Source of the DNA: Bacillota bacterium
GTDB taxonomy: Bacteria > Bacillota > Clostridia > Christensenellales > Pumilibacteraceae
Assembly: GCA_009787385.1 (NCBI GenBank)
Contig: WRGC01000002.1
Span: 1 to 64,000 of the forward strand
Direction of reading: 5' to 3'
DNA: 64,000 nt
Under the pieces are notes generated by a model. That model ran no database searches. It saw only the letters and a program-made list of their open reading frames with translations, and was not told the origin of the DNA. Numbering within the stretch: position 1 is the first letter of the stretch; every line of letters begins with the position of its first letter. Position numbers and translations under genes: made by a program. Shown one piece after another: positions 1-64,000 of the stretch.

Positions 1-46
1 CAAGGAGCAAGGAGCAAGGAGCAAGGAGCAAGGAGCAAGGAGCAAG
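1..46. repeat. 7-bp tandem repeat at window edge
   Basis: The window opens with six head-to-tail copies of CAAGGAG followed by a partial copy (CAAG). The array may continue to the left outside the window. No gene overlaps it. Nothing recognisable lies between it and position 162 apart from AT-rich sequence. Confidence 0.9.
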
Positions 47-162
47 CAATATCCTTTAAAACCATCCTTATTTATACTCTCATTATATCATATATCCCTG
101 TGTATGTCAACTGTATTTTGAATTTTGAAATATATACTCCTAATAAATATTTGTAAAAAATT

Positions 163-350
163 AAGAAGTGTACAAATAAAGTATATTAAGATAGAAAAAA
201 GTAACACCTAGAATAAAATCAACCTTAAAGCGTTCGGGAGTTTGGGGGATTTTTCCCACTCCAATAGCTTTTTTGGCGTCAAAAAAGAATAATGCTACTT
301 TTGTTGATTGTTTGTATCTTATTATTAATATCCGTTACTTGTATATTCTC
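163..350 (+). mobile_element. Dispersed MITE-like repeat, copy 1
   Basis: Full copy of the window-wide family. The left end contains AGTGTACAAAT and the right end closes with GTATATTCTC. The 7-mer AAAAATT flanks it exactly on both sides (156-162 and 351-357), as expected of a target duplication. The interior has the conserved AATCAAC...AGCGTT block, a GC-rich hairpin (here with changed but still pairable bases), the hairpin around GGCGTC, and GTTGATT. It lies downstream of the SPFH-like gene ending at 476. Confidence 0.85.
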
Positions 351-363
351 AAAAATTAAATAC

Positions 364-395
364 CAAAAGCACTGCATATAAATACAATGCTTTTG
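364..395 (-). terminator. Intrinsic terminator of the SPFH-like operon
   Basis: Inverted repeat CAAAAGCACTG / CAATGCTTTTG (one G-U pair) with an 11-nt loop. It lies about 80 bases after the stop of the leftward gene ending at 476. The U-tract is weak. Confidence 0.55.
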
Positions 396-475
396 CTTTT
401 ATATAGTATATTCATGTATTTAAAATATATATCAATACAAAAAAGATACACAACTTTTAACACAAAATAATTGTA

Positions 476-1375
476 CTACAACTTGGTTTCCATAATACCT
501 ACAACACTATTGTTTCTGTATTGAGTCATATGTGATTCAATTTGCTCAACAACACTTTGCATACTAGAATCCAAAAATGCCTGTATTTTGTCTAGAGACT
601 TGTCTACCAACAAAGATACTCTATCTTCTAGCATAGTCACAATATCTTTAGAAAGTGTAGAAGATTGAGATGTTGCAATTTGTGGTGCAACTTGTTTGGC
701 TGTTATTTGATGGTTTGGTTGCCTTGTATAAGCAGTCTCTATAGGGACAGCATGCACGGCTAGACTACGCAGTGGCGACATAAATTGAAGTATCTTGAAT
801 TGCAATATCCTTATACCATACTCTTGCACCATAGTGCCAAATTTGTTAAGAAGCAACTTGTCTATCTCGGGTTTTTGCTCTTCTAGATTTTTGTATTCTA
901 TCTTCTCAGTATTGATTATTTGAAGCAAAAAACCATTGAAATGCTCTAATATCTTTGGAATAATATCTTGCTTCAAATCATATTTGCTGTACTTTGGTTT
1001 AAAGTCTATCAACTTTTCTACAAAGACCTTTGAATCATCTATACACAATTTTATTACACATCTTGCCCCCAATGCCACCATAGTATTGGTTGCAACATCT
1101 CTATATTCCAAAAAATCCTTGTTAATAAATTCGTCATCTACTATCAGTTGCTTGTTGACAAAATAATACTTATGCACAGCATTCTTTTCTCGTTTGTGCG
1201 TAGTACTCTGCTCTACAATACTTTCACTAAACTGATCATTCTTGACAAAAACTACATCAAACCCACCTATAGCTTGTATATTGATACTCTTTTTTTTGTT
1301 TTCTAAATCAGAACATGTGTACAATTTGACAAGGCTAACTGTCTTGTCACCATCAAACTTTAAGTTTATTGCCAT
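476..1375 (-). CDS. SPFH-like domain protein, single unit
   Basis: 299 residues, no signal peptide or membrane segment. I place it in the SPFH-like (YdjI / virion-core-like) group by pattern. It has an N-terminal beta-rich part with VHKYYFVNK near residue 70, then a stretch of charged and hydrophobic residues ending in YGIRILQFKI near 190, the spot where SPFH domains carry their closing FGI...F strand. The C-terminal 60 residues are amphipathic and probably coiled coil. It starts 23 bases after the stop of the larger paralogue at 1399-3387, so the two form an operon. An AAGGGG motif lies upstream at a long spacing. Role unknown; SPFH proteins usually scaffold membrane or stress assemblies. 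The family call is inference from motifs and was not checked by a profile search. Confidence 0.6.
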   Translation of the reverse strand: MAINLKFDGDKTVSLVKLYTCSDLENKKKSINIQAIGGFDVVFVKNDQFSESIVEQSTTHKREKNAVHKYYFVNKQLIVDDEFINKDFLEYRDVATNTMVALGARCVIKLCIDDSKVFVEKLIDFKPKYSKYDLKQDIIPKILEHFNGFLLQIINTEKIEYKNLEEQKPEIDKLLLNKFGTMVQEYGIRILQFKILQFMSPLRSLAVHAVPIETAYTRQPNHQITAKQVAPQIATSQSSTLSKDIVTMLEDRVSLLVDKSLDKIQAFLDSSMQSVVEQIESHMTQYRNNSVVGIMETKL

Positions 1376-1398
1376 AATATTTAGGATATTCCCCTTTC

Positions 1399-3387
1399 CT
1401 AGTTGTTGCCATAAAAAGTATACGAACTAAAGTTTTGTTTAAAGGCATTGCCATCTTTACTATCTTTGCTTGCAACTTCTTCAGTACTATCACTTTGTGT
1501 CGTAGTATTATTTGGATTTTCACAATCTTTTTCAGTATCTATACCATTTTTTCTATCCTTGTCTCTATTAAACTTTTGTATTATTGTCATATCTATAGGA
1601 AATTTTTCTACATTAAACTCTAGTATTTTTACTCCAAATTTTTTGAGATATTTATTGATTGACAACAAGAATGAATCTATCAAAAATCTTCTAACTCCAT
1701 CTAAATTAACCACACTCAATTGGTTGATTATGACATACTCAATAAAATGTATATCAAACCTATAAATTATCTTTGGCAAAATTATGTCATTGATATATTG
1801 TTGATAATTTTCATCACCTATATAGTTGTCCAATATTTCAACTTCCATGCCACCATTGGCACAAATAGTAGTTATTTTGCCTGTATAGTCATCTGCAAAG
1901 TTGCTCTTACCGCTAGACCATGTAAGTTGTACAACTTCATTTTGTTTTGTTGATACAATTTCTTGTATATCTACAACAGACAAATCAAGTTTGTATATAT
2001 CAAATTCTTTTAGCTCCACACCAATTTCCATCAACTGACTATTTGCATATTCCAAAAACAACTTTGCTATACATTGATTGAATCCATTCAACTCGTCAAT
2101 TTGTACCCCATTGTGACGCCATTGTGGCATAAAATATTGAAGATAATCTATTAGTTTATCTTGTAATAAATTTTTTACACCTTCAAAATCATCTTCTATA
2201 GCAACAAAACCAGACTCTAACAAAACTTCATTCAACAAATAATAGTCAGATATACAAAACTTGTAGTTGCTAGCAACTTTTACTTGTACATCTTTATGTT
2301 CAACAGTATCATTAAATTGTACCAAATACTCTATACTATCACTATAACTATAATCAATAGGTGCTTCTATAGGTTGCAATTGTACATCAAAATTGCTTAT
2401 ACTAAAATTGTCAAACTCTATACCTATTTTATTAAACTCTCTATTGGCATAATGCAAAAACAATAGCTCTACATCATTCTTAAAGTCAACTAATTTATCG
2501 CCAAAAATACCCTTTTGACACCACTTTGGCAAGAATTGAACAACTAGATTTTGTATTTTATCATGTACTGTATTTTTGACATTGTCAATATTGGCAGACA
2601 ATGCATTTGCTCTCAAAACATTGTTGATATCATTGTGATTGATTACTTTAAAATCATAGTCACCATTTAGATTTATTTTAATATCATTGCGATTTAGACT
2701 ATCTACAAATGCTATTTGGTCTACAATACTAAAAGATTGTTGTATTTGGTCATTATTAAATTTGCGTGCTATTTCAAACTTTTCTACATCAAACGCTATA
2801 AGACTCAAACCAAATTTGGACAATGTTTGTCGCAATTTTTCTTTAAATGTATTGACAATGTCTTGCTTGTATTGGTCAATAGTAGACAATACCAAACACT
2901 TATCATCACAAAAAGCAACAAAGTGAGCTTCAAATCGCTTCAATACTATAGGTACAACCAAATTCTTCAATTCACCAACATTGTATTCTGCACTACCTTG
3001 TACCACTGTTTGCAAAAATTTTAAGGAATCAAATACTTCAAAACTCAATTTTCCATTAGGTTTTATAAAACAATCAAAACTAGGTGACAACTTTTTTAGT
3101 ACAATAGGATTGTCCATCACCCACTCATCAGACACTACTGTTCCTGTATTGATATAGGTATACTTATACACTTCATGTTTTTTAACCTTTTTATGCCTAA
3201 GCATATTTTTGGGCTTAGATGTTCTATCGTATACTAGAATATTTTTTGAGTCATCAATAGTGAGTACAATATCAAACTCTCCTCTAGTAAATACATCTAT
3301 CTTTTTCTCTCTATTATTGTCTACAACATATACTTTTGCCACATTGACAGAAGGCTTGCCATCATACTCTACTCTAAATATACCCAT
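1399..3387 (-). CDS. Large protein with four tandem SPFH-like units
   Basis: 662 residues. The N-terminus (MGIFRVEYDG) and the KYTYIN motif near residue 75 match the 299-residue neighbour, so they are paralogues. The closing motif of the SPFH-like unit recurs four times at near-constant spacing: FGLSLIAFDVEKF (about 192), IGIEFDNFSISNF (about 321), IGVELKEFDIYKL (about 455) and FGVKILEFNVEKF (about 584), that is every 129-134 residues. The last 60 residues are Asn/Ser/Asp-rich and probably disordered. No membrane segment or zinc ribbon is visible. The start has a clear AGGAG 8 bases upstream. It is the first gene of a two-gene operon. Function unknown; a multi-unit scaffold is my inference. 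Confidence 0.6.
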   Translation of the reverse strand: MGIFRVEYDGKPSVNVAKVYVVDNNREKKIDVFTRGEFDIVLTIDDSKNILVYDRTSKPKNMLRHKKVKKHEVYKYTYINTGTVVSDEWVMDNPIVLKKLSPSFDCFIKPNGKLSFEVFDSLKFLQTVVQGSAEYNVGELKNLVVPIVLKRFEAHFVAFCDDKCLVLSTIDQYKQDIVNTFKEKLRQTLSKFGLSLIAFDVEKFEIARKFNNDQIQQSFSIVDQIAFVDSLNRNDIKINLNGDYDFKVINHNDINNVLRANALSANIDNVKNTVHDKIQNLVVQFLPKWCQKGIFGDKLVDFKNDVELLFLHYANREFNKIGIEFDNFSISNFDVQLQPIEAPIDYSYSDSIEYLVQFNDTVEHKDVQVKVASNYKFCISDYYLLNEVLLESGFVAIEDDFEGVKNLLQDKLIDYLQYFMPQWRHNGVQIDELNGFNQCIAKLFLEYANSQLMEIGVELKEFDIYKLDLSVVDIQEIVSTKQNEVVQLTWSSGKSNFADDYTGKITTICANGGMEVEILDNYIGDENYQQYINDIILPKIIYRFDIHFIEYVIINQLSVVNLDGVRRFLIDSFLLSINKYLKKFGVKILEFNVEKFPIDMTIIQKFNRDKDRKNGIDTEKDCENPNNTTTQSDSTEEVASKDSKDGNAFKQNFSSYTFYGNN

Positions 3388-3457
3388 TTGATACTCCTAT
3401 TTATTGTTTATTATTATGCAATACTTTGTTAATGAATTAATAATTATATTAACAATA

Positions 3458-3486
3458 AGTTTATCAAATTTAAATACATATGTCAA
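3458..3486 (-). promoter_or_regulatory. Promoter of the SPFH-like operon
   Basis: Leftward TTGACA (3481-3486), 17-bp spacer, TAAACT (3458-3463). Predicted leader is about 65 nt, with a Shine-Dalgarno before the 3387 start. Confidence 0.5.
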
Positions 3487-3545
3487 TAATATTTATATTC
3501 TCATCAATTGCAAATATTTGTATATTAAACTAATTAGTCAATAGA

Positions 3546-3727
3546 AAGGAGTATATAAATAGATTAGATTAAGAAAGAAAGGAACAGACTTAAATAAAAA
3601 CAACCTTAAAGCGTTTGGGGGGTTGATGGGATTCCCCAAGAGCTTTTTTGGAGTCAAAACACCTGTTTTGCTGATTGTTGGTATTTTGTTGTTTAATCTA
3701 CGCTAGTTGTACCTCTCCAATAGAGTA
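3546..3727 (+). mobile_element. Dispersed MITE-like repeat, copy 2
   Basis: 182 bp from AAGGAGTATAT to TTGTACCTCTC. It is flanked exactly by CAATAGA at 3539-3545 and 3728-3734 (7-bp target duplication). The second internal hairpin is shortened. It lies between tRNA-Val and the SPFH-like operon. Confidence 0.85.
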
Positions 3728-3807
3728 GAATCAAAATTTCTGCTGCTGACAACAAAAATGACAACATGAATACAAAAATATTCTTGTTGCCAAAAGAAAA
3801 AGAAAAC

Positions 3808-3883
3808 TGGTGGAAGTTGAGGGGCTCGAACCCCCGACCCTCTGCTTGTAAGACAGACGCTCTCCCAACTGAGCTAAACTTCC
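3808..3883 (-). tRNA. tRNA-Val (anticodon UAC)
   Basis: 76 nt including an encoded CCA. Acceptor stem GGAAGTT/AACTTCC, D-arm GCTC...GAGC, anticodon stem TCTGT/GCAGA around loop CTTACAA (anticodon TAC), and T-arm with loop TTCGAGC. It decodes GUN valine codons. It stands alone, transcribed leftward, with no tRNA partners nearby. Confidence 0.95.
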
Positions 3884-4032
3884 AAATGAACATATTGGTA
3901 TTATACCAAATATCATTTGAATATGCAAGTAATTTAAAGCTATTTTAGTATTTTTTAATACATATAAATAGAAAATTACAACGAATTCACCAAATAAATT
4001 AGATGTGATTTAATTATTTACAACAAAAACAC

Positions 4033-4731
4033 TTACACATCATCCAACTGACTATACAACTGTTGCTTGTCATCTAGTTGTTTGTGTCTATTTTGGACGG
4101 ATTTTAACAGATTTTCTAAAGGTTTGTACAAAAAAAATGTTATTAATGTCACAGGTATCAACCACATTAGATTGAAAGGCAAGACAGCTACCCACAAATA
4201 AATGTTGTAAAAATTGTCTACAGTTATATCAGCATATAAAGGTTTTAACCAATCTACTATCGGTTGCATACCTCCATACAAGAGCTCAGCATACATAGGT
4301 ATTATGATATACCTATTAGATATAATTGCCACAAATGTACCAACTATTACTGCCACCCCCATTGCAATCAATGCATTAATCCTTGTCTTTCGTCTACTAT
4401 AAATAAGCCAAACTGGCAATACAACTGCCACACCCAAAATAAAGTCAGACAACGGACCAATATACATTGTCTCACCACCAAATGGCAAAGAAAGCAACCC
4501 TCTCACTACAACAGTAGTAAGCCCTCCGTACAATCCCAACATAAATGTAGCAAGCAAAATGGGTATCACACTCAAATTAACTTGCAAAAAACTAGGAAAA
4601 AATGGAAAAGCAGGCAATCTAGCAAACTGATAAAGCACAAAACTCAAAGCAGACAACAATGCAATAGTAACAATATTGTGTATTGTAAAAAATTTAGGCT
4701 GATGTATATTGATTATATTTGTATTACCCAT
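4033..4731 (-). CDS. ribU: Riboflavin ECF transporter S component
   Basis: 232 residues with about six hydrophobic segments and a hydrophilic Gln/Asp-rich C-terminal tail. The membrane-embedded subunit binds riboflavin and works with a shared EcfA/EcfA'/EcfT energising module, which is not encoded here. The N-terminal segment (SALSFVLYQFARLPAFPF) and a long extracytoplasmic loop between the last segments fit RibU. The decisive evidence is the FMN riboswitch directly upstream (4841-4966). Start at 4731: the only nearby Shine-Dalgarno-like AGGA is inside the terminator hairpin that ends next to the ATG, so transcription and translation are probably controlled together by FMN. Confidence 0.9.
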   Translation of the reverse strand: MGNTNIINIHQPKFFTIHNIVTIALLSALSFVLYQFARLPAFPFFPSFLQVNLSVIPILLATFMLGLYGGLTTVVVRGLLSLPFGGETMYIGPLSDFILGVAVVLPVWLIYSRRKTRINALIAMGVAVIVGTFVAIISNRYIIIPMYAELLYGGMQPIVDWLKPLYADITVDNFYNIYLWVAVLPFNLMWLIPVTLITFFLYKPLENLLKSVQNRHKQLDDKQQLYSQLDDV

Positions 4732-4762
4732 AAAAAAATCCTAAAGAAAATATTGCTTTAGG
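4732..4762 (-). terminator. Riboswitch expression platform: terminator touching the start codon
   Basis: Stem CCTAAAG/CTTTAGG (7 bp, 9-nt loop) followed by seven U and then the ribU ATG. The AGGA of the 3' arm is the only Shine-Dalgarno candidate, so the hairpin can both stop transcription and hide the ribosome site. Confidence 0.75.
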
Positions 4763-4840
4763 GGTAAAAACAAGTATAAATTTGTAGCAAAACAAAAACA
4801 CTACTGCATACAAAGGCAAAACAAAATTTGGTCATTGTAT

Positions 4841-4966
4841 CAACTTATCTCATCCAGACTATACTGTCGGTTGAGGAATTTCACCTCATCAAGCTTAAAA
4901 CTGTATCCAGTCAAGCGTCACGGACTATACCGTCGGTGGAGAATTTCGCTCCGCCCCTAAGTTGAT
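4841..4966 (-). promoter_or_regulatory. FMN riboswitch (RFN element)
   Basis: The reverse strand shows the conserved RFN pattern: an AGGGGCGGAG opening, GAAATTCTCCACC, GACGGTATAGTCCGTGACG, a variable arm, GATGAGGTGAAATTCCTC, and ACCGACAGTATAGTCTGGATG, closed by complementary ends near 4841 and 4966. It senses FMN and normally turns off flavin synthesis or uptake genes when FMN is plentiful. It is followed by the terminator at 4732-4762 and ribU. Confidence 0.95.
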
Positions 4967-5020
4967 TTTAGTATAACATAAATAGTAATCATTGTCAAAT
5001 ATTTTTAGGCTTAGCAATGC

Positions 5021-5209
5021 CATATGTGACAACGATATTATTAAACATAAATACAAACTTTCAACAAAGCCAACTATATTCTTTTTTGACGCCAAAAAAG
5101 AATCAAAAAAGCTCTTGGGGAATCCACCCAAACCCCCGAACGCTTTTGGTTGTTTTTATTTTATTTGTTACTTCCTTCCATATTAATATACTCTGTTTGT
5201 ACACTTACC
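5021..5209 (-). mobile_element. Dispersed MITE-like repeat, copy 3
   Basis: Reverse-orientation copy with ends TGTGACAACG and TTTGTACACTT. The internal TTCTTTTTTGACGCC...AAAAAAGAA hairpin and the GC-rich arm are present. It sits between the mutS2 stop and the riboswitch. No clean target duplication was found. Confidence 0.8.
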
Positions 5210-5262
5210 AACACAATAATGTGACAAAACTAGATACACACAATAATAAGTCTTTGCTTATA

Positions 5263-7635
5263 TTATTTCAACTCCAACATAGTTACGCCACCATCACCTT
5301 CACCATATCCACCATACCGAAATTGCTTGGTATATCGTTGACGCATGAGATGTTGTTGTATCCCCCTACCCAATGCTCCACTACCCTTGCCATGAACTAT
5401 CCTTATGTGTTTTTGTCCTGTAACTTGACATTGTTCTACAAACTCATCTAACAATACAATAGCATCAAATACTTTTTGCCCTATCAACATAATTTCTTTC
5501 CAAACAATTTCTTGATTATCTGTAGACTTTGATACATTAGATAAATCAAATTTATCTTTAGGTTTGGGTTTAATTCTTTTTTGTATAGTATTAAAATCTT
5601 GAGGATTAGCTAAATTGTTTAAGTCGCAATTTATAGATATATTTCCCAAAGTTACTTCTATCTTGTTGTCCAATCTAATTGTCTTGACTGTCCCTATAGA
5701 GTTGATATTAATTATTACAACTCTGTCACCCTTTTTAGGAAAAGTAGTTAGTGGAGACAAAACTTGCTCACTATTATAATTGTCAAAGTTTATGTTGTCT
5801 AAATTATTCTTTAGTGTTCTAGCTTCAAACAATGCCTTTTCATCTGCTCTTTGAAGTTTTTGTTTGATTTGTTCTATAATGTTTTCGGCTTTATGTTTGG
5901 CATTTTCTATTAGTTGCTCACCCATCTTTTGAGATTTATTTCTAAGCTCATTAAGTTTATTCTCAAATTTTTGTTTTTCTCTAATGGCAAAATCTATCTC
6001 TTGAGAGAGTTGCAAATTTTTCTGTGTTATTTCTTGTCTTTGAATATCTATGTTTGCTATCTCTACTTGCATATGTCTCAACAATTTTTCAAATAATATA
6101 GTATCATTAGATAGCGTTTGATATGCCATATCTACAATCTGTCGTGGCAATCCCAAATTGCTAGCTATAGACAATGCAAAACTAGCACCGGGAATATTCA
6201 TGACAAGTCTATAAGTTGGGGATAGAGTATTTTGGTCAAATTGCATAGATGCATTTGCAACTGTATTTTGTGTAGTAGCATACTCTTTAAGTTGATGATA
6301 GTGTGAAGTAATTACACAACTACAACATATTGTTTGCAAATACTTAACCACACCCAAAGCTATTGCTGCACCCTCTTGAGGGTCTGTACCACTGCCCAAT
6401 TCGTCCAAAAGCAACAAAGAATTTTTGGTTGTATTTTTTAATAATAATGCAAGATTGCTAATATGTGCCGAAAATGTAGACAATGATTGCTCTATACTCT
6501 GCCCATCACCTATGAGACAGTGTATATTGTCAAACACACTCACAGTTGCTTGATTGCATGGAACAAATATCCCACAACTAGCCATAGCACAACACAATCC
6601 CACTATCTTTAGTGCAACAGTCTTTCCACCTGTATTAGGTCCTGATATAATCAGTATAGACTTTTCACCCCCAACTTTGATACTGATAGGTACACATATA
6701 TCTACTGCCAAAAGTGGATGCCTTGCATCAACTAAGTCTACTATACCTTTGTTGTTGAGTATAGGCAAAATACTTTTGGTAGCAATACTATATTCGGCTT
6801 TTGCAAATATTATATCTAGACTTATCAACACTTCAAATATTGATGTGAGTTGTTCACAATATTGTCCAACAGTACTTGAAAGTTCTCCCAAAATACGCTC
6901 GCACTCTACACTCTCTTGTGACAAAAATTCTCTCAAATCATTGTTGGCTTGAACTATTTCAAATGGTTCTATATATACAGTGCTACCTGTACTAGACTGG
7001 TCGTGAAACAATCCATCTACACTACCCCGATACTCTGCCTTAACAGACAAAACAAATCGCCCTTGTCTTTGCGTAACAAAACTATCTTGTAGGTATTGCC
7101 CATATTTACCTCCTCTCATAAAGCTAGAAAGTCTAGATTGCAACCTATAATTGGCTGTAGATATGTTCTTTCGTATTTCCTTTAGATTATTGCTTGCTGT
7201 ATCTAGTATAATGTTGTTATCAATACTTGTACTCAACAAATTTCTAAGTACAGACAAATCACTTATACCACTAAACTTAGATGCCAATGGATTGTTTCTA
7301 CCTGCCCAAACACTACTACTCTTTATACTTTTCACCAAACTATCATATGACTGCAATAATTGCAAAATATTGTACAATTCACCACAGTTACAAATAGCCC
7401 CAATACCACATTTTGTGATAATAGGGGCAATGTCATGGAACACTTTAATTGGATTTTTGGCCACAATCAAATAATCAACTGCTGATTGAGTATCTTTGAG
7501 CAAATCCTGAACAATAACAATATCAAATTCTGGCTCAGTCTTCAACAATACGGCCGTAGACGCATTGGAGATACAGTACTCACCTACTCTAGCTAATACA
7601 CTATCTAGTTGCAATTTGTATAAATTTATATTCAT
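5263..7635 (-). CDS. mutS2: MutS2 family ATPase/nuclease
   Basis: 790 residues from the ATG at 7635; an in-frame TTG at 7653 would add six residues, and neither has a convincing Shine-Dalgarno. Domains in order: core and clamp helices, ABC-type ATPase with Walker A GPNTGGKT, a long coiled region, and a C-terminal Smr domain with HGKGSGALG. MutS2 recognises branched DNA and suppresses recombination, and in Bacillus also rescues collided ribosomes. It begins about 25 bases after the pheT stop and is probably cotranscribed with it, as is common in Bacillota. Length is normal for the family. Confidence 0.95.
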   Translation of the reverse strand: MNINLYKLQLDSVLARVGEYCISNASTAVLLKTEPEFDIVIVQDLLKDTQSAVDYLIVAKNPIKVFHDIAPIITKCGIGAICNCGELYNILQLLQSYDSLVKSIKSSSVWAGRNNPLASKFSGISDLSVLRNLLSTSIDNNIILDTASNNLKEIRKNISTANYRLQSRLSSFMRGGKYGQYLQDSFVTQRQGRFVLSVKAEYRGSVDGLFHDQSSTGSTVYIEPFEIVQANNDLREFLSQESVECERILGELSSTVGQYCEQLTSIFEVLISLDIIFAKAEYSIATKSILPILNNKGIVDLVDARHPLLAVDICVPISIKVGGEKSILIISGPNTGGKTVALKIVGLCCAMASCGIFVPCNQATVSVFDNIHCLIGDGQSIEQSLSTFSAHISNLALLLKNTTKNSLLLLDELGSGTDPQEGAAIALGVVKYLQTICCSCVITSHYHQLKEYATTQNTVANASMQFDQNTLSPTYRLVMNIPGASFALSIASNLGLPRQIVDMAYQTLSNDTILFEKLLRHMQVEIANIDIQRQEITQKNLQLSQEIDFAIREKQKFENKLNELRNKSQKMGEQLIENAKHKAENIIEQIKQKLQRADEKALFEARTLKNNLDNINFDNYNSEQVLSPLTTFPKKGDRVVIININSIGTVKTIRLDNKIEVTLGNISINCDLNNLANPQDFNTIQKRIKPKPKDKFDLSNVSKSTDNQEIVWKEIMLIGQKVFDAIVLLDEFVEQCQVTGQKHIRIVHGKGSGALGRGIQQHLMRQRYTKQFRYGGYGEGDGGVTMLELK

Positions 7636-7659
7636 AAAACTAGTGCAATACAACTATCA

Positions 7660-10134
7660 CTACTCTCTCAACTTGCCATCAAAATTTTTTTCTAATATTT
7701 TGACTATATTTGCAACTTCATCATTGATATCTTTTTCTTTTAGAGTGACATCTGGGTGCAATAATATTTTTAGCGTAACACTCTTGGTATCTTGTGGTAT
7801 TTGAGAACCTGTATATATTCCTTGCAAATACACAGCACAATTGTATGTGCTAGAAGATTTTGCCAAATCTACCATTTTACCAACCGGCACCGTGCCTGAC
7901 ACTACTATATTTATATCTCTTTCAATAGGCAAATGTTTGGATACTTGTTTTGTTTGAACGGGTGTTTTTGTAGTTTCAATTAAACTAGATAAATCAAGTT
8001 GTGCCAAAACCACCTTGCAATCAACATCAAAGTTGGATAAAACATCAGGATGAATATCACCCAATACCCCAATACAATTTCCATCTACTATTACAGCACA
8101 ACTAGCATGCGGATTGAATGTCTCCCCACCAATGAGTGAAGCAATAGTACTATTAACTCCTTCAATATTCTCTAAAGATGATATTTGTTCTACAGTTATT
8201 ACAGCATGTGACCCCTTTAATCTAGTTACAATAGCTCTCACAATAGCTTTAATATCATAAAAATCAAAATTGTATTTAGACAATTTGTTGATATGAGCCA
8301 CAGCAAAACATAGCACTGTATCTTCTTTGGCCAAATTTTTTTCATTCAAAGGTTTGCCATTTGTGCTATATACTTTTCCAAATTCATAAAGTGAAATTCG
8401 TCTATTTTTGCGATTGATATTATACTGTATAGTTCTCAACATACCTGATATCAACTGCATTCTCATAGTATCTTGCTTGGTAGACAATGGATTGCGAATA
8501 ACAACCTTGTTGTCCATCATGCAATTTTTCAAACCAATCAACTCATTATCATTGCTTTCTACAAAACTAAAATTGACTATCTCACAAAATCCATTTTGAT
8601 GCAATATATGCTTGATATCATTGGTATTCTCATACGATACCCCTCTACTACCTACTCCAAATGTCTTGCTAAACTTGTATGTTGGAACAAGTTTTTCATA
8701 ACCTACAAATCTTATAAGTTCTTCTGCAATATCAGCAAATCCATCTATATCAGTACGCATAAGCGGCACTGTTATATTGATGTTATCTTTGTCTACCTTA
8801 ATTCCAAAACCCAATCCTATAAGTATGCGTCGTATCTCATCTATTGGGATATCTATACCCAATATTCCTTTGATATCTCCTATTGTAGTTACAATAGTTT
8901 GTTGTGATGGCTGCTCTACACAAACATCGTGATACTTATCTGTAACCAAACCTATACCATACTTATCTATAAGATGCAAAGCTCTCATCATTCCAAGTTT
9001 GGCAGTTTCTATACTCATACCTTTTTCATATCTTGTACTGCTATCAGTACGCACCCCTATATGCCTAGATCCAAGTCTTATATTTTTTCTTGCAAAAACT
9101 GCTGATTCCAAAAACACATTTTTGGTAGTCATTATAGTAGCACTATCCTTACCACCTATAATACCGGCTATAGCAAGCACCTTACTATCGCCACCAGAAC
9201 AAACAACTGTACAACTTTGTGAATCAAGCGAATATTCTTTGTCATTTAAAGCATGAATTTTGTCACCTTGACAAGCATCACGCACTACAACGCCTTCAGT
9301 TAGGTTTACAAGGTCAAACGCATGCATTGGCTGCCCTACATCAATACCAACATAATTAATTATATCTACAACACTATTGTGGACAGATATCCCCAATTTT
9401 GTTAAGCGTGACACAACAAAATCAGGAGTTTTATTAAATTTGATTTCCGTCACAACTTGTCCAATATAACGACTACAATAACCAAAATCCACATTAATAT
9501 TTGGCATTGCTATTTTGGATTTTGTTGTATTAAAGTCTAGACTTGGGACTATCAATGTCTTCTTGAGTGCTACAGAAATCTCTCTTGCAAGTCCATACAC
9601 GCTATGACAATCTGTCCTATTAGCAGGTACAGAAACATTCAAAATATAATCATCTAAATCCAACACAGTGCATATATCTGTACCCAATATATGCCCCAAC
9701 TTAGCAAAAAACTCGTCGCCATTACCCAATACGAGTATGCCATCATCGTGATATTGATGTTGCATATTTATTTCTTCGGGACTACACAACATACCTTGAC
9801 TAACAACTCCCCTAAGTTCACCTGTATTGATAATCTTGCCATCGGGCAATACCGCACCATCTTTGGCAACAGGGACATAATCACCTACTGTCAAATTGGT
9901 AGCACCCGTAACTATAGTAAGAGAACTACCCACATCTATATTGCAAACAACTAGTCTATCTGCTTTTGGATGTTTTTGAATGTCTACAACCTTTCCCAAT
10001 ACAACATTGCTTATACCACTAGAATTGCAAATTTCCTCTACTTCAAAGCCAATTCCAGTGAGATTTTGTGCAAGTTCTTGAGGAGTAATTGATATTTTGA
10101 CATAGTCATTCAGCCATGACATTAGTAGTTTCAT
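7660..10134 (-). CDS. pheT: Phenylalanyl-tRNA synthetase beta subunit
   Basis: 824 residues, full length. The N-terminal EMAP/tRNA-binding domain (about 40-150, with HPKADRL and VTGATNL), B3/B4 editing domain, B5 domain, catalytic-like core and C-terminal ferredoxin-fold anticodon-binding domain (about 730-824) are all recognisable. It forms the alpha2-beta2 enzyme with PheS and charges tRNA-Phe in the cytoplasm. AAAGGA precedes the ATG. Unusually, it is separated from pheS by a small gene and a mobile repeat instead of following directly. Confidence 0.97.
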   Translation of the reverse strand: MKLLMSWLNDYVKISITPQELAQNLTGIGFEVEEICNSSGISNVVLGKVVDIQKHPKADRLVVCNIDVGSSLTIVTGATNLTVGDYVPVAKDGAVLPDGKIINTGELRGVVSQGMLCSPEEINMQHQYHDDGILVLGNGDEFFAKLGHILGTDICTVLDLDDYILNVSVPANRTDCHSVYGLAREISVALKKTLIVPSLDFNTTKSKIAMPNINVDFGYCSRYIGQVVTEIKFNKTPDFVVSRLTKLGISVHNSVVDIINYVGIDVGQPMHAFDLVNLTEGVVVRDACQGDKIHALNDKEYSLDSQSCTVVCSGGDSKVLAIAGIIGGKDSATIMTTKNVFLESAVFARKNIRLGSRHIGVRTDSSTRYEKGMSIETAKLGMMRALHLIDKYGIGLVTDKYHDVCVEQPSQQTIVTTIGDIKGILGIDIPIDEIRRILIGLGFGIKVDKDNINITVPLMRTDIDGFADIAEELIRFVGYEKLVPTYKFSKTFGVGSRGVSYENTNDIKHILHQNGFCEIVNFSFVESNDNELIGLKNCMMDNKVVIRNPLSTKQDTMRMQLISGMLRTIQYNINRKNRRISLYEFGKVYSTNGKPLNEKNLAKEDTVLCFAVAHINKLSKYNFDFYDIKAIVRAIVTRLKGSHAVITVEQISSLENIEGVNSTIASLIGGETFNPHASCAVIVDGNCIGVLGDIHPDVLSNFDVDCKVVLAQLDLSSLIETTKTPVQTKQVSKHLPIERDINIVVSGTVPVGKMVDLAKSSSTYNCAVYLQGIYTGSQIPQDTKSVTLKILLHPDVTLKEKDINDEVANIVKILEKNFDGKLRE

Positions 10135-10246
10135 TAAAATATTATCCTTTAATAGGTATTTATCTTATCTAATATGACTTTTCTATATTTTTAACTGACA
10201 TTTGAATATATAAAAACAATAAATCTAATGGTATGAATTCTATTTT

Positions 10247-10436
10247 TAGGAGTGTACGAATTAGAGAGAATTAATATGAAAAAAGTAAAACTTAATTAAA
10301 ATCAACCTTAAAGAGTTCGAGTGGGGATTTCGCCCCCCATAGCTTTTTTGATTCTTTTTGGGCGTCAAAAAAGAATATAGCTACTTTTGTTGATTGTTTG
10401 TATCTTATTGTTAATAATAGCTATTTGTACAATATC
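10247..10436 (+). mobile_element. Dispersed MITE-like repeat, copy 4
   Basis: Left end TAGGAGTGTACGAAT; right end TTTGTACAATATC. Its last base coincides with the last base of the stop codon of the leftward gene at 10436-10810, so the insertion abuts that gene exactly. It lies inside the pheS-pheT interval. Confidence 0.8.
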
Positions 10437-10810
10437 TAATTTTTGCCATTCAATGCATCATTAAAACGCCTTTCCCATTGATTTATTTCATGTGGTCTAT
10501 TGTCTAATCTACAATATTCTGCCATTATACCATACCCCATAACTCTAGGCTTGTTGCATGGGTGAATGTTGGGAAGTTCCTGCTCTAGATTATTGACATC
10601 AATATTGTCTATTTTTAAATTTTTAAGTACATTAGACAGAGATTGAACAAGCAAGCAAAGAGCCTCAGCATCTTCAACTTCTATACTATCACTAACCACT
10701 TGACCATCTACTATTTGCATACCTTCTCCCTTAAAGATAGCTTCTGCTAACTCTGTAAGCAAAGCATAGTGTGCCGCCGTCTCTAGCAAATCTTTTATTT
10801 GCACTTCCAT
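10436..10810 (-). CDS. Unrecognised acidic protein between pheS and pheT
   Basis: 124 residues, predicted cytoplasmic, no membrane segment or signal. The start at 10810 is set by AAGGAG 7 bases upstream; a longer TTG-start reading runs through a run of nine C and is not credible. The first 30 residues look helical, followed by an Asp/Glu-rich stretch and a basic, Arg/Asn-rich C-terminus (RPHEINQWERRFNDAL). I do not recognise the family. It starts 47 bases after the pheS stop and is probably cotranscribed with pheS. Confidence 0.7.
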   Translation of the reverse strand: MEVQIKDLLETAAHYALLTELAEAIFKGEGMQIVDGQVVSDSIEVEDAEALCLLVQSLSNVLKNLKIDNIDVNNLEQELPNIHPCNKPRVMGYGIMAEYCRLDNRPHEINQWERRFNDALNGKN

Positions 10811-10857
10811 AGTATTTCTCCTTATAGGGTCTAATTGGGGGGGGGAATAGTTCAAAT

Positions 10858-11877
10858 CTACACAACAAATTGTCTCAAAAATCTTAAGTCATTTTCATAC
10901 AAATGTCTTATGTCTGTTATACCGTATACTATATTGTTGATGCGTTCTAAACCCATACCAAATGCAAATCCACTAAATCTACTTGGATTAATTCCACAGT
11001 TGGAAAGTACTTTTTGATTAACCATTCCCGCTCCCAATATTTCTATCCAACCTGTACCCCTACATATTTTGCACCCTGATTTGCAATTACAACTTGCATC
11101 AACTTCTACGCTAGGCTCAGTAAATGGGAAATATGAAGGTCTCAATCTTATTTCTGTTTTTTCACCAAATACAAACTTGGCAAACAACGACAATATCCCT
11201 TTCAAATCTCCCATAGTCAAACCCTTATCTACTACCAAACCTTCTATTTGGTGAAACATTGGACTATGAGTTGCATCAATATTGTCTGCCCTGTACACTG
11301 TTCCTGGTGAAAGTATCTTTAAAGGGGGCTTGATACTCTCCATCGCTCTAATTTGCCCGTTAGATGTGTGAGAACGCAACAATACTCCATCGCCCACAAA
11401 AAAGGTATCTTGCATATCTCTTGCAGGATGATCGTCCAAAACATTGAGAGCTTGAAAATTGTAATACTCTGTATCTATCTCAGGACTTTCATGCACTACA
11501 AATCCCAATCCCACAAACCAATTGACAATCCTATTGCGAGTTATGCTAAGTGGATGAAAATTGCCTATTTGACGCAAATGCTTGTCTATAGAAATATCTA
11601 CCGCTTGGGACTTAAGTAGCGCTGTAGTCTCTTGATGTTTCAACTCTATTTGTCTTGCATCAAATGCCTGTTCTAGCTTTGCCTTTGCATCATTGACTAT
11701 CTTGCCTATTTCTGATTTTTGAGCAGGGGTAAGTTCTCTTAAGCCCTTTAAGATACTTGTCAACTCACCCGACTTACCCAAAACTTGAACTTTTAGGTCA
11801 TATAACTTATCAGTAGAACCAACTTCTTGTATGCTTGTTAATACTTTATTTAGCAATTGTTGTATATCTTGTTGCAT
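10858..11877 (-). CDS. pheS: Phenylalanyl-tRNA synthetase alpha subunit
   Basis: 339 residues, typical length. N-terminal coiled-coil arm (1-90) that grips tRNA-Phe, then the class II catalytic core with motif 2 around HTSNGQIRAM and motif 3 near GFAFGMGLERI. A CNCKSGCKICRGTGW segment lies before motif 3, the cysteine-bearing insert seen in some bacterial PheS. The start at 11877 has AAGGA just upstream; a longer reading starts at 11910. The -10 box of its promoter ends only 12 bases before the ATG, so the leader should be about 5 nt. Confidence 0.97.
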   Translation of the reverse strand: MQQDIQQLLNKVLTSIQEVGSTDKLYDLKVQVLGKSGELTSILKGLRELTPAQKSEIGKIVNDAKAKLEQAFDARQIELKHQETTALLKSQAVDISIDKHLRQIGNFHPLSITRNRIVNWFVGLGFVVHESPEIDTEYYNFQALNVLDDHPARDMQDTFFVGDGVLLRSHTSNGQIRAMESIKPPLKILSPGTVYRADNIDATHSPMFHQIEGLVVDKGLTMGDLKGILSLFAKFVFGEKTEIRLRPSYFPFTEPSVEVDASCNCKSGCKICRGTGWIEILGAGMVNQKVLSNCGINPSRFSGFAFGMGLERINNIVYGITDIRHLYENDLRFLRQFVV

Positions 11878-11889
11878 AATTATATCCTT

Positions 11890-11918
11890 ATTATAACATA
11901 ATTGTAACATTATGTCAA
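11890..11918 (-). promoter_or_regulatory. pheS promoter
   Basis: Leftward TTGACA (11913-11918), 17-bp spacer, TATAAT (11890-11895), both consensus. Only 12 bases separate the -10 box from the pheS ATG, and the AAGGA lies in that gap. Confidence 0.8.
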
Positions 11919-11959
11919 TTATACTTGCGAGTTATCAATTACTTTTTAGATACAGCAAT

Positions 11960-13327
11960 CTATATCAAACTTCCAACCAAATTGCTATTCTTAGATTCTA
12001 CAACCTTTATAAATCCAAACTCACCCACTGCTATGTCTGTGTGTTTTAACAATACTAGTCTATCACATATAGTTCGGCAAAGTGCTTTGTTGCCATCATG
12101 TGCTACGCACAACACCTCATACTCTCTGCCTACTACATCCAAAGCATGCTGATTGCCTATCAAGCTTTGAGATTGTATAAGTCTAGTTATTCTATCCCTT
12201 TTGACTGTAGGACTAATTTGCCCCTCCATTCGTGCAGCTGGCGTACCACTGCGTTTTGAATACACAAAACTATATATATTATTAAACTTGGCTCTCTCTA
12301 CTATGTCTAGAGTATCCAAAAAATCTTCTTCTGTCTCAGTAGGAAAACCAACCATTATATCAGTACTAATACTACAATCCTTGCAAGCAGTCCTTATATC
12401 ATGTACAATTTTCATAAAACGCTCTCTAGTATAAGTACGATTCATCTTTTGCAAAATTCTATCTGCACCTGCTTGCAATGGCAAATGTATAATTTTGGCT
12501 AAATTTGGATTGTTGGCAACTACATCTATGACTTGTTGAGTTATGTCTTGAGGGTGTGGACTAGTAAACTTTAGTCTAAACTTGTATGGCAAATCACCTA
12601 TAGTCTGTATAAGATCAGCAAAATTGTAGTTTTCATACTTATAACTATTTACATTTTGCCCAATAAGGGTAATTTCTTTAAATTCATTTTTAAGCAATTG
12701 CTCACACTCTGCTACAATGCTATCAAAATTTCTACTAACTTCCCTACCTCTCACATGTGGCACAATGCAAAAAGTACAAAACTTGTCACAACCATTCATT
12801 ATATTAACTTTGGCACTAACTGTACTATCATGTAGTGTTGGCATAGCTATGTCCATATCTCTTTTGCCTGACAAAGCTAGTACCATAGACTTGGTTTGTT
12901 CTTTTTGTGCAATATAATCCAAAATTTTATATGGGTGAGCAGTACCAAATATTATGTCTACATGACTATAGGATTTTTGAACTTTGGCAGTAGTTTCTTT
13001 CTTTTGTGCCATACATCCCCCCAATGCTATAATCATACTAGGTTTAGCTTTTTTGTAAGCCTTAGCAGCCCCTATATTGCCATAAACTCTATCTTCAGCA
13101 CTCTCCCTTATACAACAGGTATAAAATATAAGCAAGTCTGCTTGAGATTTGTCAGTAGCCTTAATCCAACCAGCTTCTTCAAGTATCCCACTCAACCCTT
13201 GAGACTCTGCCACATTCATTTGACAACCATACACATCTATATAATATGTTTGAGCTTGTATAACAAAATCATTTTGGAATTCTTCTACAGTATATATATC
13301 ATTTTGATTTAATGCAAAATTTTTCAT
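11960..13327 (-). CDS. miaB: tRNA-2-methylthio-N6-dimethylallyladenosine synthase
   Basis: 455 residues from the ATG at 13327. The N-terminal UPF0004 domain holds three cysteines (YGCQMN, TCCIRE, GGCMAQ) for the auxiliary iron-sulfur cluster. The radical-SAM domain has CDKFCTFC. A C-terminal TRAM domain occupies about the last 65 residues. The enzyme adds the methylthio group to i6A37 of tRNAs reading UNN codons. It has its own promoter overlapping the engB terminator. No Shine-Dalgarno is visible; the mRNA leader should be about 5 nt. Confidence 0.96.
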   Translation of the reverse strand: MKNFALNQNDIYTVEEFQNDFVIQAQTYYIDVYGCQMNVAESQGLSGILEEAGWIKATDKSQADLLIFYTCCIRESAEDRVYGNIGAAKAYKKAKPSMIIALGGCMAQKKETTAKVQKSYSHVDIIFGTAHPYKILDYIAQKEQTKSMVLALSGKRDMDIAMPTLHDSTVSAKVNIMNGCDKFCTFCIVPHVRGREVSRNFDSIVAECEQLLKNEFKEITLIGQNVNSYKYENYNFADLIQTIGDLPYKFRLKFTSPHPQDITQQVIDVVANNPNLAKIIHLPLQAGADRILQKMNRTYTRERFMKIVHDIRTACKDCSISTDIMVGFPTETEEDFLDTLDIVERAKFNNIYSFVYSKRSGTPAARMEGQISPTVKRDRITRLIQSQSLIGNQHALDVVGREYEVLCVAHDGNKALCRTICDRLVLLKHTDIAVGEFGFIKVVESKNSNLVGSLI

Positions 13328-13339
13328 AATAATATAAGT

Positions 13340-13369
13340 AGTATACAATATTTATTAAAAAAAGTCCAA
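13340..13369 (-). promoter_or_regulatory. miaB promoter overlapping the engB terminator
   Basis: Leftward TTGGAC (13364-13369), 18-bp spacer, TATACT (13340-13345), 12 bases before the miaB ATG. The -35 box is also part of the 3' arm of the upstream terminator stem. Confidence 0.65.
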
Positions 13370-13390
13370 CGCATATTTTTGCTTGGACTT
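13355..13390 (-). terminator. engB terminator
   Basis: Stem AAGTCCAA/TTGGACTT (8 bp, 13-nt loop) followed on the minus strand by a run of seven T. It ends the valS-lon-engB operon. Confidence 0.8.
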
Positions 13391-13422
13391 CTTTATTAAC
13401 TGTATATTCTTAAAAATTATGC

Positions 13423-14076
13423 TCATAGTATATTTTTGTCATCAAACTCTTGACCACCATCAACTACCAACCCAATACCCCATATTTTTGTCAACAACTC
13501 TTGTCTACCAATTCCCGTAGTAGCACTAGTCATAATTATGTTGTCTCTACCCACTCTAAATCCTGTAGCTATTTGGCTAGCACTATTGTTGATTTGACTT
13601 TTAGAAAGCTTGTCTGATTTTGCACCTATTATCATAAATGGCAATCTTTTAGAATACAAATATTTTGCTGCCTGAATATCACTTTCCATTGGAGAATGAC
13701 GACTATCAACCAACAAAAAACATTGAGATAGAGTATCCGCCTTTGATAAATAATCATCTATCATACTATTCCACAATTCTCTATCTGCCTTGCTACTTTT
13801 AGAATACCCATACCCAGGCAAATCCACCAAAATTACTTTAGAATTTATATTCTCATCATTTACAATACCTATAAGCTCTACTTCAAAATAGTTGATGAGC
13901 CTAGTTCGCCCCGGTGTACTGCTAGACTTTGCCAACCCCTTTTGCCCAACTAGCATATTGATAAGGCTAGACTTGCCTGCATTGCTCCTACCTACCATAC
14001 ATATTTCTGGTTGTCTAGTCTCTTCAAACTTGGTGCGACTGTACAAAAATTTTGCAGATTTAATTTTTATATTCAT
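13423..14076 (-). CDS. engB: Ribosome biogenesis GTPase EngB/YsxC
   Basis: 217 residues, single TRAFAC GTPase domain: G1 GRSNAGKS (about 29), G2 threonine in STPGRTR, G3 DLPGYGY (about 85), a G4 reading AKSDK instead of the usual TKxDK, and G5 TSA. It assists 50S subunit assembly in Bacillota. It follows lon by 47 bases, the same lon-ysxC neighbourhood as in Bacillus. No Shine-Dalgarno is evident before the ATG. Confidence 0.95.
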   Translation of the reverse strand: MNIKIKSAKFLYSRTKFEETRQPEICMVGRSNAGKSSLINMLVGQKGLAKSSSTPGRTRLINYFEVELIGIVNDENINSKVILVDLPGYGYSKSSKADRELWNSMIDDYLSKADTLSQCFLLVDSRHSPMESDIQAAKYLYSKRLPFMIIGAKSDKLSKSQINNSASQIATGFRVGRDNIIMTSATTGIGRQELLTKIWGIGLVVDGGQEFDDKNIL

Positions 14077-14123
14077 AATACAATTTGCAATTTAAAGCCT
14101 TCAACAACCTAATTTCCTCAACT

Positions 14124-16472
14124 TTAATCTAGCAAAGCTCTTTCAAAAACTTCATCTACAGTATCTACCCAAACAATTTCCAATTGCTCTTGTACACTCT
14201 TTGGGATTTCGTCAATATCTTTTTTGTTGGCATTTGCAAGTATAAGCGTCTTGACTCCATTTCGCAATGCCGCCAAAGTTTTTTCTTTCAAACCACCTAT
14301 TGCCAAAACCTGTCCTCTCAAAGAAACTTCACCCGTCATAGCTATAGTACTATCTACCGGACGATTGGTAACTACGCTAAGTATTGCAAGTGAAATAGCA
14401 ATACCTGCACTTGGACCATCTTTGGGCGTAGCTCCCTCAGGAAAATGAACATGGAAGTCATTTGTTTTAAAAATTTCTGTAGTTAAGTTGTATTTTTCTG
14501 CTCTAGCCTTGACCACAGTCATAGCTGTAGTACAAGATTCTTTCATGATATTGCCCAAGTTTCCTGTAATACTAATAGTACCACTACCCTTAATCATAGT
14601 AGCCTCTACATACAACAACTTGCCACCTACTTGTGTCCATGCAAGTCCATTAACTATACCAATTTCATGCTTATCTCTTTCTCTTACAAACTCATATTTA
14701 GGAGCTCCCAAATATGGAACAATATCTGTCACTGTGGATTTTGGTCTAGTTTTTCCTTTTTCTAAAGCTTCTGCAATATTTACTGCCACTTTGCGACAAA
14801 TACTACCTATCTCACGCTCAAGGCGTCTCACGCCACTCTCTCTAGTATAATAATCTATCAAATCCTTTATAGAATTATCTTCAAACTTCAAATCTTTTGA
14901 ATTAATTCCATTGTATCCTAATTGTTTTGGGATTAAGTAGCGTTTGGCTATTTCCAATTTTTCTTCATAAGTATAACCACTCAACTCTATAATTTCCAAT
15001 CTATCCAACAATGGCAATGGTATACTATCCAAACTATTTGCTGTTGTAATAAATACAACTTGATTGAGATTAAATGGTACTTCTAGATAATGGTCCTTAA
15101 ATGCACTATTAGTATTATAATCTAATACTTCTAACAATGAAGACGACGGGTCACCCCTATTTGTATTTGTCATCTTGTCAATTTCATCTAACAAAAAAAC
15201 TGGATTGTTGACATTAACTTGACGCAAACCATTGATAATCCTACCCGGAATTGCACCTATATATGTTCTTCTATGTCCCTTTATCTCAGCTTCATCTCTC
15301 ACCCCGCCCAAACTCATAGTGACTAGCTTGCGTCCCATTGCCTTGGCTATACTCTCAACTATACTAGTTTTTCCTACCCCTGGTGGTCCTACAAAGCAAA
15401 GAATTGGGGACTTGGTATTTTGAGTCAATTTTCCTACTGCCAAAAATTCTATAATGCGTTTTTTGACTTTATCCAATCCATAATGGTCATTGTCCAATAT
15501 TTGCTTAGCTGTAGAAATTTCTATATTCTCAACTTGAGACTTGTGCCAAGGTAATTCTACTAAAGTATCAAAATAAGCTCTCAACATGCTATATTCAGGA
15601 CTATTTTGTTGAGTTTTTTCTAATCTACCCAATTCCTTTAACAACTTATTTTTGTCATCATCACTCAAACCAAACTCTTCTATCTTTTGCTTGAGTGTAT
15701 CCATCTCACTAGTATCATCTCCCAACTCATCAGCAATTACTTTTTGTTGTTCTCTTAGATAATACTCTCTCTGTTGCTTGTCTATGCGTTGACGGACTTT
15801 TTCTTGCACTTCTTTTTCTATAGTAAGCAAATCTATCTCATTATAAATCTTGACTGTACAATCTTCTATTTGTTTTAACAAATTAGGTTGAGACAAAAAC
15901 TCCATCTTATCAGAGTCAACCTTAAATATAATACTAGCTACAGCATACACAAACTTTTTTGGATCACTAGTATCTATACTACTTATAACTTCTTGAGGTA
16001 TATTAAAACCGCTTTTTTTAAACTCTTCAAAAGCTACAAGAAGCTCTCTCCTTGATGCTTCTAACACTGTAGGACTTGGAATAGGTTCTATAATATCCTT
16101 TAATTCTACTTCAAAAAAAGGATTGATAGCTTTGTAATTTTCTATCTCTTTTCTACTTCCTGCTGATATTATGACTCTCATAATATCATTTGGCAACTTG
16201 ATTACTTGCTTTATAGTAGCCAAGACACCTACTCTGTAAATGTCTTTAGGTGCTATCATACCATTATTGCTTGTTTTTTGAGTAGCCAAAAATATTTGTT
16301 TTCCCTCTTTTAGTGATTTGCCTACAGCCAATATTGCTTTCTCATGAGCTATATCAAAATGTATACTAGTATAGGGGAATACTACCAAACCATGCAAAAC
16401 TACCATGCTATGCACACTACTGTTAGACTTCTTTTGTTCATCATTTGTCGCCTGTTGTTCTAAATTTTTCAT
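14124..16472 (-). CDS. lon: ATP-dependent protease La
   Basis: 782 residues, full length. N-terminal substrate-binding domain (about 20-210), coiled linker, AAA+ module with Walker A GPPGVGKTS (about 365) and Walker B FLLDEIDKM, and the C-terminal Ser-Lys protease domain with the catalytic serine in KDGPSAGIA (about 690). Degrades misfolded and regulatory proteins in the cytoplasm. Its ATG overlaps the valS stop as ATGA, so the two are translationally coupled. No CIRCE element was seen near it. Confidence 0.98.
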   Translation of the reverse strand: MKNLEQQATNDEQKKSNSSVHSMVVLHGLVVFPYTSIHFDIAHEKAILAVGKSLKEGKQIFLATQKTSNNGMIAPKDIYRVGVLATIKQVIKLPNDIMRVIISAGSRKEIENYKAINPFFEVELKDIIEPIPSPTVLEASRRELLVAFEEFKKSGFNIPQEVISSIDTSDPKKFVYAVASIIFKVDSDKMEFLSQPNLLKQIEDCTVKIYNEIDLLTIEKEVQEKVRQRIDKQQREYYLREQQKVIADELGDDTSEMDTLKQKIEEFGLSDDDKNKLLKELGRLEKTQQNSPEYSMLRAYFDTLVELPWHKSQVENIEISTAKQILDNDHYGLDKVKKRIIEFLAVGKLTQNTKSPILCFVGPPGVGKTSIVESIAKAMGRKLVTMSLGGVRDEAEIKGHRRTYIGAIPGRIINGLRQVNVNNPVFLLDEIDKMTNTNRGDPSSSLLEVLDYNTNSAFKDHYLEVPFNLNQVVFITTANSLDSIPLPLLDRLEIIELSGYTYEEKLEIAKRYLIPKQLGYNGINSKDLKFEDNSIKDLIDYYTRESGVRRLEREIGSICRKVAVNIAEALEKGKTRPKSTVTDIVPYLGAPKYEFVRERDKHEIGIVNGLAWTQVGGKLLYVEATMIKGSGTISITGNLGNIMKESCTTAMTVVKARAEKYNLTTEIFKTNDFHVHFPEGATPKDGPSAGIAISLAILSVVTNRPVDSTIAMTGEVSLRGQVLAIGGLKEKTLAALRNGVKTLILANANKKDIDEIPKSVQEQLEIVWVDTVDEVFERALLD

Positions 16473-19078
16473 TTTATTTTATGTCCCTCTAGTTCTAGTT
16501 GCAATTTTTGTATGATTTGTGTATACTTTTCAACCTTTTCTTCTTCTATTTTTATCAATTTTTGTGGGGCTTTTGATGTAAATCCTACACTATTCAATTT
16601 TGATTTAGTTAGATTTAGTTCAAACTCTGCTGATTTTTTATCATCTAATAATTTTTTTATTACAACTGATTGATCTAGCATTTCTAAATGCATATAAACA
16701 GTACCTACACTCCAATTCCATTTTATAATATTTTTTTGTTCTTGTATAGGCTTGTCCAAAATGTCAACCTGACTACACATTGCTAGCTTGCACACAATAG
16801 GTACAACCTGAGACATATCTCTTACAAAATCATCAAATCCATATATAGACATTTTTACCTTGATATTTTGTGCAATTTTGTTGTCAGCTCTCATTGCCCT
16901 TATACCCACTATCAATTGTCTGATATGCTCAAACTTGTCCACTTCACTATTATAAAAAATATCAACTTTAGGAAAATCTTGCAATGCCAAAATATATTTA
17001 CCATCAAACAACTCTTGACAACAATACTCTGTAATAAATGGAATAATTGGATGAAGCAACTTCAATATATTGTCAAAAACATGCAACAATACTTTTGATG
17101 CCCTTGCTTTATCTACATTCATTTGGACTTTAGAAATTTCTATATACCAATCACAAAAGTCATCCCATACAAAATTGTAAAGAGTATCAGCTACCCTACC
17201 TATCTCATAACTATCAAAATTTTGATTGATTGATTTGATACAATCATTAAGTTTTGACAATATCCACTTGTCAGCTAAAGTAAGTGTAGTTTTGTCAACA
17301 ACATTATTGCATACTTCTTCTATAGACATTTCTCCAATGTTATGTTTGACAAAACGGGCTGCATTGTATATTTTATTGCAAAAAGCTTGTGCCTTTTGCA
17401 ATCGTTCTTCACTATACCTTATATCACTTCCCAAAGCGACACCACTAAGCAAGCAAAATCTCAAGCTATCCGTACCATAGTTGTCTATTATATCTATAGG
17501 ATCCACACCATTGCCCAATGATTTGGACATTTTTCTACCATCACTAGCTCTCACTATACCATGTATAAGGACTTTGCTAAAAGGAACTTGTCCCATGTGA
17601 TGCAATCCACTAAACATCATTCTTGCAACCCAAAAGAAAATTATGTCATACGCCGTAACTAGCAAACTTCCCGGATAAAATGTTGACAAATCCCTAGTTT
17701 TATCAGGAAATCCAAGTGTACTAAAAGGCCACAAAGCACTACTAAACCATGTATCCAACACAGCTTCGTCTTGTATCATTTTGCCACCACACTTATCACA
17801 CTTGTCAACAATATCTACCGAAACACACATATTGCTACATTTATTGCAATAATATGCGGGTATCCTATGCCCCCACCATAACTGGCGTGAAATACACCAA
17901 TCCCTTATATTTTTCATCCAGTGCATATATATCTTGCTATATGACTTAGGGACAAACTCGGTATCACCATTTTCTACTGCTTGTATAGCGGGTTCTGCCA
18001 ATGGCTGCATTTTAACAAACCACTGCTCACTTGTCATAGGCTCTACAACCGAATTGCAACGATAGCAATGTCCCCTACTGTTGTGATGTTCTTCTACTTT
18101 ATCCAACAATCCCAAAGCTTGCAAGTCCTCAACTATTTTATCTCGTGCGGACTTGCGTTCTAGCCCATCATATGGTGTACCACCAGTTATTTTGCCATCA
18201 TCAGTCAAAATTTTTATGCTATTTAAATTAAGTCTTTTTCCTATTTCAAAGTCATTTGGGTCATGTGCAGGGGTAACCTTGACAGCACCCGTACCAAAGC
18301 TTGCGTCTACATATTCGTCATTCAAAATAGGAATTTTTCGCCCAATAAAAGGCAATACAACATATTTGCCTACCAAATGCTTGTAGCGTTTGTCATTAGG
18401 ACTAACCACAACTGCTGTGTCTCCTAGCATGGTTTCAGGGCGTGTAGTAGCTATAGTGATATGCCCCCCACCATCTATAGGGTATTTAATGTGCCAAATA
18501 TATCCATTATTTTCTATATATTCTACTTCGGCATCACTGATTGCCGTTTTGCAATCTACACACCAATTGATAATGCGTTGTCCTTTATATATCAACCCTT
18601 GATTGTACAAATCAACAAAAACAGTCCTGACAGCTTTGTTGCAATTTTTGTCCATTGTAAAAGCTAATCTTGACCAATCCACACTACACCCTAGGCGTTT
18701 TAGTTGCTCTATGATATTGCCACTATATTGCTCCTTCCAATCAAAACATTTTTGCAAAAAGCCATCTCTACCCAAACTTTGCTTGTCTATACCTTGTGAC
18801 TTAAGTTGCTCTACAACCTTTAACTCTGTTGCAATACTAGCATGATCTGTACCGGGCAACCATAGTGTATTAAAACCCATCATGCGTTTGTATCGTGCAA
18901 TACTATCTTGCAAAGTATTGTTGAGAGCATGCCCCATATGAAGTTTGCCAGTAATATTTGGCGGTGGCATCATCATGACAAATTTGGGTTTGTCAGAATT
19001 GTTGTCTACAACAAACTTATCCTGCCATAACGCCACCATAGTATTTTCAAAATCTTTTGGTTGATACCTATCGTACAT
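16469..19078 (-). CDS. valS: Valyl-tRNA synthetase
   Basis: 869 residues, class I. The HIGH motif reads HMGH (in NITGKLHMGH, about 48) and the KMSKS motif is intact (GRKMSKSLG, about 525). Editing domain between them (TTRPETMLGDTA), anticodon-binding helical domain, and a C-terminal coiled coil of about 65 residues. It charges the tRNA-Val found at 3808. The start at 19078 is certain from the MYDRYQPKDFE beginning, yet has no Shine-Dalgarno: the -10 box ends 7 bases before the ATG, so the mRNA is predicted leaderless. First gene of valS-lon-engB. Confidence 0.98.
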   Translation of the reverse strand: MYDRYQPKDFENTMVALWQDKFVVDNNSDKPKFVMMMPPPNITGKLHMGHALNNTLQDSIARYKRMMGFNTLWLPGTDHASIATELKVVEQLKSQGIDKQSLGRDGFLQKCFDWKEQYSGNIIEQLKRLGCSVDWSRLAFTMDKNCNKAVRTVFVDLYNQGLIYKGQRIINWCVDCKTAISDAEVEYIENNGYIWHIKYPIDGGGHITIATTRPETMLGDTAVVVSPNDKRYKHLVGKYVVLPFIGRKIPILNDEYVDASFGTGAVKVTPAHDPNDFEIGKRLNLNSIKILTDDGKITGGTPYDGLERKSARDKIVEDLQALGLLDKVEEHHNSRGHCYRCNSVVEPMTSEQWFVKMQPLAEPAIQAVENGDTEFVPKSYSKIYMHWMKNIRDWCISRQLWWGHRIPAYYCNKCSNMCVSVDIVDKCDKCGGKMIQDEAVLDTWFSSALWPFSTLGFPDKTRDLSTFYPGSLLVTAYDIIFFWVARMMFSGLHHMGQVPFSKVLIHGIVRASDGRKMSKSLGNGVDPIDIIDNYGTDSLRFCLLSGVALGSDIRYSEERLQKAQAFCNKIYNAARFVKHNIGEMSIEEVCNNVVDKTTLTLADKWILSKLNDCIKSINQNFDSYEIGRVADTLYNFVWDDFCDWYIEISKVQMNVDKARASKVLLHVFDNILKLLHPIIPFITEYCCQELFDGKYILALQDFPKVDIFYNSEVDKFEHIRQLIVGIRAMRADNKIAQNIKVKMSIYGFDDFVRDMSQVVPIVCKLAMCSQVDILDKPIQEQKNIIKWNWSVGTVYMHLEMLDQSVVIKKLLDDKKSAEFELNLTKSKLNSVGFTSKAPQKLIKIEEEKVEKYTQIIQKLQLELEGHKIK

Positions 19079-19085
19079 GTTAACA

Positions 19086-19114
19086 ATTATAACACATTTT
19101 TAAACTTTTAGCAA
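19086..19114 (-). promoter_or_regulatory. valS promoter, leaderless arrangement
   Basis: Leftward TTGCTA (19109-19114), 17-bp spacer, TATAAT (19086-19091), then 7 bases to the ATG. Confidence 0.8.
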
Positions 19115-19143
19115 GTACGACAACAATACATAATTTTGGCAAA

Positions 19144-20688
19144 TTAATCTAATTTTTTGCTAGTTCCCAAAATCATTTTAGTGCCAATATTATCCAAATA
19201 CTTGATACCAAATCTTGCATAACCAACACTTGTACTAGTGGAAAATTCAACAATAAACTGTTGACCTAGAACATCTATATCCAATATATCGCATTTGAAT
19301 TTAAAATTAGATTTTTTGTTAGATGAACTTAATATAGTATAATTGTCTAAATTAGATTTTTGATTCTTATCCAAGTTAAATTTTGAAGTTATTTTATTGC
19401 CCGCTAAATTGTAAAGGTCTATATTGGTTATATCTATATTCAACAAAATATCTTGCCCTATTTCAAATTTGTCTTGAGTATCAACACAAACCACAATCCT
19501 AGTGTTGTTTACCTTACAATACAACGCAACAACTCGTTCTAGTTGTCTAATATCCTTTACAGTAGCTTGAATCTCAACATATCCTACCCCCATAGACTTA
19601 TTCAATAATATGTTAGTAAGACCAAACACAATATCCAAATTTTCAAAATAATCAAAATTTACAACCCTTTGCCAAAAATCATCTTTCAAAAAAAAACTCA
19701 AATTGTCACATTTCAAATAGCCTTGTCTTATACAAGCATTGTGCAAAATATTTGAAAATGGTAAAGCAGACAAAGAATTGTGTGAATTTGAATCAAATAT
19801 GTGCATTTGCTCTACATCAAAATTGTTGGGCAAATTGTTGGTTTTGTATCTCAATCCCAACAATACTTGTTGTCCACACAAGTTTGGCAACCATCTAGAC
19901 ACATTGTCAAAAATGTCAATTGTTTTATCACCTGTAGATATTTGTGTATTACTTGAGATAGTAGCTTGTACAAAATCTATTTTTGGCAACGCTGTATATT
20001 GAGCAACAAATGCGTTGATTGGATTGACATACAATTGTTGTGGGCTACCATACTGTTGCAATTCACCATGTCGCATAACTGCAATTTTGTTTGCAAAACC
20101 TACACAATCATTATGATTGTCTGTAGCATAAACAAATAGCTTTTTGTATTTTTGTTGAATATCTACAACAAATTGCAATATTTCCAGTCTTTGCTCTTGT
20201 GACAATGTACAGTATGGATTATCTAGCAATACAATCTTTGGGTTGCGAACCAAAGCTCTTGCCAAAGATACCTTATGCCTTACAACAATATCTAATTTTT
20301 GAGTAGACATATATAAAAATTCAATCAAACCAAATTGTTTTGCAATATCATTTATTGCGTTATCAATTGTTTTCTTGTCTATTTTTCTCAATTTCAATCC
20401 AAAAGCTATACTCTTGTACACTGTATTTTGAAGTTTTGTATCATCAAAAATCATAGCTATGTCTCTTTCTTTTATTGGTATACAATCTTGTAGCGTTCCA
20501 TCTATCAATATCTCACCACTACTACAATGCTCAATACCTGCAATAAGTCTAAGCAAAGTAGTCTTGCCACTATTGTATCCCCCTGATATACAGACTATTT
20601 GATTGTCATCTAATCTTAAGTTGATATCTATCAAAGCTATTGCATTGTCATACAACTTGCTTATATTTTTGAGTTGCAGCTTGCACAT
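19144..20688 (-). CDS. Degenerate MalK/UgpC-like ABC ATPase
   Basis: 514 residues. The first 230 follow a sugar-importer ABC ATPase, with an acceptable Walker A (GGYNSGKTT, about 36), but the other catalytic motifs are eroded. The Q-loop reads MIFDDTK without glutamine. The LSGGQ signature is replaced by VVRHKVSLARAL. Walker B reads IVLLDNPY with Asn where the catalytic Glu should be. The switch region reads YATDNHND. The remaining 280 residues are two or more TOBE/OB-like beta segments, longer than in MalK. No permease or binding-protein gene is nearby. It may be a non-hydrolysing, nucleotide-binding regulator. It has its own leaderless-type promoter. Confidence 0.75.
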   Translation of the reverse strand: MCKLQLKNISKLYDNAIALIDINLRLDDNQIVCISGGYNSGKTTLLRLIAGIEHCSSGEILIDGTLQDCIPIKERDIAMIFDDTKLQNTVYKSIAFGLKLRKIDKKTIDNAINDIAKQFGLIEFLYMSTQKLDIVVRHKVSLARALVRNPKIVLLDNPYCTLSQEQRLEILQFVVDIQQKYKKLFVYATDNHNDCVGFANKIAVMRHGELQQYGSPQQLYVNPINAFVAQYTALPKIDFVQATISSNTQISTGDKTIDIFDNVSRWLPNLCGQQVLLGLRYKTNNLPNNFDVEQMHIFDSNSHNSLSALPFSNILHNACIRQGYLKCDNLSFFLKDDFWQRVVNFDYFENLDIVFGLTNILLNKSMGVGYVEIQATVKDIRQLERVVALYCKVNNTRIVVCVDTQDKFEIGQDILLNIDITNIDLYNLAGNKITSKFNLDKNQKSNLDNYTILSSSNKKSNFKFKCDILDIDVLGQQFIVEFSTSTSVGYARFGIKYLDNIGTKMILGTSKKLD

Positions 20689-20694
20689 GTTGAT

Positions 20695-20723
20695 ATTATA
20701 ACATTAATTGCACTTGTTTACAA
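20695..20723 (-). promoter_or_regulatory. Promoter of the ABC-like ATPase, leaderless arrangement
   Basis: Leftward TTGTAA (20718-20723), 17-bp spacer, TATAAT (20695-20700), then 6 bases to the ATG. Confidence 0.8.
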
Positions 20724-20735
20724 GAACATAAAACA

Positions 20736-20768
20736 ACCCACATGCGACAAAACAAACTGCATGTGGGT
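20736..20768 (-). terminator. Terminator after the RCK-protein gene
   Basis: Perfect 10-bp stem ACCCACATGC/GCATGTGGGT with a 13-nt loop and TGTTTT on the minus strand. It follows repeat copy 5 and serves the gene ending at 21009. Confidence 0.75.
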
Positions 20769-20799
20769 AGTTTCTTTGATAAATTTGTATTACAAAATA

Positions 20800-21000
20800 G
20801 AGAGTGTGCACCAAACGGTTATTAAAAACAAATACAAACAATCAACAAAACAAGCGTTATTCTTTTTTGACGCCCAAAAAGAACCAAAAAAGCTATTGGG
20901 GGGTTGCGAATCCCCCCAAACCCCCGAACGCTTTATGGTTGACTTTATTTTATATTGTTACTTCCTTTCATTCTTAATCTACTCTATTTGTACAATCCTA
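20800..21000 (-). mobile_element. Dispersed MITE-like repeat, copy 5
   Basis: About 200 bp from GAGAGTGTGCACC to TTTGTACAATCCTA. Both internal hairpins are perfect (GGGGGG.../...CCCCCC and the TTTTTTG/CAAAAA arm). It ends 8 bases from the stop of the RCK-protein gene. Confidence 0.85.
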
Positions 21001-21008
21001 ATAATTAA

Positions 21009-22763
21009 CTATATATTGTTGTACTTGATATATATCAATATATCATTACTTTTCAATATCCACCTATTCACCTTATCCAATCCATCACAAAAATATTTGT
21101 TTTTGCCATCTTTAACCAAACCTAGAGGCAATATAAGATGATTAGTGGATTGAAAAACTGAGTGTACAAACTGCACATAACTTTGCCACTCTATATCCCT
21201 GTCCATATCCAAAACCATATTAGCATTGTCAATACACAAATCAAACACTCCACCATTAGACAACAGTGTCTCATAAAACATATATCCACCAACTGTTAGC
21301 ATATTTTGCATAGCAAAAAAGCTGACTATTTTGCTAGAAACTATAATTGACTTTATTCCAAATTGCTCTATATTGCGTTGTTTGTTTGGGTCTTTGATTT
21401 GCACTATTATCTCACATGGAGGATTGTCACCATACATTTTTTGCAATGCAATAAGTGCCAAAAATACATTGTCATCATTTCTGTCACTAGATAGTATTGC
21501 CACTATAGTTGGAGTATCTGTCTCAATTGATTGCACAAACTCATCTAATTGATTTTCATCAAAAATTTGGTATTTTACGACGCCTTGCATATGATTTAAA
21601 GCATCAATCATATGTGGGGATTTGTCATTGTTGCCATATATATATACTATTCTCTGCTCAAGCTGATTGCTAGATTGTTGGATATTTTTGAGTTGTGAGA
21701 TATCTATACTTCGTTTTTGTGTCAAATTAGATGGATTGCTAGAAATAGCATACACAGTTTTTGAATCAATATATATAGGCAAACTGTCAGTATAATCTTT
21801 CAAATATTGCACAACTGTAGTTTCTAATTGACAATTATAAATGCTAAAGCCTACAAAAGACAACAAATCATACAATACTGACACATATTGCGGTCTAAAT
21901 ATAGACAATGCCATAAACTGCCCAATCTTGGCATTGCTACAATAAACCAATACTTGCTTATCTTTCAAAACTGGCAATGTTTGTATCACTCTTTGGGCAT
22001 TAACCATCACTTCATTTGTATTGCATTCTACTACTACAGGGCAATCATCTCTCAAGCTATCAGCTACTGTGATGAGCAAATTGACTATATCCATATTGGC
22101 AAAATCTTTGGATTGCCCAATGTCTTGCACAATAAGCACCGCCCTTGCTTTGGACAAACAAATATCTTGCAATTCTGCCAAATTGTTGGGATTGCCTTGA
22201 CGAACAATAAGATTGACCAACTTAAATGGATTGTCCAATGCAAGTTGTGCTTGATGTTGCATAATATTGGTCAACTCTTGCTTTTCTTTGCTAGACAAAA
22301 CTAATACTGTATTTTTTATTTTGTTATACGACAATTGTTGCAACAAATCTGGAAGTTTGTCATTGTAGTTGAGCACAACGAAATGTCCACTCAATTTGAG
22401 TTTGCCCTGAGCATTTGCTTTTTGAACTATATAGCGTTTGAGATGTGTAGTTGTAAGTGCAATAATAGTCCCACTAAATAGCACTAGCCCTACAATAAAC
22501 ACTATTACAGATAATACTCTTATACCAACAAATTTAGGCAACAATACCGCACTAGGGACTACCATCCATTGCAACACTTGTACCAATGTCAACCAAAAAT
22601 TGTAATATTCGGCACTATCTATTCGCATTGCTAGCAGTGTTGCAATCAAAAGTATGGCAAAATTGGCTATTATCAACTTGACAATAGTCATTACAAAAGG
22701 GTGCTTGTTGCCACCAACACTCACCCTACTTTGCAATAATTTGATTTGTGAAAAAATTTTCAT
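21009..22763 (-). CDS. CASTOR/POLLUX-like membrane protein with RCK domains
   Basis: 584 residues. Two or three membrane segments (about 27-45, 58-78, 82-106), then two RCK/TrkA-N-like cytoplasmic regions. The first opens with LSGHFVVLNYNDKLPDLLQQL-like sequence (split: SGHFVVLNYNDK near 125) and includes VRQGNPNNLAELQ, the NAD-fold pattern of the CASTOR/POLLUX ion-channel family. I see no potassium-type filter (GYG or similar) between the membrane segments, so channel function is uncertain. Two weak -10-like boxes precede the ATG and no Shine-Dalgarno is seen. Transcribed alone, ending at repeat copy 5. Confidence 0.75.
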   Translation of the reverse strand: MKIFSQIKLLQSRVSVGGNKHPFVMTIVKLIIANFAILLIATLLAMRIDSAEYYNFWLTLVQVLQWMVVPSAVLLPKFVGIRVLSVIVFIVGLVLFSGTIIALTTTHLKRYIVQKANAQGKLKLSGHFVVLNYNDKLPDLLQQLSYNKIKNTVLVLSSKEKQELTNIMQHQAQLALDNPFKLVNLIVRQGNPNNLAELQDICLSKARAVLIVQDIGQSKDFANMDIVNLLITVADSLRDDCPVVVECNTNEVMVNAQRVIQTLPVLKDKQVLVYCSNAKIGQFMALSIFRPQYVSVLYDLLSFVGFSIYNCQLETTVVQYLKDYTDSLPIYIDSKTVYAISSNPSNLTQKRSIDISQLKNIQQSSNQLEQRIVYIYGNNDKSPHMIDALNHMQGVVKYQIFDENQLDEFVQSIETDTPTIVAILSSDRNDDNVFLALIALQKMYGDNPPCEIIVQIKDPNKQRNIEQFGIKSIIVSSKIVSFFAMQNMLTVGGYMFYETLLSNGGVFDLCIDNANMVLDMDRDIEWQSYVQFVHSVFQSTNHLILPLGLVKDGKNKYFCDGLDKVNRWILKSNDILIYIKYNNI

Positions 22764-22878
22764 TAGAAAATAGAATAGTCAAAATTATTTTTTTAATTAC
22801 TCATACATTAATTGCTTTAAATAACTAGAAATATTTATCATATAAACTTTATATAAAAATAACTATAGCTAAACAACG

Positions 22879-23074
22879 AAAGACTTTTATAAAGTAGATT
22901 AAGAAGGAAAGGAAGTAACACTTAAATAAAATCAACCATAAAGCGTTCGGGGTTTGGGGGGATTCGCACCCCCCCAAATGCTTTTTTGGTTCTTTTTTGG
23001 CGTCAAAAAAGAATAACGCCTGTTTTGTTGATTGTTTATATATTATTGTTAGCAATCTATCGTTGTACACTCTC
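22879..23074 (+). mobile_element. Dispersed MITE-like repeat, copy 6
   Basis: Well conserved copy with a decayed left end and an intact right end (CGTTGTACACTCTC). Between the RCK-protein gene start and the recD2 terminator-like hairpin. Confidence 0.85.
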
Positions 23075-23080
23075 ACTTTT

Positions 23081-23117
23081 ATGCAATACAATTTTGTTGA
23101 TAAAAATTGTATTGCAT
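23081..23117. other. 15-bp hairpin between recD2 and repeat copy 6
   Basis: ATGCAATACAATTTT and its complement with a 7-nt loop, 13 bases after the recD2 stop. It has no U-tract in either direction, so it is more likely an mRNA 3'-end stabiliser or a decayed terminator. Confidence 0.6.
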
Positions 23118-23129
23118 AATACTTGAATA

Positions 23130-25388
23130 TCACTCATCCAACTTATACAAATTGCTTGATTGTATAGACAAATTTGGCTTTTTCAAAAACCACCACAATG
23201 CACTATACCGCATAGCTATATAATTGTTTTCTACCATGCGTTGTATTGCATACTCACTACCCACCAACACAACCATCTTCTTGGCTCTTGTTATTGCTGT
23301 ATACAACAGATTGCGTGTAAGTATCATAGGTGAGCCAGAGATAACAGGCATAACAACAACATCAAACTCACTACCTTGACTCTTGTGTACTGTAATAGCA
23401 TATGACAACATAAGTTGAACTCTTTCACCACTAGAATAGTACACAACCCTATCATCTTCAAAAAGTACTACAATTTCTCCATTATCCAAGATATTTATAA
23501 TCTTGCCCATATCCCCATTAAACACACCTTCTCCCTCTTCGCTTGTAGATTGATTTTTCCACTTGAGTTTGTAATTGTTGACAATATGCATTACTTTGTC
23601 ATTTTTTCTAAAATTCCAATCATCTGTGGTTATTTGCTTTTCTCCTTTAATGTATGGATTGAGCAAATTTTGCAAGTGCTTGTTGAGAGCTATCACACCT
23701 GCAGTACCATTTTTGAGTGCTGACAATACTTGAATACGACTAGAATCCAAATTTGTATATGATGGCAATCGATTAACGACTAAATTGCATACACTTTCTG
23801 CTATGGTATTGGTATTTGAATTAACAAAAAAGAAATCAGCTTTATTGTTGTTGATATCGGGCATAACACCACTATTGATATTATGTGCATTTTTTGCAAT
23901 TAAACTCTCATCACCTTGCCTATAAATAAAACTCAATTGTGCAATAGGCAACACATCACTCACCAACAAGTCTCTCAAAACATTGCCCGCTCCAACACTA
24001 GGCAACTGATCTTTGTCTCCAACAAGAATTAGTTTTGTGCCTTTTTCAATTGCTCCCAATAGATTGTTGAACAAAAAAATATCTACCATTGAGACTTCAT
24101 CTACTATTATGACATCAGCTACAAGTGATGTTGACCTAGTTGCTTGTCCCCCCCCCCATGCCAAAGCTCTATGTATAGTCTTTGCCTCATATCCTGTACT
24201 TTCCAATATCCTTTTTGCTGCCCTACCTGTAGGAGCTAACATTGTGACACGCATTTTGTATTTTTGAAAAATACTCAATATATTTCGTATTATAGTTGTT
24301 TTTCCTGTCCCTGGTCCACCTGTAACAATGCACACACCACTATTGACGCTTAATCTTATTGCATCTTTTTGAGCTTGATGCAATCTAATGTTGTTGACTT
24401 TTTCAAACTCTTCTAGTTCTTCTACATAGTCTAAGCTAGTAGCAATTGCATGTGATTGCAATTGTATCAACATATCAGCTATTCGCCTTTCTACTTGATG
24501 ACATTGCATAGTCATCACTACTTTGATATCATCTACATTGACTACCTTAATTTTGTAGTCAATTGACAATTCTTGTATTACACTATCAACCAATTCATTG
24601 GCATCATACTCCACAACACTAACATCGTTCAACGACGAAGATGTCTCAAGTTGCAATAATTGAATTGTTTGGTCAATGCATATATCGTATGGCAAGTATG
24701 TATTGCCCTCTTTCTCTGTAGAAGCACGCAATACATACAACAATCCCGCTCTCACTCTAAAGGTAGAGTTGTGTGGAATACCTATCTCATGTGCTATTTT
24801 GTCCGCCGTCAAAAATCCAATTCCGTCTATATCTTCAATCAATTGATATGGATTATTTGCTACTATATCTACAGTATTATCCCCATATGCCTCATATATT
24901 TTTAGACAAGCTTTAGTACCTAGTCCTTTGGATTGCAAAAAAGTTATAGCTCGCTCCATCTGCCTAATCTTTACTATAGACTCTCGTATTTCAACCAATT
25001 TTGCAGCCGTAACTCCAGAAATTTTAAGCAACTGAGTAGGACGAAATTCCATTACATCCAAAGTATCTTTGCCAAATTTGTTTACTATGCGTTCTGCCGT
25101 CTTAGGTCCAAGCCCTTTTATAAATCCACTACTCAAATACTTTATTATGCTTTGATTGTCTTTTGGACTTGATACCCTAATAGTCTCAGCCCGAAACTGT
25201 TGCCCATACTTAGAATCTACAATATACTTACCTACACAATCTATATACTGCCCCACATTGCAGTGAGGGAAAATACCCGTGCATACAACTAGCTTTTTGC
25301 CCGTATCAATACTAGCCACAGCATAACCATCTATTTCACTTCTAAACTTAAAGTTGTCTATACTTCCACTAAGTATATTATCGTCCAT
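23130..25388 (-). CDS. recD2: RecD2-type superfamily 1B DNA helicase
   Basis: 752 residues. N-terminal OB-like and helix-hairpin-helix region (GLGPKTAERIVNKFG near 92), then helicase domains with Walker A GGPGTGKTT (about 358), Walker B DEVSMVD, GDKDQLPSVGAGN, and the C-terminal motif with TVHKSQGSEF and TAITRAKK. A 5'-3' helicase used in repair outside RecBCD. A run of ten G in the coding strand (24148-24157, encoding WGGGQ) lies in a variable loop and could slip. Start at 25388: the -10 box ends 6 bases away, so a leaderless mRNA is predicted. Confidence 0.97.
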   Translation of the reverse strand: MDDNILSGSIDNFKFRSEIDGYAVASIDTGKKLVVCTGIFPHCNVGQYIDCVGKYIVDSKYGQQFRAETIRVSSPKDNQSIIKYLSSGFIKGLGPKTAERIVNKFGKDTLDVMEFRPTQLLKISGVTAAKLVEIRESIVKIRQMERAITFLQSKGLGTKACLKIYEAYGDNTVDIVANNPYQLIEDIDGIGFLTADKIAHEIGIPHNSTFRVRAGLLYVLRASTEKEGNTYLPYDICIDQTIQLLQLETSSSLNDVSVVEYDANELVDSVIQELSIDYKIKVVNVDDIKVVMTMQCHQVERRIADMLIQLQSHAIATSLDYVEELEEFEKVNNIRLHQAQKDAIRLSVNSGVCIVTGGPGTGKTTIIRNILSIFQKYKMRVTMLAPTGRAAKRILESTGYEAKTIHRALAWGGGQATRSTSLVADVIIVDEVSMVDIFLFNNLLGAIEKGTKLILVGDKDQLPSVGAGNVLRDLLVSDVLPIAQLSFIYRQGDESLIAKNAHNINSGVMPDINNNKADFFFVNSNTNTIAESVCNLVVNRLPSYTNLDSSRIQVLSALKNGTAGVIALNKHLQNLLNPYIKGEKQITTDDWNFRKNDKVMHIVNNYKLKWKNQSTSEEGEGVFNGDMGKIINILDNGEIVVLFEDDRVVYYSSGERVQLMLSYAITVHKSQGSEFDVVVMPVISGSPMILTRNLLYTAITRAKKMVVLVGSEYAIQRMVENNYIAMRYSALWWFLKKPNLSIQSSNLYKLDE

Positions 25389-25394
25389 GATATA

Positions 25395-25423
25395 TTAATA
25401 TCATACTTGAAACATATTGTCAA
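25395..25423 (-). promoter_or_regulatory. recD2 promoter, leaderless arrangement
   Basis: Leftward TTGACA (25418-25423), 17-bp spacer, TATTAA (25395-25400), then 6 bases to the ATG. Confidence 0.75.
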
Positions 25424-25436
25424 GTATGATAAAATA

Positions 25437-25479
25437 AAAGACATATGTTGTTAAGTATTTTTTAACAATATATGTCTTT
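25437..25479 (-). terminator. Terminator after the surface-protein gene
   Basis: 18-bp stem with one mismatch (arms begin AAAGACATATG and end ATATGTCTTT), followed on the minus strand by TTTTATTTTATC. It separates repeat copy 7 from the recD2 promoter. Confidence 0.75.
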
Positions 25480-25519
25480 GTTGAATAAGCTTAAAACTTC
25501 AAGTTTATCTATGTTATTT

Positions 25520-25720
25520 AAAAGTGTACAATAAGCAATTATTAACAATAAGATAAAAACTATAACAAGACCAGCATTATTCTTTTTTGACGCCAAAAAA
25601 GAACCAAAAAAGCTTTTGGGGGGTTGCGATCCCCCCAAACCCCCGAACGCTTTAAGGTTGTTTTTTATTTAAATGTATTACTTCTTTTCATCTTAATGCA
25701 CTCTTATTCGTACATGCCTA
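25520..25720 (-). mobile_element. Dispersed MITE-like repeat, copy 7
   Basis: Ends AAAAGTGTACA and CGTACATGCCTA, both internal hairpins intact. Directly 3' of the surface-protein gene, before its terminator. Confidence 0.85.
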
Positions 25721-25743
25721 ATTTTTTATAACCATACTCATTA

Positions 25744-28179
25744 CTAATAATATCTTCGTCTTCTTTCAAGCGGACTGCTTGGATTGTCATCACCACCACT
25801 ATTATTTGACTTTTTTCTTTTTTTCAACAACCATACAAATAAAATAATACTCAATACACCAGATATACCACCTGCCAAGATTATCCAAAAAGTATTATCT
25901 ACAGTTTCTTTTAGACTATCTCTTACAATAACAAGTTCAATACTAACTTTGATTGACTCATAGTTTTTGTCATCTGGAGAATATATTGCAAAAAATGACT
26001 TGACTTCACCCACATTGCCTCTTACAACTAAGTTGCTATCTTCCCACTCCAAAATACCGTTACGGTCTGATGGTAACATGTTGGTCAACAAAATTTCTCT
26101 TAATTTAGTATTGTTTGTAACAGATATAGATTGCACTAGTATTGGTTCAGTTTTGCCTTGCAACACTTTGCCTACAATATTAGCTGATGGCACAATATCA
26201 TTTTTGTCATCAAAATCCGTCCTTTCAAATACAAGTTCAAAGTCCTCAACTTGATTTGGCACACCTTCAATAAACTGTCTATCGTCTACTTGCTTAAAGC
26301 TTAAACCACTAGGCAAATCACCTTGAGCTATTGAAAAAACACCATCAAATAGTTCTAGATTAAAAGGCTCTCCAAATCTCAAGTTGTCAAAATCTCTTTG
26401 CAATACATGAAATTTTACTACTATATCCAAATCTATTTCTATACTACTGTAGTTGTCTAAATCATCTGGATTGAATATAGCTTTATAAACCCCTGTTTCA
26501 AAAAACTGAGTACTGTTGTTGTCCAATTTCAACTTACCATCTACACTAAATTTGACACTTGACAAATCTAGCTTATCAACGCTTGTCCCTCTTTCTACTG
26601 ATAATTTATTATTTGATATTTTTTGAGGGATACCTTTTGCTACTGTGACACTTATATTGCCAGATGTGCCACTAGACATATTTTCGGTTTCTTCTCTTTC
26701 TACAACAAACTCATTCTTGCTATTTTCATCTCTAGCTTCAAGTGGAGTACCAGTAATAAACTCCAAAACACCTTCTTTGACTACACTAAGACCTTTAGGA
26801 TAATCTCCAACCAATTTGTTTTGTTTGCCTAACAAAACAATCTTAAATGTTTGCCCAACTTGCAAATTGGCAAAATTGCCTACATCAAGTTCTTCTGCCA
26901 TCTTAGCATACCCACTTAATGCAAAAGCTCTAAAGCCATTCTTATCATTGTCAACTATTGTATCTCTTTCAACTTCTTCAAGTTCACCATATCCAGGCTC
27001 ATTGATATTTGGCTCTACTTTGCCTAGACTGTTTAGAACTGTCTCATTTTTCAAATACAATACAGGGGCTATTCCTACCGAATCACCACCAAACATACCA
27101 TCTAAATTCACACCTACACTACTAATATAACCACTATCATTAAGGAATAATGCACTACTACCATATGCAGCAGAATCATGTCCATCAAAGCCCCACCCAC
27201 CCATCGTTGGCGTCCTTGTCCAATATCCATAATTATCCCCGTTATCATCCAATGCTATACTATAATTTTCACCATTAATATTTTTCAAATAAGTCTTGCT
27301 TTGTATATATCTCACTTGCAATACATCTAACAAAAAAACTTTGTCTTGAGTATTGTATGTTCTAAAAGAATTATACTTCTCAAGTGTATCTTCATAAGAA
27401 CTACCCAAATATGCACTGTCCATTGCTAATTCATCATCCCAACCACCAGCCTGTTCTTCATTTGCCGACATATTTATCTCAGCACCAACAAAATATTGGC
27501 TGTTAGGATCAAATATATTTATATGTCTATTTTCTTTTTCCCCTGCAATATTTGTGTATCCTGTTATATCTGCATCTGTAGAAAAACTAAAACTTTCATA
27601 TTCACTATTAGTACCCGGCACCTTATAAATCCCACTAGGCTTCCAATCACCAATCCAAAATAGATTTTTGATACTAACAGCAGCAATTTGCGCCTTTTCG
27701 TTATCATCAAATCTATCCATAAACTCGCCATTCAAAAACTGCCTTACATCACTTTGGATATACAAATTACTCCCTGTATTTGTTCTTCTACGAGAACTAT
27801 TAATACTATCACCATCTATTTTAATAATAGAATTGTATGCATTTCTAGAACTTCCACCTTTTACAATAGGTCTTTCTTTATCAAATGCAACATTTGGGAT
27901 TACAGTATCTTTTCTTATCAAGACACCATTTTCGTCCTTGCCTACCACTCTCCATCTAGTGCCACCAAAAACTTCTATATAATCACCTACAATCAAATCT
28001 TTCCCCGCTGTATATTCAGGATAGTCGCCAGCAGTAGGCTCAACAACCAAACCTACATTAGAGTATAAAGGTGTACCAAAAAATATTAGTACATTAGCCA
28101 AACAAACTACCAATATCACAATAGATAAAATAAAACATAAAATATATTTTTTATTTATTTTTTGAAAACTATTTTTCAT
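25744..28179 (-). CDS. Membrane-anchored surface protein with DUF6273-like domain
   Basis: 811 residues from the ATG at 28179 (AGGA 13 bases upstream); a longer reading is not needed. An N-terminal membrane segment (about 13-35) acts as signal or anchor. Residues 60-395 look like a DUF6273-type domain: it opens VGDYIEVFGGTRWRVVG, has VRQFLNGEF, YWTRTPTMGGW and ends GIAPVLYLKN. Residues 400-740 are beta-rich repeated segments, probably Ig- or cadherin-like. A C-terminal membrane helix (WIILAGGISGVLSIILF) is followed by a basic tail KKRKKSN. So it is outside the cell, anchored at one or both ends. No sortase motif. Role unknown, probably surface structure or adhesion. Confidence 0.75.
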   Translation of the reverse strand: MKNSFQKINKKYILCFILSIVILVVCLANVLIFFGTPLYSNVGLVVEPTAGDYPEYTAGKDLIVGDYIEVFGGTRWRVVGKDENGVLIRKDTVIPNVAFDKERPIVKGGSSRNAYNSIIKIDGDSINSSRRRTNTGSNLYIQSDVRQFLNGEFMDRFDDNEKAQIAAVSIKNLFWIGDWKPSGIYKVPGTNSEYESFSFSTDADITGYTNIAGEKENRHINIFDPNSQYFVGAEINMSANEEQAGGWDDELAMDSAYLGSSYEDTLEKYNSFRTYNTQDKVFLLDVLQVRYIQSKTYLKNINGENYSIALDDNGDNYGYWTRTPTMGGWGFDGHDSAAYGSSALFLNDSGYISSVGVNLDGMFGGDSVGIAPVLYLKNETVLNSLGKVEPNINEPGYGELEEVERDTIVDNDKNGFRAFALSGYAKMAEELDVGNFANLQVGQTFKIVLLGKQNKLVGDYPKGLSVVKEGVLEFITGTPLEARDENSKNEFVVEREETENMSSGTSGNISVTVAKGIPQKISNNKLSVERGTSVDKLDLSSVKFSVDGKLKLDNNSTQFFETGVYKAIFNPDDLDNYSSIEIDLDIVVKFHVLQRDFDNLRFGEPFNLELFDGVFSIAQGDLPSGLSFKQVDDRQFIEGVPNQVEDFELVFERTDFDDKNDIVPSANIVGKVLQGKTEPILVQSISVTNNTKLREILLTNMLPSDRNGILEWEDSNLVVRGNVGEVKSFFAIYSPDDKNYESIKVSIELVIVRDSLKETVDNTFWIILAGGISGVLSIILFVWLLKKRKKSNNSGGDDNPSSPLERRRRYY

Positions 28180-28294
28180 ATTTATAAATATCCTATTATA
28201 AAGTATGTACATTATATCATATATATATATATATTGTAAAGTAAATATTAACAAAATTCAATATTGTGTTAATATTGAATTCATAATAAAGCAA

Positions 28295-28321
28295 AATACA
28301 GTTGTATTTTGCAACTGTATT
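28295..28321 (-). terminator. Terminator after the DUF512 gene
   Basis: Perfect 10-bp stem AATACAGTTG/CAACTGTATT with a 7-nt loop, then TTGCTTTATT on the minus strand. An alternative stem GCAAAATACA/TGTATTTTGC overlaps it and excludes it. Confidence 0.6.
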
Positions 28322-28375
28322 CTATTTAGTGTTATTTAGTATTTATGGAAACATTAAGCTACTTAATCAAAAAAA

Positions 28376-28576
28376 TAGAAGTATACAAATAGAGACATTA
28401 AGATGTAAAGAAAGTAACAACTCAATAAAATCAACCTTAAAGCGTTCGGGGGTTTGGGGGGGGATTCGCAACCCCCCAAATGCTTTTTTGATTCTTTTTT
28501 GGCGTCAAAAAAGAATAACGCCTATTTTGTTGTTTGTTTGTATCTTATTGTTAATAAACTCTCCTTTTACAATCTC
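28376..28576 (+). mobile_element. Dispersed MITE-like repeat, copy 8
   Basis: About 200 bp, left end TAGAAGTATACAAATAG, right end TTTTACAATCTC, with an 8-G run in the first hairpin. Lies 30 bases after the DUF512 gene stop. Confidence 0.85.
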
Positions 28577-28606
28577 TCATCAACAAAATCTCGTCTCAAC
28601 TAATAG

Positions 28607-29845
28607 CTACATCATATGTTCCAACAATGCAACACCATCTACTGCACTTACTGTGATAGCATGCCCTATTGCTTGTTCTACTTGAGATAACAACATATCG
28701 TCCAAAAATATATCTTCAAACTCTTTGAGCATAGTTTTGGGTATTATTACTTTGTCTTGAGTAGACAAATCTATGCCTTGACAAGCAGAAATAATATCAC
28801 CACCTGTAACTAATCCGGCACAAGATACATCTCCACCAAAAAACAAGCTTTTGGCAGTAATGACTTGTACAGTTGCCCCCTTTGCATTGCACTTAGATGC
28901 TATACCTTTCATCAAATCAGTTGCAAGCGTACCTGTAATTATAGTATACTTGCCTTTCAACTTATCTACTTCTGCCAATTGCTCATCAAACTCTCTATCA
29001 AACTGTCGCACTATACCCACTCCATTTGATATTTGCTCAAAGTCATCATACGACTCATAGTCCGGCAACTCCAACTCTGCCTTAAAATAAAATTCGTCAC
29101 CACAATATGCCTTGTATCCTTGTTTTTGCAACTCTTCTATATCTTGTACTACCTTGATTGACATATCTTTGGTTACAGGTACCAAACCATTTTTGCTATA
29201 TTTGGTCAAACCCAATGGCACTATTGCTGTGCTTTTTACAAATGGACTGAGTTCTTTTATACTCTTTACATAATCTTCGTTGATAGTAGGACAGTATACA
29301 ATTTGTGCATGAATGACTATACCATGAGCATGCAACATTTCTAAAATTGGCAGTACAGGTTTGGCTTTGAGATTTCCCAACAATTTTTGGCGTGTTGCTG
29401 TATCAGTACTATGCACACTTACATACAAGGGCGACAATCCATAACTAATTATACGAGTATAATCTTCTTCTTTTAGATTGGTAAGAGTAATAAAGTTGCC
29501 ACTAACTACACTCATACGATAGTCATCGTCTTTTATGTGCAAACTCTTGCGTACATTGGGTGGATTTTGGTCTATAAAGCAAAATGCACACTTGTTGCGA
29601 CATTGCTTGATTGCTATATTATCTTCAAATTCTAGCCCCAAATCTTCTTCTACGCTCTTGACTATTTCAAAGTCTACAATATCACCATCTTGTTGTATAC
29701 TCATCACAAATTCTTCTTGAGAGCTATAGTATTGATAATCTATAAAGTCTACCTTGTCCTTGCCATCAAATCCAATCAACTTATCCCCCGCTTTTATATC
29801 CAATTCTTCGGCTACAGAATTTGGCGTTATGTGCAATATATTCAT
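28607..29845 (-). CDS. DUF512 family PDZ/radical-SAM protein
   Basis: 412 residues from the ATG at 29845. An N-terminal PDZ-like segment (1-70: TPNSVAEELDIKAGDKLIGF) is followed by a radical-SAM-like core with the cysteine motif CRNKCAFCFIDQNP (about 75-88) and the C-terminal DUF512 region. Conserved across Bacillota; its substrate is not established. A longer reading starting inside repeat copy 9 is rejected. The start is fixed by a promoter whose -10 ends 6 bases before the ATG, so a leaderless mRNA is expected. Confidence 0.92.
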   Translation of the reverse strand: MNILHITPNSVAEELDIKAGDKLIGFDGKDKVDFIDYQYYSSQEEFVMSIQQDGDIVDFEIVKSVEEDLGLEFEDNIAIKQCRNKCAFCFIDQNPPNVRKSLHIKDDDYRMSVVSGNFITLTNLKEEDYTRIISYGLSPLYVSVHSTDTATRQKLLGNLKAKPVLPILEMLHAHGIVIHAQIVYCPTINEDYVKSIKELSPFVKSTAIVPLGLTKYSKNGLVPVTKDMSIKVVQDIEELQKQGYKAYCGDEFYFKAELELPDYESYDDFEQISNGVGIVRQFDREFDEQLAEVDKLKGKYTIITGTLATDLMKGIASKCNAKGATVQVITAKSLFFGGDVSCAGLVTGGDIISACQGIDLSTQDKVIIPKTMLKEFEDIFLDDMLLSQVEQAIGHAITVSAVDGVALLEHMM

Positions 29846-29851
29846 ACAAAG

Positions 29852-29881
29852 ATTATACCACTTAAGATAATGTTTGGTCAA
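29852..29881 (-). promoter_or_regulatory. DUF512 gene promoter, leaderless arrangement
   Basis: Leftward TTGACC (29876-29881), 18-bp spacer, TATAAT (29852-29857), 6 bases before the ATG. Confidence 0.8.
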
Positions 29882-29904
29882 TTGACAATTTAGAAAACAA
29901 TTTG

Positions 29905-30104
29905 TAAGTATGTACAAATAGAGTACAGTAAGATAGAAAGAAGTAATCCTTAAATAATAAAAATCAACCTTAAAGCGTTCGGGGGTTTGGGGGGATTCGC
30001 AACCCCCCAAATACTTTTTTGGTTCTTTTTTGGCGTCAAAAAAGAATAACGCTGGTTTTGTTGATTGTTTGTATTTTATTGTTAGCTATCTCTCGTTATA
30101 CACT
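29905..30104 (+). mobile_element. Dispersed MITE-like repeat, copy 9
   Basis: About 200 bp, left end TAAGTATGTACAAATAG, right end CGTTATACACT. Fills the gap between the uvrA stop and the DUF512 gene promoter. Confidence 0.85.
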
Positions 30105-30109
30105 ATTAT

Positions 30110-32941
30110 CTATTTATTCAAAATTTTTTTTAAAAACTGTCCTGTATAACTACTCTCTACACTACATATCTCTTCAGGAGTACCAATGGCAAGTACTGTC
30201 CCACCTTTTGCACCGCCATCTGGTCCAAGGTCTATGACATAGTCCGCTACTTTGATTACCTCTAGATTATGTTCTATTACTATTACTGTATTGCCCCCCT
30301 CTACTAGTTTTTGCAATATAGTTATAAGTTTTGCTACATCATGAGTATGCAACCCTGTTGTAGGTTCGTCCAATACATAAAGTGTTTTGCCTGTTTGGCG
30401 TTTAGCCAACTCTGTAGCAAGCTTTACTCTTTGAGCTTCACCACCTGACAGTTGTGTAGCGGGTTGTCCCAATTTGAGATATCCCAACCCAACTTCCTTG
30501 AGAGTAGAAATTTTGTTGTAAATTGACGGAATATTTTCAAAAAAAACTACAGCATCTTCTATAGTCATGTTGAGAATATCACTAATGTTTTTGTCTTTAT
30601 ACTTAACTGCCAAAGTTTCTCTATTGTACCTTTCTCCCTTGCACACTTGACAAGACACAAATACATCAGGCAAAAAATGCATCTCTATCTTTATTATTCC
30701 GTCCCCGCTACAGTTCTCACATCTCCCACCCTTGACATTAAAACTAAATCTTCCACTCAAAAAATTGCGTTCTCTAGCATCTTTTGTCTTGGCAAACAGT
30801 TCTCTAATTGCAGTAAATACCCCCGTATAAGTTGCAGGATTGCTACGAGGTGTCCTACCTATTGGACTTTGGTCTATATCTATTATTTTGTCTATATACT
30901 CAAACCCCTTGAGAGTGTCATATTTGCCTACTTTGTGCCTTGTGTGAGTTACTTGATTGGAAAGTGCAGGATACAATACATGATTGATAAGGCTAGACTT
31001 GCCACTACCCGATACGCCTGTCACTGCGGTTATGCAACCTATTGCAAACTTGGCATCTACTGACTTGAGATTATTTTGAGTGACCCCTGTTATTTCAAGC
31101 CACTTATCACTGTGCTTGCGTCTAGTTGTAGGTACGGGTATATGAAATTCGCCCGAAAGATACTTTCCTGTGATAGATGTAGGGTGTGCCATAATTTCTG
31201 CTGCTGTACCTACTGCTATAATTTCACCGCCATGCACACCCGCTCCTGGTCCTACATCTACAATGTAGTCTGCACTACGCATAGTATCTTCATCATGCTC
31301 TACTACAATTAGAGTATTTCCAAGATTCTTAAGCATGAAGAGTGTATTGAGTAGCCTTTCGTTGTCTTTTTGGTGCAATCCTATGCTAGGCTCGTCCAAA
31401 ATATACAAAACTCCCATCAAGCCACTACCTATTTGGGTTGCAAGTCTTATTCGTTGAGCTTCACCCCCACTCAATGTCGCACTTCCACGAGACAAACTCA
31501 AATAATCCAATCCTACATTTACCAAAAATCCTGATCTTGATACAAGTTCTTTAAATATAGGCTCTACTATATTCTCTTGTCCTTGCTCTGCCTTAAAATT
31601 GGATACTGTATTATAAAATTCGGCAATGCTCATAGCACACATTTGAGCTATTGACATACCGTTGAGTAGCACACTCAATGCTTCTGGTCGCAAGCGTTGC
31701 CCTTTGCAATCAGGACATGGGACATTGGACATGTATTTTTCTAATTCAATCTTTACATATTCGCTAGTAGTATCCTTATAACGACGGTCAAGATTGTTGA
31801 CTATTCCTTCAAAACTGCGTTTTATTACACCACTAAAAGTACTACCCTCGTACTTGACTTCCATTTGTTCCTTGTCACCATACAACAAGACATCTTTTAC
31901 ACTATTAGGCAAATCTTTGAAAGGTGTATTGAGACTAAATCTATATCGCCTAGCCAATGCATTAAAAAAAGAATCACCTATTCCACCATCATTGTTCCAA
32001 CCTGATACATTCAATGCTCCTTGATTGATACTTTTTGTTCCGTCACCATAAATCAATTCGGGGTCAATTTGCTGCTTATAACCTAGTCCAGAACAATTGT
32101 TGCATGCTCCAAATGGACTATTAAAGCTAAACATTCTAGGTTCTACTTCTTCTATACTTATACCACAATCTTGGCAAGCGTACTTGGTATTGTACAATAC
32201 TGGTTCCAACTCATTATCACCGTCCATTGCAACTATAGCAACCAATCCATCACCATGTCTTAGAGCTGTTTCTACACTATCGCTTAGGCGTTTGTTGATA
32301 TCGGGTTTGTTGATTAGTCTATCTACCACTATGTGTATAGTGTGTTTTTGATTTTTATCCAAATTTATCTTTTCTTCTTCCATGTTGTACAGTATACCAT
32401 CTACTCTACAACGCAAAAATCCTGACTTTTTAAAACTATCCAAAAGCTTGTTGTGTTCGCCTTTTCGTCCTCTTACAATTGGAGCTTCTACAGTAAACTT
32501 GCAACCATCGCTCAATTCTCTAATCTTATCTACAATGACATCAATTGACAATCTAGAAATTTCCTTACCACATTCATAGCAATGCACTACCCCCAATTTT
32601 GCATAACACAATCTAAGATAGTCATAAATCTCAGTAACTGTCCCAACAGTACTTCTAGGGTTGCGACTAGTAGTCTTTTGGTCTATAGAGATTGTTGGAC
32701 TAAGCCCATCAATACTCTCTACATCAGGCTTTTCCATCTGCCCCAAAAACATTCTAGCATATGCCGACAAGCTCTCTACATATCTTCTTTGCCCTTCAGC
32801 AAATATAGTGTCAAAGGCAAGACTGGTCTTGCCACTACCACTCAATCCCGTAAAGACAATAAGCTTGTCCCTAGGCAACTCTAGAGAGATATTTTTTAGA
32901 TTATTTTCTTTTGCACCCTTTATAATTATCTTTTCATTCAT
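30110..32941 (-). CDS. uvrA: UvrABC excinuclease subunit A
   Basis: 943 residues from the ATG at 32941 (MNEKIIIKGAKENNLKN), normal length. Two ABC ATPase modules: Walker A GLSGSGKTS (about 34) and GVSGSGKSS (about 642), each with a signature LSGGEAQR. Zinc-binding cysteine sets include CYECGK, CQDCG...CNNC and CENCSGDG...CQVCKG. The UvrA dimer finds bulky DNA damage and loads UvrB; uvrB and uvrC are not in this window. A longer reading from 33022 lacks support. Only weak AAGAG precedes the ATG. Confidence 0.98.
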   Translation of the reverse strand: MNEKIIIKGAKENNLKNISLELPRDKLIVFTGLSGSGKTSLAFDTIFAEGQRRYVESLSAYARMFLGQMEKPDVESIDGLSPTISIDQKTTSRNPRSTVGTVTEIYDYLRLCYAKLGVVHCYECGKEISRLSIDVIVDKIRELSDGCKFTVEAPIVRGRKGEHNKLLDSFKKSGFLRCRVDGILYNMEEEKINLDKNQKHTIHIVVDRLINKPDINKRLSDSVETALRHGDGLVAIVAMDGDNELEPVLYNTKYACQDCGISIEEVEPRMFSFNSPFGACNNCSGLGYKQQIDPELIYGDGTKSINQGALNVSGWNNDGGIGDSFFNALARRYRFSLNTPFKDLPNSVKDVLLYGDKEQMEVKYEGSTFSGVIKRSFEGIVNNLDRRYKDTTSEYVKIELEKYMSNVPCPDCKGQRLRPEALSVLLNGMSIAQMCAMSIAEFYNTVSNFKAEQGQENIVEPIFKELVSRSGFLVNVGLDYLSLSRGSATLSGGEAQRIRLATQIGSGLMGVLYILDEPSIGLHQKDNERLLNTLFMLKNLGNTLIVVEHDEDTMRSADYIVDVGPGAGVHGGEIIAVGTAAEIMAHPTSITGKYLSGEFHIPVPTTRRKHSDKWLEITGVTQNNLKSVDAKFAIGCITAVTGVSGSGKSSLINHVLYPALSNQVTHTRHKVGKYDTLKGFEYIDKIIDIDQSPIGRTPRSNPATYTGVFTAIRELFAKTKDARERNFLSGRFSFNVKGGRCENCSGDGIIKIEMHFLPDVFVSCQVCKGERYNRETLAVKYKDKNISDILNMTIEDAVVFFENIPSIYNKISTLKEVGLGYLKLGQPATQLSGGEAQRVKLATELAKRQTGKTLYVLDEPTTGLHTHDVAKLITILQKLVEGGNTVIVIEHNLEVIKVADYVIDLGPDGGAKGGTVLAIGTPEEICSVESSYTGQFLKKILNK

Positions 32942-33168
32942 GTTGTTTTTCTCTTTGCAGCAAACTAACCATACTGCAATTTTTGGTAAAATTGTATTTT
33001 TATTCAACGGGTATTGTAACATATTTTGGATATTTTTGCAAATGATAAAAGTAATTCCTACAAAAATAAAAGAATGGAAATATAAAGGTCAAACAAAGAA
33101 ACATAATCCAATTTTTTAATTAAAATAAACAACATTACAATCTTAATGATTAATACATTATTATCATT

Positions 33169-33351
33169 GAGAGTATAAAAGAGTAAGTTATTAACAATAA
33201 AATATAAACTTTCAACAAAACCAACATTATTATTTTTTGACGCCCAAAAAGAACCCCAAAATATCTTGTGGGGTACGATACAAACGCTTTGCTGTTTTTA
33301 TTATAGGAGTGTTCTTCTTTCCATATTAATATACTAATTTGTACACTCGTA
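33169..33351 (-). mobile_element. Dispersed MITE-like repeat, copy 10
   Basis: Diverged copy, ends GAGAGTATAAAAG and TTTGTACACTCGTA. It lies between divergent genes (uvrA and the zinc-ribbon gene), so unlike most copies it is not next to a gene 3' end. The remaining intergenic sequence on either side shows nothing else. Confidence 0.8.
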
Positions 33352-33387
33352 TAATATTAGGACAATATTTTTTGGCAACTATACTAT

Positions 33388-33416
33388 TTGATTTTTTTGT
33401 AATTATATTATATAAT
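33388..33416 (+). promoter_or_regulatory. Promoter of the mini zinc-ribbon gene
   Basis: TTGATT (33388-33393), 17-bp spacer, TATAAT (33411-33416). Leader about 50 nt. Confidence 0.75.
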
Positions 33417-33472
33417 AAAATTGTAACCATAATAGTTTATACTTATTAATGTTTTTGGAGGGAATCAACTCA

Positions 33473-33631
33473 ATGCTAGTCAACAAACATGATGATAGTG
33501 AAGAAGATGCTCAAAGCTACCCTATTTGCCCCAAATGCCTATCCAACGAAAATGTAGAAGAAATTGCTTTTGGGATAATGTCGTGCGACAAATGTGGTAT
33601 TTTTGAAATTGATAAAGATGATAAACATTAA
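33473..33631 (+). CDS. Mini zinc-ribbon protein, 52 residues
   Basis: 52 residues. Two CxxC knuckles (CPKC and CDKC) 20-odd residues apart form a complete zinc ribbon in an otherwise acidic protein (HDDSEEDAQ at the start, DKDDKH at the end). The start at 33473 is preceded by GGAGGG at 10 bases; an upstream in-frame ATG at 33449 sits before that site and is less likely. It is the only confident plus-strand gene for the first half of the window, with its own promoter and a strong terminator, so it is a self-contained transcription unit. Possible nucleic-acid or protein adaptor; function unknown. Confidence 0.75.
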   Translation: MLVNKHDDSEEDAQSYPICPKCLSNENVEEIAFGIMSCDKCGIFEIDKDDKH

Positions 33632-33632
33632 C

Positions 33633-33675
33633 AAAATAAATACCTTGCAATATTAGATTGCAAGGTATTTATTTT
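33633..33675 (+). terminator. Terminator of the mini zinc-ribbon gene
   Basis: Perfect 19-bp stem (core TACCTTGCAAT/ATTGCAAGGTA) with a 5-nt loop, A-rich on one side and T-rich on the other, so it can work in both directions. The repeat fragment begins at the very next base. Confidence 0.85.
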
Positions 33676-33732
33676 GAAAGCGTACCAGAACAGATATCAA
33701 CAATAAAATATAAACTTTCAACAAAACCAATT
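33676..33732 (-). mobile_element. Truncated MITE-like repeat, fragment
   Basis: Only one end of the family is present: GAAAGCGTACCAGA, then the TCAACAATAAAATATAAACT block up to AACAAAACCAAT. The central hairpins and other end are missing. Confidence 0.75.
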
Positions 33733-33745
33733 TAGCACAAAATTA

Positions 33746-34279
33746 TTATATAGTGTTTTTCAAAAATTTTGCTGGGTTGCCACCTACTATTGTATAAGGT
33801 TGTACATTTTTTGTTACAACACTACCTGCTGCTACAATAGCACCTTCACCTATTGTCACACCCTTTGTTATTATACAATTAAATCCTATCCAGACTTTGT
33901 CTTTTATTACAATAGGTGCATTGCCAATTATTGACCAATCTGAGTTGTTACCTAAAGTGCCATTTTCATAATCTTGTTTTGCTGTTGCAAGTTCTTTTAT
34001 TCTATCTTGCGAATTTGTAGAATGTGAATTGTTGTCTATTATTGTACATCCCCATGATATAAGTACATCATTGCCTACAACAATACTATTTGCACAAAAA
34101 AAGGTAGAGCCATTTATCATAACTCTATCTCCAATTGTCATTTTGGCATTGCCTATATTTATTGTACCATTGACAACACTGTCATCTCCTACAACCAAGT
34201 ATATTCTTTCTTGTGCATTACGAATATTTAGTTGTAAATTGTCTGTTATACTGTTGCCCTTTTTTATATATTTATCCAA
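33746..34279 (-). CDS. Hexapeptide-repeat acyltransferase
   Basis: 177 residues. Left-handed beta-helix protein of the CapG/WbbJ/maltose-acetyltransferase type: repeated hydrophobic hexapeptides, VVGDD near residue 30, the [13 protein letters not shown] loop with the likely catalytic histidine, then [20 protein letters not shown] and closing VGGNPAKFL. It probably transfers an acetyl group to a sugar hydroxyl in surface glycan synthesis. The start is TTG at 34279, chosen because AAGGAG lies exactly 7 bases upstream and no ATG fits. The gene upstream (34374-34751) ends 94 bases away. Confidence 0.9.
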
Positions 34280-34373
34280 CTGGTTACTCCTTAGTCTAGT
34301 ACTTATTGACGAAATAATAATATATTTTTGTCATCAACTTATAATACAAACCCGTTTAGCACTATACAAATAT

Positions 34374-34751
34374 TCAATTGACAAACTGTGAAAACAAACT
34401 AAAAATAGATACATCTATCTTTACAAAAGTCTTTTTTCGTTTGTCCCAATAGTTGATTATATTTCCTATTCTGTATGTTGCTACTTGATTAAGCATTTCT
34501 TCTATCAAAACTTTTTTGTAATGATGATAGTAATAATTAAATGTTATTTGAGTTTCGTCATGCTTATACCAACCACGCCACAACAAAATTTTGTAGTTGT
34601 TTTTTTTCTGCCAATCTGCTATAAGTTTGGCATAATTTTCATTATCTTTTATAGCCAAAGATACTACATCTATATCTTGTCCCAAAGTTTTGTACAATAT
34701 ATAAAATATCTTAGTATCTATATCTTGTTGTTTTGCTTTTGTTGATTGCAT
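34374..34751 (-). CDS. Unrecognised protein, 125 residues
   Basis: 125 residues, soluble, rich in aromatic and basic residues (LLWRGWYKHDETQITFNYYYHHYKK in parts; core WRGWYKHDE). I do not recognise the family. AAGGA precedes the ATG by 9 bases. It runs ahead of the acyltransferase and may be transcribed with it. No signal or membrane segment. Confidence 0.65.
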   Translation of the reverse strand: MQSTKAKQQDIDTKIFYILYKTLGQDIDVVSLAIKDNENYAKLIADWQKKNNYKILLWRGWYKHDETQITFNYYYHHYKKVLIEEMLNQVATYRIGNIINYWDKRKKTFVKIDVSIFSLFSQFVN

Positions 34752-34862
34752 TATTTTTTCCTTGATAGTGTTAAAAATAATATTGGGTTGTATATATTGC
34801 TTTTATTTAAAACAAAAATAAATTGATGAGTTGTTTTGAAAAACAGTTATTGAACTATAATC

Positions 34863-35459
34863 TTACATAACAAAAGTACAATAATCCCTAACTACACACC
34901 CATCACACAACGGTCTTTGAGACTTGCAAAAATATCTACCAAAGTGTAATATTGTATGATGAGCTTTGTGATGTAATTCAATTGGCAAATTTTGATACAA
35001 ATCTTTTTCTACACCATTTGGTGTTGTAGCATTGGATAAATTTAGACGACGAGATACTCTATATACATGTGTATCTACTGCTATAAAAGGCTGATTAAAA
35101 CACTCCATCAATATGACATTAGCCGTCTTGCGTCCCACTCCGGCTAAACTTTCTAGATCTTGTCTCTCGCTTGGGACTTGTCCATCATAATTATCTAAGA
35201 GTGTTTGAGAAAGCTTTAGTACATTTATTGTTTTGTTTTTATAAAAACCCAATGGATACAGTATTTGTTGCAATCTACTCTCCCCCAACTCCAACATAGA
35301 TATGGGATCTTGTGCCAAATCAAACAATACTTTTGTCACTTGATTTACCCTTATATCTGTACATTGAGCAGACAATACAACAGCTATCAACAATTGATAT
35401 GGCGTATTGTAGTACAATTCACACTTAGCATTTGGCACAACAGTTGACATCTTGTCCAA
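34863..35459 (-). CDS. nth: Endonuclease III
   Basis: 198 residues as drawn from a TTG at 35459. Helix-hairpin-helix with catalytic lysine LAGVGRKTANVI (about 105-116), catalytic aspartate in VDTHVYRV, and a C-terminal 4Fe-4S set C-x6-C-x2-C-x5-C (CKSQRPLCDGCVVRDYC). Removes oxidised pyrimidines and nicks abasic sites. The start is doubtful: the reading frame stays open upstream, family similarity continues into ISKQILDKM, and the only strong Shine-Dalgarno (AGGGGG) precedes an in-frame ATC at 35486. The true protein may be about nine residues longer. Confidence 0.93.
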   Translation of the reverse strand: MDKMSTVVPNAKCELYYNTPYQLLIAVVLSAQCTDIRVNQVTKVLFDLAQDPISMLELGESRLQQILYPLGFYKNKTINVLKLSQTLLDNYDGQVPSERQDLESLAGVGRKTANVILMECFNQPFIAVDTHVYRVSRRLNLSNATTPNGVEKDLYQNLPIELHHKAHHTILHFGRYFCKSQRPLCDGCVVRDYCTFVM

Positions 35460-35525
35460 AATTTGTTTTGAAATATCGTGATTGATATAAAATTCCCCCT
35501 ATTAATATTCATACAATCAATACAA

Positions 35526-37433
35526 TTACCAACTCTCAATCAAATGTTCGCTATTAAGTTCTTGTATTCTCTTATATGCAGGTTCAAAGCCTTGCTTAGC
35601 CGCTTGCACATAGTACACACACGCCTTAATATAATTTTGTCCAACCATTTCACCCAAATAATAATAGTCACCTAATACTTTTTTAGCTTCAGGCAAATCT
35701 TGAGATACAGATTTTTGACACCACTTATATGCCAATTCCTTGTTTGCGTCTACTCCCTTACCCCAATAATAACAGTCCCAAAGTCTAATTTGAGAAAGTG
35801 CATATCCTGCGTTTGCCGCCTTAAAATACCAAGCAAATGCCAATTGCAAATTTTGTACTGTACCCTTGCCATGACTATAGCACTCTGCGAGTTCGTGTTG
35901 ATACTCTACATACTCCAATTCTGCAAGTTTTTTGCAAAATATAAATGCTTTAGACAAGTCTTTTTTTGTATATATTCCATCAGTAAGATATTTGTACAAC
36001 CGAATCATTGCGTTGGGATTGTTTGGAATTTGACTATACAAAGCTAGTGCATTTTTGTGTTCTTGTCTTGTACCTATACCAAAATCATAACACCTTGCCA
36101 AATCATATATGCTCCCTTCTACTCTAGCTTGATAAGATTTTAGATACAAATTAAAGACTTCTTCCAAATCATATTTGTCAGTAGTAGATTGCTCTAACAA
36201 CTGTGCCAAATTGTAATGTGCTGATGGCACACCACCAATTGATGCTAACCTATACCACTCAATACTTTTTTTTATATCAACTTCACAACAAATACCTTTT
36301 TGCAACAACACTCCCATCATAAACTCTGCAAACACAAAACCCGCTTGTGCATTGATTTCAAACCAATCAAAAGCTTGTTTCTCTCCAAGTTCTACTGCTG
36401 ATTTGTACCAGCTAAAAGCCTTATCCTTAGACAATGCTATACCCAATCCCAAATCATAGCACTTACCCAATTGCAACATAGCAGGAGCAAAACCAAGTTC
36501 TGCCGCCCTTTTGAAAAATTCGAAAGCTTTAGCACTGTCTTGCAATACACCATGTCCATGATTAAAACACACACCTAGCCCAAAAAAACCTTTTGCATTT
36601 TTGCACTTGGACGCTTCTTTGTACCACTTGACAGCTAATGCATAATTTTGATCTACTACCTTACCTTCATAATATATATCAGCCAACTTGGATTGTGCTA
36701 TTGCATTGCCATTTTCGGCTGATTTTTGATAAAGTTCGTAAGATTGAAATTCATTTTTTTCTACAAAATTGCCATTTCTATAACAATCAGCCAAAAACAA
36801 TTGCACAGGAGAATAGTTGGCATCTTGCAACAACAAAGCAGTATTGTATGCCTCTTGCAAATTTTGTTCTACACCTATACCCAATCTATAACATTCAAAA
36901 ATTTGTTGCAATGCAACAATAGACCCTGATGATTCTGCAATTTTGAACAAATTAAAAGCATGTACAAAATCTTGTTTGACATGTAAACCATGAAAATAAA
37001 ACCTACCCAAAGCTACATACGACTCAGTAACAGCATACTTAGAAGCATACTCATAGCATTCGTATGCTTTTGCAAGATTGGCAACCATACCCTCACCGTT
37101 TTCACAAAGTTCACCCAAATTGTAAGCCGCCCATGCATTGCCTTGTTGAAAACTTTGCTTAAAATATTGTATAGCTCTATCTATTCGTTTTTGTTGCCCA
37201 TTAGTACCAAAATAATAAACACAACCCAAATTATAAGCTGCCCAATTGTTGCCCTTTTCAGCTGCTTTTTGGTACAACTTAAAAGCTTTGTCATGATTTT
37301 CTTTTACACCATCTGCACCAAAATCAAAGCACACTGCCAAATCAAACATAGCTTGATAATCCTTGCTAGATTCTATAGTGGCAGTATTCCATTTGTCTAT
37401 ATCTCTTGGTGAACCATCATATTTGTTTTTCAT
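35526..37433 (-). CDS. Sel1-repeat protein
   Basis: 635 residues built almost entirely of about 16 Sel1-type (TPR-like) repeats of roughly 36 residues; typical units read AAYNLGCVYYFG, AQSKLADIYYEG, ALSQIRLWDCYYWG. No signal peptide or membrane segment, so probably cytoplasmic. Such solenoids bind partner proteins. GAGGGA lies 5 bases before the ATG. It is the gene upstream of nth with a 66-base gap. The specific partner is unknown. Confidence 0.9.
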   Translation of the reverse strand: MKNKYDGSPRDIDKWNTATIESSKDYQAMFDLAVCFDFGADGVKENHDKAFKLYQKAAEKGNNWAAYNLGCVYYFGTNGQQKRIDRAIQYFKQSFQQGNAWAAYNLGELCENGEGMVANLAKAYECYEYASKYAVTESYVALGRFYFHGLHVKQDFVHAFNLFKIAESSGSIVALQQIFECYRLGIGVEQNLQEAYNTALLLQDANYSPVQLFLADCYRNGNFVEKNEFQSYELYQKSAENGNAIAQSKLADIYYEGKVVDQNYALAVKWYKEASKCKNAKGFFGLGVCFNHGHGVLQDSAKAFEFFKRAAELGFAPAMLQLGKCYDLGLGIALSKDKAFSWYKSAVELGEKQAFDWFEINAQAGFVFAEFMMGVLLQKGICCEVDIKKSIEWYRLASIGGVPSAHYNLAQLLEQSTTDKYDLEEVFNLYLKSYQARVEGSIYDLARCYDFGIGTRQEHKNALALYSQIPNNPNAMIRLYKYLTDGIYTKKDLSKAFIFCKKLAELEYVEYQHELAECYSHGKGTVQNLQLAFAWYFKAANAGYALSQIRLWDCYYWGKGVDANKELAYKWCQKSVSQDLPEAKKVLGDYYYLGEMVGQNYIKACVYYVQAAKQGFEPAYKRIQELNSEHLIESW

Positions 37434-37520
37434 TAAATTCCCTCGTATGTAAATGTGATAGTTTTGTTGCTATAAAACTTAATATTGATTGACAATAATC
37501 ACATCAAAATAACACAAAAA

Positions 37521-37550
37521 AAACTGCAATACAACTAGTGTAGTGCAGTT
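37521..37550 (-). terminator. Terminator of the 57-residue membrane peptide gene
   Basis: Stem ACTGCA-TACA/TGTA-TGCAGT with one mismatch and a 5-nt loop; T-tracts on both strands. Lies 100 bases after the stop at 37651. Confidence 0.75.
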
Positions 37551-37650
37551 TTTGGAAAGTATGAAGCTTTGCCCGTTAGCATGTAGATATTGCTCTCACA
37601 ACAAATACGCAACAAGTATGCTCAAGTATATAAACAAATCATAAAGGTGA

Positions 37651-37824
37651 TTATTCTATCACTTCTTGAATTTTGTTCTTAGAATATTTGGATAATTGAC
37701 TTGCATTAGATTTTATTTTGCGTTTACAATTGTCTACCAAGTCTTGTGCAGGTTGAAAAGTATCTACAAGATAAGCTCCTACAACCATACCTATACCCAA
37801 TCCTAAAAGTGTACTATTTTTCAT
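37651..37824 (-). CDS. Small membrane peptide, 57 residues
   Basis: 57 residues starting MKNSTLLGLGIGMVVGAYLV: one N-terminal hydrophobic, Gly-rich segment (about 5-20) followed by a basic, helical tail (DNCKRKIKSN, KNKIQEVIE). The start has an excellent AAGGAG 6 bases upstream. The layout (glycine-rich membrane helix plus charged amphipathic tail) resembles small YtxH-like proteins, but I cannot assign it. It forms its own transcription unit with a terminator at 37521 and a possible promoter about 200 bases upstream. Confidence 0.8.
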   Translation of the reverse strand: MKNSTLLGLGIGMVVGAYLVDTFQPAQDLVDNCKRKIKSNASQLSKYSKNKIQEVIE

Positions 37825-38162
37825 ACTAAACTCCTTTATAGCAACTATTGTCCTGCTTCGTCATATACTCAAACCAGATACAAATCCAACTCAAATACAA
37901 GACTATACCATATGATGCTTAAAGATAGTTTGTACACTTTTAACTACAAATATACACTTTTTGTCGTATACCCCAATATTCCAACATTCCAAAATATACA
38001 CAACTACACTATTATTTATAATATGATATCACACTATATTGTGGTTGTCAAAGTCAATACCAAATTTTGGAATTGTCAATTTTCTAATTTACAGCATGTT
38101 TATTTACAATTATTAAGTGTTTTTTATTAAGCAATATTTGGTTCAAATTTAATTGATTAAAT
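37825..38162. other. Intergenic region with promoter, no gene seen
   Basis: 338 bases between the small membrane peptide gene and repeat copy 12. Only a leftward promoter (38023-38051) was found. The roughly 190 bases downstream of its predicted start form a long, AT-rich leader without a convincing ORF. Confidence 0.5.
38023..38051 (-). promoter_or_regulatory. Candidate promoter for the 57-residue peptide gene
   Basis: Leftward TTGACA (38046-38051), 17-bp spacer, TATCAT (38023-38028). Confidence 0.55.
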
Positions 38163-38337
38163 GAGAGTATACAACGAGATATTATTAACATAAAGTACAA
38201 ACTTTCAACAAAACAACATTATTCTTTTTTGACGCCAAAAAAAGCTCTTGGGGAATCCCCCCAAACGCTTAAAGGTGTTTTTATTAATTAGGTGTTACTT
38301 CCTTTCCATCTTAATCTACTATATTTGTACACTCCTA
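38163..38337 (-). mobile_element. Dispersed MITE-like repeat, copy 12
   Basis: 175 bp, ends GAGAGTATACAACG and TTTGTACACTCCTA, flanked exactly by ATTAAAT at 38156-38162 and 38338-38344 (7-bp target duplication). Lies after the secF terminator. Confidence 0.9.
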
Positions 38338-38367
38338 ATTAAATGAATAATTTTAATTACTATACAA

Positions 38368-38411
38368 AAAAATACTATCCTATCAAAATTAATTTGTAGG
38401 ATAGTATTTTT
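38368..38411 (-). terminator. secDF terminator
   Basis: 15-bp perfect stem AAAAATACTATCCTA/TAGGATAGTATTTTT, 14-nt loop, three bases after the secF stop; T-rich on the minus strand. Confidence 0.85.
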
Positions 38412-38414
38412 ATA

Positions 38415-39590
38415 TTATTCTATACTCTCTTGGGTTGTTAATGTTTGAGAAGTATTTTCTTCATTTTTGTTCTTAGTAGCCAATTTGGTTGCTTTTCGTT
38501 GGCGTCTAAGTTCGGACCTTGTCCCAAACCAATGACGAATATTGGTAGTCAAAGCACCTCTTTGTAGATAGTCTGGATGTTTGTTGACTACCTTAGCCCA
38601 TATCGTAGGTGTAATACATATTCCACTATACAAGCAAGAAACTAGCCCAATCAAGAGTGGCAACATAAATGTACGAACACCCGGCACAGCTATACCAAGC
38701 AAAAATACTACAATTGCGACAGAAATTATACCGATATTAACAAATCTAGTCAAATTAGAATTTGTACCTGTATTAGCAAAGTCTGTCCCCATATCGGCAC
38801 TAAAGCCATTATTTTCATGTCGCACTCTCTTGACATTTTCTCTAATTCTATCCAAAGAAATTATAGTATTATTGACACTATATATTGCTAAAGCCGCAAC
38901 CACAACCAAGAATGCTCCATTGAGTTGGATTCTAAATATTGCCATCAAAGCAAACACAATGAGCACATCATGTAGCATACTCAAAATGGTTGCCAATCCA
39001 CTTACAAAATCAAATCTCACAGCAACATAAATAGTAATAACCAACAATGCCACCAACAATGCCAACACAAATCTACCTATCAAATGTGGAGGCAAGCTAG
39101 CACTAGTTTTGAAGCCCTCACCTACACGCCCATCAAATTCACCATTAGGACTGACAATCTTATTGACTGCTTCTCTTATAGATGCATTGAGGTCCTGCAT
39201 GAACAACTCATAGTCTTCATCTGCATCAGCCTTGACACCCTTATAGCGTATCAAAAAACCTTCTCTAGTGCCACTTCCTTGTCTTTGCAAACTATCTACC
39301 TTGATACCCCGACCGTCATCACCAACTCTTGCAGATTCGGCAGCCTTAGTAATTTTTTCTCTCCAATCCTTTTCAGTATCATTGTTGAGTCTAACATCTC
39401 CTATCTCAACAGACATGCTATAACCACCAGCAATATCTATACCTACATTAAACATACTCCCTGATACAAATATTTGCACAATTCCAGCAATCAAGCCTAT
39501 AAAAATTATTGCAAAAGATATCCCAAAAAAGAGTTTGTATTTTTGGATAAAGTTGATATTTTTCATCATATTATTTTTAGACGACTCCAT
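38415..39590 (-). CDS. secF: Protein translocase subunit SecF
   Basis: 391 residues. Six membrane segments, first periplasmic-type domain with FNVGIDIAGGYSMSVEIG (the D-x-x-G-G region), then transmembrane segments including YSVNNTIISLDRIRENVKR, the conserved SecF motif between TM4 and TM5. Pulls secreted proteins through SecYEG using the proton gradient. The ATG at 39590 overlaps the 3' end of secD by 14 bases, with AAGGAG inside secD 12 bases upstream; MKNINF at 39566 is an alternative. The C-terminus carries an extra charged tail (LRRQRKATKLATKNKNEE). Confidence 0.95.
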   Translation of the reverse strand: MESSKNNMMKNINFIQKYKLFFGISFAIIFIGLIAGIVQIFVSGSMFNVGIDIAGGYSMSVEIGDVRLNNDTEKDWREKITKAAESARVGDDGRGIKVDSLQRQGSGTREGFLIRYKGVKADADEDYELFMQDLNASIREAVNKIVSPNGEFDGRVGEGFKTSASLPPHLIGRFVLALLVALLVITIYVAVRFDFVSGLATILSMLHDVLIVFALMAIFRIQLNGAFLVVVAALAIYSVNNTIISLDRIRENVKRVRHENNGFSADMGTDFANTGTNSNLTRFVNIGIISVAIVVFLLGIAVPGVRTFMLPLLIGLVSCLYSGICITPTIWAKVVNKHPDYLQRGALTTNIRHWFGTRSELRRQRKATKLATKNKNEENTSQTLTTQESIE

Positions 39591-40980
39591 CAAATACTAA
39601 GTCTCCTTTTTCTGGTTTACCACTATCATCAGGTTTGTCAGCAATTTCTACAACTCCATCAGGTCGTGTCAATCCAAACTTTGAAGGTTGTTCACCAGTC
39701 ATAGCCATAACCCACTTAAGCATTTTGTTGGACATAAATACAGCACTAAACATGGTTGTCAATATACCAATCAACATAACAATACCAAAACTTTGGACAA
39801 ATCCTGTACCAAATATCAGCATACTAGCCGCTACCAAAAATGAGACTATGTTAGCATCTGCTATGCATACTACACCTCGTCTAAATCCAGCATTGACTGA
39901 TGCATTGATGGATTTTCCTTGACGATACTCTTCTTTTATGCGTTCAAAAACAACAATATTGGCATCTACTGACATCAAAATAGTCAAAATTATACCCGCT
40001 ATACTAGGCAATGACAATTGCAACCAAGGTACAAAATACAAGAAAAACATCATTAGAACGCTAAACAACAGTATAGATGCACTAGCCACTACACCCAAAA
40101 GTTTGTAAACAACACACAAATATACCATAACTGCAACTACACCAAGCAACCCTGCAAGCATAGCTAGTGGCAATGCAATATCCCCCAATGTCGGTGTAAT
40201 TATATCATTTTCCAAAATAGTCATAGGAGTTGAAAAACTACCTGACATTATTTGAACAACCAAATTTTGAGCATCTGATCTATTTGCCCAACTTCCACTC
40301 AAAGAAAGTTCGCCATTAGAAATATGATTGTTAAGACTAACTGTAGCATCTTCTTGTCCTTCTACACGAGTGACAACTGTAGCCGTGCCTTTATTAGTTA
40401 GTCTACTCAATATTGCACTTCCCTCTTTATTAAACTTTACATTGACACTATACTGCCCTTGAGTTTGTCTAACCCATGCCTTTTCAAGATGTTTTTCACC
40501 CAATACCAAATCACCCTTTTCGTCACTATCACTTTCAGCTCTAACTATCAACTTAGCTGCTTTGTCTACCAATTGGAATATTGTAGATGGATCATTAGCA
40601 TCAGGAACTTCTGCCCTAATCCTAGTTATTCCCTCTATTGATACATTTGCATCAGGATATCCTCTATCAGACAACATTGTATAAAATCTATCCCTTGTTT
40701 CATTTATCCTTTGAGGCAAATTGGATACTTCTTCATCATTTTGAACTTCCTTGGCTTCAAATACTGCATAAGCTCCACTTTTAAGGTCTGTACCAATATT
40801 GATAGAGCTAGCAAATGAGTTGAATTTGTAAATACCATTAGAAATAAAAGGCACATCAAAAGATATGACAGACAAGAGAGCAATAATCAAAACAATAGCA
40901 CCCAAAATGCTAAACTTGATTATAGAACCTTTACGAGTCATCTTTCTCTTTGGTCTAATTGTAGTATTGGGGTTCTGCAT
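39577..40980 (-). CDS. secD: Protein translocase subunit SecD
   Basis: 467 residues. A basic N-terminus, TM1 (about 22-44), a long extracytoplasmic P1-like domain (INIGTDLKSGAYAVFEA), then five C-terminal membrane segments with DANIVVFERIKEEYRQGK. Works with SecF. GGAG lies 6 bases before the ATG. First gene of a two-gene secD-secF operon, kept separate instead of fused. Promoter not confidently placed in the AT-rich 400 bases upstream. Confidence 0.96.
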   Translation of the reverse strand: MQNPNTTIRPKRKMTRKGSIIKFSILGAIVLIIALLSVISFDVPFISNGIYKFNSFASSINIGTDLKSGAYAVFEAKEVQNDEEVSNLPQRINETRDRFYTMLSDRGYPDANVSIEGITRIRAEVPDANDPSTIFQLVDKAAKLIVRAESDSDEKGDLVLGEKHLEKAWVRQTQGQYSVNVKFNKEGSAILSRLTNKGTATVVTRVEGQEDATVSLNNHISNGELSLSGSWANRSDAQNLVVQIMSGSFSTPMTILENDIITPTLGDIALPLAMLAGLLGVVAVMVYLCVVYKLLGVVASASILLFSVLMMFFLYFVPWLQLSLPSIAGIILTILMSVDANIVVFERIKEEYRQGKSINASVNAGFRRGVVCIADANIVSFLVAASMLIFGTGFVQSFGIVMLIGILTTMFSAVFMSNKMLKWVMAMTGEQPSKFGLTRPDGVVEIADKPDDSGKPEKGDLVFDGVV

Positions 40981-41361
40981 TTTTTCTCCAATAAGTTGCT
41001 TATTTGTTTAACAAAAATCTCTCACTTGTATCGCAATTTCAACCAATTGCATGCACAATATCATAGACAATTCAACAAATATTGCTACAATTCTAGCATA
41101 TTATATTACCAAAATTTCAAACAATACATTTTGATATTATATAATTTTTCCATTTAAAAGTCAACAATATTGTCTTTGTTTTCAAAATTTTTACAAATAA
41201 AGATAGTAAAACATTTCATTAGTCAACATATATATAATTTATTATTGACAATTTTTGTAAATAAATACTATAGAATATTACTCTTTATATTTAAATTAAT
41301 TTATTATTGAAAATGTAAGCATAGAAATAGTTTTTGAAAATAAAATTTAGCTTTAATATGC
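40981..41361. other. AT-rich intergenic region, no gene seen
   Basis: 380 bases between the surface-protein terminator and secD. I see no ORF, repeat-family copy or structured element; it presumably holds the secD promoter. Confidence 0.5.
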
Positions 41362-41399
41362 AAAAACAGTATCATTAGTTTTGTAATGATACTGTTTTT
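41362..41399 (-). terminator. Terminator of the fibronectin-type protein gene
   Basis: Perfect 16-bp stem AAAAACAGTATCATTA/TAATGATACTGTTTTT, 6-nt loop, 18 bases after the stop at 41418. Confidence 0.9.
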
Positions 41400-41417
41400 T
41401 TGTAATTATACTATTTT

Positions 41418-43484
41418 TTAGAACGAAGCAATCAATACATTAGACCACTGACTCAATTTGTCTACATTATTCAAAGCCCTAACTCTAGCTTGCACCAATC
41501 CACTTACACTAGACGGGAATGTGAGACTTGTCTCAGTTTGAATATAATCCGTACCATTAATCATAAAGTGATATGCTGTTGCACCACTTACAGGCTGCCA
41601 CATAGCTGTCCACCCACCAAAACCTAGTGATGGTGTAGGCAAATTGTTTTCTGTAGGTGTTCCGTTGATAGTATCACTATCCATTTCTACATCTGGATCA
41701 AAGGTAATTGCATTTGACCATGAACCTGTAGAAGAACCACTTACAGCCCTAACCTTGACTGTATGCTTGCCCGATGACCAATCTGTGAAGTATTGAGTAT
41801 AGTTTGTTCCTGAAACAACTTGATTGTCATCTACTGATATATCATATCCTGTTGCTCCTGCTACTGGATTCCAGAATATTGCCCTAACTCTACCGCCCCC
41901 GCCTTCCAACGGCCAATCTTCTACCAATCCTATAAAAGGAGTAGCCAAATTGGAGTCTGATTGTCCAATACTCAAACCTATTGATTTAGAGAAGCTTGAA
42001 TACAAATTAGGGTGACCGCTCATATGTGCTCTTACTCCTATAGAATGAACGCCATTACCAAGTCCTGCAATACTGTACTCAGTAGTCTTTTGTTCGTTAA
42101 ACATCTTGCCATCTATACACACTTCATATCCTGTAGCTCCAGTGACAGCACCCCATGAAAGAGTAGTACCATTAATCACAGCAGTTGGTACTGCCAATCC
42201 TACAGTTGGTCTTACTACATTAGACCATTCTGATACTTCGTTACCATTTCTAGATCTTACAAAACATACCCTTACACCTGGTTCTTTTCCCAAATCCTTG
42301 CCTAAAAAGAATAATCCTGTTTGATTAGTAATAACTTCATTGATTTTTACATCATAACTAGTAGCACCATTGATAGCACCCCACTGTATTCTTTGGTGAA
42401 GATAAATTATACTTGGAGAAATTAGATTGCCAACTATACCAGGTTGTTCTCCACCACCTGTGTCGCCGCCACCTTGGTTTCCTCCACCTGTGTCGCCGCC
42501 GCCACCTTGATTTCCGCCACCTGTATCACCGCCGCCACCTTGGTTTCCTCCACCTGTGTCGCCACCACCTTGACCACTTCCCACTATCAAATCAATAGGG
42601 TCTGACCATTCACCTACACTAGGACCGTTGATAGCTCTTGTCTTGATAGTATAAGAAGCATCTGGCAAACTAGAAGTATCAAAAGATACTGCTGTCTTTT
42701 GTGTTATGTTGCCATTGATAGATACTTCGTATCTAGTAGCACCCTTAACCGGACTCCAAGAAACTTCTCTAGCATATTTTTTCAATACTGGAGCTCTCAA
42801 TGGATTGTGTTCTTGCAAGAAAAATTCTGGTCCTGACCAAAATGAGTCATTAAATACTTCTACATCACTAATTGCACGAACCTTGACTTGATGAATACCG
42901 TCATATAACTCGTTGAGATCAAATGTAGTTTCTTTGACTTGTGCTATTTCCTCACCATTGACACTTATACCATATCCTTCAGCATTTGGGATACTCTCCC
43001 ACTCCAATACATTATCTCCTCTCATTTTTGGTTGTGGAGCAGCAAGATTGAGAGTCACACCTTCATAAGTAGAATAGTCTACATCAACTGATTTTGACAT
43101 AAGTTCGCTAGAGATATCATCAGTATCTACAGCAACTACCGAAATTTTGTAATCACTTGGAAATAAGTCATTAACAATAAACTCATTACTGTAAGATGTC
43201 CCCAAAAAACTATGTTCATCGCCCAAATATACCCTATAAGACTTTGCATTGGGTACAATATCCCACATAACAGTATTTCCTACTACTCTTACATTTTGAG
43301 GAGCAGGCAATCCATTTTGGCTATGAAAATTATCTTCTTTATGTTTGTTGATTGATGACATAACTATTGCAACTATTATAGCTGTTACCAACAGTGCCGC
43401 ACCAATTATAAGCCACAACTTAAGCTTGCTATTGTTGTTAGTAGCAACATGAGTTGGACGGCTATTGCGTCTTGTACTTGGCAT
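41418..43484 (-). CDS. Anchored surface protein with fibronectin-III-like repeats
   Basis: 688 residues. A short basic tail, a membrane anchor (about 22-43: LWLIIGAALLVTAIIVAIV), then six or more fibronectin-III-like units of about 85 residues, each with a W-x-x-(I/V)-x-(N/G)A-x-x-Y core (WDIVPNAKSYRVY, WESIPNAEGYGISV, WGAVTGATGYEVCI). A Gly/Asp/Asn linker made of repeated GGGGDTGGGNQ separates the N- and C-terminal halves. No enzyme domain or sortase motif. AAGGAG lies 11 bases before the ATG. Likely an extracellular binding protein. Confidence 0.8.
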   Translation of the reverse strand: MPSTRRNSRPTHVATNNNSKLKLWLIIGAALLVTAIIVAIVMSSINKHKEDNFHSQNGLPAPQNVRVVGNTVMWDIVPNAKSYRVYLGDEHSFLGTSYSNEFIVNDLFPSDYKISVVAVDTDDISSELMSKSVDVDYSTYEGVTLNLAAPQPKMRGDNVLEWESIPNAEGYGISVNGEEIAQVKETTFDLNELYDGIHQVKVRAISDVEVFNDSFWSGPEFFLQEHNPLRAPVLKKYAREVSWSPVKGATRYEVSINGNITQKTAVSFDTSSLPDASYTIKTRAINGPSVGEWSDPIDLIVGSGQGGGDTGGGNQGGGGDTGGGNQGGGGDTGGGNQGGGDTGGGEQPGIVGNLISPSIIYLHQRIQWGAINGATSYDVKINEVITNQTGLFFLGKDLGKEPGVRVCFVRSRNGNEVSEWSNVVRPTVGLAVPTAVINGTTLSWGAVTGATGYEVCIDGKMFNEQKTTEYSIAGLGNGVHSIGVRAHMSGHPNLYSSFSKSIGLSIGQSDSNLATPFIGLVEDWPLEGGGGRVRAIFWNPVAGATGYDISVDDNQVVSGTNYTQYFTDWSSGKHTVKVRAVSGSSTGSWSNAITFDPDVEMDSDTINGTPTENNLPTPSLGFGGWTAMWQPVSGATAYHFMINGTDYIQTETSLTFPSSVSGLVQARVRALNNVDKLSQWSNVLIASF
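42451..42572 (-). repeat. In-frame minisatellite coding the Gly-rich linker
   Basis: Four imperfect copies of an approximately 33-bp unit (CCACCTGTGTCGCCGCC... on the plus strand), each coding GGGGDTGGGNQ. Locally GC-rich in an AT-rich genome; the number of units could vary between strains. Confidence 0.8.
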
Positions 43485-43504
43485 TTAGGTTAATACTCCT
43501 TTTA

Positions 43505-43921
43505 TTAACAAATATTTTGAATAGAAAACTTGTTGTATGCACGCAGCTCGTTGAGTAGATTTATTACACTTTTGCACTCTACTTTGCAATCTTCGTACAT
43601 GTCTATATATACTAGTGTGTGCAATCTTATAATAGATTTATCCAGTTCTAGCAAAATATTGTGATGAATAAATGACATTAACCACCTTTTGTGTAGTTGC
43701 CAATTGTACAATATATTGTCTACAATGCGTATAGTAGCTGCTGTATGTACTGTTTTATCCTTGTTATCTTGAGTACTTTTGTTGATTTCATCTATTACTG
43801 TATCCAAACTAATAGCATCTTCGCACAAACCACTGTATACATTGTGAGTATATCCCAACTCAAATACACATATAGAAAGTAGTGCAAGAAGCAATACAAA
43901 AACTAGCATTATTTTTTTCAT
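43505..43921 (-). CDS. DUF4363 family protein
   Basis: 138 residues. An N-terminal hydrophobic segment (1-20, MKKIMLVFVLLLALLSICVF) then an extracytoplasmic helical domain with the family's W-x-x-H-x-x-W-L-x-x-F-I-H core (NWQLHKRWLMSFIHH). DUF4363 genes commonly sit beside DUF421 genes in Clostridia, as here (44070-44759). GGAG lies 7 bases before the ATG. Function of the pair is not established. Confidence 0.8.
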   Translation of the reverse strand: MKKIMLVFVLLLALLSICVFELGYTHNVYSGLCEDAISLDTVIDEINKSTQDNKDKTVHTAATIRIVDNILYNWQLHKRWLMSFIHHNILLELDKSIIRLHTLVYIDMYEDCKVECKSVINLLNELRAYNKFSIQNIC

Positions 43922-43978
43922 TTATATTCTCCAATAGTGGCAATTAAATTTATGTAATACGAATATTTGTCAGTCAAG

Positions 43979-44001
43979 CAACTATTGTTGGAAACAATAG
44001 T
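43979..44001. other. 10-bp hairpin between DUF421 and DUF4363 genes
   Basis: Perfect stem AACTATTGTT/AACAATAGTT with a 3-nt loop and no U-tract; probably an intercistronic mRNA element. Confidence 0.6.
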
Positions 44002-44069
44002 TATAACACCCTAACAATTTTATGTCAAAGGTTTCTGTACCTACAAATTTGCCCCATTTATATATATTT

Positions 44070-44759
44070 CTACCACTCTCCCAAAACACTCAACTTGTGT
44101 TGCCAACTTTCATTTTTCTTAGTACAAATATAAGCTATACCATTTTGCCTAATATCTATCAAAGCTATTTGACTAAATCTATTTATGCATCGTCTAGATA
44201 ATATATCCATAATTTGAGTTTGAGTTATGCCAACTTTGGTAGCAGCTTGACAATCCCACTTACCATCTATGACTATTGGAACGGGCAACAAGCTAGGTTC
44301 TGGTTTGGTAGGGTCTACAGGTTTGTTGACTATGCATATTTGTCCATTTGTCTCAAAAATAGCGTACTCTATATTCAAAATATCATGTTTGTTTTCGCAT
44401 CTTATAGCTTCTAACAAGTCCCCAATATTCATATTCATACTCAATAAATTGCTATAATTGATAGTACCCTTGTCTATAACCAACACAGATTTTCCACTAA
44501 GCACAACCCGCCAAAACATACTTTTGCGTGCAAGAACTGACATCAATACATGCAAAATTACCAACACAAACATAGGTATCAATCCAAAATGCATTGGTAT
44601 GTGTGGGTCATTGAGAGGTATAGCAGCAACTTCGGCGATAAGCAAAGTAATGACAAACTCAAATGGTTGCATCTCCCCTATTTGTCTCTTACCCATCACC
44701 CTAATCACAAAAAGCATGACAATATAAATAATAATAGCCTTAACAAAAACAATCAACAT
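44070..44759 (-). CDS. DUF421 (YetF-like) membrane protein
   Basis: 229 residues from the ATG at 44759. The beginning MLIVFVKAIIIYIVMLFVIR aligns with the family's usual N-terminus, followed by the hallmark VMGKRQIGEMQPFEF. Three membrane segments, then the cytoplasmic YetF domain (SVLVIDKGTINYSNLLSMNM) and an extra C-terminal portion. The chosen ATG is buried in the 3' arm of a 22-bp perfect hairpin; a TTG at 44810 would start before the hairpin but adds residues unlike the family. Followed by a DUF4363 gene. Confidence 0.85.
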   Translation of the reverse strand: MLIVFVKAIIIYIVMLFVIRVMGKRQIGEMQPFEFVITLLIAEVAAIPLNDPHIPMHFGLIPMFVLVILHVLMSVLARKSMFWRVVLSGKSVLVIDKGTINYSNLLSMNMNIGDLLEAIRCENKHDILNIEYAIFETNGQICIVNKPVDPTKPEPSLLPVPIVIDGKWDCQAATKVGITQTQIMDILSRRCINRFSQIALIDIRQNGIAYICTKKNESWQHKLSVLGEW

Positions 44760-44793
44760 TACCAAATTAGTTTTGGTAATGTTGATTGTTTTT
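44745..44793 (-). promoter_or_regulatory. 22-bp perfect hairpin covering the DUF421 start codon
   Basis: Arms 44745-44766 and 44772-44793 are fully complementary with a 5-nt loop; on the minus strand the 3' arm ends in five U. It looks like an intrinsic terminator of the Nudix gene, but its 3' arm contains the DUF421 ATG, so it may be an attenuator or a translation switch. Confidence 0.7.
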
Positions 44794-44872
44794 ATGTGAA
44801 ACAACTCCAAAGCTAAAGATTGTCAAACTTAGTAACAATCTCTACAAATTTTTATTAGTCCAATATCTATTA

Positions 44873-44892
44873 AAGGGAGTGTACAAATAGAC
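44873..44892 (+). mobile_element. Solo end of the MITE-like repeat
   Basis: AAGGGAGTGTACAAATAGA alone, without the rest of the element, directly after the Nudix gene stop. Possibly a deletion remnant. Confidence 0.55.
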
Positions 44893-44893
44893 A

Positions 44894-45424
44894 TTACATT
44901 TCACCTGTCTCTACGATATGCATTATGGACTGACTAGGTTTAATCAATTCTGTCTTAAAAAACTCAGGAACTAAATTGTATGATTTGATTTTGTCCAATG
45001 GTATCCATTTTAGAATATGATCACTTTCATGGTCATTTGCATCCTTATCATAAAAAGCTAACTTCAAATCTGTCCAACTAGATGGATTTTTGAGATAATA
45101 ATAAAATGAAATACCATGAAAATGCTTGCCACGATACTGCATAAAACTAAAATTTTCATAAACAAAACCCAATCTATCTATCTCAAACATTATACCAGTT
45201 TCTTCAAAAGCTTCTCTAACAACAGCTTGACTGCTAGTCTCTCCAAATCTAACTCTACCACCAACACTATAAAAATATCTCACACTCTTATTTTTGGCCA
45301 TCAATACACAACCATTATCAATTATAATAGCTCCCACCCTATAATTAAATCTACCACAATCAATATCAAATGTCATGTCTACATCGTTTTGTATTGGTGG
45401 TATATAAAAATTGTCATTTTTCAT
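44894..45424 (-). CDS. Nudix hydrolase
   Basis: 176 residues. Complete Nudix box: GGRVRFGE then REAFEETGI at the required spacing (about 55-78). Hydrolyses a nucleoside diphosphate linked to another moiety; the substrate cannot be read from sequence. The N-terminal 30 residues precede the fold. AAAGGA lies 8 bases before the ATG. Single gene, with the repeat remnant and DUF421 hairpin downstream. Confidence 0.9.
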   Translation of the reverse strand: MKNDNFYIPPIQNDVDMTFDIDCGRFNYRVGAIIIDNGCVLMAKNKSVRYFYSVGGRVRFGETSSQAVVREAFEETGIMFEIDRLGFVYENFSFMQYRGKHFHGISFYYYLKNPSSWTDLKLAFYDKDANDHESDHILKWIPLDKIKSYNLVPEFFKTELIKPSQSIMHIVETGEM

Positions 45425-45533
45425 TTTTATTATCCTTTGTTGTAGAGTTTATTATATAAGTCTGTACAAAGCAACAAATATTATCAAAAAAGCAATCTCT
45501 CACTCTTAATCATTCACAATTGTCAATCCAAAT

Positions 45534-46226
45534 CTAGGAATTATTATTCAACCAATCTTGCATAATCTTGCAACTTCTCTCAGCGGTAATCCGCATATTT
45601 TGTTCAAAATCAATTTCTGCATTGTCATCTGCACTATCACTTATTGTGCGAAGTGTCACAAATGGTATTTGAACATGCCTACACACTTGTGCAATTGCCC
45701 CGCTCTCCATCTCTACTGCTATCGCACCAAACTCTGTTGCAATACTATTAGAGATTGTTTTGTCCGCAACAAACTTATCCCCTGTAGCAACAATACCAAC
45801 AATACAATTGTATCCCAACTTAACTATTGTACTTTGCAAACTATTGACAAGATTTGTGTCACAATCCAAATATGTCAAACCAAGTCTATCTAGATTGTGT
45901 GCCGTAGGACTATTGACCAAATCTGTTTGATAATCATATTGCACACACTTGCTAGACACCACAATATCACCAACTTTTAGAGATTGCGACAATCCACCTG
46001 CAACCCCCAAATTGACAATAGAACTAACTTGATAATTGGATATCAAAAAACTAGCTGTCATAGAAGCATTGACTTTGCCAATCCCACAACACACTACTAC
46101 TACTTTAACTCCCGATAGCTGTCCCAAATAATACTTATTTCCTGCTATTGTAGAAACATTATCTACGCTCATTGATGCAATCAACTTATCTACTTCTACT
46201 TGCATCGCTCCTATTATACCTATCAT
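45534..46226 (-). CDS. mtnN: 5'-methylthioadenosine/S-adenosylhomocysteine nucleosidase
   Basis: 230 residues, full length. MIGIIGAMQVEVDKL opening, SSIVNLGVAGGL nucleotide-site loop, VEMESGAIAQVC with the ribose-binding Met-Glu, and TISDSADDNAE with the catalytic aspartate. Hydrolyses MTA and SAH to adenine and the thioribose/homocysteine moiety, recycling SAM by-products. AAGGAG lies 7 bases before the ATG. Stands alone between clpX and the Nudix gene. Confidence 0.96.
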   Translation of the reverse strand: MIGIIGAMQVEVDKLIASMSVDNVSTIAGNKYYLGQLSGVKVVVVCCGIGKVNASMTASFLISNYQVSSIVNLGVAGGLSQSLKVGDIVVSSKCVQYDYQTDLVNSPTAHNLDRLGLTYLDCDTNLVNSLQSTIVKLGYNCIVGIVATGDKFVADKTISNSIATEFGAIAVEMESGAIAQVCRHVQIPFVTLRTISDSADDNAEIDFEQNMRITAERSCKIMQDWLNNNS

Positions 46227-46432
46227 TTGTTTGCTCCTTAGTATAACAATGGACTATCTCATCAAAACTTGAAAAAGTCTACAAGACAGTCCTTGTCTAA
46301 ATTATATAATTCGTTAATAATCTCATGTTTTTAGCAACAAATAAAGAGATTTGACACATATAAATACAAGCGTTTTTACAATATTAAGACAACCAACAAA
46401 TACAAATAAGTGATTTTGATAACGCCAATTAT

Positions 46433-47695
46433 TTAGCTTGCTTGCTTGCGTCTTATCAATGGCTGTTTTTCACCTTTAATAGTATCTTCACTTATTATTA
46501 TACTCTCTATAGTCTTGTCTGTAGGGGTATCAAACATTATGTCCATCATTGTCTCTTCCAAAATTGCTCTCAATCCCCTTGCACCTGTCTTGAGTTCTAT
46601 TGCTTTGGAGGCTATTGCGTTGACTGCACTAGGTTCAAACTTAAGATCAACCCCATCCATCTCCAAAAGTTTTGTATATTGTTGTATCAAACAATCCTTG
46701 GGTGTAGTCAATATATTGACTAATGCCTGCTGATCTAAAGCATTCAAACTTACCACTACAGGAACTCTACCTACAAACTCAGGGATTAGACCATATTTTG
46801 TCAAATCTGTAGGTGTGACACTAGCCAACAATTTACCAATCTCTGCATCACTTGCGGCATTTTTGAGAGTCCCACCAAATCCTAGTGAGCTAGAATTTTT
46901 GCGTTTGTCTATAATTTTTTCCAAACCTACAAAACTACCACCAAATATAAAAAGTATATTGGTTGTATCAATTTGCAAAAATTCCTGTTGAGGGTGCTTG
47001 CGTCCACCTTGAGGAGGCACGCTTGCCACAGTACTCTCAATAATTTTCAACAAAGCTTGTTGCACACCTTCTCCTGATACATCTCTAGTTATGCTTACAT
47101 TCTCAGATTTGCGTGCAATTTTGTCTATCTCATCTACATAGATTATTCCCCTTTGAGCTTTATCTATGTCATAATTAGCGTTTTGAATAAGCTTAAGCAA
47201 GATGTTTTCTACATCTTCACCAACATATCCCGCTTCAGTCAAAGCTGTAGCATCTGCCACAGCAAAAGGCACATTTAGTATACGAGCCAAAGTTTGAGCC
47301 AAAAGAGTCTTGCCACTACCTGTAGGTCCAAGCATAAGTATATTGCTTTTTTTTAACTCTATACTATCCTTGCTATTAGATTTATTGTCTTTCAAATTGT
47401 AGTTTATGCGTTTATAATGATTGTAGACAGCAACACTTAGGACTTTTTTGGCTGTATCCTGCCCAATAATATATTCGTCAAGCTTGTTCTTTATCTCTAC
47501 AGGGGTTGGCAAATCTTGAATGCTAAAATTGTCTTTTGCATTGACACTAACCAATCTTGCACACTCTTCTATACAAGTATTGCAAAGAAAAAACTCGCCA
47601 ATTGGTCCTGCTACCATTTGTTGAACTTGACTGTGTGGTCTACCACAAAAACTACATTCTTGATCTTTTATATTTGTATTGTTTGTTTTACTCAT
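46433..47695 (-). CDS. clpX: ATP-dependent Clp protease ATP-binding subunit ClpX
   Basis: 420 residues. N-terminal zinc domain (CSFCGR...CNTCIEEC, about 14-40), AAA+ module with Walker [13 protein letters not shown] (about 118) and Walker [11 protein letters not shown], sensor 2 GARGLR, and a pore loop GYVGEDV. Feeds substrates to ClpP; both genes are adjacent (clpP ends 64 bases upstream). No Shine-Dalgarno is clear. No terminator was recognised downstream (46227-46432), which otherwise holds nothing. Confidence 0.98.
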
Positions 47696-47759
47696 TATTA
47701 AAATTTGGGATATTAGTATGTTGTTGTTATCAACCTTTTAATTAGGTGACAATGATAAA

Positions 47760-48374
47760 CTAGTCTCTTTTAGTATAAATTTTGTCTATAATACCATACT
47801 TTAGTGCTTCTTCAGCGTCCATAAAATAATCTCGTTCTACATCTTTTTCAATACGATCCAACGGTTGCCCTGTATTTTTTGACAAAATTTTGTTGAGCCG
47901 TTTTTTGGTTTTTAATATATGTTCCGCCACTATTGCTATATCTGTAGCTTGCCCCCTTGCACCACCTGATGGTTGATGAATCATAACTTCACTATTAGGC
48001 AAACAAAACCTTTTGCCCTTTGCTCCGCTACAAAGCAACAAGCTTGCCATAGATGCTGCCAACCCTACACAAATGGTCGCAACATCAGGTTTGATAAAAT
48101 TCATAGTATCAAATATACCCATACCTGCGGTAACACTACCACCTGGACTGTTGATATACAAACTAATATCCTTAGTACTATCCTTACCCTCTAAATGCAG
48201 CAACTGAGCTATAACTAAATTGGCACTAATATCATTGACTTCACCATTCAAAAAAACTATCCTATCTTCAAGCAACCTACTGTATATATCATAGCTACGC
48301 TCACCCCTATTAGTTTGTTCTACCACCATTGGGACAAGATTAGCTATTGTTTGGTCATATTTTGTATTATCCAT
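47760..48374 (-). CDS. clpP: ATP-dependent Clp protease proteolytic subunit ClpP
   Basis: 204 residues from the ATG at 48374 (GGAG 6 bases upstream); longer readings to 48434 are rejected. Catalytic Ser in [10 protein letters not shown], His in [10 protein letters not shown], Asp in [11 protein letters not shown]. Forms the tetradecameric barrel with ClpX. Lies between tig and clpX in the conserved tig-clpP-clpX order. Confidence 0.98.
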
Positions 48375-48571
48375 TGTATTCTCCGCAAACATTGTCTGTG
48401 TATAAATACCATCTTTGAGATGTGATATACACAAAACATGCTTATTTAATTATTATACTCTAATTAGTGATTGTTCAAACCTTGTTTTGTCAAATAAAAT
48501 TTTAATATTTTACTTTCAATATACAATTCATATAAATCCATTTCAAAAAATCATATACTACTACTTTATTT

Positions 48572-50038
48572 CTACTTAGTAGATTTTTTAACAGGTTTCT
48601 TGGGTTCTTTTTCTGCAAGCTTTTCTGTAGACTTTTCTACCTTAACATCTTTTTCAACTTTTTTGTCAACATTTTCTGCCTTAGGCTTAGTCTTGGTTGT
48701 CTTTTTGGGTTCTGCCTTTGCGTCAGACACTGTATTTTCTGTAGGCTTTGGTGGCAAAATTGTGTTGTGTTGTCTTATAAATGCTTGCAACTTATCTAGT
48801 TTTGCTGCATGAACTACTTGTTCTTTGTCTAATTGTCCATCTTTGATTGCCTGTTCTACTTGCTCTATAGTCATGTTGTTTTCTTTTGCAATACTCTCTA
48901 ACTTATTTGCAATGTCAACATCACTTGCCTGAATATTTTCTACCTTAATCAACTCTTCTACTACTAGATTGACTTTTACTGCTTTTTCGGCATCCTTAGC
49001 AAAATGAGTTCTCATATCTTTGATGTTAGATTGAGTCATTTCTAAATACTTATTCAAATCCATATTGTTGCGAGATAACATCATTTCAAAATCACGCAAT
49101 CTCACATCTATCTGTCTGTCTATCATAGATTGAGGTATTTCTATTTTGGTATCCCCCACTATCATATCTAACAAATTATTGTCTACAGTTGTAGTTGCTT
49201 GCTTGGACTTGGTTGCCATCAACTTAGATTTCAAATCTTGTTTGTAATCTTCTAGAGTATCAAATACTGATACATCTTTTGCAAAAGCATCGTTTATTTC
49301 AGGAATTTGATTGACACTTATATTGTTTACTTTGCATGCAAATACGGCATCTTTGCCCGCCAAAGATTTTTCGTGATAATCAGTTGGAAAAGCTACTTTG
49401 ATATCCCTATCTTCATTTACTGCCATACCCACAATTTGGTCTTCAAACCCTGGGATAAACTGCCCACTACCCATCTCTAACTCAAAATCTTTTGCAGTAC
49501 CTCCATCAAACTTTACACCATCTACGCTACCACTAAAATCAAATGTAACAATATCACCCAACTGTACAGGTCTATCTACCTTTACCTTGCGTGCCAACTT
49601 TTGAGCTTCACTAGCAAGCTGGTCTTGTATCTCTTTGTCATCTATCTCTACTGCTATATCATGTATTTCCAAACCCTTGTACTTACCCAAAACAACCTTG
49701 GGCATCAAATCAAACTCTGCACTAAACACTACAGTTGGCTCAACTGTAGCCAAGTCCAAATCAGGTGCTGACACGGGTTGTATGTTTGGATTTTCTTCCA
49801 AAACTTTATCATACAGTTTTGGAAAAATTATATTGATAGCATCTTCTACAAATACAGCAGGACCATAGTGTTTTTCTATAATTCCCCTTGGAGCTTTCCC
49901 AGGTCTAAACCCCTGTATCTTAAATCTATCCCTATTAGCCAAATAAGCTTCTTCTAAGGCAGTTTGCCACTCTTGATTGTCAAGGCTAAATTCAACCTTA
50001 CATCTCTTGCCATTAGTGTTGTCAATTGTATACTTCAT
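48572..50038 (-). CDS. tig: Trigger factor
   Basis: 488 residues from the ATG at 50038. N-terminal ribosome-binding domain with GFRPGKAPRGIIEKHYG (family signature), central FKBP-type prolyl isomerase (about 150-245: GDIVTFDFSG), helical C-terminal chaperone domain, then an extra Lys/Glu/Pro/Thr-rich tail of about 60 residues, probably disordered. Binds nascent chains at the ribosome exit. The promoter's -10 ends 7 bases before the ATG, so the mRNA is predicted leaderless. A 13-bp inverted repeat overlaps the -35. Confidence 0.96.
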   Translation of the reverse strand: MKYTIDNTNGKRCKVEFSLDNQEWQTALEEAYLANRDRFKIQGFRPGKAPRGIIEKHYGPAVFVEDAINIIFPKLYDKVLEENPNIQPVSAPDLDLATVEPTVVFSAEFDLMPKVVLGKYKGLEIHDIAVEIDDKEIQDQLASEAQKLARKVKVDRPVQLGDIVTFDFSGSVDGVKFDGGTAKDFELEMGSGQFIPGFEDQIVGMAVNEDRDIKVAFPTDYHEKSLAGKDAVFACKVNNISVNQIPEINDAFAKDVSVFDTLEDYKQDLKSKLMATKSKQATTTVDNNLLDMIVGDTKIEIPQSMIDRQIDVRLRDFEMMLSRNNMDLNKYLEMTQSNIKDMRTHFAKDAEKAVKVNLVVEELIKVENIQASDVDIANKLESIAKENNMTIEQVEQAIKDGQLDKEQVVHAAKLDKLQAFIRQHNTILPPKPTENTVSDAKAEPKKTTKTKPKAENVDKKVEKDVKVEKSTEKLAEKEPKKPVKKSTK

Positions 50039-50045
50039 CAATACA

Positions 50046-50090
50046 AGTATATCATAGACTAGTGACAATGTCAAGTTTTGACATTGTCAC
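50046..50090 (-). promoter_or_regulatory. tig promoter with 13-bp inverted repeat over the -35
   Basis: Leftward TTGACA (50069-50074), 17-bp spacer, TATACT (50046-50051). The -35 lies in one arm of a perfect inverted repeat, GTGACAATGTCAA (50062-50074) / TTGACATTGTCAC (50078-50090), spacer 3. On the minus strand it lacks a U-tract, so it fits an operator better than a terminator. Confidence 0.7.
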
Positions 50091-50258
50091 TTTTTTATAA
50101 TGAAATAATATATTATTGTGTAGTATAATAAGATACTCAACAAAAAATCAATCACTAATCAAATAATGATTGATTTTTAAATTTTATTTGTTTTCTCTTT
50201 TTATATTGATAGCTAATAAAGTATAATTATTATAAGGATTAATGCAATGTATTCATTT

Positions 50259-50492
50259 TTAATAGTATCTATTTACATAAGCATCTACCGCTGCTAGTGG
50301 ATTGTTGGTAAAATTAAATTCATAGTTTTCTTTAATTCTATCATTAAAACTAACATCAAAAAATAATTTTTCATTCAAATCTACAATAATATCATCATTA
50401 TTTTTGTAAGAACCCAAGTTGATATTTATTACAATTTTATTTTGATTATATTTATTTATCTTAATTAATAGTATCAAAGGAAATTTTATCAT
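50259..50492 (-). pseudogene. Probable decayed ORF, 3' portion
   Basis: 77 codons in the same frame as the 60-codon ORF just upstream, separated from it by two adjacent TGA codons (50499 region). No Shine-Dalgarno before its ATG. The C-terminus (NPLAAVDAYVNRYY) looks like protein and not random. Likely the tail of a broken gene; family unknown. Confidence 0.4.
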
Positions 50493-50498
50493 AATTCA

Positions 50499-50681
50499 TC
50501 AAAGAAACAACTCTAACTTCCTTACTATCTTTAAGAATATTTTTTTAAATAGTTCAAAAATAATAGTAAGCCCATCAAACTGAAACAACGACAATTCTTC
50601 TTTTGAAAACATTATATAAGAATTACTTACAAATGCATAAACATCTATATAAGTCTCACTAAAATATTCTGGCAATTTCAT
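50499..50681 (-). CDS. Small unrecognised ORF, 60 residues (possibly the 5' part of a broken gene)
   Basis: Starts MKLPEYFSETYIDVYAF at 50681; its ATG overlaps the stop of the 41-residue ORF upstream as ATGA. Rich in Phe, Leu and Ile near the end. Interrupted by TGATGA, after which the same frame continues as the 77-codon ORF. No family recognised. Confidence 0.4.
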   Translation of the reverse strand: MKLPEYFSETYIDVYAFVSNSYIMFSKEELSLFQFDGLTIIFELFKKIFLKIVRKLELFL

Positions 50682-50803
50682 TGTCGTGATGGCTCTCCAT
50701 ACCATGATTCTCCATACTGCGTATTTCTCTCTAAATCACATTTATATATTGCTCCACATCTCCAACTATCACATTGCCACAAACTCAATTTTTTCTTATC
50801 CAT
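50678..50803 (-). CDS. Small Trp/Cys-rich peptide, 41 residues
   Basis: MDKKKLSLWQCDSWRCG... with three Cys and three Trp residues. A good AAGGGG lies 8 bases before its ATG. Its stop overlaps the next ORF's start. Real translation is likely, but no family is recognised. Confidence 0.45.
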   Translation of the reverse strand: MDKKKLSLWQCDSWRCGAIYKCDLERNTQYGESWYGEPSRQ

Positions 50804-50991
50804 AATATTATCCCCTTTATTTTAATTACTTCTATCTAAAAAGATTATGCAATTATAACATACAAAAAAAATAAACAACTGTTTATAGCCATTTTATTAA
50901 ATGTTTTTGTTTGTTTTAATACAAAAAGGAAAGCATTAAGTTGCCTTATAATCAACATTACTAATAGCAAAATAAAATAAATGTATAAAAC

Positions 50992-51028
50992 AAAACAATC
51001 AACATAAATAATAAATGTTGATTGTTTT
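50992..51028 (-). terminator. glmM terminator
   Basis: Perfect 14-bp stem AAAACAATCAACAT/ATGTTGATTGTTTT, 9-nt loop, 26 bases after the glmM stop. Confidence 0.85.
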
Positions 51029-51053
51029 GCAAATTAATAATTATTTTCACCAC

Positions 51054-52415
51054 TTATTGCGTAAAACTTAAAACCTTAGTTTTAAAATCTTCTAATATTT
51101 TATCTACTAACACACTATCTACACTCTCTACCATAATACGAATCTTGGGTTCTGTGCCACTATATCTAATTAAAAACCTACCTTTGTCTTGCAACATTGT
51201 ACTATATTTTGTATTCAATTCTAGCATGATTGGACTATTCATTATGGACTTTGATACTAAAATGTCTACAGATTTTTGTGGGATTAGTTGTACAAATTTT
51301 GGGCATATAAGTTGTTGGTCTTTATAAATAGATTTTGCAAAACACAGTGCAGCACATAACCCATCACCCGTTATAGAATATGGATTTATTATATAGTGTC
51401 CACTTTGTTCGCCACCCAATTTGTATCCTTGTTTTGACATAGCTTGTACAATATTCTTGTCTCCTACCGCCGTCCTAATCAAATCAATTCCATTAGATTG
51501 CAATGATGCTTCCAATCCACCATTGGACAATACTGTAGCCACAACTGTTGGATTGTTTTCAAAGTCAACTATACTACTAAGATTAAGCAATACACTATCG
51601 CCATCTACTTCTTTGTTGTCATACAAAACTACTACTCTATCAGCATCACCATCAAAACTAAAACCAAGCTTGATATTTTGCTCTTGCATTTTGTCCAACA
51701 AAAATTCTGGGTACATTGCTCCACAATTCTCATTGATATGTATGCCATCATGTTGAGTATTGTATGCAACAACTTCTGCGTCAAGTTTTTCAAAAGCCCG
51801 AATTGCAATTTTGCCCAAAGCCCCATTGCTACAATCCAATGCAACTTTCAACCCCTTAAATGATGCAAAATTGTCAGTTAGATGTTCTAAATATTGTTGT
51901 GTCAAATCTATTTTGTGTATATTTGGATTAGATTTAGTATTTTTGTCAAAATAAGAATATTGTACTTGTTTTAATATTTGTCCAAATTCTATCTCTTGCA
52001 TGCTATCTAGCTTTGTACCTTTGTTGTCAAAAAGCTTAATACCATTGTACTCGCTAGGATTGTGACTAGCGGTAATAACTATACCACACTTTGCATTGTT
52101 GTGCAATGTTGCATATGACACTAACGGAGTAGGAACAATACCCAAATCATACAAATCTACCCCATCATCAAATTCTTGTACCAAAGCATCATAAATATCC
52201 AAACCACTAGGTCTACTATCTCTACCTATTATGTATATTCCATCACCAAAGTACTTCTTGATAGCACGCCCAATAATACTACATACCTTATTGTCAATAT
52301 CAATCCCCCATACCCCACGAATGCCATCTGTACCAACTACAATTGGCAAGTCATTGCTAGTATCTTTAGAAGCAATAATTACATTAGTAGATATTTTATT
52401 TTTATCATTAGTCAT
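51054..52415 (-). CDS. glmM: Phosphoglucosamine mutase
   Basis: 453 residues from the ATG at 52415. Alpha-D-phosphohexomutase fold: GTDGIRG near the start, active-site phosphoserine in TASHNPSEYNG (about 105), metal site DGDADR (about 245), and sugar-recognition/phosphate loop GGEQSGHYI ... RYSGTEPKIR. Converts glucosamine-6-P to glucosamine-1-P for peptidoglycan and surface sugars. Longer readings to 52499 are rejected: the start sits inside a palindrome behind a promoter whose -10 ends 6 bases away. Confidence 0.95.
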   Translation of the reverse strand: MTNDKNKISTNVIIASKDTSNDLPIVVGTDGIRGVWGIDIDNKVCSIIGRAIKKYFGDGIYIIGRDSRPSGLDIYDALVQEFDDGVDLYDLGIVPTPLVSYATLHNNAKCGIVITASHNPSEYNGIKLFDNKGTKLDSMQEIEFGQILKQVQYSYFDKNTKSNPNIHKIDLTQQYLEHLTDNFASFKGLKVALDCSNGALGKIAIRAFEKLDAEVVAYNTQHDGIHINENCGAMYPEFLLDKMQEQNIKLGFSFDGDADRVVVLYDNKEVDGDSVLLNLSSIVDFENNPTVVATVLSNGGLEASLQSNGIDLIRTAVGDKNIVQAMSKQGYKLGGEQSGHYIINPYSITGDGLCAALCFAKSIYKDQQLICPKFVQLIPQKSVDILVSKSIMNSPIMLELNTKYSTMLQDKGRFLIRYSGTEPKIRIMVESVDSVLVDKILEDFKTKVLSFTQ

Positions 52416-52451
52416 AAATACATGATATGTATTTATGTTTATAATTGTTAA
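52413..52451 (-). promoter_or_regulatory. glmM promoter overlapped by an 11-bp palindrome at the ATG
   Basis: Leftward TTAACA (52446-52451), 18-bp spacer, TATCAT (52422-52427), 6 bases before the ATG. A perfect inverted repeat CATAAATACAT/ATGTATTTATG (52413-52437, spacer 3) covers the -10 and the start codon. Confidence 0.65.
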
Positions 52452-52527
52452 GCAAATTAAAAATATAGTAGTTGCTATAACAAAGTAATTATAATTCAAA
52501 CAATAAAATTATGATAAATAAAGCACA

Positions 52528-52559
52528 AAAGGCATTAGTTTATTACAACTAATGCCTTT
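52528..52559 (-). terminator. Terminator upstream of glmM
   Basis: Perfect 13-bp stem AAAGGCATTAGTT/AACTAATGCCTTT, 6-nt loop. Serves the leftward genes at 52670-53440. Confidence 0.75.
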
Positions 52560-52595
52560 ATGTTTTATTTTAGATAATTGCTAGTATTATATTTT

Positions 52596-52671
52596 GAAAG
52601 TGTACAACGATTGTTTTTATTTATATCTTACTTCATTCCCTTAATTAATCTACTACATTTGTGCACTCCTT
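52596..52671 (-). mobile_element. MITE-like repeat, internal-deletion form (76 bp)
   Basis: Keeps both ends (GAAAGTGTACAACGA and CATTTGTGCACTCCTT) and about 45 bp next to one end, but lacks the whole central hairpin region. It is flanked exactly by ATATTTT at 52589-52595 and 52672-52678. Confidence 0.8.
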
Positions 52672-52945
52672 ATATTTTAACAAATAAGTACAGTAAAAAA
52701 TTAATACAAATATTGGCTATCAATACAATCAAAGAAATGGCTCCCCTTTTAAAAACGAAAGAAAATATACACACTAAAATCAAACTAATTATACATAAAA
52801 CAAAATTAATTTTATATTTAATTTTGTTAATTTGTACTGCATTGCTCTTTTTTATAAATAAAGAAGCAAAAACAATCCACAATAAAAGCAAAACTATAGA
52901 TGTTGACAAAAATACTATCAAAAAAACTTGTATCGTATCATACAT
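52670..52945 (-). CDS. Small membrane protein, 91 residues
   Basis: 91 residues with three or four hydrophobic segments (about 5-30, 42-58, 68-90) separated by basic loops (KKSNAVQINKIKYK). Start MYDTIQVF at 52945; Shine-Dalgarno weak. Family not recognised. It follows the 148-residue gene by 48 bases and shares the terminator at 52528. Its last bases overlap the end of the small repeat. Confidence 0.5.
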   Translation of the reverse strand: MYDTIQVFLIVFLSTSIVLLLLWIVFASLFIKKSNAVQINKIKYKINFVLCIISLILVCIFSFVFKRGAISLIVLIANICINFLLYLFVKI

Positions 52946-52993
52946 AATAATTGTATCCCATACTATGTTGTTGTACAAAGGACAACATTATAT

Positions 52994-53440
52994 CTAAATA
53001 GCACGAATTAATTTAGATATAATATTATTTATAATTAATAAACTCATTTCAAACTCTTTAATTTTAGACTCATTGTATTGAGATTCTTTATGTGAGTTTT
53101 TAAACATATCTAACCTTCTACCAACATCTAATTTCTCCTGTCTCATTACTGTAAGCATATAATCCATCTCAGATAATGTAAACTCTCCAAATATTGTTAA
53201 CTTACCCTCTTGATAATTGCGTATTATATCTAATTTATCATTTTCTAAACACTTCTCAATAAATTCCAAATCTTCTATATCAACATTAAATACTCTTTTA
53301 CATGTATTTTTTCTTTCAGCAAAATATTTATCTTTTTCTATTTTACATTCAATCTCATATTCACTTGTCGGAATAATCTTTTCTTCTCCTGTAACTGGAT
53401 CAATTTTAGTTACTACTATTTCTCTTTTTACTGTGTACAT
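52994..53440 (-). CDS. Unrecognised protein, 148 residues
   Basis: 148 residues, soluble, charged. VTGEEKIIPTSEYEIE near the N-terminus suggests a short beta sheet; the rest is mainly helical with IEKCLENDKLDIIRNYQEG and a C-terminal LLIINNIISKLIRAI. No family recognised. Shine-Dalgarno weak. The AT content is higher than in the neighbouring core genes, so recent acquisition is possible. Confidence 0.55.
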   Translation of the reverse strand: MYTVKREIVVTKIDPVTGEEKIIPTSEYEIECKIEKDKYFAERKNTCKRVFNVDIEDLEFIEKCLENDKLDIIRNYQEGKLTIFGEFTLSEMDYMLTVMRQEKLDVGRRLDMFKNSHKESQYNESKIKEFEMSLLIINNIISKLIRAI

Positions 53441-53661
53441 ATTATTTTATATCTTTATATTACAATACCAATAGCTAACACTTTTTTGAATTTGAATAAG
53501 ATTCTTTTCTAACATCTATTCTCTTAAAATAATCAATATGGTATATAAAAAACTACTTACTACAATAACAAAATTTTTATCATTTACAAATTTATATTAA
53601 CAGTAACTTTTTGTAGCTTTTCTTTATTTATAAGATTTACTTCATCTATTTATCATTTGAT

Positions 53662-53844
53662 TTGTTTTTACTATTTTTAATAATATCTTGCACACTTGGA
53701 ACAATAGCAATTTTATTTAACATCACTCTAATAATTACATCAACCAATAAAATTAATTTTTCTAAACACATATCATGGCTTTTAATATCATTAATTCCAT
53801 TTATATTAATTTTATGTTTTTCATGGTTATATATTTTTCTCTAA
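53662..53844 (+). CDS. Possible small membrane ORF
   Basis: About 60 codons with two hydrophobic segments separated by STNKINFSKHISW. It starts with TTG without a Shine-Dalgarno, and the frame is open for only 14 codons further upstream. May be a remnant. The rest of 53441-54000 shows nothing recognisable. Confidence 0.3.
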   Translation: MFLLFLIISCTLGTIAILFNITLIITSTNKINFSKHISWLLISLIPFILILCFSWLYIFL

Positions 53845-54001
53845 TGACTATAATAAATTTTTGGTTATCTAAAAAATAAAATTGCAATCCCTATAATAAA
53901 ACTTATTTCGCACATAATTATATCATATATGTTAAATATTGTAAATAACATTTTTTTGTAGGTGTGGACAAATTATTGCTCAAGCATCCCCAAACTCTCA
54001 C

Positions 54002-54031
54002 TTGACATATTTTGTCAGTTTATGATAAAAT
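54002..54031 (+). promoter_or_regulatory. Sugar-transferase promoter, leaderless arrangement
   Basis: TTGACA (54002-54007), 18-bp spacer, TAAAAT with TG extension (54026-54031), 7 bases before the ATG at 54039. Confidence 0.7.
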
Positions 54032-54038
54032 AGAAGTC

Positions 54039-54785
54039 ATGAGTTTTGGCAAAAAATATTTAAAACGCCCCTTTGACATTGTACTGTCTTTGGTTTTAAT
54101 TGTATTGCTTTCACCAATACTTGTTTTGACTGCTATTGCTATTGTGTGTACATCACGAGGACCAATATTGTTTAATCAAAAACGAATTGGCATGCATCTA
54201 ACAATATTTACACTTTACAAATTTAGATCTTTTATAAAACCTACCCCATTTGATATAGATAACCCCGTAATAACTCGCAACAACAATTCTGTAACATTTG
54301 TTGGCAAAATTATTAGAAGGCTCAAAATTGATGAGTTGCCACAATTGTTTAATATACTTAAAGGTGAAATGAGTTTTGTAGGTCCTAGACCATTTGTAGA
54401 TACATATCTACAACGATACCAGGGGTGGGAGTATGCCAAATTTGCAGTTCGTCCTGGACTTACAGGACTATCTCAAACTAATGGCAATGGACATTTGTCT
54501 AGAGAAGAACGAAGTTATTATGATATAATATACACATCTAAAGGATGGCTGTATGACTTTGTAATTATGTTTAAGAGTATTTTTGTGGTATTGTTAGACG
54601 AAAAAAAATTTTATAAAACTGTTTCACAACAACAATTGGATAGCGTCAATAACTGGACAATGCCAAAAAATTGGCAACTCATCAACTATAACGAAGTACG
54701 AAAACAAAAAGACAAACAGTTGATACTATATTTGGACTATATAAAATATATAGAACAAAAGTGGAAAAATCAAATAAGCTATTAA
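54039..54785 (+). CDS. Undecaprenyl-phosphate sugar-1-phosphate transferase
   Basis: 248 residues. One N-terminal membrane hairpin (about 12-35: IVLSLVLIVLLSPILVLTAIA), then the bacterial sugar transferase domain: GPILFNQKRIG, TLYKFRSF, RRLKIDELPQLFNILKGEMSFVGPRP in pieces (core DELPQL, FVGPRP) and RPGLTGLSQ. Loads the first sugar-phosphate on undecaprenyl phosphate for a surface glycan. A longer reading from 54012 is rejected because the promoter -10 lies inside it. A C-terminal charged extension of about 50 residues is unusual. Convergent with the glycosyltransferase gene. Confidence 0.92.
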   Translation: MSFGKKYLKRPFDIVLSLVLIVLLSPILVLTAIAIVCTSRGPILFNQKRIGMHLTIFTLYKFRSFIKPTPFDIDNPVITRNNNSVTFVGKIIRRLKIDELPQLFNILKGEMSFVGPRPFVDTYLQRYQGWEYAKFAVRPGLTGLSQTNGNGHLSREERSYYDIIYTSKGWLYDFVIMFKSIFVVLLDEKKFYKTVSQQQLDSVNNWTMPKNWQLINYNEVRKQKDKQLILYLDYIKYIEQKWKNQISY

Positions 54786-54818
54786 AAAAAGTGATTGCAA
54801 AACAACAATCACTTTTTT
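54784..54818. terminator. Bidirectional terminator
   Basis: Stem GTGATTG/CAATCAC extended by A-run and T-run on either side (about 13 bp), 8-nt loop. Serves both convergent genes. Confidence 0.85.
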
Positions 54819-54851
54819 GTTTGTAGATGCAATAAATAAGTTGCTCTCAAT

Positions 54852-55847
54852 CTATCTCCCACCCAAAAATGCTATATAAACTCTCTTTATATACTCTCTC
54901 GCTCTAGTACCTCTTGGAATAATAACATTTGCCACACTATCTGCTATACTTGGTCCATATTTTTTTTTTGCTATGTGTGGTGTATTGTTTTGAGTGTTTT
55001 TTATTATTACAAATGGAACATGTGCTATTTTGATATCAGGTCTAGTGAGTTGAATATGCGTAACAAAAATGCCCAATAGCCTTTCGCCCAAATACCCTAC
55101 TGTACGCAATTGTTGAGAATTGAGATCTGTATAATCTTTTTGATTGTCAAAAGCCATTAATATATCAAACAACCATTTGCTATACTCAAAAAAAATTTCT
55201 TTGTTGGTTACAAACATATTGCAATAGTAACCTAGATTGGATTTCATATACTTTTGCACAGCATTGTTGTATTGTGGAAATTTTTGTGATATATATCTCA
55301 AGCAAAAATCCAAATCTTTTACATCATGAGCTGCTTTGTAGTGCTTGTAGTTGCTAACACACTTGATTGGTTGTGGCAAAATCATGTCAGCACTTTGCAA
55401 TAATTTTAAAATATTAGTTTCATTCAACCCAAAATCTTCTTCTATATTATTGTATATTCCTGGGATTTTTATCTCTACTTTTGTGTCGGGATGATTGAAT
55501 GACAAATATCGTCTATAATGAAAAAATCCATAGTAGTCAGCTTTGAGATTTTTGTATGCCCAATATTGAGCTGTAAGTTCGCAAAATCTAGCATTTAGAT
55601 GAGAAATACTGTCATCACCTATATTGTCTTTTAGTTGAAAAGGAATCTTTTTGTCATTATCTGCTCCAACGGCAATAGGGCAAATAATATCATTTTGAAC
55701 AACTATCTCAGGCTTGTGACAAGCAACCAATATCTTGATTGTTGGCATATTTTGACTTTGCTTGTTGAGTTTTATCACTCTCAATTCGTTTCCATCATCT
55801 TGTTCTGGGGCAATGTGTGTATCTTGTTGATGTGTATTTTGTCCCAT
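54852..55847 (-). CDS. DUF4422-type glycosyltransferase
   Basis: 331 residues. After a 30-residue polar N-terminus, the DUF4422 pattern is clear: IKILVACHKP, ISHLNARFCELTAQYWAYKN, YYGFFHYRRYLSF, and later YLGERLLGIFVTHI. Predicted cytosolic, adds a hexose in surface polysaccharide synthesis; donor and acceptor unknown. A GGGGG Shine-Dalgarno lies just before the ATG. Upstream lies a 119-base gap to the exporter ATPase gene, where nothing else is seen. Confidence 0.85.
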   Translation of the reverse strand: MGQNTHQQDTHIAPEQDDGNELRVIKLNKQSQNMPTIKILVACHKPEIVVQNDIICPIAVGADNDKKIPFQLKDNIGDDSISHLNARFCELTAQYWAYKNLKADYYGFFHYRRYLSFNHPDTKVEIKIPGIYNNIEEDFGLNETNILKLLQSADMILPQPIKCVSNYKHYKAAHDVKDLDFCLRYISQKFPQYNNAVQKYMKSNLGYYCNMFVTNKEIFFEYSKWLFDILMAFDNQKDYTDLNSQQLRTVGYLGERLLGIFVTHIQLTRPDIKIAHVPFVIIKNTQNNTPHIAKKKYGPSIADSVANVIIPRGTRAREYIKRVYIAFLGGR

Positions 55848-55966
55848 TTTACCCCCTATATAGTTTGATACTACAATAAAAATTCAAATTTATAAGCTAT
55901 TGAAAAGTCATAGCTAAAAATTTTTTGAGACCAATTATTTCTAGTTTATTTTTATAAGACTGCCGA

Positions 55967-56701
55967 CTAATTATTCATACTTTCAGCATATGCCCTACTC
56001 ACTTCATCTACATCACCATACTTTATCATACAACCATGCTCTAGCCACAGTCCTTTTTGACACATATTGACAGCAGAATTGGCATCATGTGTCACAAATA
56101 TAAAAGTTGTACCTGACTTGCGTATGTCTTGTATCCTATCTCTACATTTGGCTTGAAATTTGACATCTCCAACTGACAAAACTTCGTCTACTATAAAGAT
56201 ATCGGCAGGACTATCTGATGCCACTGCAAATCCAAGTTTGCTAGTCATACCACTAGAGAAGTTTTTGAGTGGGACATCAAGAAAATTCTTAACTTCAGCA
56301 AACTCTACTATCCTATCATATTTTTTTTGTATCTCTTTTTTGCTAAAACCTAGTACAGCACAACTGATATAAATATTCTCGTGTGCAGTCAAGTCCATGT
56401 CAAAGCCAACACCCAAATTAATGAGTGGAACAATACTGCCTTTGACTACTATCTTGCCTTTGGTAGGATTTGCCACACCTGCAATAATCTTAAGCAATGT
56501 ACTTTTTCCCGCACCATTATGTCCAAACAAAGCAAGTGACTCATTTTTAAGTATATTTACATTAATGTTTTTTAATACCCAAAATTTGTTGGTTTGTAGC
56601 TTACCTTGCACCAACTTAATCATATACTCTTTCAAAGAAGTTATGCGTTCCTTTTGTAGTCGGTACTGCATAGACATATTAGTGATTTCTATTATATTCA
56701 A
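55967..56701 (-). CDS. Polysaccharide ABC exporter ATPase (TagH/Wzt type)
   Basis: 244 residues. Walker A GHNGAGKST (about 60), the family-typical LINLGVGFD and FSSGMTSKLGFAVA signature (variant of LSGGQ), Walker B IFIVDEVLSVGD, and H-loop VTHD. Lacks the C-terminal carbohydrate-binding domain of long Wzt proteins. Starts with TTG at 56701, with GGAG 9 bases upstream. Pairs with the permease at 56961-57752; a degenerate mobile repeat lies between them. Confidence 0.93.
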   Translation of the reverse strand: MNIIEITNMSMQYRLQKERITSLKEYMIKLVQGKLQTNKFWVLKNINVNILKNESLALFGHNGAGKSTLLKIIAGVANPTKGKIVVKGSIVPLINLGVGFDMDLTAHENIYISCAVLGFSKKEIQKKYDRIVEFAEVKNFLDVPLKNFSSGMTSKLGFAVASDSPADIFIVDEVLSVGDVKFQAKCRDRIQDIRKSGTTFIFVTHDANSAVNMCQKGLWLEHGCMIKYGDVDEVSRAYAESMNN

Positions 56702-56804
56702 TAACTACATCTCCATATTGATTAATTAAATTGCAAATTTATTAAACTTAGTTAACTACAAATACTAACTCTTGAAATATTGTTGGTTAATATAAAAAAC
56801 TAAG

Positions 56805-56957
56805 AAAGAGACAATGAGTGGTTATTAACAATAAACTACAAACAACAAAAAAAGAACCAAAAAATCTATTGTGAGGTTGCAAATCTCCAGAAAGCTTTAA
56901 GGTTGTTTTTTCTAAGTGTTTCTTTTTTCTGTTTAAATACTCTATTTGCACACCTTC
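56805..56957 (-). mobile_element. MITE-like repeat, degenerate copy inside the exporter operon
   Basis: Shortened, diverged copy (ACAATGAGTGG to TTTGCACACC), with the central hairpin arms partly lost. Ends 4 bases before the permease stop codon. Confidence 0.65.
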
Positions 56958-56960
56958 AAA

Positions 56961-57752
56961 CTAAATATAAAGTATAAAATTCTTTTTTAATAATCTAAAT
57001 ATAATACACCCTATTGCCAAACTAACTACTCCCATTGCTAAGCATAACAAATAATTATTGAGAGATGGTATAGTTTGAAACATGACCAAGCTTCTAAAAT
57101 TGTTGACAAAATAATACATAGGATTGAGTTTTACTATACTTTGAGCAAAGTCAGGAAAACTCTCTACGCTCATATAAACCCCACTAACAAAAGTCCACAA
57201 CTGCAAAAAGATACCATACAACTGTCCAATATCTCTAAAATATACATATATCGAAGACAACACTATACTAATTCCAGCACAAAACATAATTAGTGCAGGT
57301 ATATTGATAAGTATCAATACAAAATGCCATGTAATAGGAAACCCCGTAATCAACATCAAAAACAACAAAGCAATGGTTGAAAACAACATATTAGCTAATG
57401 CCGAAAAAGTATTGGCAAGTGGGAAGATTATTGTAGGAATATATACCCTATCTATCAAACCCCTAGCACCCAATACCGAACCAATCGCACCACTTGTAGC
57501 TTCTCTATTAAAGCCAAATACAACAATCCCACACATGATAAATACACGACTATCTATATCTCCATTGACATGAGAAAAAATCATAGTCATGACAAGCATT
57601 TCCATCAAAGGAAGCAACACAGTCCAAAAAACACCCAAAAAACTTCTTCTATACTTATTCTTTATATTTTTAACAACCAAAAGCCAAATCAAATAACTGT
57701 ATTTGTCAATTCTATGTCTAGATCTAAATATAAAAGCAGTTTCGCTAGTCAT
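56961..57752 (-). CDS. Polysaccharide ABC exporter permease (TagG/Wzm type)
   Basis: 263 residues, six membrane segments, ABC-2 fold. YLIWLLVVKNIKNKYRRSFLG at the N-terminus (amphipathic interface helix), GCIIF end. RKxxxRxxLG-like and NPMYYFVNNFR motifs fit the O-antigen/teichoic-acid exporter family. Works with the ATPase at 55967-56701 to move a lipid-linked glycan across the membrane. No firm Shine-Dalgarno; AGGA is 13 bases upstream. Confidence 0.92.
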   Translation of the reverse strand: MTSETAFIFRSRHRIDKYSYLIWLLVVKNIKNKYRRSFLGVFWTVLLPLMEMLVMTMIFSHVNGDIDSRVFIMCGIVVFGFNREATSGAIGSVLGARGLIDRVYIPTIIFPLANTFSALANMLFSTIALLFLMLITGFPITWHFVLILINIPALIMFCAGISIVLSSIYVYFRDIGQLYGIFLQLWTFVSGVYMSVESFPDFAQSIVKLNPMYYFVNNFRSLVMFQTIPSLNNYLLCLAMGVVSLAIGCIIFRLLKKNFILYI

Positions 57753-57947
57753 AATATCACAATCCTATAGTCTATTTCAATAGTATATAAAATAAATATA
57801 GACTTTTATCCATCAATAAATAATATTAGTACAATTGCAATTGTAATTGCACATGATAAACATTGTAACATTATAACAAATTAGATACGAAAAATCAACC
57901 CAATACAGTAAGATTGATTTAAGTAAATTTAAAATATTTATATATAT

Positions 57948-58134
57948 GAGAGTGCACAAGTACAAGTAGAAGATATTAACAATAAGATACAAACAATCAA
58001 CAAAAGAAATAGTATTCTTTTTTGATGCCAAAAAAGCTATTTTGGGGTTGCGAATTCAACCCCCGAACGCTTTATAGTTGATTTTATTTGATGTTAATTT
58101 TCTTCCCTTAATCTACTCTATTTGTAGATTCCTA
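57948..58134 (-). mobile_element. Dispersed MITE-like repeat, copy 16
   Basis: About 187 bp, GAGAGTGCACAAGT to TTTGTAGATTCCTA. Flanks TATATAT and TATATAA agree at six of seven positions. Lies between the exporter permease start and the ytaF region; the remaining intergenic bases show nothing else. Confidence 0.8.
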
Positions 58135-58224
58135 TATATAAAATAAGTTTGTTGTGTATACACAAGCTACAAAAGTTCGTTGTCGCAATGATTTAATTTC
58201 TAAATTAGAATATAACCCTACACA

Positions 58225-58371
58225 TCAACTGTCTACAGTCAATGGTATGTCTCCTATCATCTTCCAACTTTTTGCTAGGGTTTTCCATGTTGCAGAAAGA
58301 TTGCTATACATAACGGCTATCCGCTCATGACTGTGTATACTTTGTAGTAAATTGTCTATATAAAGTTGCAT
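58225..58371 (-). CDS. Possible 48-residue peptide
   Basis: Starts MQLYIDNLLQSIHSHERIA and ends TVDS. Divergent from ytaF, no Shine-Dalgarno, but a TATACT lies 8 bases before the ATG. The opposite strand over the same stretch is also open (about 60 codons), so the coding call is weak; the segment could be a remnant. Confidence 0.3.
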   Translation of the reverse strand: MQLYIDNLLQSIHSHERIAVMYSNLSATWKTLAKSWKMIGDIPLTVDS

Positions 58372-58384
58372 ATATATGTAGTAT

Positions 58385-59032
58385 ATGAATACACAAATGA
58401 TAATATTTGCTTTAGCTATATCTATAGCTAGCAGTATTGATTGTCTAGCTACTGGACTGAGTTATGGTTATGACAAAATAAAAATACCAATCAAAAGCAT
58501 GCTAATAATAATATTTGGAAGCTCAGCAACTCTAGTAGCTACACTTGCTTTGGGTGATGAATTGGCAAAATACATATTGCCTGATACTGCCAAAATGATA
58601 GGTGCTATTATACTATTTACGCTAGGATTTTACAAACTATTGTCATATGTTGTAATGAAATTGACAACTCAAAACAACTTAGACAAACACATCAAATTCA
58701 ACTTGTTTAGTTTGCAATTTATAGTGCAAGTATGCAATCAACCCAAAGCAGCAGACTGGGATAGCAACCATATAATAAGTGGCATAGAGGCTATTTTTTT
58801 GACATTAGCATTGTCAATAGACGGCATGGCAATTGGGCTTGGGGCAGGAATGTCCAACATCACTCCGTTGTTTGTAGGTATAATTGCAGTTCTTTTATTG
58901 CTTTTTACATTTGCAAGTATAAAAATAGGACTTAAAATAGGAACAATTTTGGCAAACAAAAGTCCACTCAACTTAGGGTGGTTGAGTGGACTTTTGTTGA
59001 TTGGCTTGGCAACATACGGAGTTCTGTATTAA
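58385..59032 (+). CDS. ytaF: YtaF/MntP-family membrane protein
   Basis: 215 residues, six membrane segments in two related halves (IASSIDCLATGLSYG and LALSIDGMAIGLGAG), each with an acidic residue for metal transport as in MntP. The loop KAADWDSNHIISGIEA matches YtaF, described as a sporulation-related membrane protein. Whether this organism sporulates cannot be told here. Upstream TTGTCT-17-TATGTA ends 4 bases before the ATG; no Shine-Dalgarno. Confidence 0.85.
   Translation: MNTQMIIFALAISIASSIDCLATGLSYGYDKIKIPIKSMLIIIFGSSATLVATLALGDELAKYILPDTAKMIGAIILFTLGFYKLLSYVVMKLTTQNNLDKHIKFNLFSLQFIVQVCNQPKAADWDSNHIISGIEAIFLTLALSIDGMAIGLGAGMSNITPLFVGIIAVLLLLFTFASIKIGLKIGTILANKSPLNLGWLSGLLLIGLATYGVLY
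58957..58996. terminator. 16-bp terminator-like hairpin within the ytaF 3' end
   Basis: Arms 58957-58972 and 58981-58996 are fully complementary (core AGTCCACTCAAC/GTTGAGTGGACT), 8-nt loop, TTTTG after both arms on either strand. It lies 36 bases before the ytaF stop, in coding sequence. On the minus strand it would end the ECF S gene at 59042. Confidence 0.6.
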
Positions 59033-59041
59033 ATAATACTA

Positions 59042-59662
59042 TTAATGCACACGCCCAATATTGTCAATCCGCTCTATAGCTATAGTTAGTGGTCTTGTAA
59101 GTAAGAATAAAGTAATAACCCAACTCAAAACACCCAACCAAGTGGCAACGGCACCACTTATATAAAATGCCCAAAAAGTACTAAACAAATTTTGTCCCTC
59201 GCCTATCAAGTCCATTGATGTAAGCACATACAAGAAAGATGACAACAACGCAAACGCTATTGCAAAGACTGTACCAATAATAGCTGCAAATACCCAACTA
59301 AATCTAGTTTTTGGCAAAAATGCTACACTCAAAGCAAGCGCCGGATACCAAATCACCCAAGTCAAAAGCCACCATCCAACACTCCAAATCCATGCACCAA
59401 GCAAAATAAACACAATACTTGTTGTAATTCCCGTACGAAACCCCAATGCCATAGTACTAGCAATGAGTATAACTGCCGTCAAGTCAATAAAGCTTGCAAA
59501 AGGCAATGCATTGTACACAGCCAACTTGCTAGCTACCATCAATCCTGCAAGTACAGCTACTCTTGCAACAAACTTAGTACCTGACAAAGCAAGCTTTTTG
59601 CGATTAACCACTTGGTGAGCAACATCTAATTGAGTTGCTTTATTTGTTTGTATATTGTTCAT
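59042..59662 (-). CDS. ECF-type transporter S component-like membrane protein
   Basis: 206 residues, five or six membrane segments (about 32-52, 58-80, 86-106, 112-140, 155-178), a basic N-terminus and an Arg/Glu-rich C-terminus. Topology and residues such as FIDLTAVILIASTMALGF fit ECF S components (vitamin or metal capture subunits), but no riboswitch or enzyme neighbour reveals the ligand. AAGGAG lies 5 bases before the ATG. Convergent with ytaF. Confidence 0.6.
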   Translation of the reverse strand: MNNIQTNKATQLDVAHQVVNRKKLALSGTKFVARVAVLAGLMVASKLAVYNALPFASFIDLTAVILIASTMALGFRTGITTSIVFILLGAWIWSVGWWLLTWVIWYPALALSVAFLPKTRFSWVFAAIIGTVFAIAFALLSSFLYVLTSMDLIGEGQNLFSTFWAFYISGAVATWLGVLSWVITLFLLTRPLTIAIERIDNIGRVH

Positions 59663-59729
59663 ATACTCTCCTTAAAATATATATTATTGTATGAATATTG
59701 CAAAAGCTAATCATACAATCAAAAAGTTG

Positions 59730-59773
59730 ATACTACAAATACAGTTAGTTATGACTAACTGTATTTGTAGTAT
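59730..59773. other. 20-bp perfect hairpin upstream of the S component gene
   Basis: Arms 59730-59749 and 59754-59773, fully complementary, 4-nt loop TATG, core CAAATACAGTTAGT. No U-tract on either strand, so probably not a simple terminator. Lies about 70 bases before the start at 59662. Confidence 0.75.
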
Positions 59774-59904
59774 AACACAATATATATTTACTGACAAGCA
59801 AAAAATACAAATTTTTTGCAATAGAGCAAATTTTGTATTCAATCTTTTATTGATTCACCACAAATACATATTTTGACACTATACAATTTAAATTTTAAAA
59901 ATAA

Positions 59905-59948
59905 AAAACAAACTACTGTATATAAAATTTATACAATAGTTCGTTTTT
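59905..59948 (-). terminator. prfA terminator
   Basis: Long imperfect stem (AAAACGAACTATTGTATA against TATACAGTAGTTTGTTTT) followed on the minus strand by TTTTATTTTT. Confidence 0.75.
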
Positions 59949-59985
59949 GTATCTTAATGTATGACGACTATCTCAATTTGCAAAT

Positions 59986-61047
59986 CTAAAAATCACTATT
60001 TTCTAGCTTTGCTGTTTGGTCAGCCATAGCTAAAGCATCTAACATTTTGCTAAGGTCTCCATTGACAAAGTCTTCTAATGCATAGATAGTTAGTCCTATA
60101 CGATGGTCTGTAACTCGCCCTTGACTATAGTTGTATGTGCGAATGCGTTCACTACGATCACCTGTACCCACTTGTGATTTGCGATTGTCAGCATATTCTT
60201 TGTCTGCTTGACTCTTATAAAAGTCATACAATTTGGACTTTAATGCTCTCATTGCCTTGTCACGATTCTTAATCTGTGACTTTTCGTCTTGACATTGTAC
60301 AACCAAACCTGTCGGCAAATGAGTAATTCTAATTGCACTCTCAGTCTTGTTGACATGTTGTCCCCCTGCCCCACCACTACGATAAGTATCTATACGCAAA
60401 TCTTTGTCCAAAATTTCTACTTCTACATCTTCAACTTCGGGCAATACTGCCACCGTAACTGTACTAGTATGCACACGCCCTTGAGTCTCAGTAGCAGGAA
60501 CTCTCTGTACCCTATGCACACCACTTTCATACTTGAGAGTACCATACACGCCCTGCCCTTTTATAATAAACACAGCTTCTTTGATTCCACCTATACCTGT
60601 ATCACTTATATCTATATCTTCTATCTTCCAACGGCGTGTATCAGCATACATTTTGTACATTCGCAACAAAACTGATGCAAATAATGCTGCTTCATCACCA
60701 CCTGCCCCTGCACGAATTTCTACAATAGTATTCTTGTCATCATCAGGGTCTTTGGGCAACAACAAAATTTTGAGTTGTTGTTCTAGTTGTTGCACTCTCT
60801 CTTGATTTTGTTGTATCTCAAGTTGTGCCAACTCAGTCATCTCAGGGTCTGCCAACAGTTCTTTAGCTCCATCAATATCAGCCATAACCTTGGTATACTC
60901 ATCATACACTGTTACCAAAGGCTCTAGACTAGCTTGTTCCTTAACTATGCGTGTCCATTCTGTTGTACCTACAATATTTGTGTCAGCTGCCTTTGTTGCA
61001 AGCTCTAAATACTTGTCTTTGATTGATTGTAATTTTGTTGTATTCAT
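59986..61047 (-). CDS. prfA: Peptide chain release factor 1
   Basis: 353 residues, full length. The codon-recognition motif RVPATETQGR (RF1 type, with PAT), the catalytic GGQ in SGGAGGQHVNKTES (about 230), and the N-terminal helical domain are present. Releases peptides at UAA and UAG. No Shine-Dalgarno was found before the ATG. Follows rpmE and prmC in the conserved Bacillota order; PrmC methylates its GGQ glutamine. Confidence 0.97.
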   Translation of the reverse strand: MNTTKLQSIKDKYLELATKAADTNIVGTTEWTRIVKEQASLEPLVTVYDEYTKVMADIDGAKELLADPEMTELAQLEIQQNQERVQQLEQQLKILLLPKDPDDDKNTIVEIRAGAGGDEAALFASVLLRMYKMYADTRRWKIEDIDISDTGIGGIKEAVFIIKGQGVYGTLKYESGVHRVQRVPATETQGRVHTSTVTVAVLPEVEDVEVEILDKDLRIDTYRSGGAGGQHVNKTESAIRITHLPTGLVVQCQDEKSQIKNRDKAMRALKSKLYDFYKSQADKEYADNRKSQVGTGDRSERIRTYNYSQGRVTDHRIGLTIYALEDFVNGDLSKMLDALAMADQTAKLENSDF

Positions 61048-61194
61048 GATAAATTGTGGGACTTTTAATTGTTAATATGCTTAGTACAACAAATTGACAT
61101 CAACAAAATTATTGTTCTTTTATCAAATTTGTCTATATTCCAATTTAATATTAGAATTTTTGTATTACCATATTGTTTATACAACTGAATATCA

Positions 61195-62094
61195 TTATAT
61201 TTTACAACAAACTTCAGTAGTATTTTTGTTTGCTACAACTATTCTATCCAATCCACTATAGTCCTTTATTACTTCTATATTCTCAAATTTATTGTATCGT
61301 AGCAATTCCACCACACAATTAGCTTGATTGTATCCTATCTCTAAAGCCAACATGCCGCCATTTTTGAGATAGTTGAATGCTTGATTTGCTACACGACGAT
61401 AGATATCCAAACCATCATCTCCACCAAATAGTGCTATAGATGGTTGGTTCAAAACCTCTTGCGAAAGTTTTGATTTATCCTTTTTTGCAATGTATGGAGG
61501 ATTGCTAACTATAATATCATATTTTTGTAGTGGTATACTGTCAAATAAGTCACTCAAAACTATTTGCCAATCAACATTATCTTTTAACAAATTTTGTAAA
61601 TTTTGTCTTGCGAGTAGACAAGCTTGTGACGAAATATCTGTTGCTGTCAGTATAACATTATTACAATAAGAACCTATTGCCGCTGATATACAACCACTTC
61701 CCGTACACAAATCAAGCACAGTCACAGTCTTGTCTGTATTATTGATGTATTTTATAACCCACTCACACAACAACTCAGTCTCCATACGAGGTATCAACAC
61801 ATCAGGATTGACTTGAATATCCAATCCATAAAAATTGGTATTACCAAATATATAATCCAACGGTATTCCTGTTGTTCTAGACTGTACAATTTCTTGCACT
61901 TTAACAATTTGACTATCGTCCAAAAAATCAAACTGTTGCAATTCACTCCTACTACAACTCAAAACATGACAAAGCAACCAATAAGGCTCAGCCTTATCGG
62001 CATCTGTATATTGCAAAGCTTGCTTAATATAGTGCAATATTCCATTTATAGATTTGTCAGTAGGCAACAAAATCAAATTGTCGTCATTGTACAC
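61195..62094 (-). CDS. prmC: Release factor glutamine methyltransferase
   Basis: 299 residues. N-terminal helical domain, then a Rossmann SAM domain with VLDLCTGSGCISAAIG and the catalytic NPPY (SNPPYIAKK). Methylates the GGQ of PrfA and PrfB. The start is GTG at 62094, 24 bases after the rpmE stop; AAAGG at about 14 bases is part of a duplicated copy of the rpmE 3' end. The gap to prfA (147 bases) holds nothing recognised. Confidence 0.95.
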   Translation of the reverse strand: MYNDDNLILLPTDKSINGILHYIKQALQYTDADKAEPYWLLCHVLSCSRSELQQFDFLDDSQIVKVQEIVQSRTTGIPLDYIFGNTNFYGLDIQVNPDVLIPRMETELLCEWVIKYINNTDKTVTVLDLCTGSGCISAAIGSYCNNVILTATDISSQACLLARQNLQNLLKDNVDWQIVLSDLFDSIPLQKYDIIVSNPPYIAKKDKSKLSQEVLNQPSIALFGGDDGLDIYRRVANQAFNYLKNGGMLALEIGYNQANCVVELLRYNKFENIEVIKDYSGLDRIVVANKNTTEVCCKI

Positions 62095-62100
62095 AACAAA

Positions 62101-62136
62101 TTATTCAACCTTTGCCTTTTATTCAACCTTTGCCTT
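62101..62136 (-). repeat. 18-bp tandem duplication of the rpmE 3' end
   Basis: Two exact copies of TTATTCAACCTTTGCCTT side by side. One copy codes the final KAKVE and stop of L31; the second lies just after the stop, in the same frame, and supplies the AAAGG nearest to prmC. Confidence 0.9.
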
Positions 62137-62364
62137 AGTTGCTTTAGCCTTCGGTGCAACTTTGGCTGCAACTTTGGTTCTAAACTTGTCTATACGCCCA
62201 CCTGTATCCAAGTTTTTTTGTTTGCCAGTATAAAACGGATGACACGCACCACACACATCTAATCGCAAAGCATCAACATTCTTTGCAGTACCTGTCAAAA
62301 ATGTCTCTCCACATGCACAAACAGCAATGACTTCTTTATATTCGGGATGTATACCTTCTCTCAT
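62119..62364 (-). CDS. rpmE: 50S ribosomal protein L31, zinc form
   Basis: 81 residues. Zinc-binding cysteines CACG...CGACHPF and the hallmark HPFYTGKQ. The C-terminus is an Ala/Lys tail ([16 protein letters not shown]) longer than typical. GGAG lies 10 bases before the ATG. Leads the rpmE-prmC-prfA operon, with a consensus promoter at 62453-62481. Confidence 0.96.
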
Positions 62365-62452
62365 TTGTCAATTTCTCCAAACCAACACAACCCTAAGATA
62401 CTACACAACAAAAAATATCCAAAAGGGTATGCTTTAAATAAATTATGCAATT

Positions 62453-62481
62453 ATTATATCAACTACTACTAATTGTGTCAA
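62453..62481 (-). promoter_or_regulatory. rpmE-prmC-prfA promoter
   Basis: Leftward TTGACA (62476-62481), 17-bp spacer, TATAAT (62453-62458), both consensus. Leader about 80 nt. Confidence 0.85.
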
Positions 62482-62855
62482 GTAGTTTTGAAAAAAGAAA
62501 TGAAAGGAACATTGTAAAACAAGTGTAATTTGTTAAATTAAAAACAATAAAAAATAAGATTGAATAATAATAAATCTTGCAATAAATAAATGTTGGTATC
62601 ATCTAAATGAAATGCCTTTAATCACTCTACAACGAGAACATTGACATTATCTATTAAATTTTGCCTCGCACAAATTTCAAACATTAAAATATTATATGAA
62701 ATTTCACGACCACTAGCATTATTAATTTTGTCAACAACAATCAACACATTGGAATTGAAAAAATCAAAAACCTTTTTTAAAGCCCTACAACGCCGTTACA
62801 ACACTAATTTGCAAACAAAACTACCAACAATACCACATGTACACAACCATTTTAT
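62482..62855. other. Intergenic region between rpmE and gyrA, no firm gene
   Basis: 374 bases between divergent promoters. Both strands have open stretches of 55-75 codons (62641-62862 on plus, and a minus stretch ending near 62630 with VLIVVDKINNASGREISYN), neither with a Shine-Dalgarno or ATG in place. It may hold a decayed gene. Confidence 0.35.
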
Positions 62856-62884
62856 TTGCTAAAAGCTTTATTTTTTGATATACT
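62856..62884 (+). promoter_or_regulatory. gyrA promoter
   Basis: TTGCTA (62856-62861), 17-bp spacer, TATACT (62879-62884). The -35 and following AAAG are the same as at valS. Leader about 100 nt, followed by GAGG before the ATG. Confidence 0.65.
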
Positions 62885-62990
62885 TAAGATAGTATAATAT
62901 ATTAAATATAGGCAATAAAATTTTAAAATATTTTATAAAATCTAATACCACAAATTATTACAAAAATTGACACTACTTTAGAGGTAAAAC

Positions 62991-64000
62991 ATGTCAAACA
63001 ACGACAATGACCAAGATAAGGACAAGGACAAAATAGACGATCAGAATGTTGACAATGGCAATGACAATAAAGACACGGGCAACAACACAAATCCCGTATT
63101 GCCAAAAGCTCCAAAAAGAATTGTCAAGTCTAGCAAAAAATCAACACCACCCGCAGAAGACGCTTCTCCCGCCCCCCCCACACCTACACCCGAACAGTTA
63201 GAAGTAGCCAAAGCCAATGCAGACGCTATTAGAGTTGCAAAACGGGACAAAAAAGATGCTCGCAACTTTGACAAGACCAAGTTTATCAAAGTACAAGTAG
63301 AAGACGAAATGAAAAAGTCATTTATTGCCTATGCTATGGCAGTAAATGTAAGTCGTGCTATACCTGATGTAAGAGATGGACTCAAGCCTGTTCATAGACG
63401 CATACTGTACGCAATGAGCGAACTCAACTTGTACAGTGACAAACAATACCGCAAATGTGCAAGAATTGTCGGTGATGTACTGGGCAAGTACCACCCTCAT
63501 GGTGACTCTGCCGTGTATCAAGCTCTAGTGCGTTTGGCACAAGATTTTACTATTAGGTATCCACTTATTGATGGACATGGAAACTTTGGTAGTGTAGATG
63601 GCGACCCCCCAGCCGCTCAAAGATATACCGAAGCAAAGTTGTCCAAAATTTCTAGTGAAATACTTAGAGACTTAGACAAAGATACTGTTGACTTCTATCC
63701 AAACTTTGATGACACAATGGAACAACCCACTGTGTTGACTTCTCGTATTCCCAATCTACTAGTCAATGGGAGTGATGGTATTGCCGTAGGTATGGCCACC
63801 AACATACCACCACACAATTTGACAGAAGTTGCCAACGGCATTTTTGCACTTATTGACAATCCGGACATCACTGTTGACGAACTCATGCAACACATAACCG
63901 CACCTGACTACCCTACTGGTGGTATCATTATGGGGCGTATGAACATAAGGCACGCCTATCGTACGGGACATGGTGGTGTAGTTTTGCGTGCTAAGACTAC
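62991..64000 (+). CDS. gyrA: DNA gyrase subunit A, 5' part (cut by window edge)
   Basis: 336 codons visible, no stop; the gene continues beyond 64000. From residue about 104 it is standard Gyr[38 protein letters not shown], the quinolone region [12 protein letters not shown], and the catalytic tyrosine in AAQRYTE (residue about 212). Before that lies an unusual 100-residue N-terminal extension: Asp/Asn/Lys-rich for 45 residues, then a Lys/Pro segment (APPTPTPE) coded through a run of eight C. Start at 62991 has GAGG 6 bases upstream. GyrB is not in view. Introduces negative supercoils into DNA. Confidence 0.96.

What the first reader, a model, noticed from the sequence alone, without database searches (positions are those of the whole stretch)
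163..58134. A family of about 16 MITE-like repeats with 7-bp target duplications and a cloverleaf fold
Elements of 175-200 bp occur at 163, 3546, 5021, 10247, 20800, 22879, 25520, 28376, 29905, 33169, 38163 and 57948, plus degenerate or partial copies at 33676, 44873, 52596 and 56805. They lie in both orientations. The ends are inverted (TAGGAGTGTAC / GAGAGTGTAC). Exact 7-bp repeats flank copies 1 (AAAAATT), 2 (CAATAGA), 12 (ATTAAAT) and the 52596 form (ATATTTT). Inside, AATCAAC pairs with GTTGATT and AGCGTT with AACGCT, enclosing two hairpins: GGGGGG/CCCCCC and a TTCTTTTTTG/CAAAAAAGAA arm. Copy 1 has changed arm bases that still pair. Most copies lie right after gene 3' ends. I know of no named family with this structure.
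Basis: partly seen in the sequence, partly recalled or inferred. Interest (0 to 1): 0.8.

Follow-up and report, generated by a model that had tools for sequence, protein, structure and literature searches.

The report
Orphan MITE family with conserved palindrome
This small bacterial genome carries roughly 240 copies of a short, gene-less jumping DNA element seen in none of the other genomes searched, whose best-preserved part is an inner 24-base palindrome rather than its ends; the enzyme that spread it was not found.

Summary
It behaves as a MITE: about 170-205 bp, non-coding, ends AGGAGTGTACAA...TTGTACACTCTC, AT-rich spacers, both orientations. Target duplications are 8 bp, not 7. Seven of ten orthologous spacers in a sister genome are shorter by 181-251 bp. 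No copy was found in 73 other genomes of its family, 296 and 397 others sampled from order and phylum, or viral, plasmid and phage collections; no transposase with matching ends was found. The cloverleaf exists in the consensus, but its helices show no covariation, so that part fails. What is conserved is sequence: the inner palindrome TTCTTTTTTGGCGTCAAAAAAGAA diverges roughly four times less than the element's average, and less than the terminal repeats. I read it as an orphan MITE burst, with the palindrome a cis-acting protein site (or triplex) needed for its spread. New member of a known kind, with one unusual feature.

The parts
164..350 (+). full element; 8-bp target duplication AAAAATTA at 156-163 and 351-358
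3547..3717 (+). full element; duplication CAATAGAA / CAATAGAG (7 of 8); 3' end set by eye because mis-anchored it
10248..10436 (+). full element, 6 of 8 duplication
20800..20999 (-). full element, 5 of 8 duplication
22879..23074 (+). full element, 5' end degraded and uncertain; palindrome core at 22990-23013
25520..25719 (-). full element, 5 of 8 duplication
28377..28576 (+). full element, no clear duplication
29906..30107 (+). full element; overlaps the N-terminal part of ORF 28607-30010(-), which may be only a TTG-start extension
33169..33350 (-). full element, G-rich hairpin largely lost, 5 of 8 duplication
38163..38336 (-). full element, one T6GG block deleted; duplication ATTTAATT / ATTTAATC (7 of 8)
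57948..58133 (-). full element, one T6GG block deleted; duplication 7 of 8
56816..56957 (-). degenerate copy
33670..33729 (-). 3'-terminal fragment
44875..44894 (+). lone 5' end GGGAGTGTACAAATAGACAT
52596..52670 (.). 75-bp derivative without the core, perfect 8-bp duplication TATATTTT

Best explanation
A family of non-autonomous DNA transposons (MITEs) that multiplied to about 240 copies in the lineage of this one species. Shown: inverted ends with a 10-bp shared part (GAGTGTACAA), 8-bp duplications of AT-rich target DNA, mostly intergenic placement in both orientations, insertion into spacers that are mostly shorter in a sister genome, no conserved ORF. Inferred: a DDE transposase supplied in trans bound the ends, cut them and joined them with an 8-bp stagger; its gene has been lost, has decayed, was of a type I did not search for, or lies in the missing ~10% of the assembly. 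Inferred: the inner 24-bp palindrome, the most conserved part among copies although its arms do not covary, is recognised as sequence, most simply by a dimeric DNA-binding host factor or by the transposase at an internal site, and was needed for copies to multiply. The G-rich hairpin followed by T6 may act as a terminator in some copies, as a by-product.
For: 120 copies in 766,578 bp (nhmmer 121). 8-bp register; 32 of 82 copies with 7-8 of 8 matches against about 0.9 shuffled. Sister spacers: of 10 with an element, 7 are 181-251 bp longer here and 1 is 99 longer (its element is a 112-bp fragment), 2 are shorter; 87 without an element differ by a median of -8 (p 0.0016). Tandem copies 41 same and 43 opposite to genes. 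Palindrome: column divergence median 1.0% at A/T and 6.3% at G/C columns, terminal repeats 5.2% and 22.1%; of 114 matches with up to 5 mismatches inside elements 53 are perfect, outside elements the best of 6 has 4 mismatches. Coreless 75-bp forms were found only as 2 singletons with different breakpoints in the sampled half, as expected if the core is needed for amplification.
Against: No autonomous partner: no PF00872, PF01609, PF13610 or PF01797 match in the own genome, PF12762 in 0 of 74 genomes; around three rve matches no convincing ends. The coreless forms have perfect duplications, so they may have moved without the core, or be later deletions. Divergence does not rise as the duplication decays, so constraint after insertion cannot be separated from constraint before it. 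About a third of copies show no duplication (mixture fit 0.68 with one). Two of ten sister spacers go the wrong way.
Confidence: 0.85

Rival explanations
1. The elements are structured RNAs or mRNA 3'-end stabilisers whose cloverleaf fold is under selection.
For: One intact copy folds better than 199 of 200 shuffles (z -3.5); sliding the 3' partners lowers paired cells from 85.7% to 43-65%, so the fold is in the consensus; copies lie nearer upstream stop codons (59 to 24).
Against: No excess of paired cells or double changes in the ends, P1, P2, P4 or an alternative AAAGC/GCTTT stem over shuffles in 99 copies, nor in 50 copies (86 of 500 shuffles reach the covariation score); the AACGCT arm is variable; orientation to genes is 41:43; a second copy folds no better than shuffles (z -0.81); no Rfam match at gathering scores.
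Confidence: 0.08
2. The copies have been exapted as intrinsic terminators (G-rich hairpin plus T6).
For: 16 terminator-like sites in window 20000-39000 against 7.9 (sd 3.1) in shuffles; 6 of the 16 are the hairpins of 6 of the 7 full elements there.
Against: G-rich hairpin energies (median -13.8) lie in the range of neutral decay simulations (medians -14.7 to -10.5); no orientation bias.
Confidence: 0.15
3. The conserved block is an A/T-rich potential intrastrand triplex (T-rich stem, A-rich stem, second A-rich stem CCAAAAAAGC), which would demand sequence rather than pairing conservation.
For: Arrangement on one strand TTCTTTTTTG-loop-CAAAAAAGAA-CC-AAAAAAGC, by eye; triplex motifs are known bacterial repeats (PMC4666352, abstract, outline and passages).
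Against: The third block is not an exact mirror and is less conserved (A/T 7.7%, G/C 22% divergence); in that paper's passages G/C-rich motifs are the ones enriched over scrambled genomes. Not computed with its program.
Confidence: 0.1
4. A REP/REPIN-type repeat moved by a Y1 (RAYT) transposase.
For: Short palindrome in many intergenic copies.
Confidence: 0.02

Closest known systems
Bacterial MITEs in general (review PMC10969869, sections 2, 3 and 4.1 read), such as QMITE2 of Coxiella (about 190 bp, mainly 3' UTRs) and Chunjie of Geobacter (178-235 bp)
   Same: Length, inverted ends, fading target duplications, AT-rich intergenic sites, truncated derivatives, tendency to lie 3' of genes.
   Different: Sequences were not compared directly; no partner IS found here; the inner palindrome is more conserved than the ends.
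MITEAba12 of Acinetobacter (PMC6382973, abstract and passages)
   Same: AT-rich, non-coding, imperfect inverted ends, fixed-length duplications in 36 of 90 copies, similarity to IS confined to the ends.
   Different: 113 bp, 9-bp duplications, a resident IS with the same ends; copies highly conserved, here divergent.
Correia/NEMIS (PMC2229807, section read)
   Same: MITE with an inner sequence motif (there an IHF site shown by gel shift) and forms with and without it.
   Different: Different host and motif; coreless forms here are two singletons, not an amplified subfamily.
CIR repeats of Caulobacter (PMC2229807)
   Same: A conserved motif at the tip of a hairpin in intergenic repeats.
   Different: CIR only partly resemble MITEs and carry GANTC; here the tip is GGCGTC inside a 24-bp palindrome.
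bcr1-bcr3 of the Bacillus cereus group (PMC3446304, passages)
   Same: High-copy, MITE-like, in UTRs and spacers.
   Different: Sequences were not compared; other bcr families (bcr10, bcr18) are described there as having conserved folds, which is not matched by covariation here.

Membership tests
MITE | under 500 bp, no coding capacity | tested here: met
   full window copies about 170-205 bp; the only ORF family shared by elements is three 88-96 aa ORFs made of element sequence
MITE | terminal inverted repeats of 4-30 bp | tested here: met
   GAGTGTACAA / TTGTACACTC
MITE | target site duplication of fixed length | tested here: met
   8 bp, 13 exact of 82 against 0.19
MITE | multicopy, AT-rich intergenic sites | tested here: met
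   121 copies, 8 overlap an ORF of 100 aa or more, 7 at stretch edges not classed; duplications 228 A/T of 256 bases in the 32 best copies
MITE | related autonomous IS with the same ends | tested here: inconclusive
   none found; assembly about 90% complete, about half of it read base by base, several IS types not searched
MITE | empty sites at base resolution | not testable with these tools
   only other genome held for the genus is at about 53% median protein identity; spacer lengths tested instead
structured RNA family | covarying helices | tested here: not met
structured RNA family | match to a curated family | tested here: not met
   gathering threshold only
REP/REPIN (RAYT) | Y1 transposase in the genome | tested here: not met
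REP/REPIN (RAYT) | GTAG or CGTC tag at one end of the hairpin | tested here: not met
   GCGTC lies at the tip, not at an end (definition from abstract and passages of PMC3733652)
intrastrand triplex motif | three blocks able to form a triplex | tested here: inconclusive
   arranged so by eye, with mismatch, not computed; stability not testable here

The most novel reading that the evidence does not exclude
The 24-bp palindrome is the recognition site of a host DNA-binding protein (nucleoid, segregation or regulatory). The MITE carried it into about 240 spacers, and the sites are now kept by selection on the host: a genome-wide network of binding sites spread by a transposon in one species.
Probability: 0.15. 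Interest if true: 0.75.

Novelty: new member of a known kind. Interest (0 to 1): 0.4.

Why it matters
A MITE that makes up about 3% of the sampled half of a 1.57-Mb genome, was not found in any sampled relative and has no visible partner enzyme shows how local such families can be and how their engines vanish. An inner site conserved more strongly than the ends is, to my knowledge, unusual for a MITE and gives a concrete, testable motif: pull down what binds it.

Tried and rejected
Autonomous partner: pairs of ends (up to 2 mismatches each) 40-5000 bp apart with at least 7 of 8 duplication matches gave 30 known elements and 5 other pairs: three of 3.9-4.6 kb that span one to four known elements, and the two 75-bp derivatives. 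The one spanning a single element (L042:1861-6340) holds proteasome-type, MORN, M14 peptidase and phage-integrase-type ORFs, not a DDE transposase. Repeated ORFs: the C6/C14 assembly duplicate, ordinary paralogue pairs and element-derived ORFs; no repeated transposase recognised in the sampled half. rve matches: two look to me like IS481/IS3-type and IS30-type ORFs from the translations (no family search was run on them). Within 1.5 kb of the three only 2-mismatch end matches occur, plus one 1-mismatch right end near the C30 ORF (L162:2298) whose possible partner is a 2-mismatch left end without a duplication (flanks compared by eye). A 1-mismatch left end also lies near the one Transposase_mut fragment in G021 (L159); I took it as chance and did not pursue it.

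Selection after insertion: a mixture fit to the duplications gives about 15% divergence per copy (12-20%), far above the palindrome, which suggested exaptation. But copies with perfect duplications are as divergent as those without, so much of the diversity predates insertion; I claim constraint, not exaptation.

Gene conversion as cause of the palindrome's uniformity: judged unlikely, because the 12 bases just downstream are variable (A/T 15%, G/C 34%).

Restriction-type site at the tip (GRCGYC): only mildly under-represented outside elements, 138 observed and 180 expected, both strands.

Outside homologues of the core: blastn of the variant at L065 against plasmids, and gapped hairpin patterns in viral contigs, gave nothing. 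A recollection that similar T5GG...CCA5 hairpins occur in other phyla comes from no call.

Literature: searches; a search for three stretches of the element's letters found 0 papers. I did not search beyond these.

Full report
Observation. The window is the first 64 kb of contig C2 of a 1.57-Mb, 49-contig, about 90% complete assembly. A covariance model of the core built from 50 copies finds 120 matches at E up to 0.01 in 766,578 bases, 13 of them in the window; nhmmer finds 121 elements over 40 bits making 22,537 bases, 2.9%. Contig C14 duplicates part of C6 and was dropped from these counts; it was still present. Window and L037 overlap by 200 bases. Scaled to the assembly this is about 240 copies, an extrapolation: the stretches read were the ten longest contigs (nearly whole) and parts of two others, not a random sample.

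Ends and target duplication. Of 130 hits over 60 bits, 99 had full ends and flanks, 89 could be anchored, 82 were distinct; the rest were dropped. Identity between left and right flank is raised over exactly eight positions (50-61 of 82, shuffled 29-34) and near background just inside and outside. Exact 8-mers: 13 of 82, shuffled mean 0.19. The element therefore begins two bases before GAGTGTACAA and ends two bases after TTGTACACTC, and the duplication is 8 bp. A mixture fit puts 68% of copies with a duplication.

Insertion. In the only other genome held for the genus (G001; no match to the element in the whole genome; 669 kb of it read) ten adjacent orthologous gene pairs flank an element here. 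Seven of those spacers are 181-251 bp longer here, one is 99 bp longer (a 112-bp fragment), two are shorter (-67, -583); 87 spacers without an element differ by a median of -8 bp. A looser listing gave 11 pairs. Base-level empty sites cannot be read at 53% median protein identity.

Distribution. With the model: 1 of 74 genomes of the family, 1 of 297 drawn from the order, 1 of 398 drawn from the phylum, in each case only the own genome (stricter filters, at most 51, 12 and 9 candidates scored per genome). The exact palindrome: none in genome contigs or viral contigs; blastn of one copy: none in plasmids or phages. Records very near the own genome may be left out of those collections.

Structure. 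One intact copy folds well as RNA (z -3.5), a shorter one does not (z -0.81). In 99 aligned copies (strings identical to an earlier one, as from C14, dropped; none of the 99 lies on C14) paired cells equal the shuffled expectation: ends 793 of 922 (795 shuffled), P1 477 of 578 (477), P2 495 of 588 (494), P4 898 of 941 (897), alternative AAAGC/GCTTT stem 416 of 473 (417); double changes 8, 2, 10, 1 and 2 against 9.2, 1.9, 7.5, 0.3 and 2.2. The independent tool on 50 copies agrees (85.7% against 85.6%); there, slid partners pair less (43-65%), which shows that the fold is in the consensus. The G-rich hairpin decays within the range of neutral simulations. So the fold looks like a property of the founder, not of selection on pairing.

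What is conserved. The palindrome TTCTTTTTTGGCGTCAAAAAAGAA has median column divergence 1.0% (A/T) and 6.3% (G/C); the terminal repeats 5.2% and 22.1%; all other A/T columns 6.2%, other G/C columns without the G-rich hairpin 23.2% (Mann-Whitney 2e-6 and 2e-4, columns not independent). A 24-column sliding score is 0.23 of the average there, the lowest in the element. By setting, the palindrome's divergence is 3.9% (37 copies with the genes), 2.7% (32 against), 2.6% (8 convergent), 6.8% (10 divergent), 6.0% (7 overlapping ORFs). Outside elements only six matches with 4-6 mismatches occur. AAAGCGTT is also conserved, its supposed partner is not. Sequence constraint without covariation points to recognition of sequence: a dimeric protein site, or a triplex. 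Since copies with perfect duplications are as diverse as the rest, the constraint acted at least on the multiplying lineages; whether it also acts through the host now is open.

Derivatives. Two 75-bp forms without the core have perfect 8-bp duplications and different breakpoints (window 52596-52670, L055:2873-2947); a 120-bp form at L063:7545-7664 lost the 3' half. None was seen amplified in the sampled half.

Placement. Of 121 elements, 84 lie in tandem, 12 in divergent and 10 in convergent spacers, 8 overlap an ORF, 7 are at stretch edges; all adjacent ORF pairs are 473, 51 and 50, so there is no preference for convergent spacers. ORFs are my own greedy set of 100 aa or more, not curated genes. 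In tandem spacers 41 follow and 43 oppose the genes; 59 are nearer the upstream stop, 24 nearer the next start. Avoidance of promoters could explain this without a 3'-end function.

Partner. Families searched: Transposase_mut 0 in own, 1 of 74 in family; IS1595 0 of 74; DDE_Tnp_1, IS240 and Y1 0 in own; rve 3 in own, without convincing ends. ISL3, IS66, ISAs1 and IS1 types, which I recall as also making duplications near 8 bp, were not searched. The element is an orphan as far as seen.

Verdict. A known kind of thing (MITE), a new family found in one species only, with an unusually conserved inner palindrome.

Noticed in passing
G000 contigs C3, C4, C8 against the rest: Copy density ranges from 0 (C8, 54 kb read, with gyrase/topoisomerase IV-type genes) and 0.27 (C4) to 3.0 per 10 kb (C7) and rises with third-position GC of the contigs (Pearson 0.82, Spearman 0.65, 12 contigs). 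Cause unknown; perhaps position on the chromosome.
   Followed up: partly
L065:14570-14860: A core-like block with changed palindrome arms that still pair (TACTTTTTGGACGCCCAAAAAGTA) and no element ends seen by eye, followed about 230 bp on by a lone hairpin of the same type with 14-bp arms. It may be an older relative of the core.
   Followed up: partly
G000 stretches read, elements masked: Palindromic hexamers GTGCAC (24 against 167 expected), GGTACC (26 against 135), GGATCC (18 against 51) and GAATTC (82 against 214) are avoided, as under past or present restriction systems.
   Followed up: no
G000:C14 and C6: C14 (39 kb) duplicates part of C6; nearly all paired ORFs are 100% identical. Probably an assembly artefact.
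   Followed up: partly
window 4838-4967 and 3811-3883: FMN riboswitch and tRNA-Val, both on the minus strand.
   Followed up: no
window 42434-42569: Tandem coding repeat with 15- and 33-bp spacing in ORF 41418-43484(-), which looks glycine-rich (frame not checked).
   Followed up: no
window 1-47: Tandem CAAGGAG repeats at the contig end.
   Followed up: no
window 164-350, 38163-38336, 57948-58133: One of the two direct T6GG blocks is missing in these copies, leaving a shorter hairpin.
   Followed up: no
L042:1861-6340: Proteasome-type (HslV-like), MORN-repeat, M14 carboxypeptidase and phage-integrase-type ORFs side by side.
   Followed up: no

What the first reader, a model, noticed from the sequence alone, without database searches (positions are those of the whole stretch)
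476..3387. A four-unit SPFH-like protein with a single-unit partner
The 662-residue protein repeats the SPFH-type closing motif ((F/I)G-x-x-(L/F)-x-x-F) four times every 129-134 residues; the 299-residue gene has it once. SPFH proteins usually carry one domain per chain and form rings from many chains. A chain with four tandem, divergent units next to a single-unit paralogue could be a pre-linked scaffold.
Basis: inference. Interest (0 to 1): 0.6.

Follow-up and report, generated by a model that had tools for sequence, protein, structure and literature searches.

The report
Tandem SPFH protein with single-unit partner
Next to a normal one-unit relative, this bacterium carries a protein that strings four copies of a membrane-scaffold domain (SPFH) in one chain, whereas all other SPFH proteins listed from about 1,190 sampled related genomes have only one; what the longer chain builds is still a guess.

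Summary
The 662-aa protein contains four divergent SPFH units. Their closing motifs sit at residues 192, 321, 455 and 584, so the spacings are 129, 134 and 129. Each unit matches a profile built from 28 single-unit relatives. The second unit folds as SPFH at pLDDT 92.5, and its best solved matches are stomatin and flotillin. The 299-aa neighbour, 23 bp downstream on the same strand, has one unit.

One correction: the repeated part is only the second half of the domain (SPFH2). Only the first unit has a recognisable first half (SPFH1). The chain is therefore SPFH1-(SPFH2)x4, without transmembrane helix, zinc ribbon or long coiled coil. Units 2 and 3 are a clear duplicate pair; units 1 and 4 are probably another.

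No other multi-unit chain turned up in about 1,190 genomes of the phylum (the same-genus genome included), in phages, plasmids or viral contigs. The closest relatives are YdjI-like SPFH proteins, the nearest of them next to TIR/zinc-ribbon genes. No such partner is visible here, but the contig ends 475 bp past the pair.

Best reading: a new SPFH architecture, a covalently extended cytosolic scaffold. Stacked versus side-by-side units cannot be decided here.

The parts
1399..3387 (-). 662-aa protein, SPFH1-(SPFH2)x4-tail
   Evidence: ORF, Band_7_1 E 1.3e-10, four HMM domains, coding
3121..3387 (-). N-terminal SPFH1-like half, residues 1-89 (divergent)
   Evidence: aligns with the first half of relatives and with the 299-aa protein; low AlphaFold confidence, so partly inferred
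2743..3120 (-). SPFH2 unit 1 (type A), residues 90-215
   Evidence: 63 bits against shuffles at most 5.6; pLDDT mostly above 90
2347..2742 (-). SPFH2 unit 2 (type B), residues 216-347
   Evidence: 35 bits; pLDDT 92.5 and SPFH matches
1945..2346 (-). SPFH2 unit 3 (type B), residues 348-481
   Evidence: 23 bits; sister of unit 2, z 24.8, support 100/99
1552..1944 (-). SPFH2 unit 4 (type A), residues 482-612
   Evidence: 16 bits; alone finds SPFH relatives at E 4e-8; z 17.2 with unit 1
1402..1551 (-). polar C-terminal tail, residues 613-662, predicted disordered
   Evidence: pLDDT about 30-40
476..1375 (-). 299-aa partner gene, SPFH1-SPFH2-helix
   Evidence: ORF, Band_7_1 E 7e-6; 23 bp after the 662-aa gene
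761..1117 (-). single SPFH2 unit of the 299-aa protein, residues 87-205
   Evidence: 54 bits; nearest to L002 and L023
479..760 (-). C-terminal region of the 299-aa protein, residues 206-299, helix-like by its sequence
   Evidence: sequence only; not modelled

Best explanation
The 662-aa protein is an SPFH-family protein whose SPFH2 half has been multiplied to four inside one chain: SPFH1-SPFH2(A)-SPFH2(B)-SPFH2(B)-SPFH2(A)-tail. The 299-aa neighbour keeps the ordinary SPFH1-SPFH2-helix layout. Most likely both are soluble proteins that are recruited to the inside of the membrane and oligomerise through SPFH contacts. The long chain acts as an extended scaffold in which the extra SPFH2 units take the place of the coiled-coil wall of ordinary SPFH cages, leading away from the single SPFH1. 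Shown: the four units, their fold class, the single SPFH1-like region, the lack of a transmembrane helix, the gene pairing. Inferred: joint assembly, membrane recruitment, the stacked arrangement. I put the architecture itself at about 0.95, an SPFH-type scaffold role at about 0.65, and the stacked arrangement at about 0.35.
For: Four HMM domains above all shuffles; units-only profile finds flotillin-2; unit 2 modelled as SPFH; only residues 1-89 correspond to SPFH1; no hydrophobic segment long enough for a membrane span; two genes 23 bp apart on one strand. In solved cages SPFH1 lies at the membrane and the chain continues after SPFH2 into a long helix wall (PMC12624060); YdjI is soluble and needs membrane partners (PMC8581546).
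Against: The full-length model is poor beyond unit 1, so the arrangement of the units is unknown. No complex was modelled. No membrane partner gene is next to the pair, and no PspA is in the genome. The pair is known from one genome only.
Confidence: 0.45

Rival explanations
1. Pre-linked ring segment: the four SPFH2 units occupy four neighbouring positions of one ring, so each chain supplies a fixed, ordered arc, and the 299-aa protein fills or caps the ring.
For: SPFH proteins assemble by neighbouring SPFH2 contacts (PMC12624060). The AlphaFold secondary structure leaves roughly 10-40 residues between units, enough for a return path. Divergent units would fix an order.
Against: Ring positions at the membrane would be expected to keep SPFH1, but units 2-4 lack it. 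In ordinary cages the chain enters SPFH2 from the membrane side and leaves on the far side, so a side-by-side tandem has to double back.
Confidence: 0.25
2. Beads on a string: the extra SPFH2 units no longer make rings but serve as binding surfaces for other proteins, and the 299-aa protein is the assembling subunit.
For: The B units are strongly diverged from all other SPFH domains (branch 3.65; weak matches). The polar tail and the lack of a long coiled coil do not suggest a cage.
Against: No binding partner is known; the fold is retained in all four units.
Confidence: 0.2
3. A lineage-specific duplicate without a selected function, drifting.
For: Found in one genome only; absent from the same-genus genome and from the matching mutS2 locus there; the units differ greatly.
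Against: The frame is intact over 662 codons with normal codon usage. The units are divergent yet still recognisable and foldable, which implies selection on the fold.
Confidence: 0.1

Closest known systems
YdjI-like SPFH proteins (Pfam PF13421 Band_7_1), including the canonical copy in this genome (G000 C33:13519-14148, 373 aa)
   Same: SPFH1-SPFH2 sequence family, no transmembrane helix
   Different: One SPFH2 per chain, C-terminal zinc ribbons, usually a zinc-ribbon gene next door; the window proteins have no zinc ribbon and one has four SPFH2 units
Single-unit SPFH proteins next to TIR/zinc-ribbon genes (L002 in G020, L023 in G134)
   Same: Nearest relatives of the 299-aa unit (z 24.9 and 22.4) and of unit 4, same longer loop before the last helix
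   Different: Zinc ribbon at the C-terminus and a TIR/zinc-ribbon gene adjacent; neither is seen at the window pair
Flotillin, stomatin, prohibitin cages
   Same: SPFH2 fold, sequence match to flotillin-2
   Different: One SPFH1 and one SPFH2 per chain, membrane anchor or span, long coiled coil (PMC12624060)
Major vault protein
   Same: One chain with many stacked domains and an SPFH-like shoulder (general knowledge); a weak fold match to the full-length model (E 0.015, prob 0.69)
   Different: Vault repeats are a different fold and the SPFH-like shoulder is single (general knowledge); no sequence match found

Membership tests
SPFH / Band 7 superfamily | SPFH domain by sequence | tested here: met
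   Band_7_1 above cut-off for both proteins; profile match to flotillin-2
SPFH / Band 7 superfamily | SPFH2 fold | tested here: met
   Units 1 and 2 modelled with high confidence and matched to SPFH structures; units 3 and 4 by sequence only
SPFH / Band 7 superfamily | Oligomeric ring or cage at a membrane | not testable with these tools
   No complex could be modelled
YdjI (Psp-associated SPFH) | C-terminal zinc ribbon | tested here: not met
   Neither window protein has one; no zinc-ribbon family match, 8 and 3 cysteines in all
YdjI (Psp-associated SPFH) | pspA in the genome or operon | tested here: not met
   No PspA_IM30 match in the genome, 90.5% complete
Flotillin / prohibitin / stomatin | N-terminal membrane anchor or span and long coiled coil after SPFH2 | tested here: not met
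   Highest 19-residue hydropathy 1.22 and 1.46; after unit 4 only a short helix and a disordered tail
L002/L023-type SPFH with TIR partner | Adjacent TIR/zinc-ribbon gene | tested here: inconclusive
   None on the visible side, no TIR_2 match in the genome; the contig ends 475 bp beyond the 299-aa gene

The most novel reading that the evidence does not exclude
A bacterial SPFH protein that builds its wall from stacked, covalently linked SPFH2 domains instead of a coiled coil: a new kind of SPFH cage or rod, vault-like in design but evolved separately, with the 299-aa protein as its membrane-proximal or capping subunit.
Probability: 0.25. Interest if true: 0.75.

Novelty: new variant of a known kind. 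Interest (0 to 1): 0.5.

Why it matters
SPFH proteins are found across life, and the solved cages hold one SPFH1-SPFH2 pair per chain. A chain with one SPFH1 and four SPFH2 units separates the two halves in evolution. It gives a natural test of which half makes ring contacts and which sets the distance from the membrane, and it could fix the order and number of units in an assembly that otherwise forms from separate chains.

Tried and rejected
Close relatives of the 662-aa protein: none in genome contigs or viral contigs, phages or plasmids; of the 299-aa protein: none in genome contigs. Misassembly: rejected, because the units are too different (about 14-29% identity) to be an assembly repeat and the frame is unbroken. 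A chance motif: rejected by shuffles. Simple AB-AB duplication: rejected, since unit 2 pairs with 3 and unit 1 with 4. The 1-4 pairing is only moderate, because both also score highly with single-unit relatives and the tree does not join them. Defence-system membership: no PADLOC match. PspA partner: none in the genome. The two repeats flanking the pair as a mobile-cassette mark: rejected, because the repeat is genome-wide.

Full report
What is there. Two genes on the minus strand, 1399-3387 (662 aa) and 476-1375 (299 aa), are separated by 23 bp. Both show the codon usage of the window's housekeeping genes in frame and not in the shifted frames, and the 662-aa gene has an AGGAG upstream. Upstream of the pair on the same strand are a tRNA-Val, a 232-aa integral membrane protein behind an FMN riboswitch (probably the riboflavin ECF transporter, inferred from the riboswitch), and genes that I read as mutS2 and pheT from their sequence. 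Downstream the contig ends after 475 bp, so that side is unseen (the window is G000 contig 2 from base 1).

Check of the motif. A loose form of the closing motif occurs at residues 192, 321, 455 and 584, spacing 129, 134 and 129, and once (186) in the 299-aa protein. The repeat itself is real. BLASTP does not detect it within the protein, but an HMM built from 28 single-unit relatives finds four domains in order. Cut out and scored separately, the units reach 63, 35, 23 and 16 bits, against at most 7.9 for shuffled versions.

Family. Pfam assigns Band_7_1 above its cut-off to both proteins. A profile made only of the five window units finds mouse flotillin-2 in the PDB (E 2.2e-5, 1.8e-4 and 3.4e-3 for three chains). 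The strictest test uses only units 2 and 3. They find SPFH relatives at E 5e-6 to 2e-4 and no unrelated protein among 123 further ORFs; the rows from that set are the query itself and the same SPFH genes seen in other loci. Against the PDB they reach only E 0.67 for flotillin-2, behind an unrelated protein at 0.23. So the B units are SPFH, but distant.

Structure. AlphaFold2 on the full chain with 26 other rows gives unit 1 at pLDDT mostly above 90 and the rest around 30-70; Foldseek returns flotillin, stomatin and prohibitin. Unit 2 alone, with the SPFH2 alignment, gives pLDDT 92.5 and pTM 0.83, and its top matches are all SPFH domains (stomatin E 1.5e-4, TM up to 0.72 by target). This second model leans on an alignment of true SPFH sequences, so it shows that unit 2 is compatible with the fold rather than proving it from its own sequence alone.

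Only SPFH2 is repeated. The alignment with relatives places the N-terminal part of both proteins (residues 1-89 of the long one) on the first half of the domain and the units on the second half. The two window proteins align over residues 6-204 and 5-198 (E 1.3e-11). Units 2-4 start where SPFH2 starts. In solved human cages each chain has one of each, with SPFH1 at the membrane and a long helix after SPFH2 (PMC12624060).

History. Unit 2 and unit 3 are sisters (z 24.8; support 100/99). Units 1 and 4 have each other as highest raw-score partner (118), but each also scores about as well, in z, with single-unit relatives, and the tree does not join them, so a second duplication is likely, not proven. 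The order A-B-B-A argues against a simple doubling of a two-unit block.

Distribution. No other open frame with two units was listed in 396 genomes of the order, 391 of the class (the list of weaker matches was cut) or 398 of the phylum; together about 1,190 different genomes by handle number. The same-genus genome has no match, and its mutS2-pheT-pheS locus lacks the pair. Nothing was found in genome contigs, viral contigs, phages or plasmids at the sensitivity of those tools. The literature search found no described chain of several SPFH2 units; the single use of 'tandem SPFH' means SPFH1 followed by SPFH2. The library lacks most subscription journals.

Context of relatives. The nearest single-unit proteins (L002 in G020, L023 in G134) carry zinc ribbons and sit next to a zinc-ribbon protein with a TIR domain (in L113 the TIR match is below Pfam's cut-off). 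The canonical SPFH protein of this genome (G000 contig 33) sits before a zinc-ribbon protein. The tandem pair has no zinc ribbon, the genome has no TIR_2 or PspA match, and no PADLOC family matches.

How it may work. Neither protein has a transmembrane segment, so they should be soluble, like YdjI, which needs membrane partners for recruitment (PMC8581546). With a single SPFH1 at the N-terminus and no long coiled coil, I favour a chain leading away from the membrane, with SPFH2 units in place of the helical wall. This step is inference; no complex was modelled.

Verdict. It is a new architecture within the SPFH family, so far seen in one genome.

Noticed in passing
window 212-284, 3593-3659 and about 10 further intergenic places up to 58080: A dispersed intergenic repeat of roughly 70-150 bp (CAACCTTAAAGCGTTYGGG ... 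G-rich/C-rich hairpin ... TTCTTTTTTGGCGTCAAAA), on both strands; 127 core matches in the genome against 0 for the reversed control; no Rfam match.
   Followed up: partly
L113:2371-6331, L111:5249-8388, L114:901-5474: In related genomes, single-unit SPFH genes sit next to zinc-ribbon genes with TIR domains, some with leucine-rich repeats: a possible SPFH-TIR module with no PADLOC match for the one tested.
   Followed up: partly
L114:3475-4065, L115:3785-4357: Small charged, helix-like proteins of about 190 aa without Pfam match lie near SPFH genes; by eye they resemble ESCRT-III/PspA-type helical proteins, untested.
   Followed up: no
window 1-46: A perfect 7-bp tandem repeat (CAAGGAG, 6.6 copies) at the very contig end, perhaps the reason why the assembly stops there.
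   Followed up: no
window 41418-43484: A 688-aa protein with a glycine-rich GGGNQGGGGDTGG array (DNA repeat at 42450-42570) between repeated units that look fibronectin-like.
   Followed up: no
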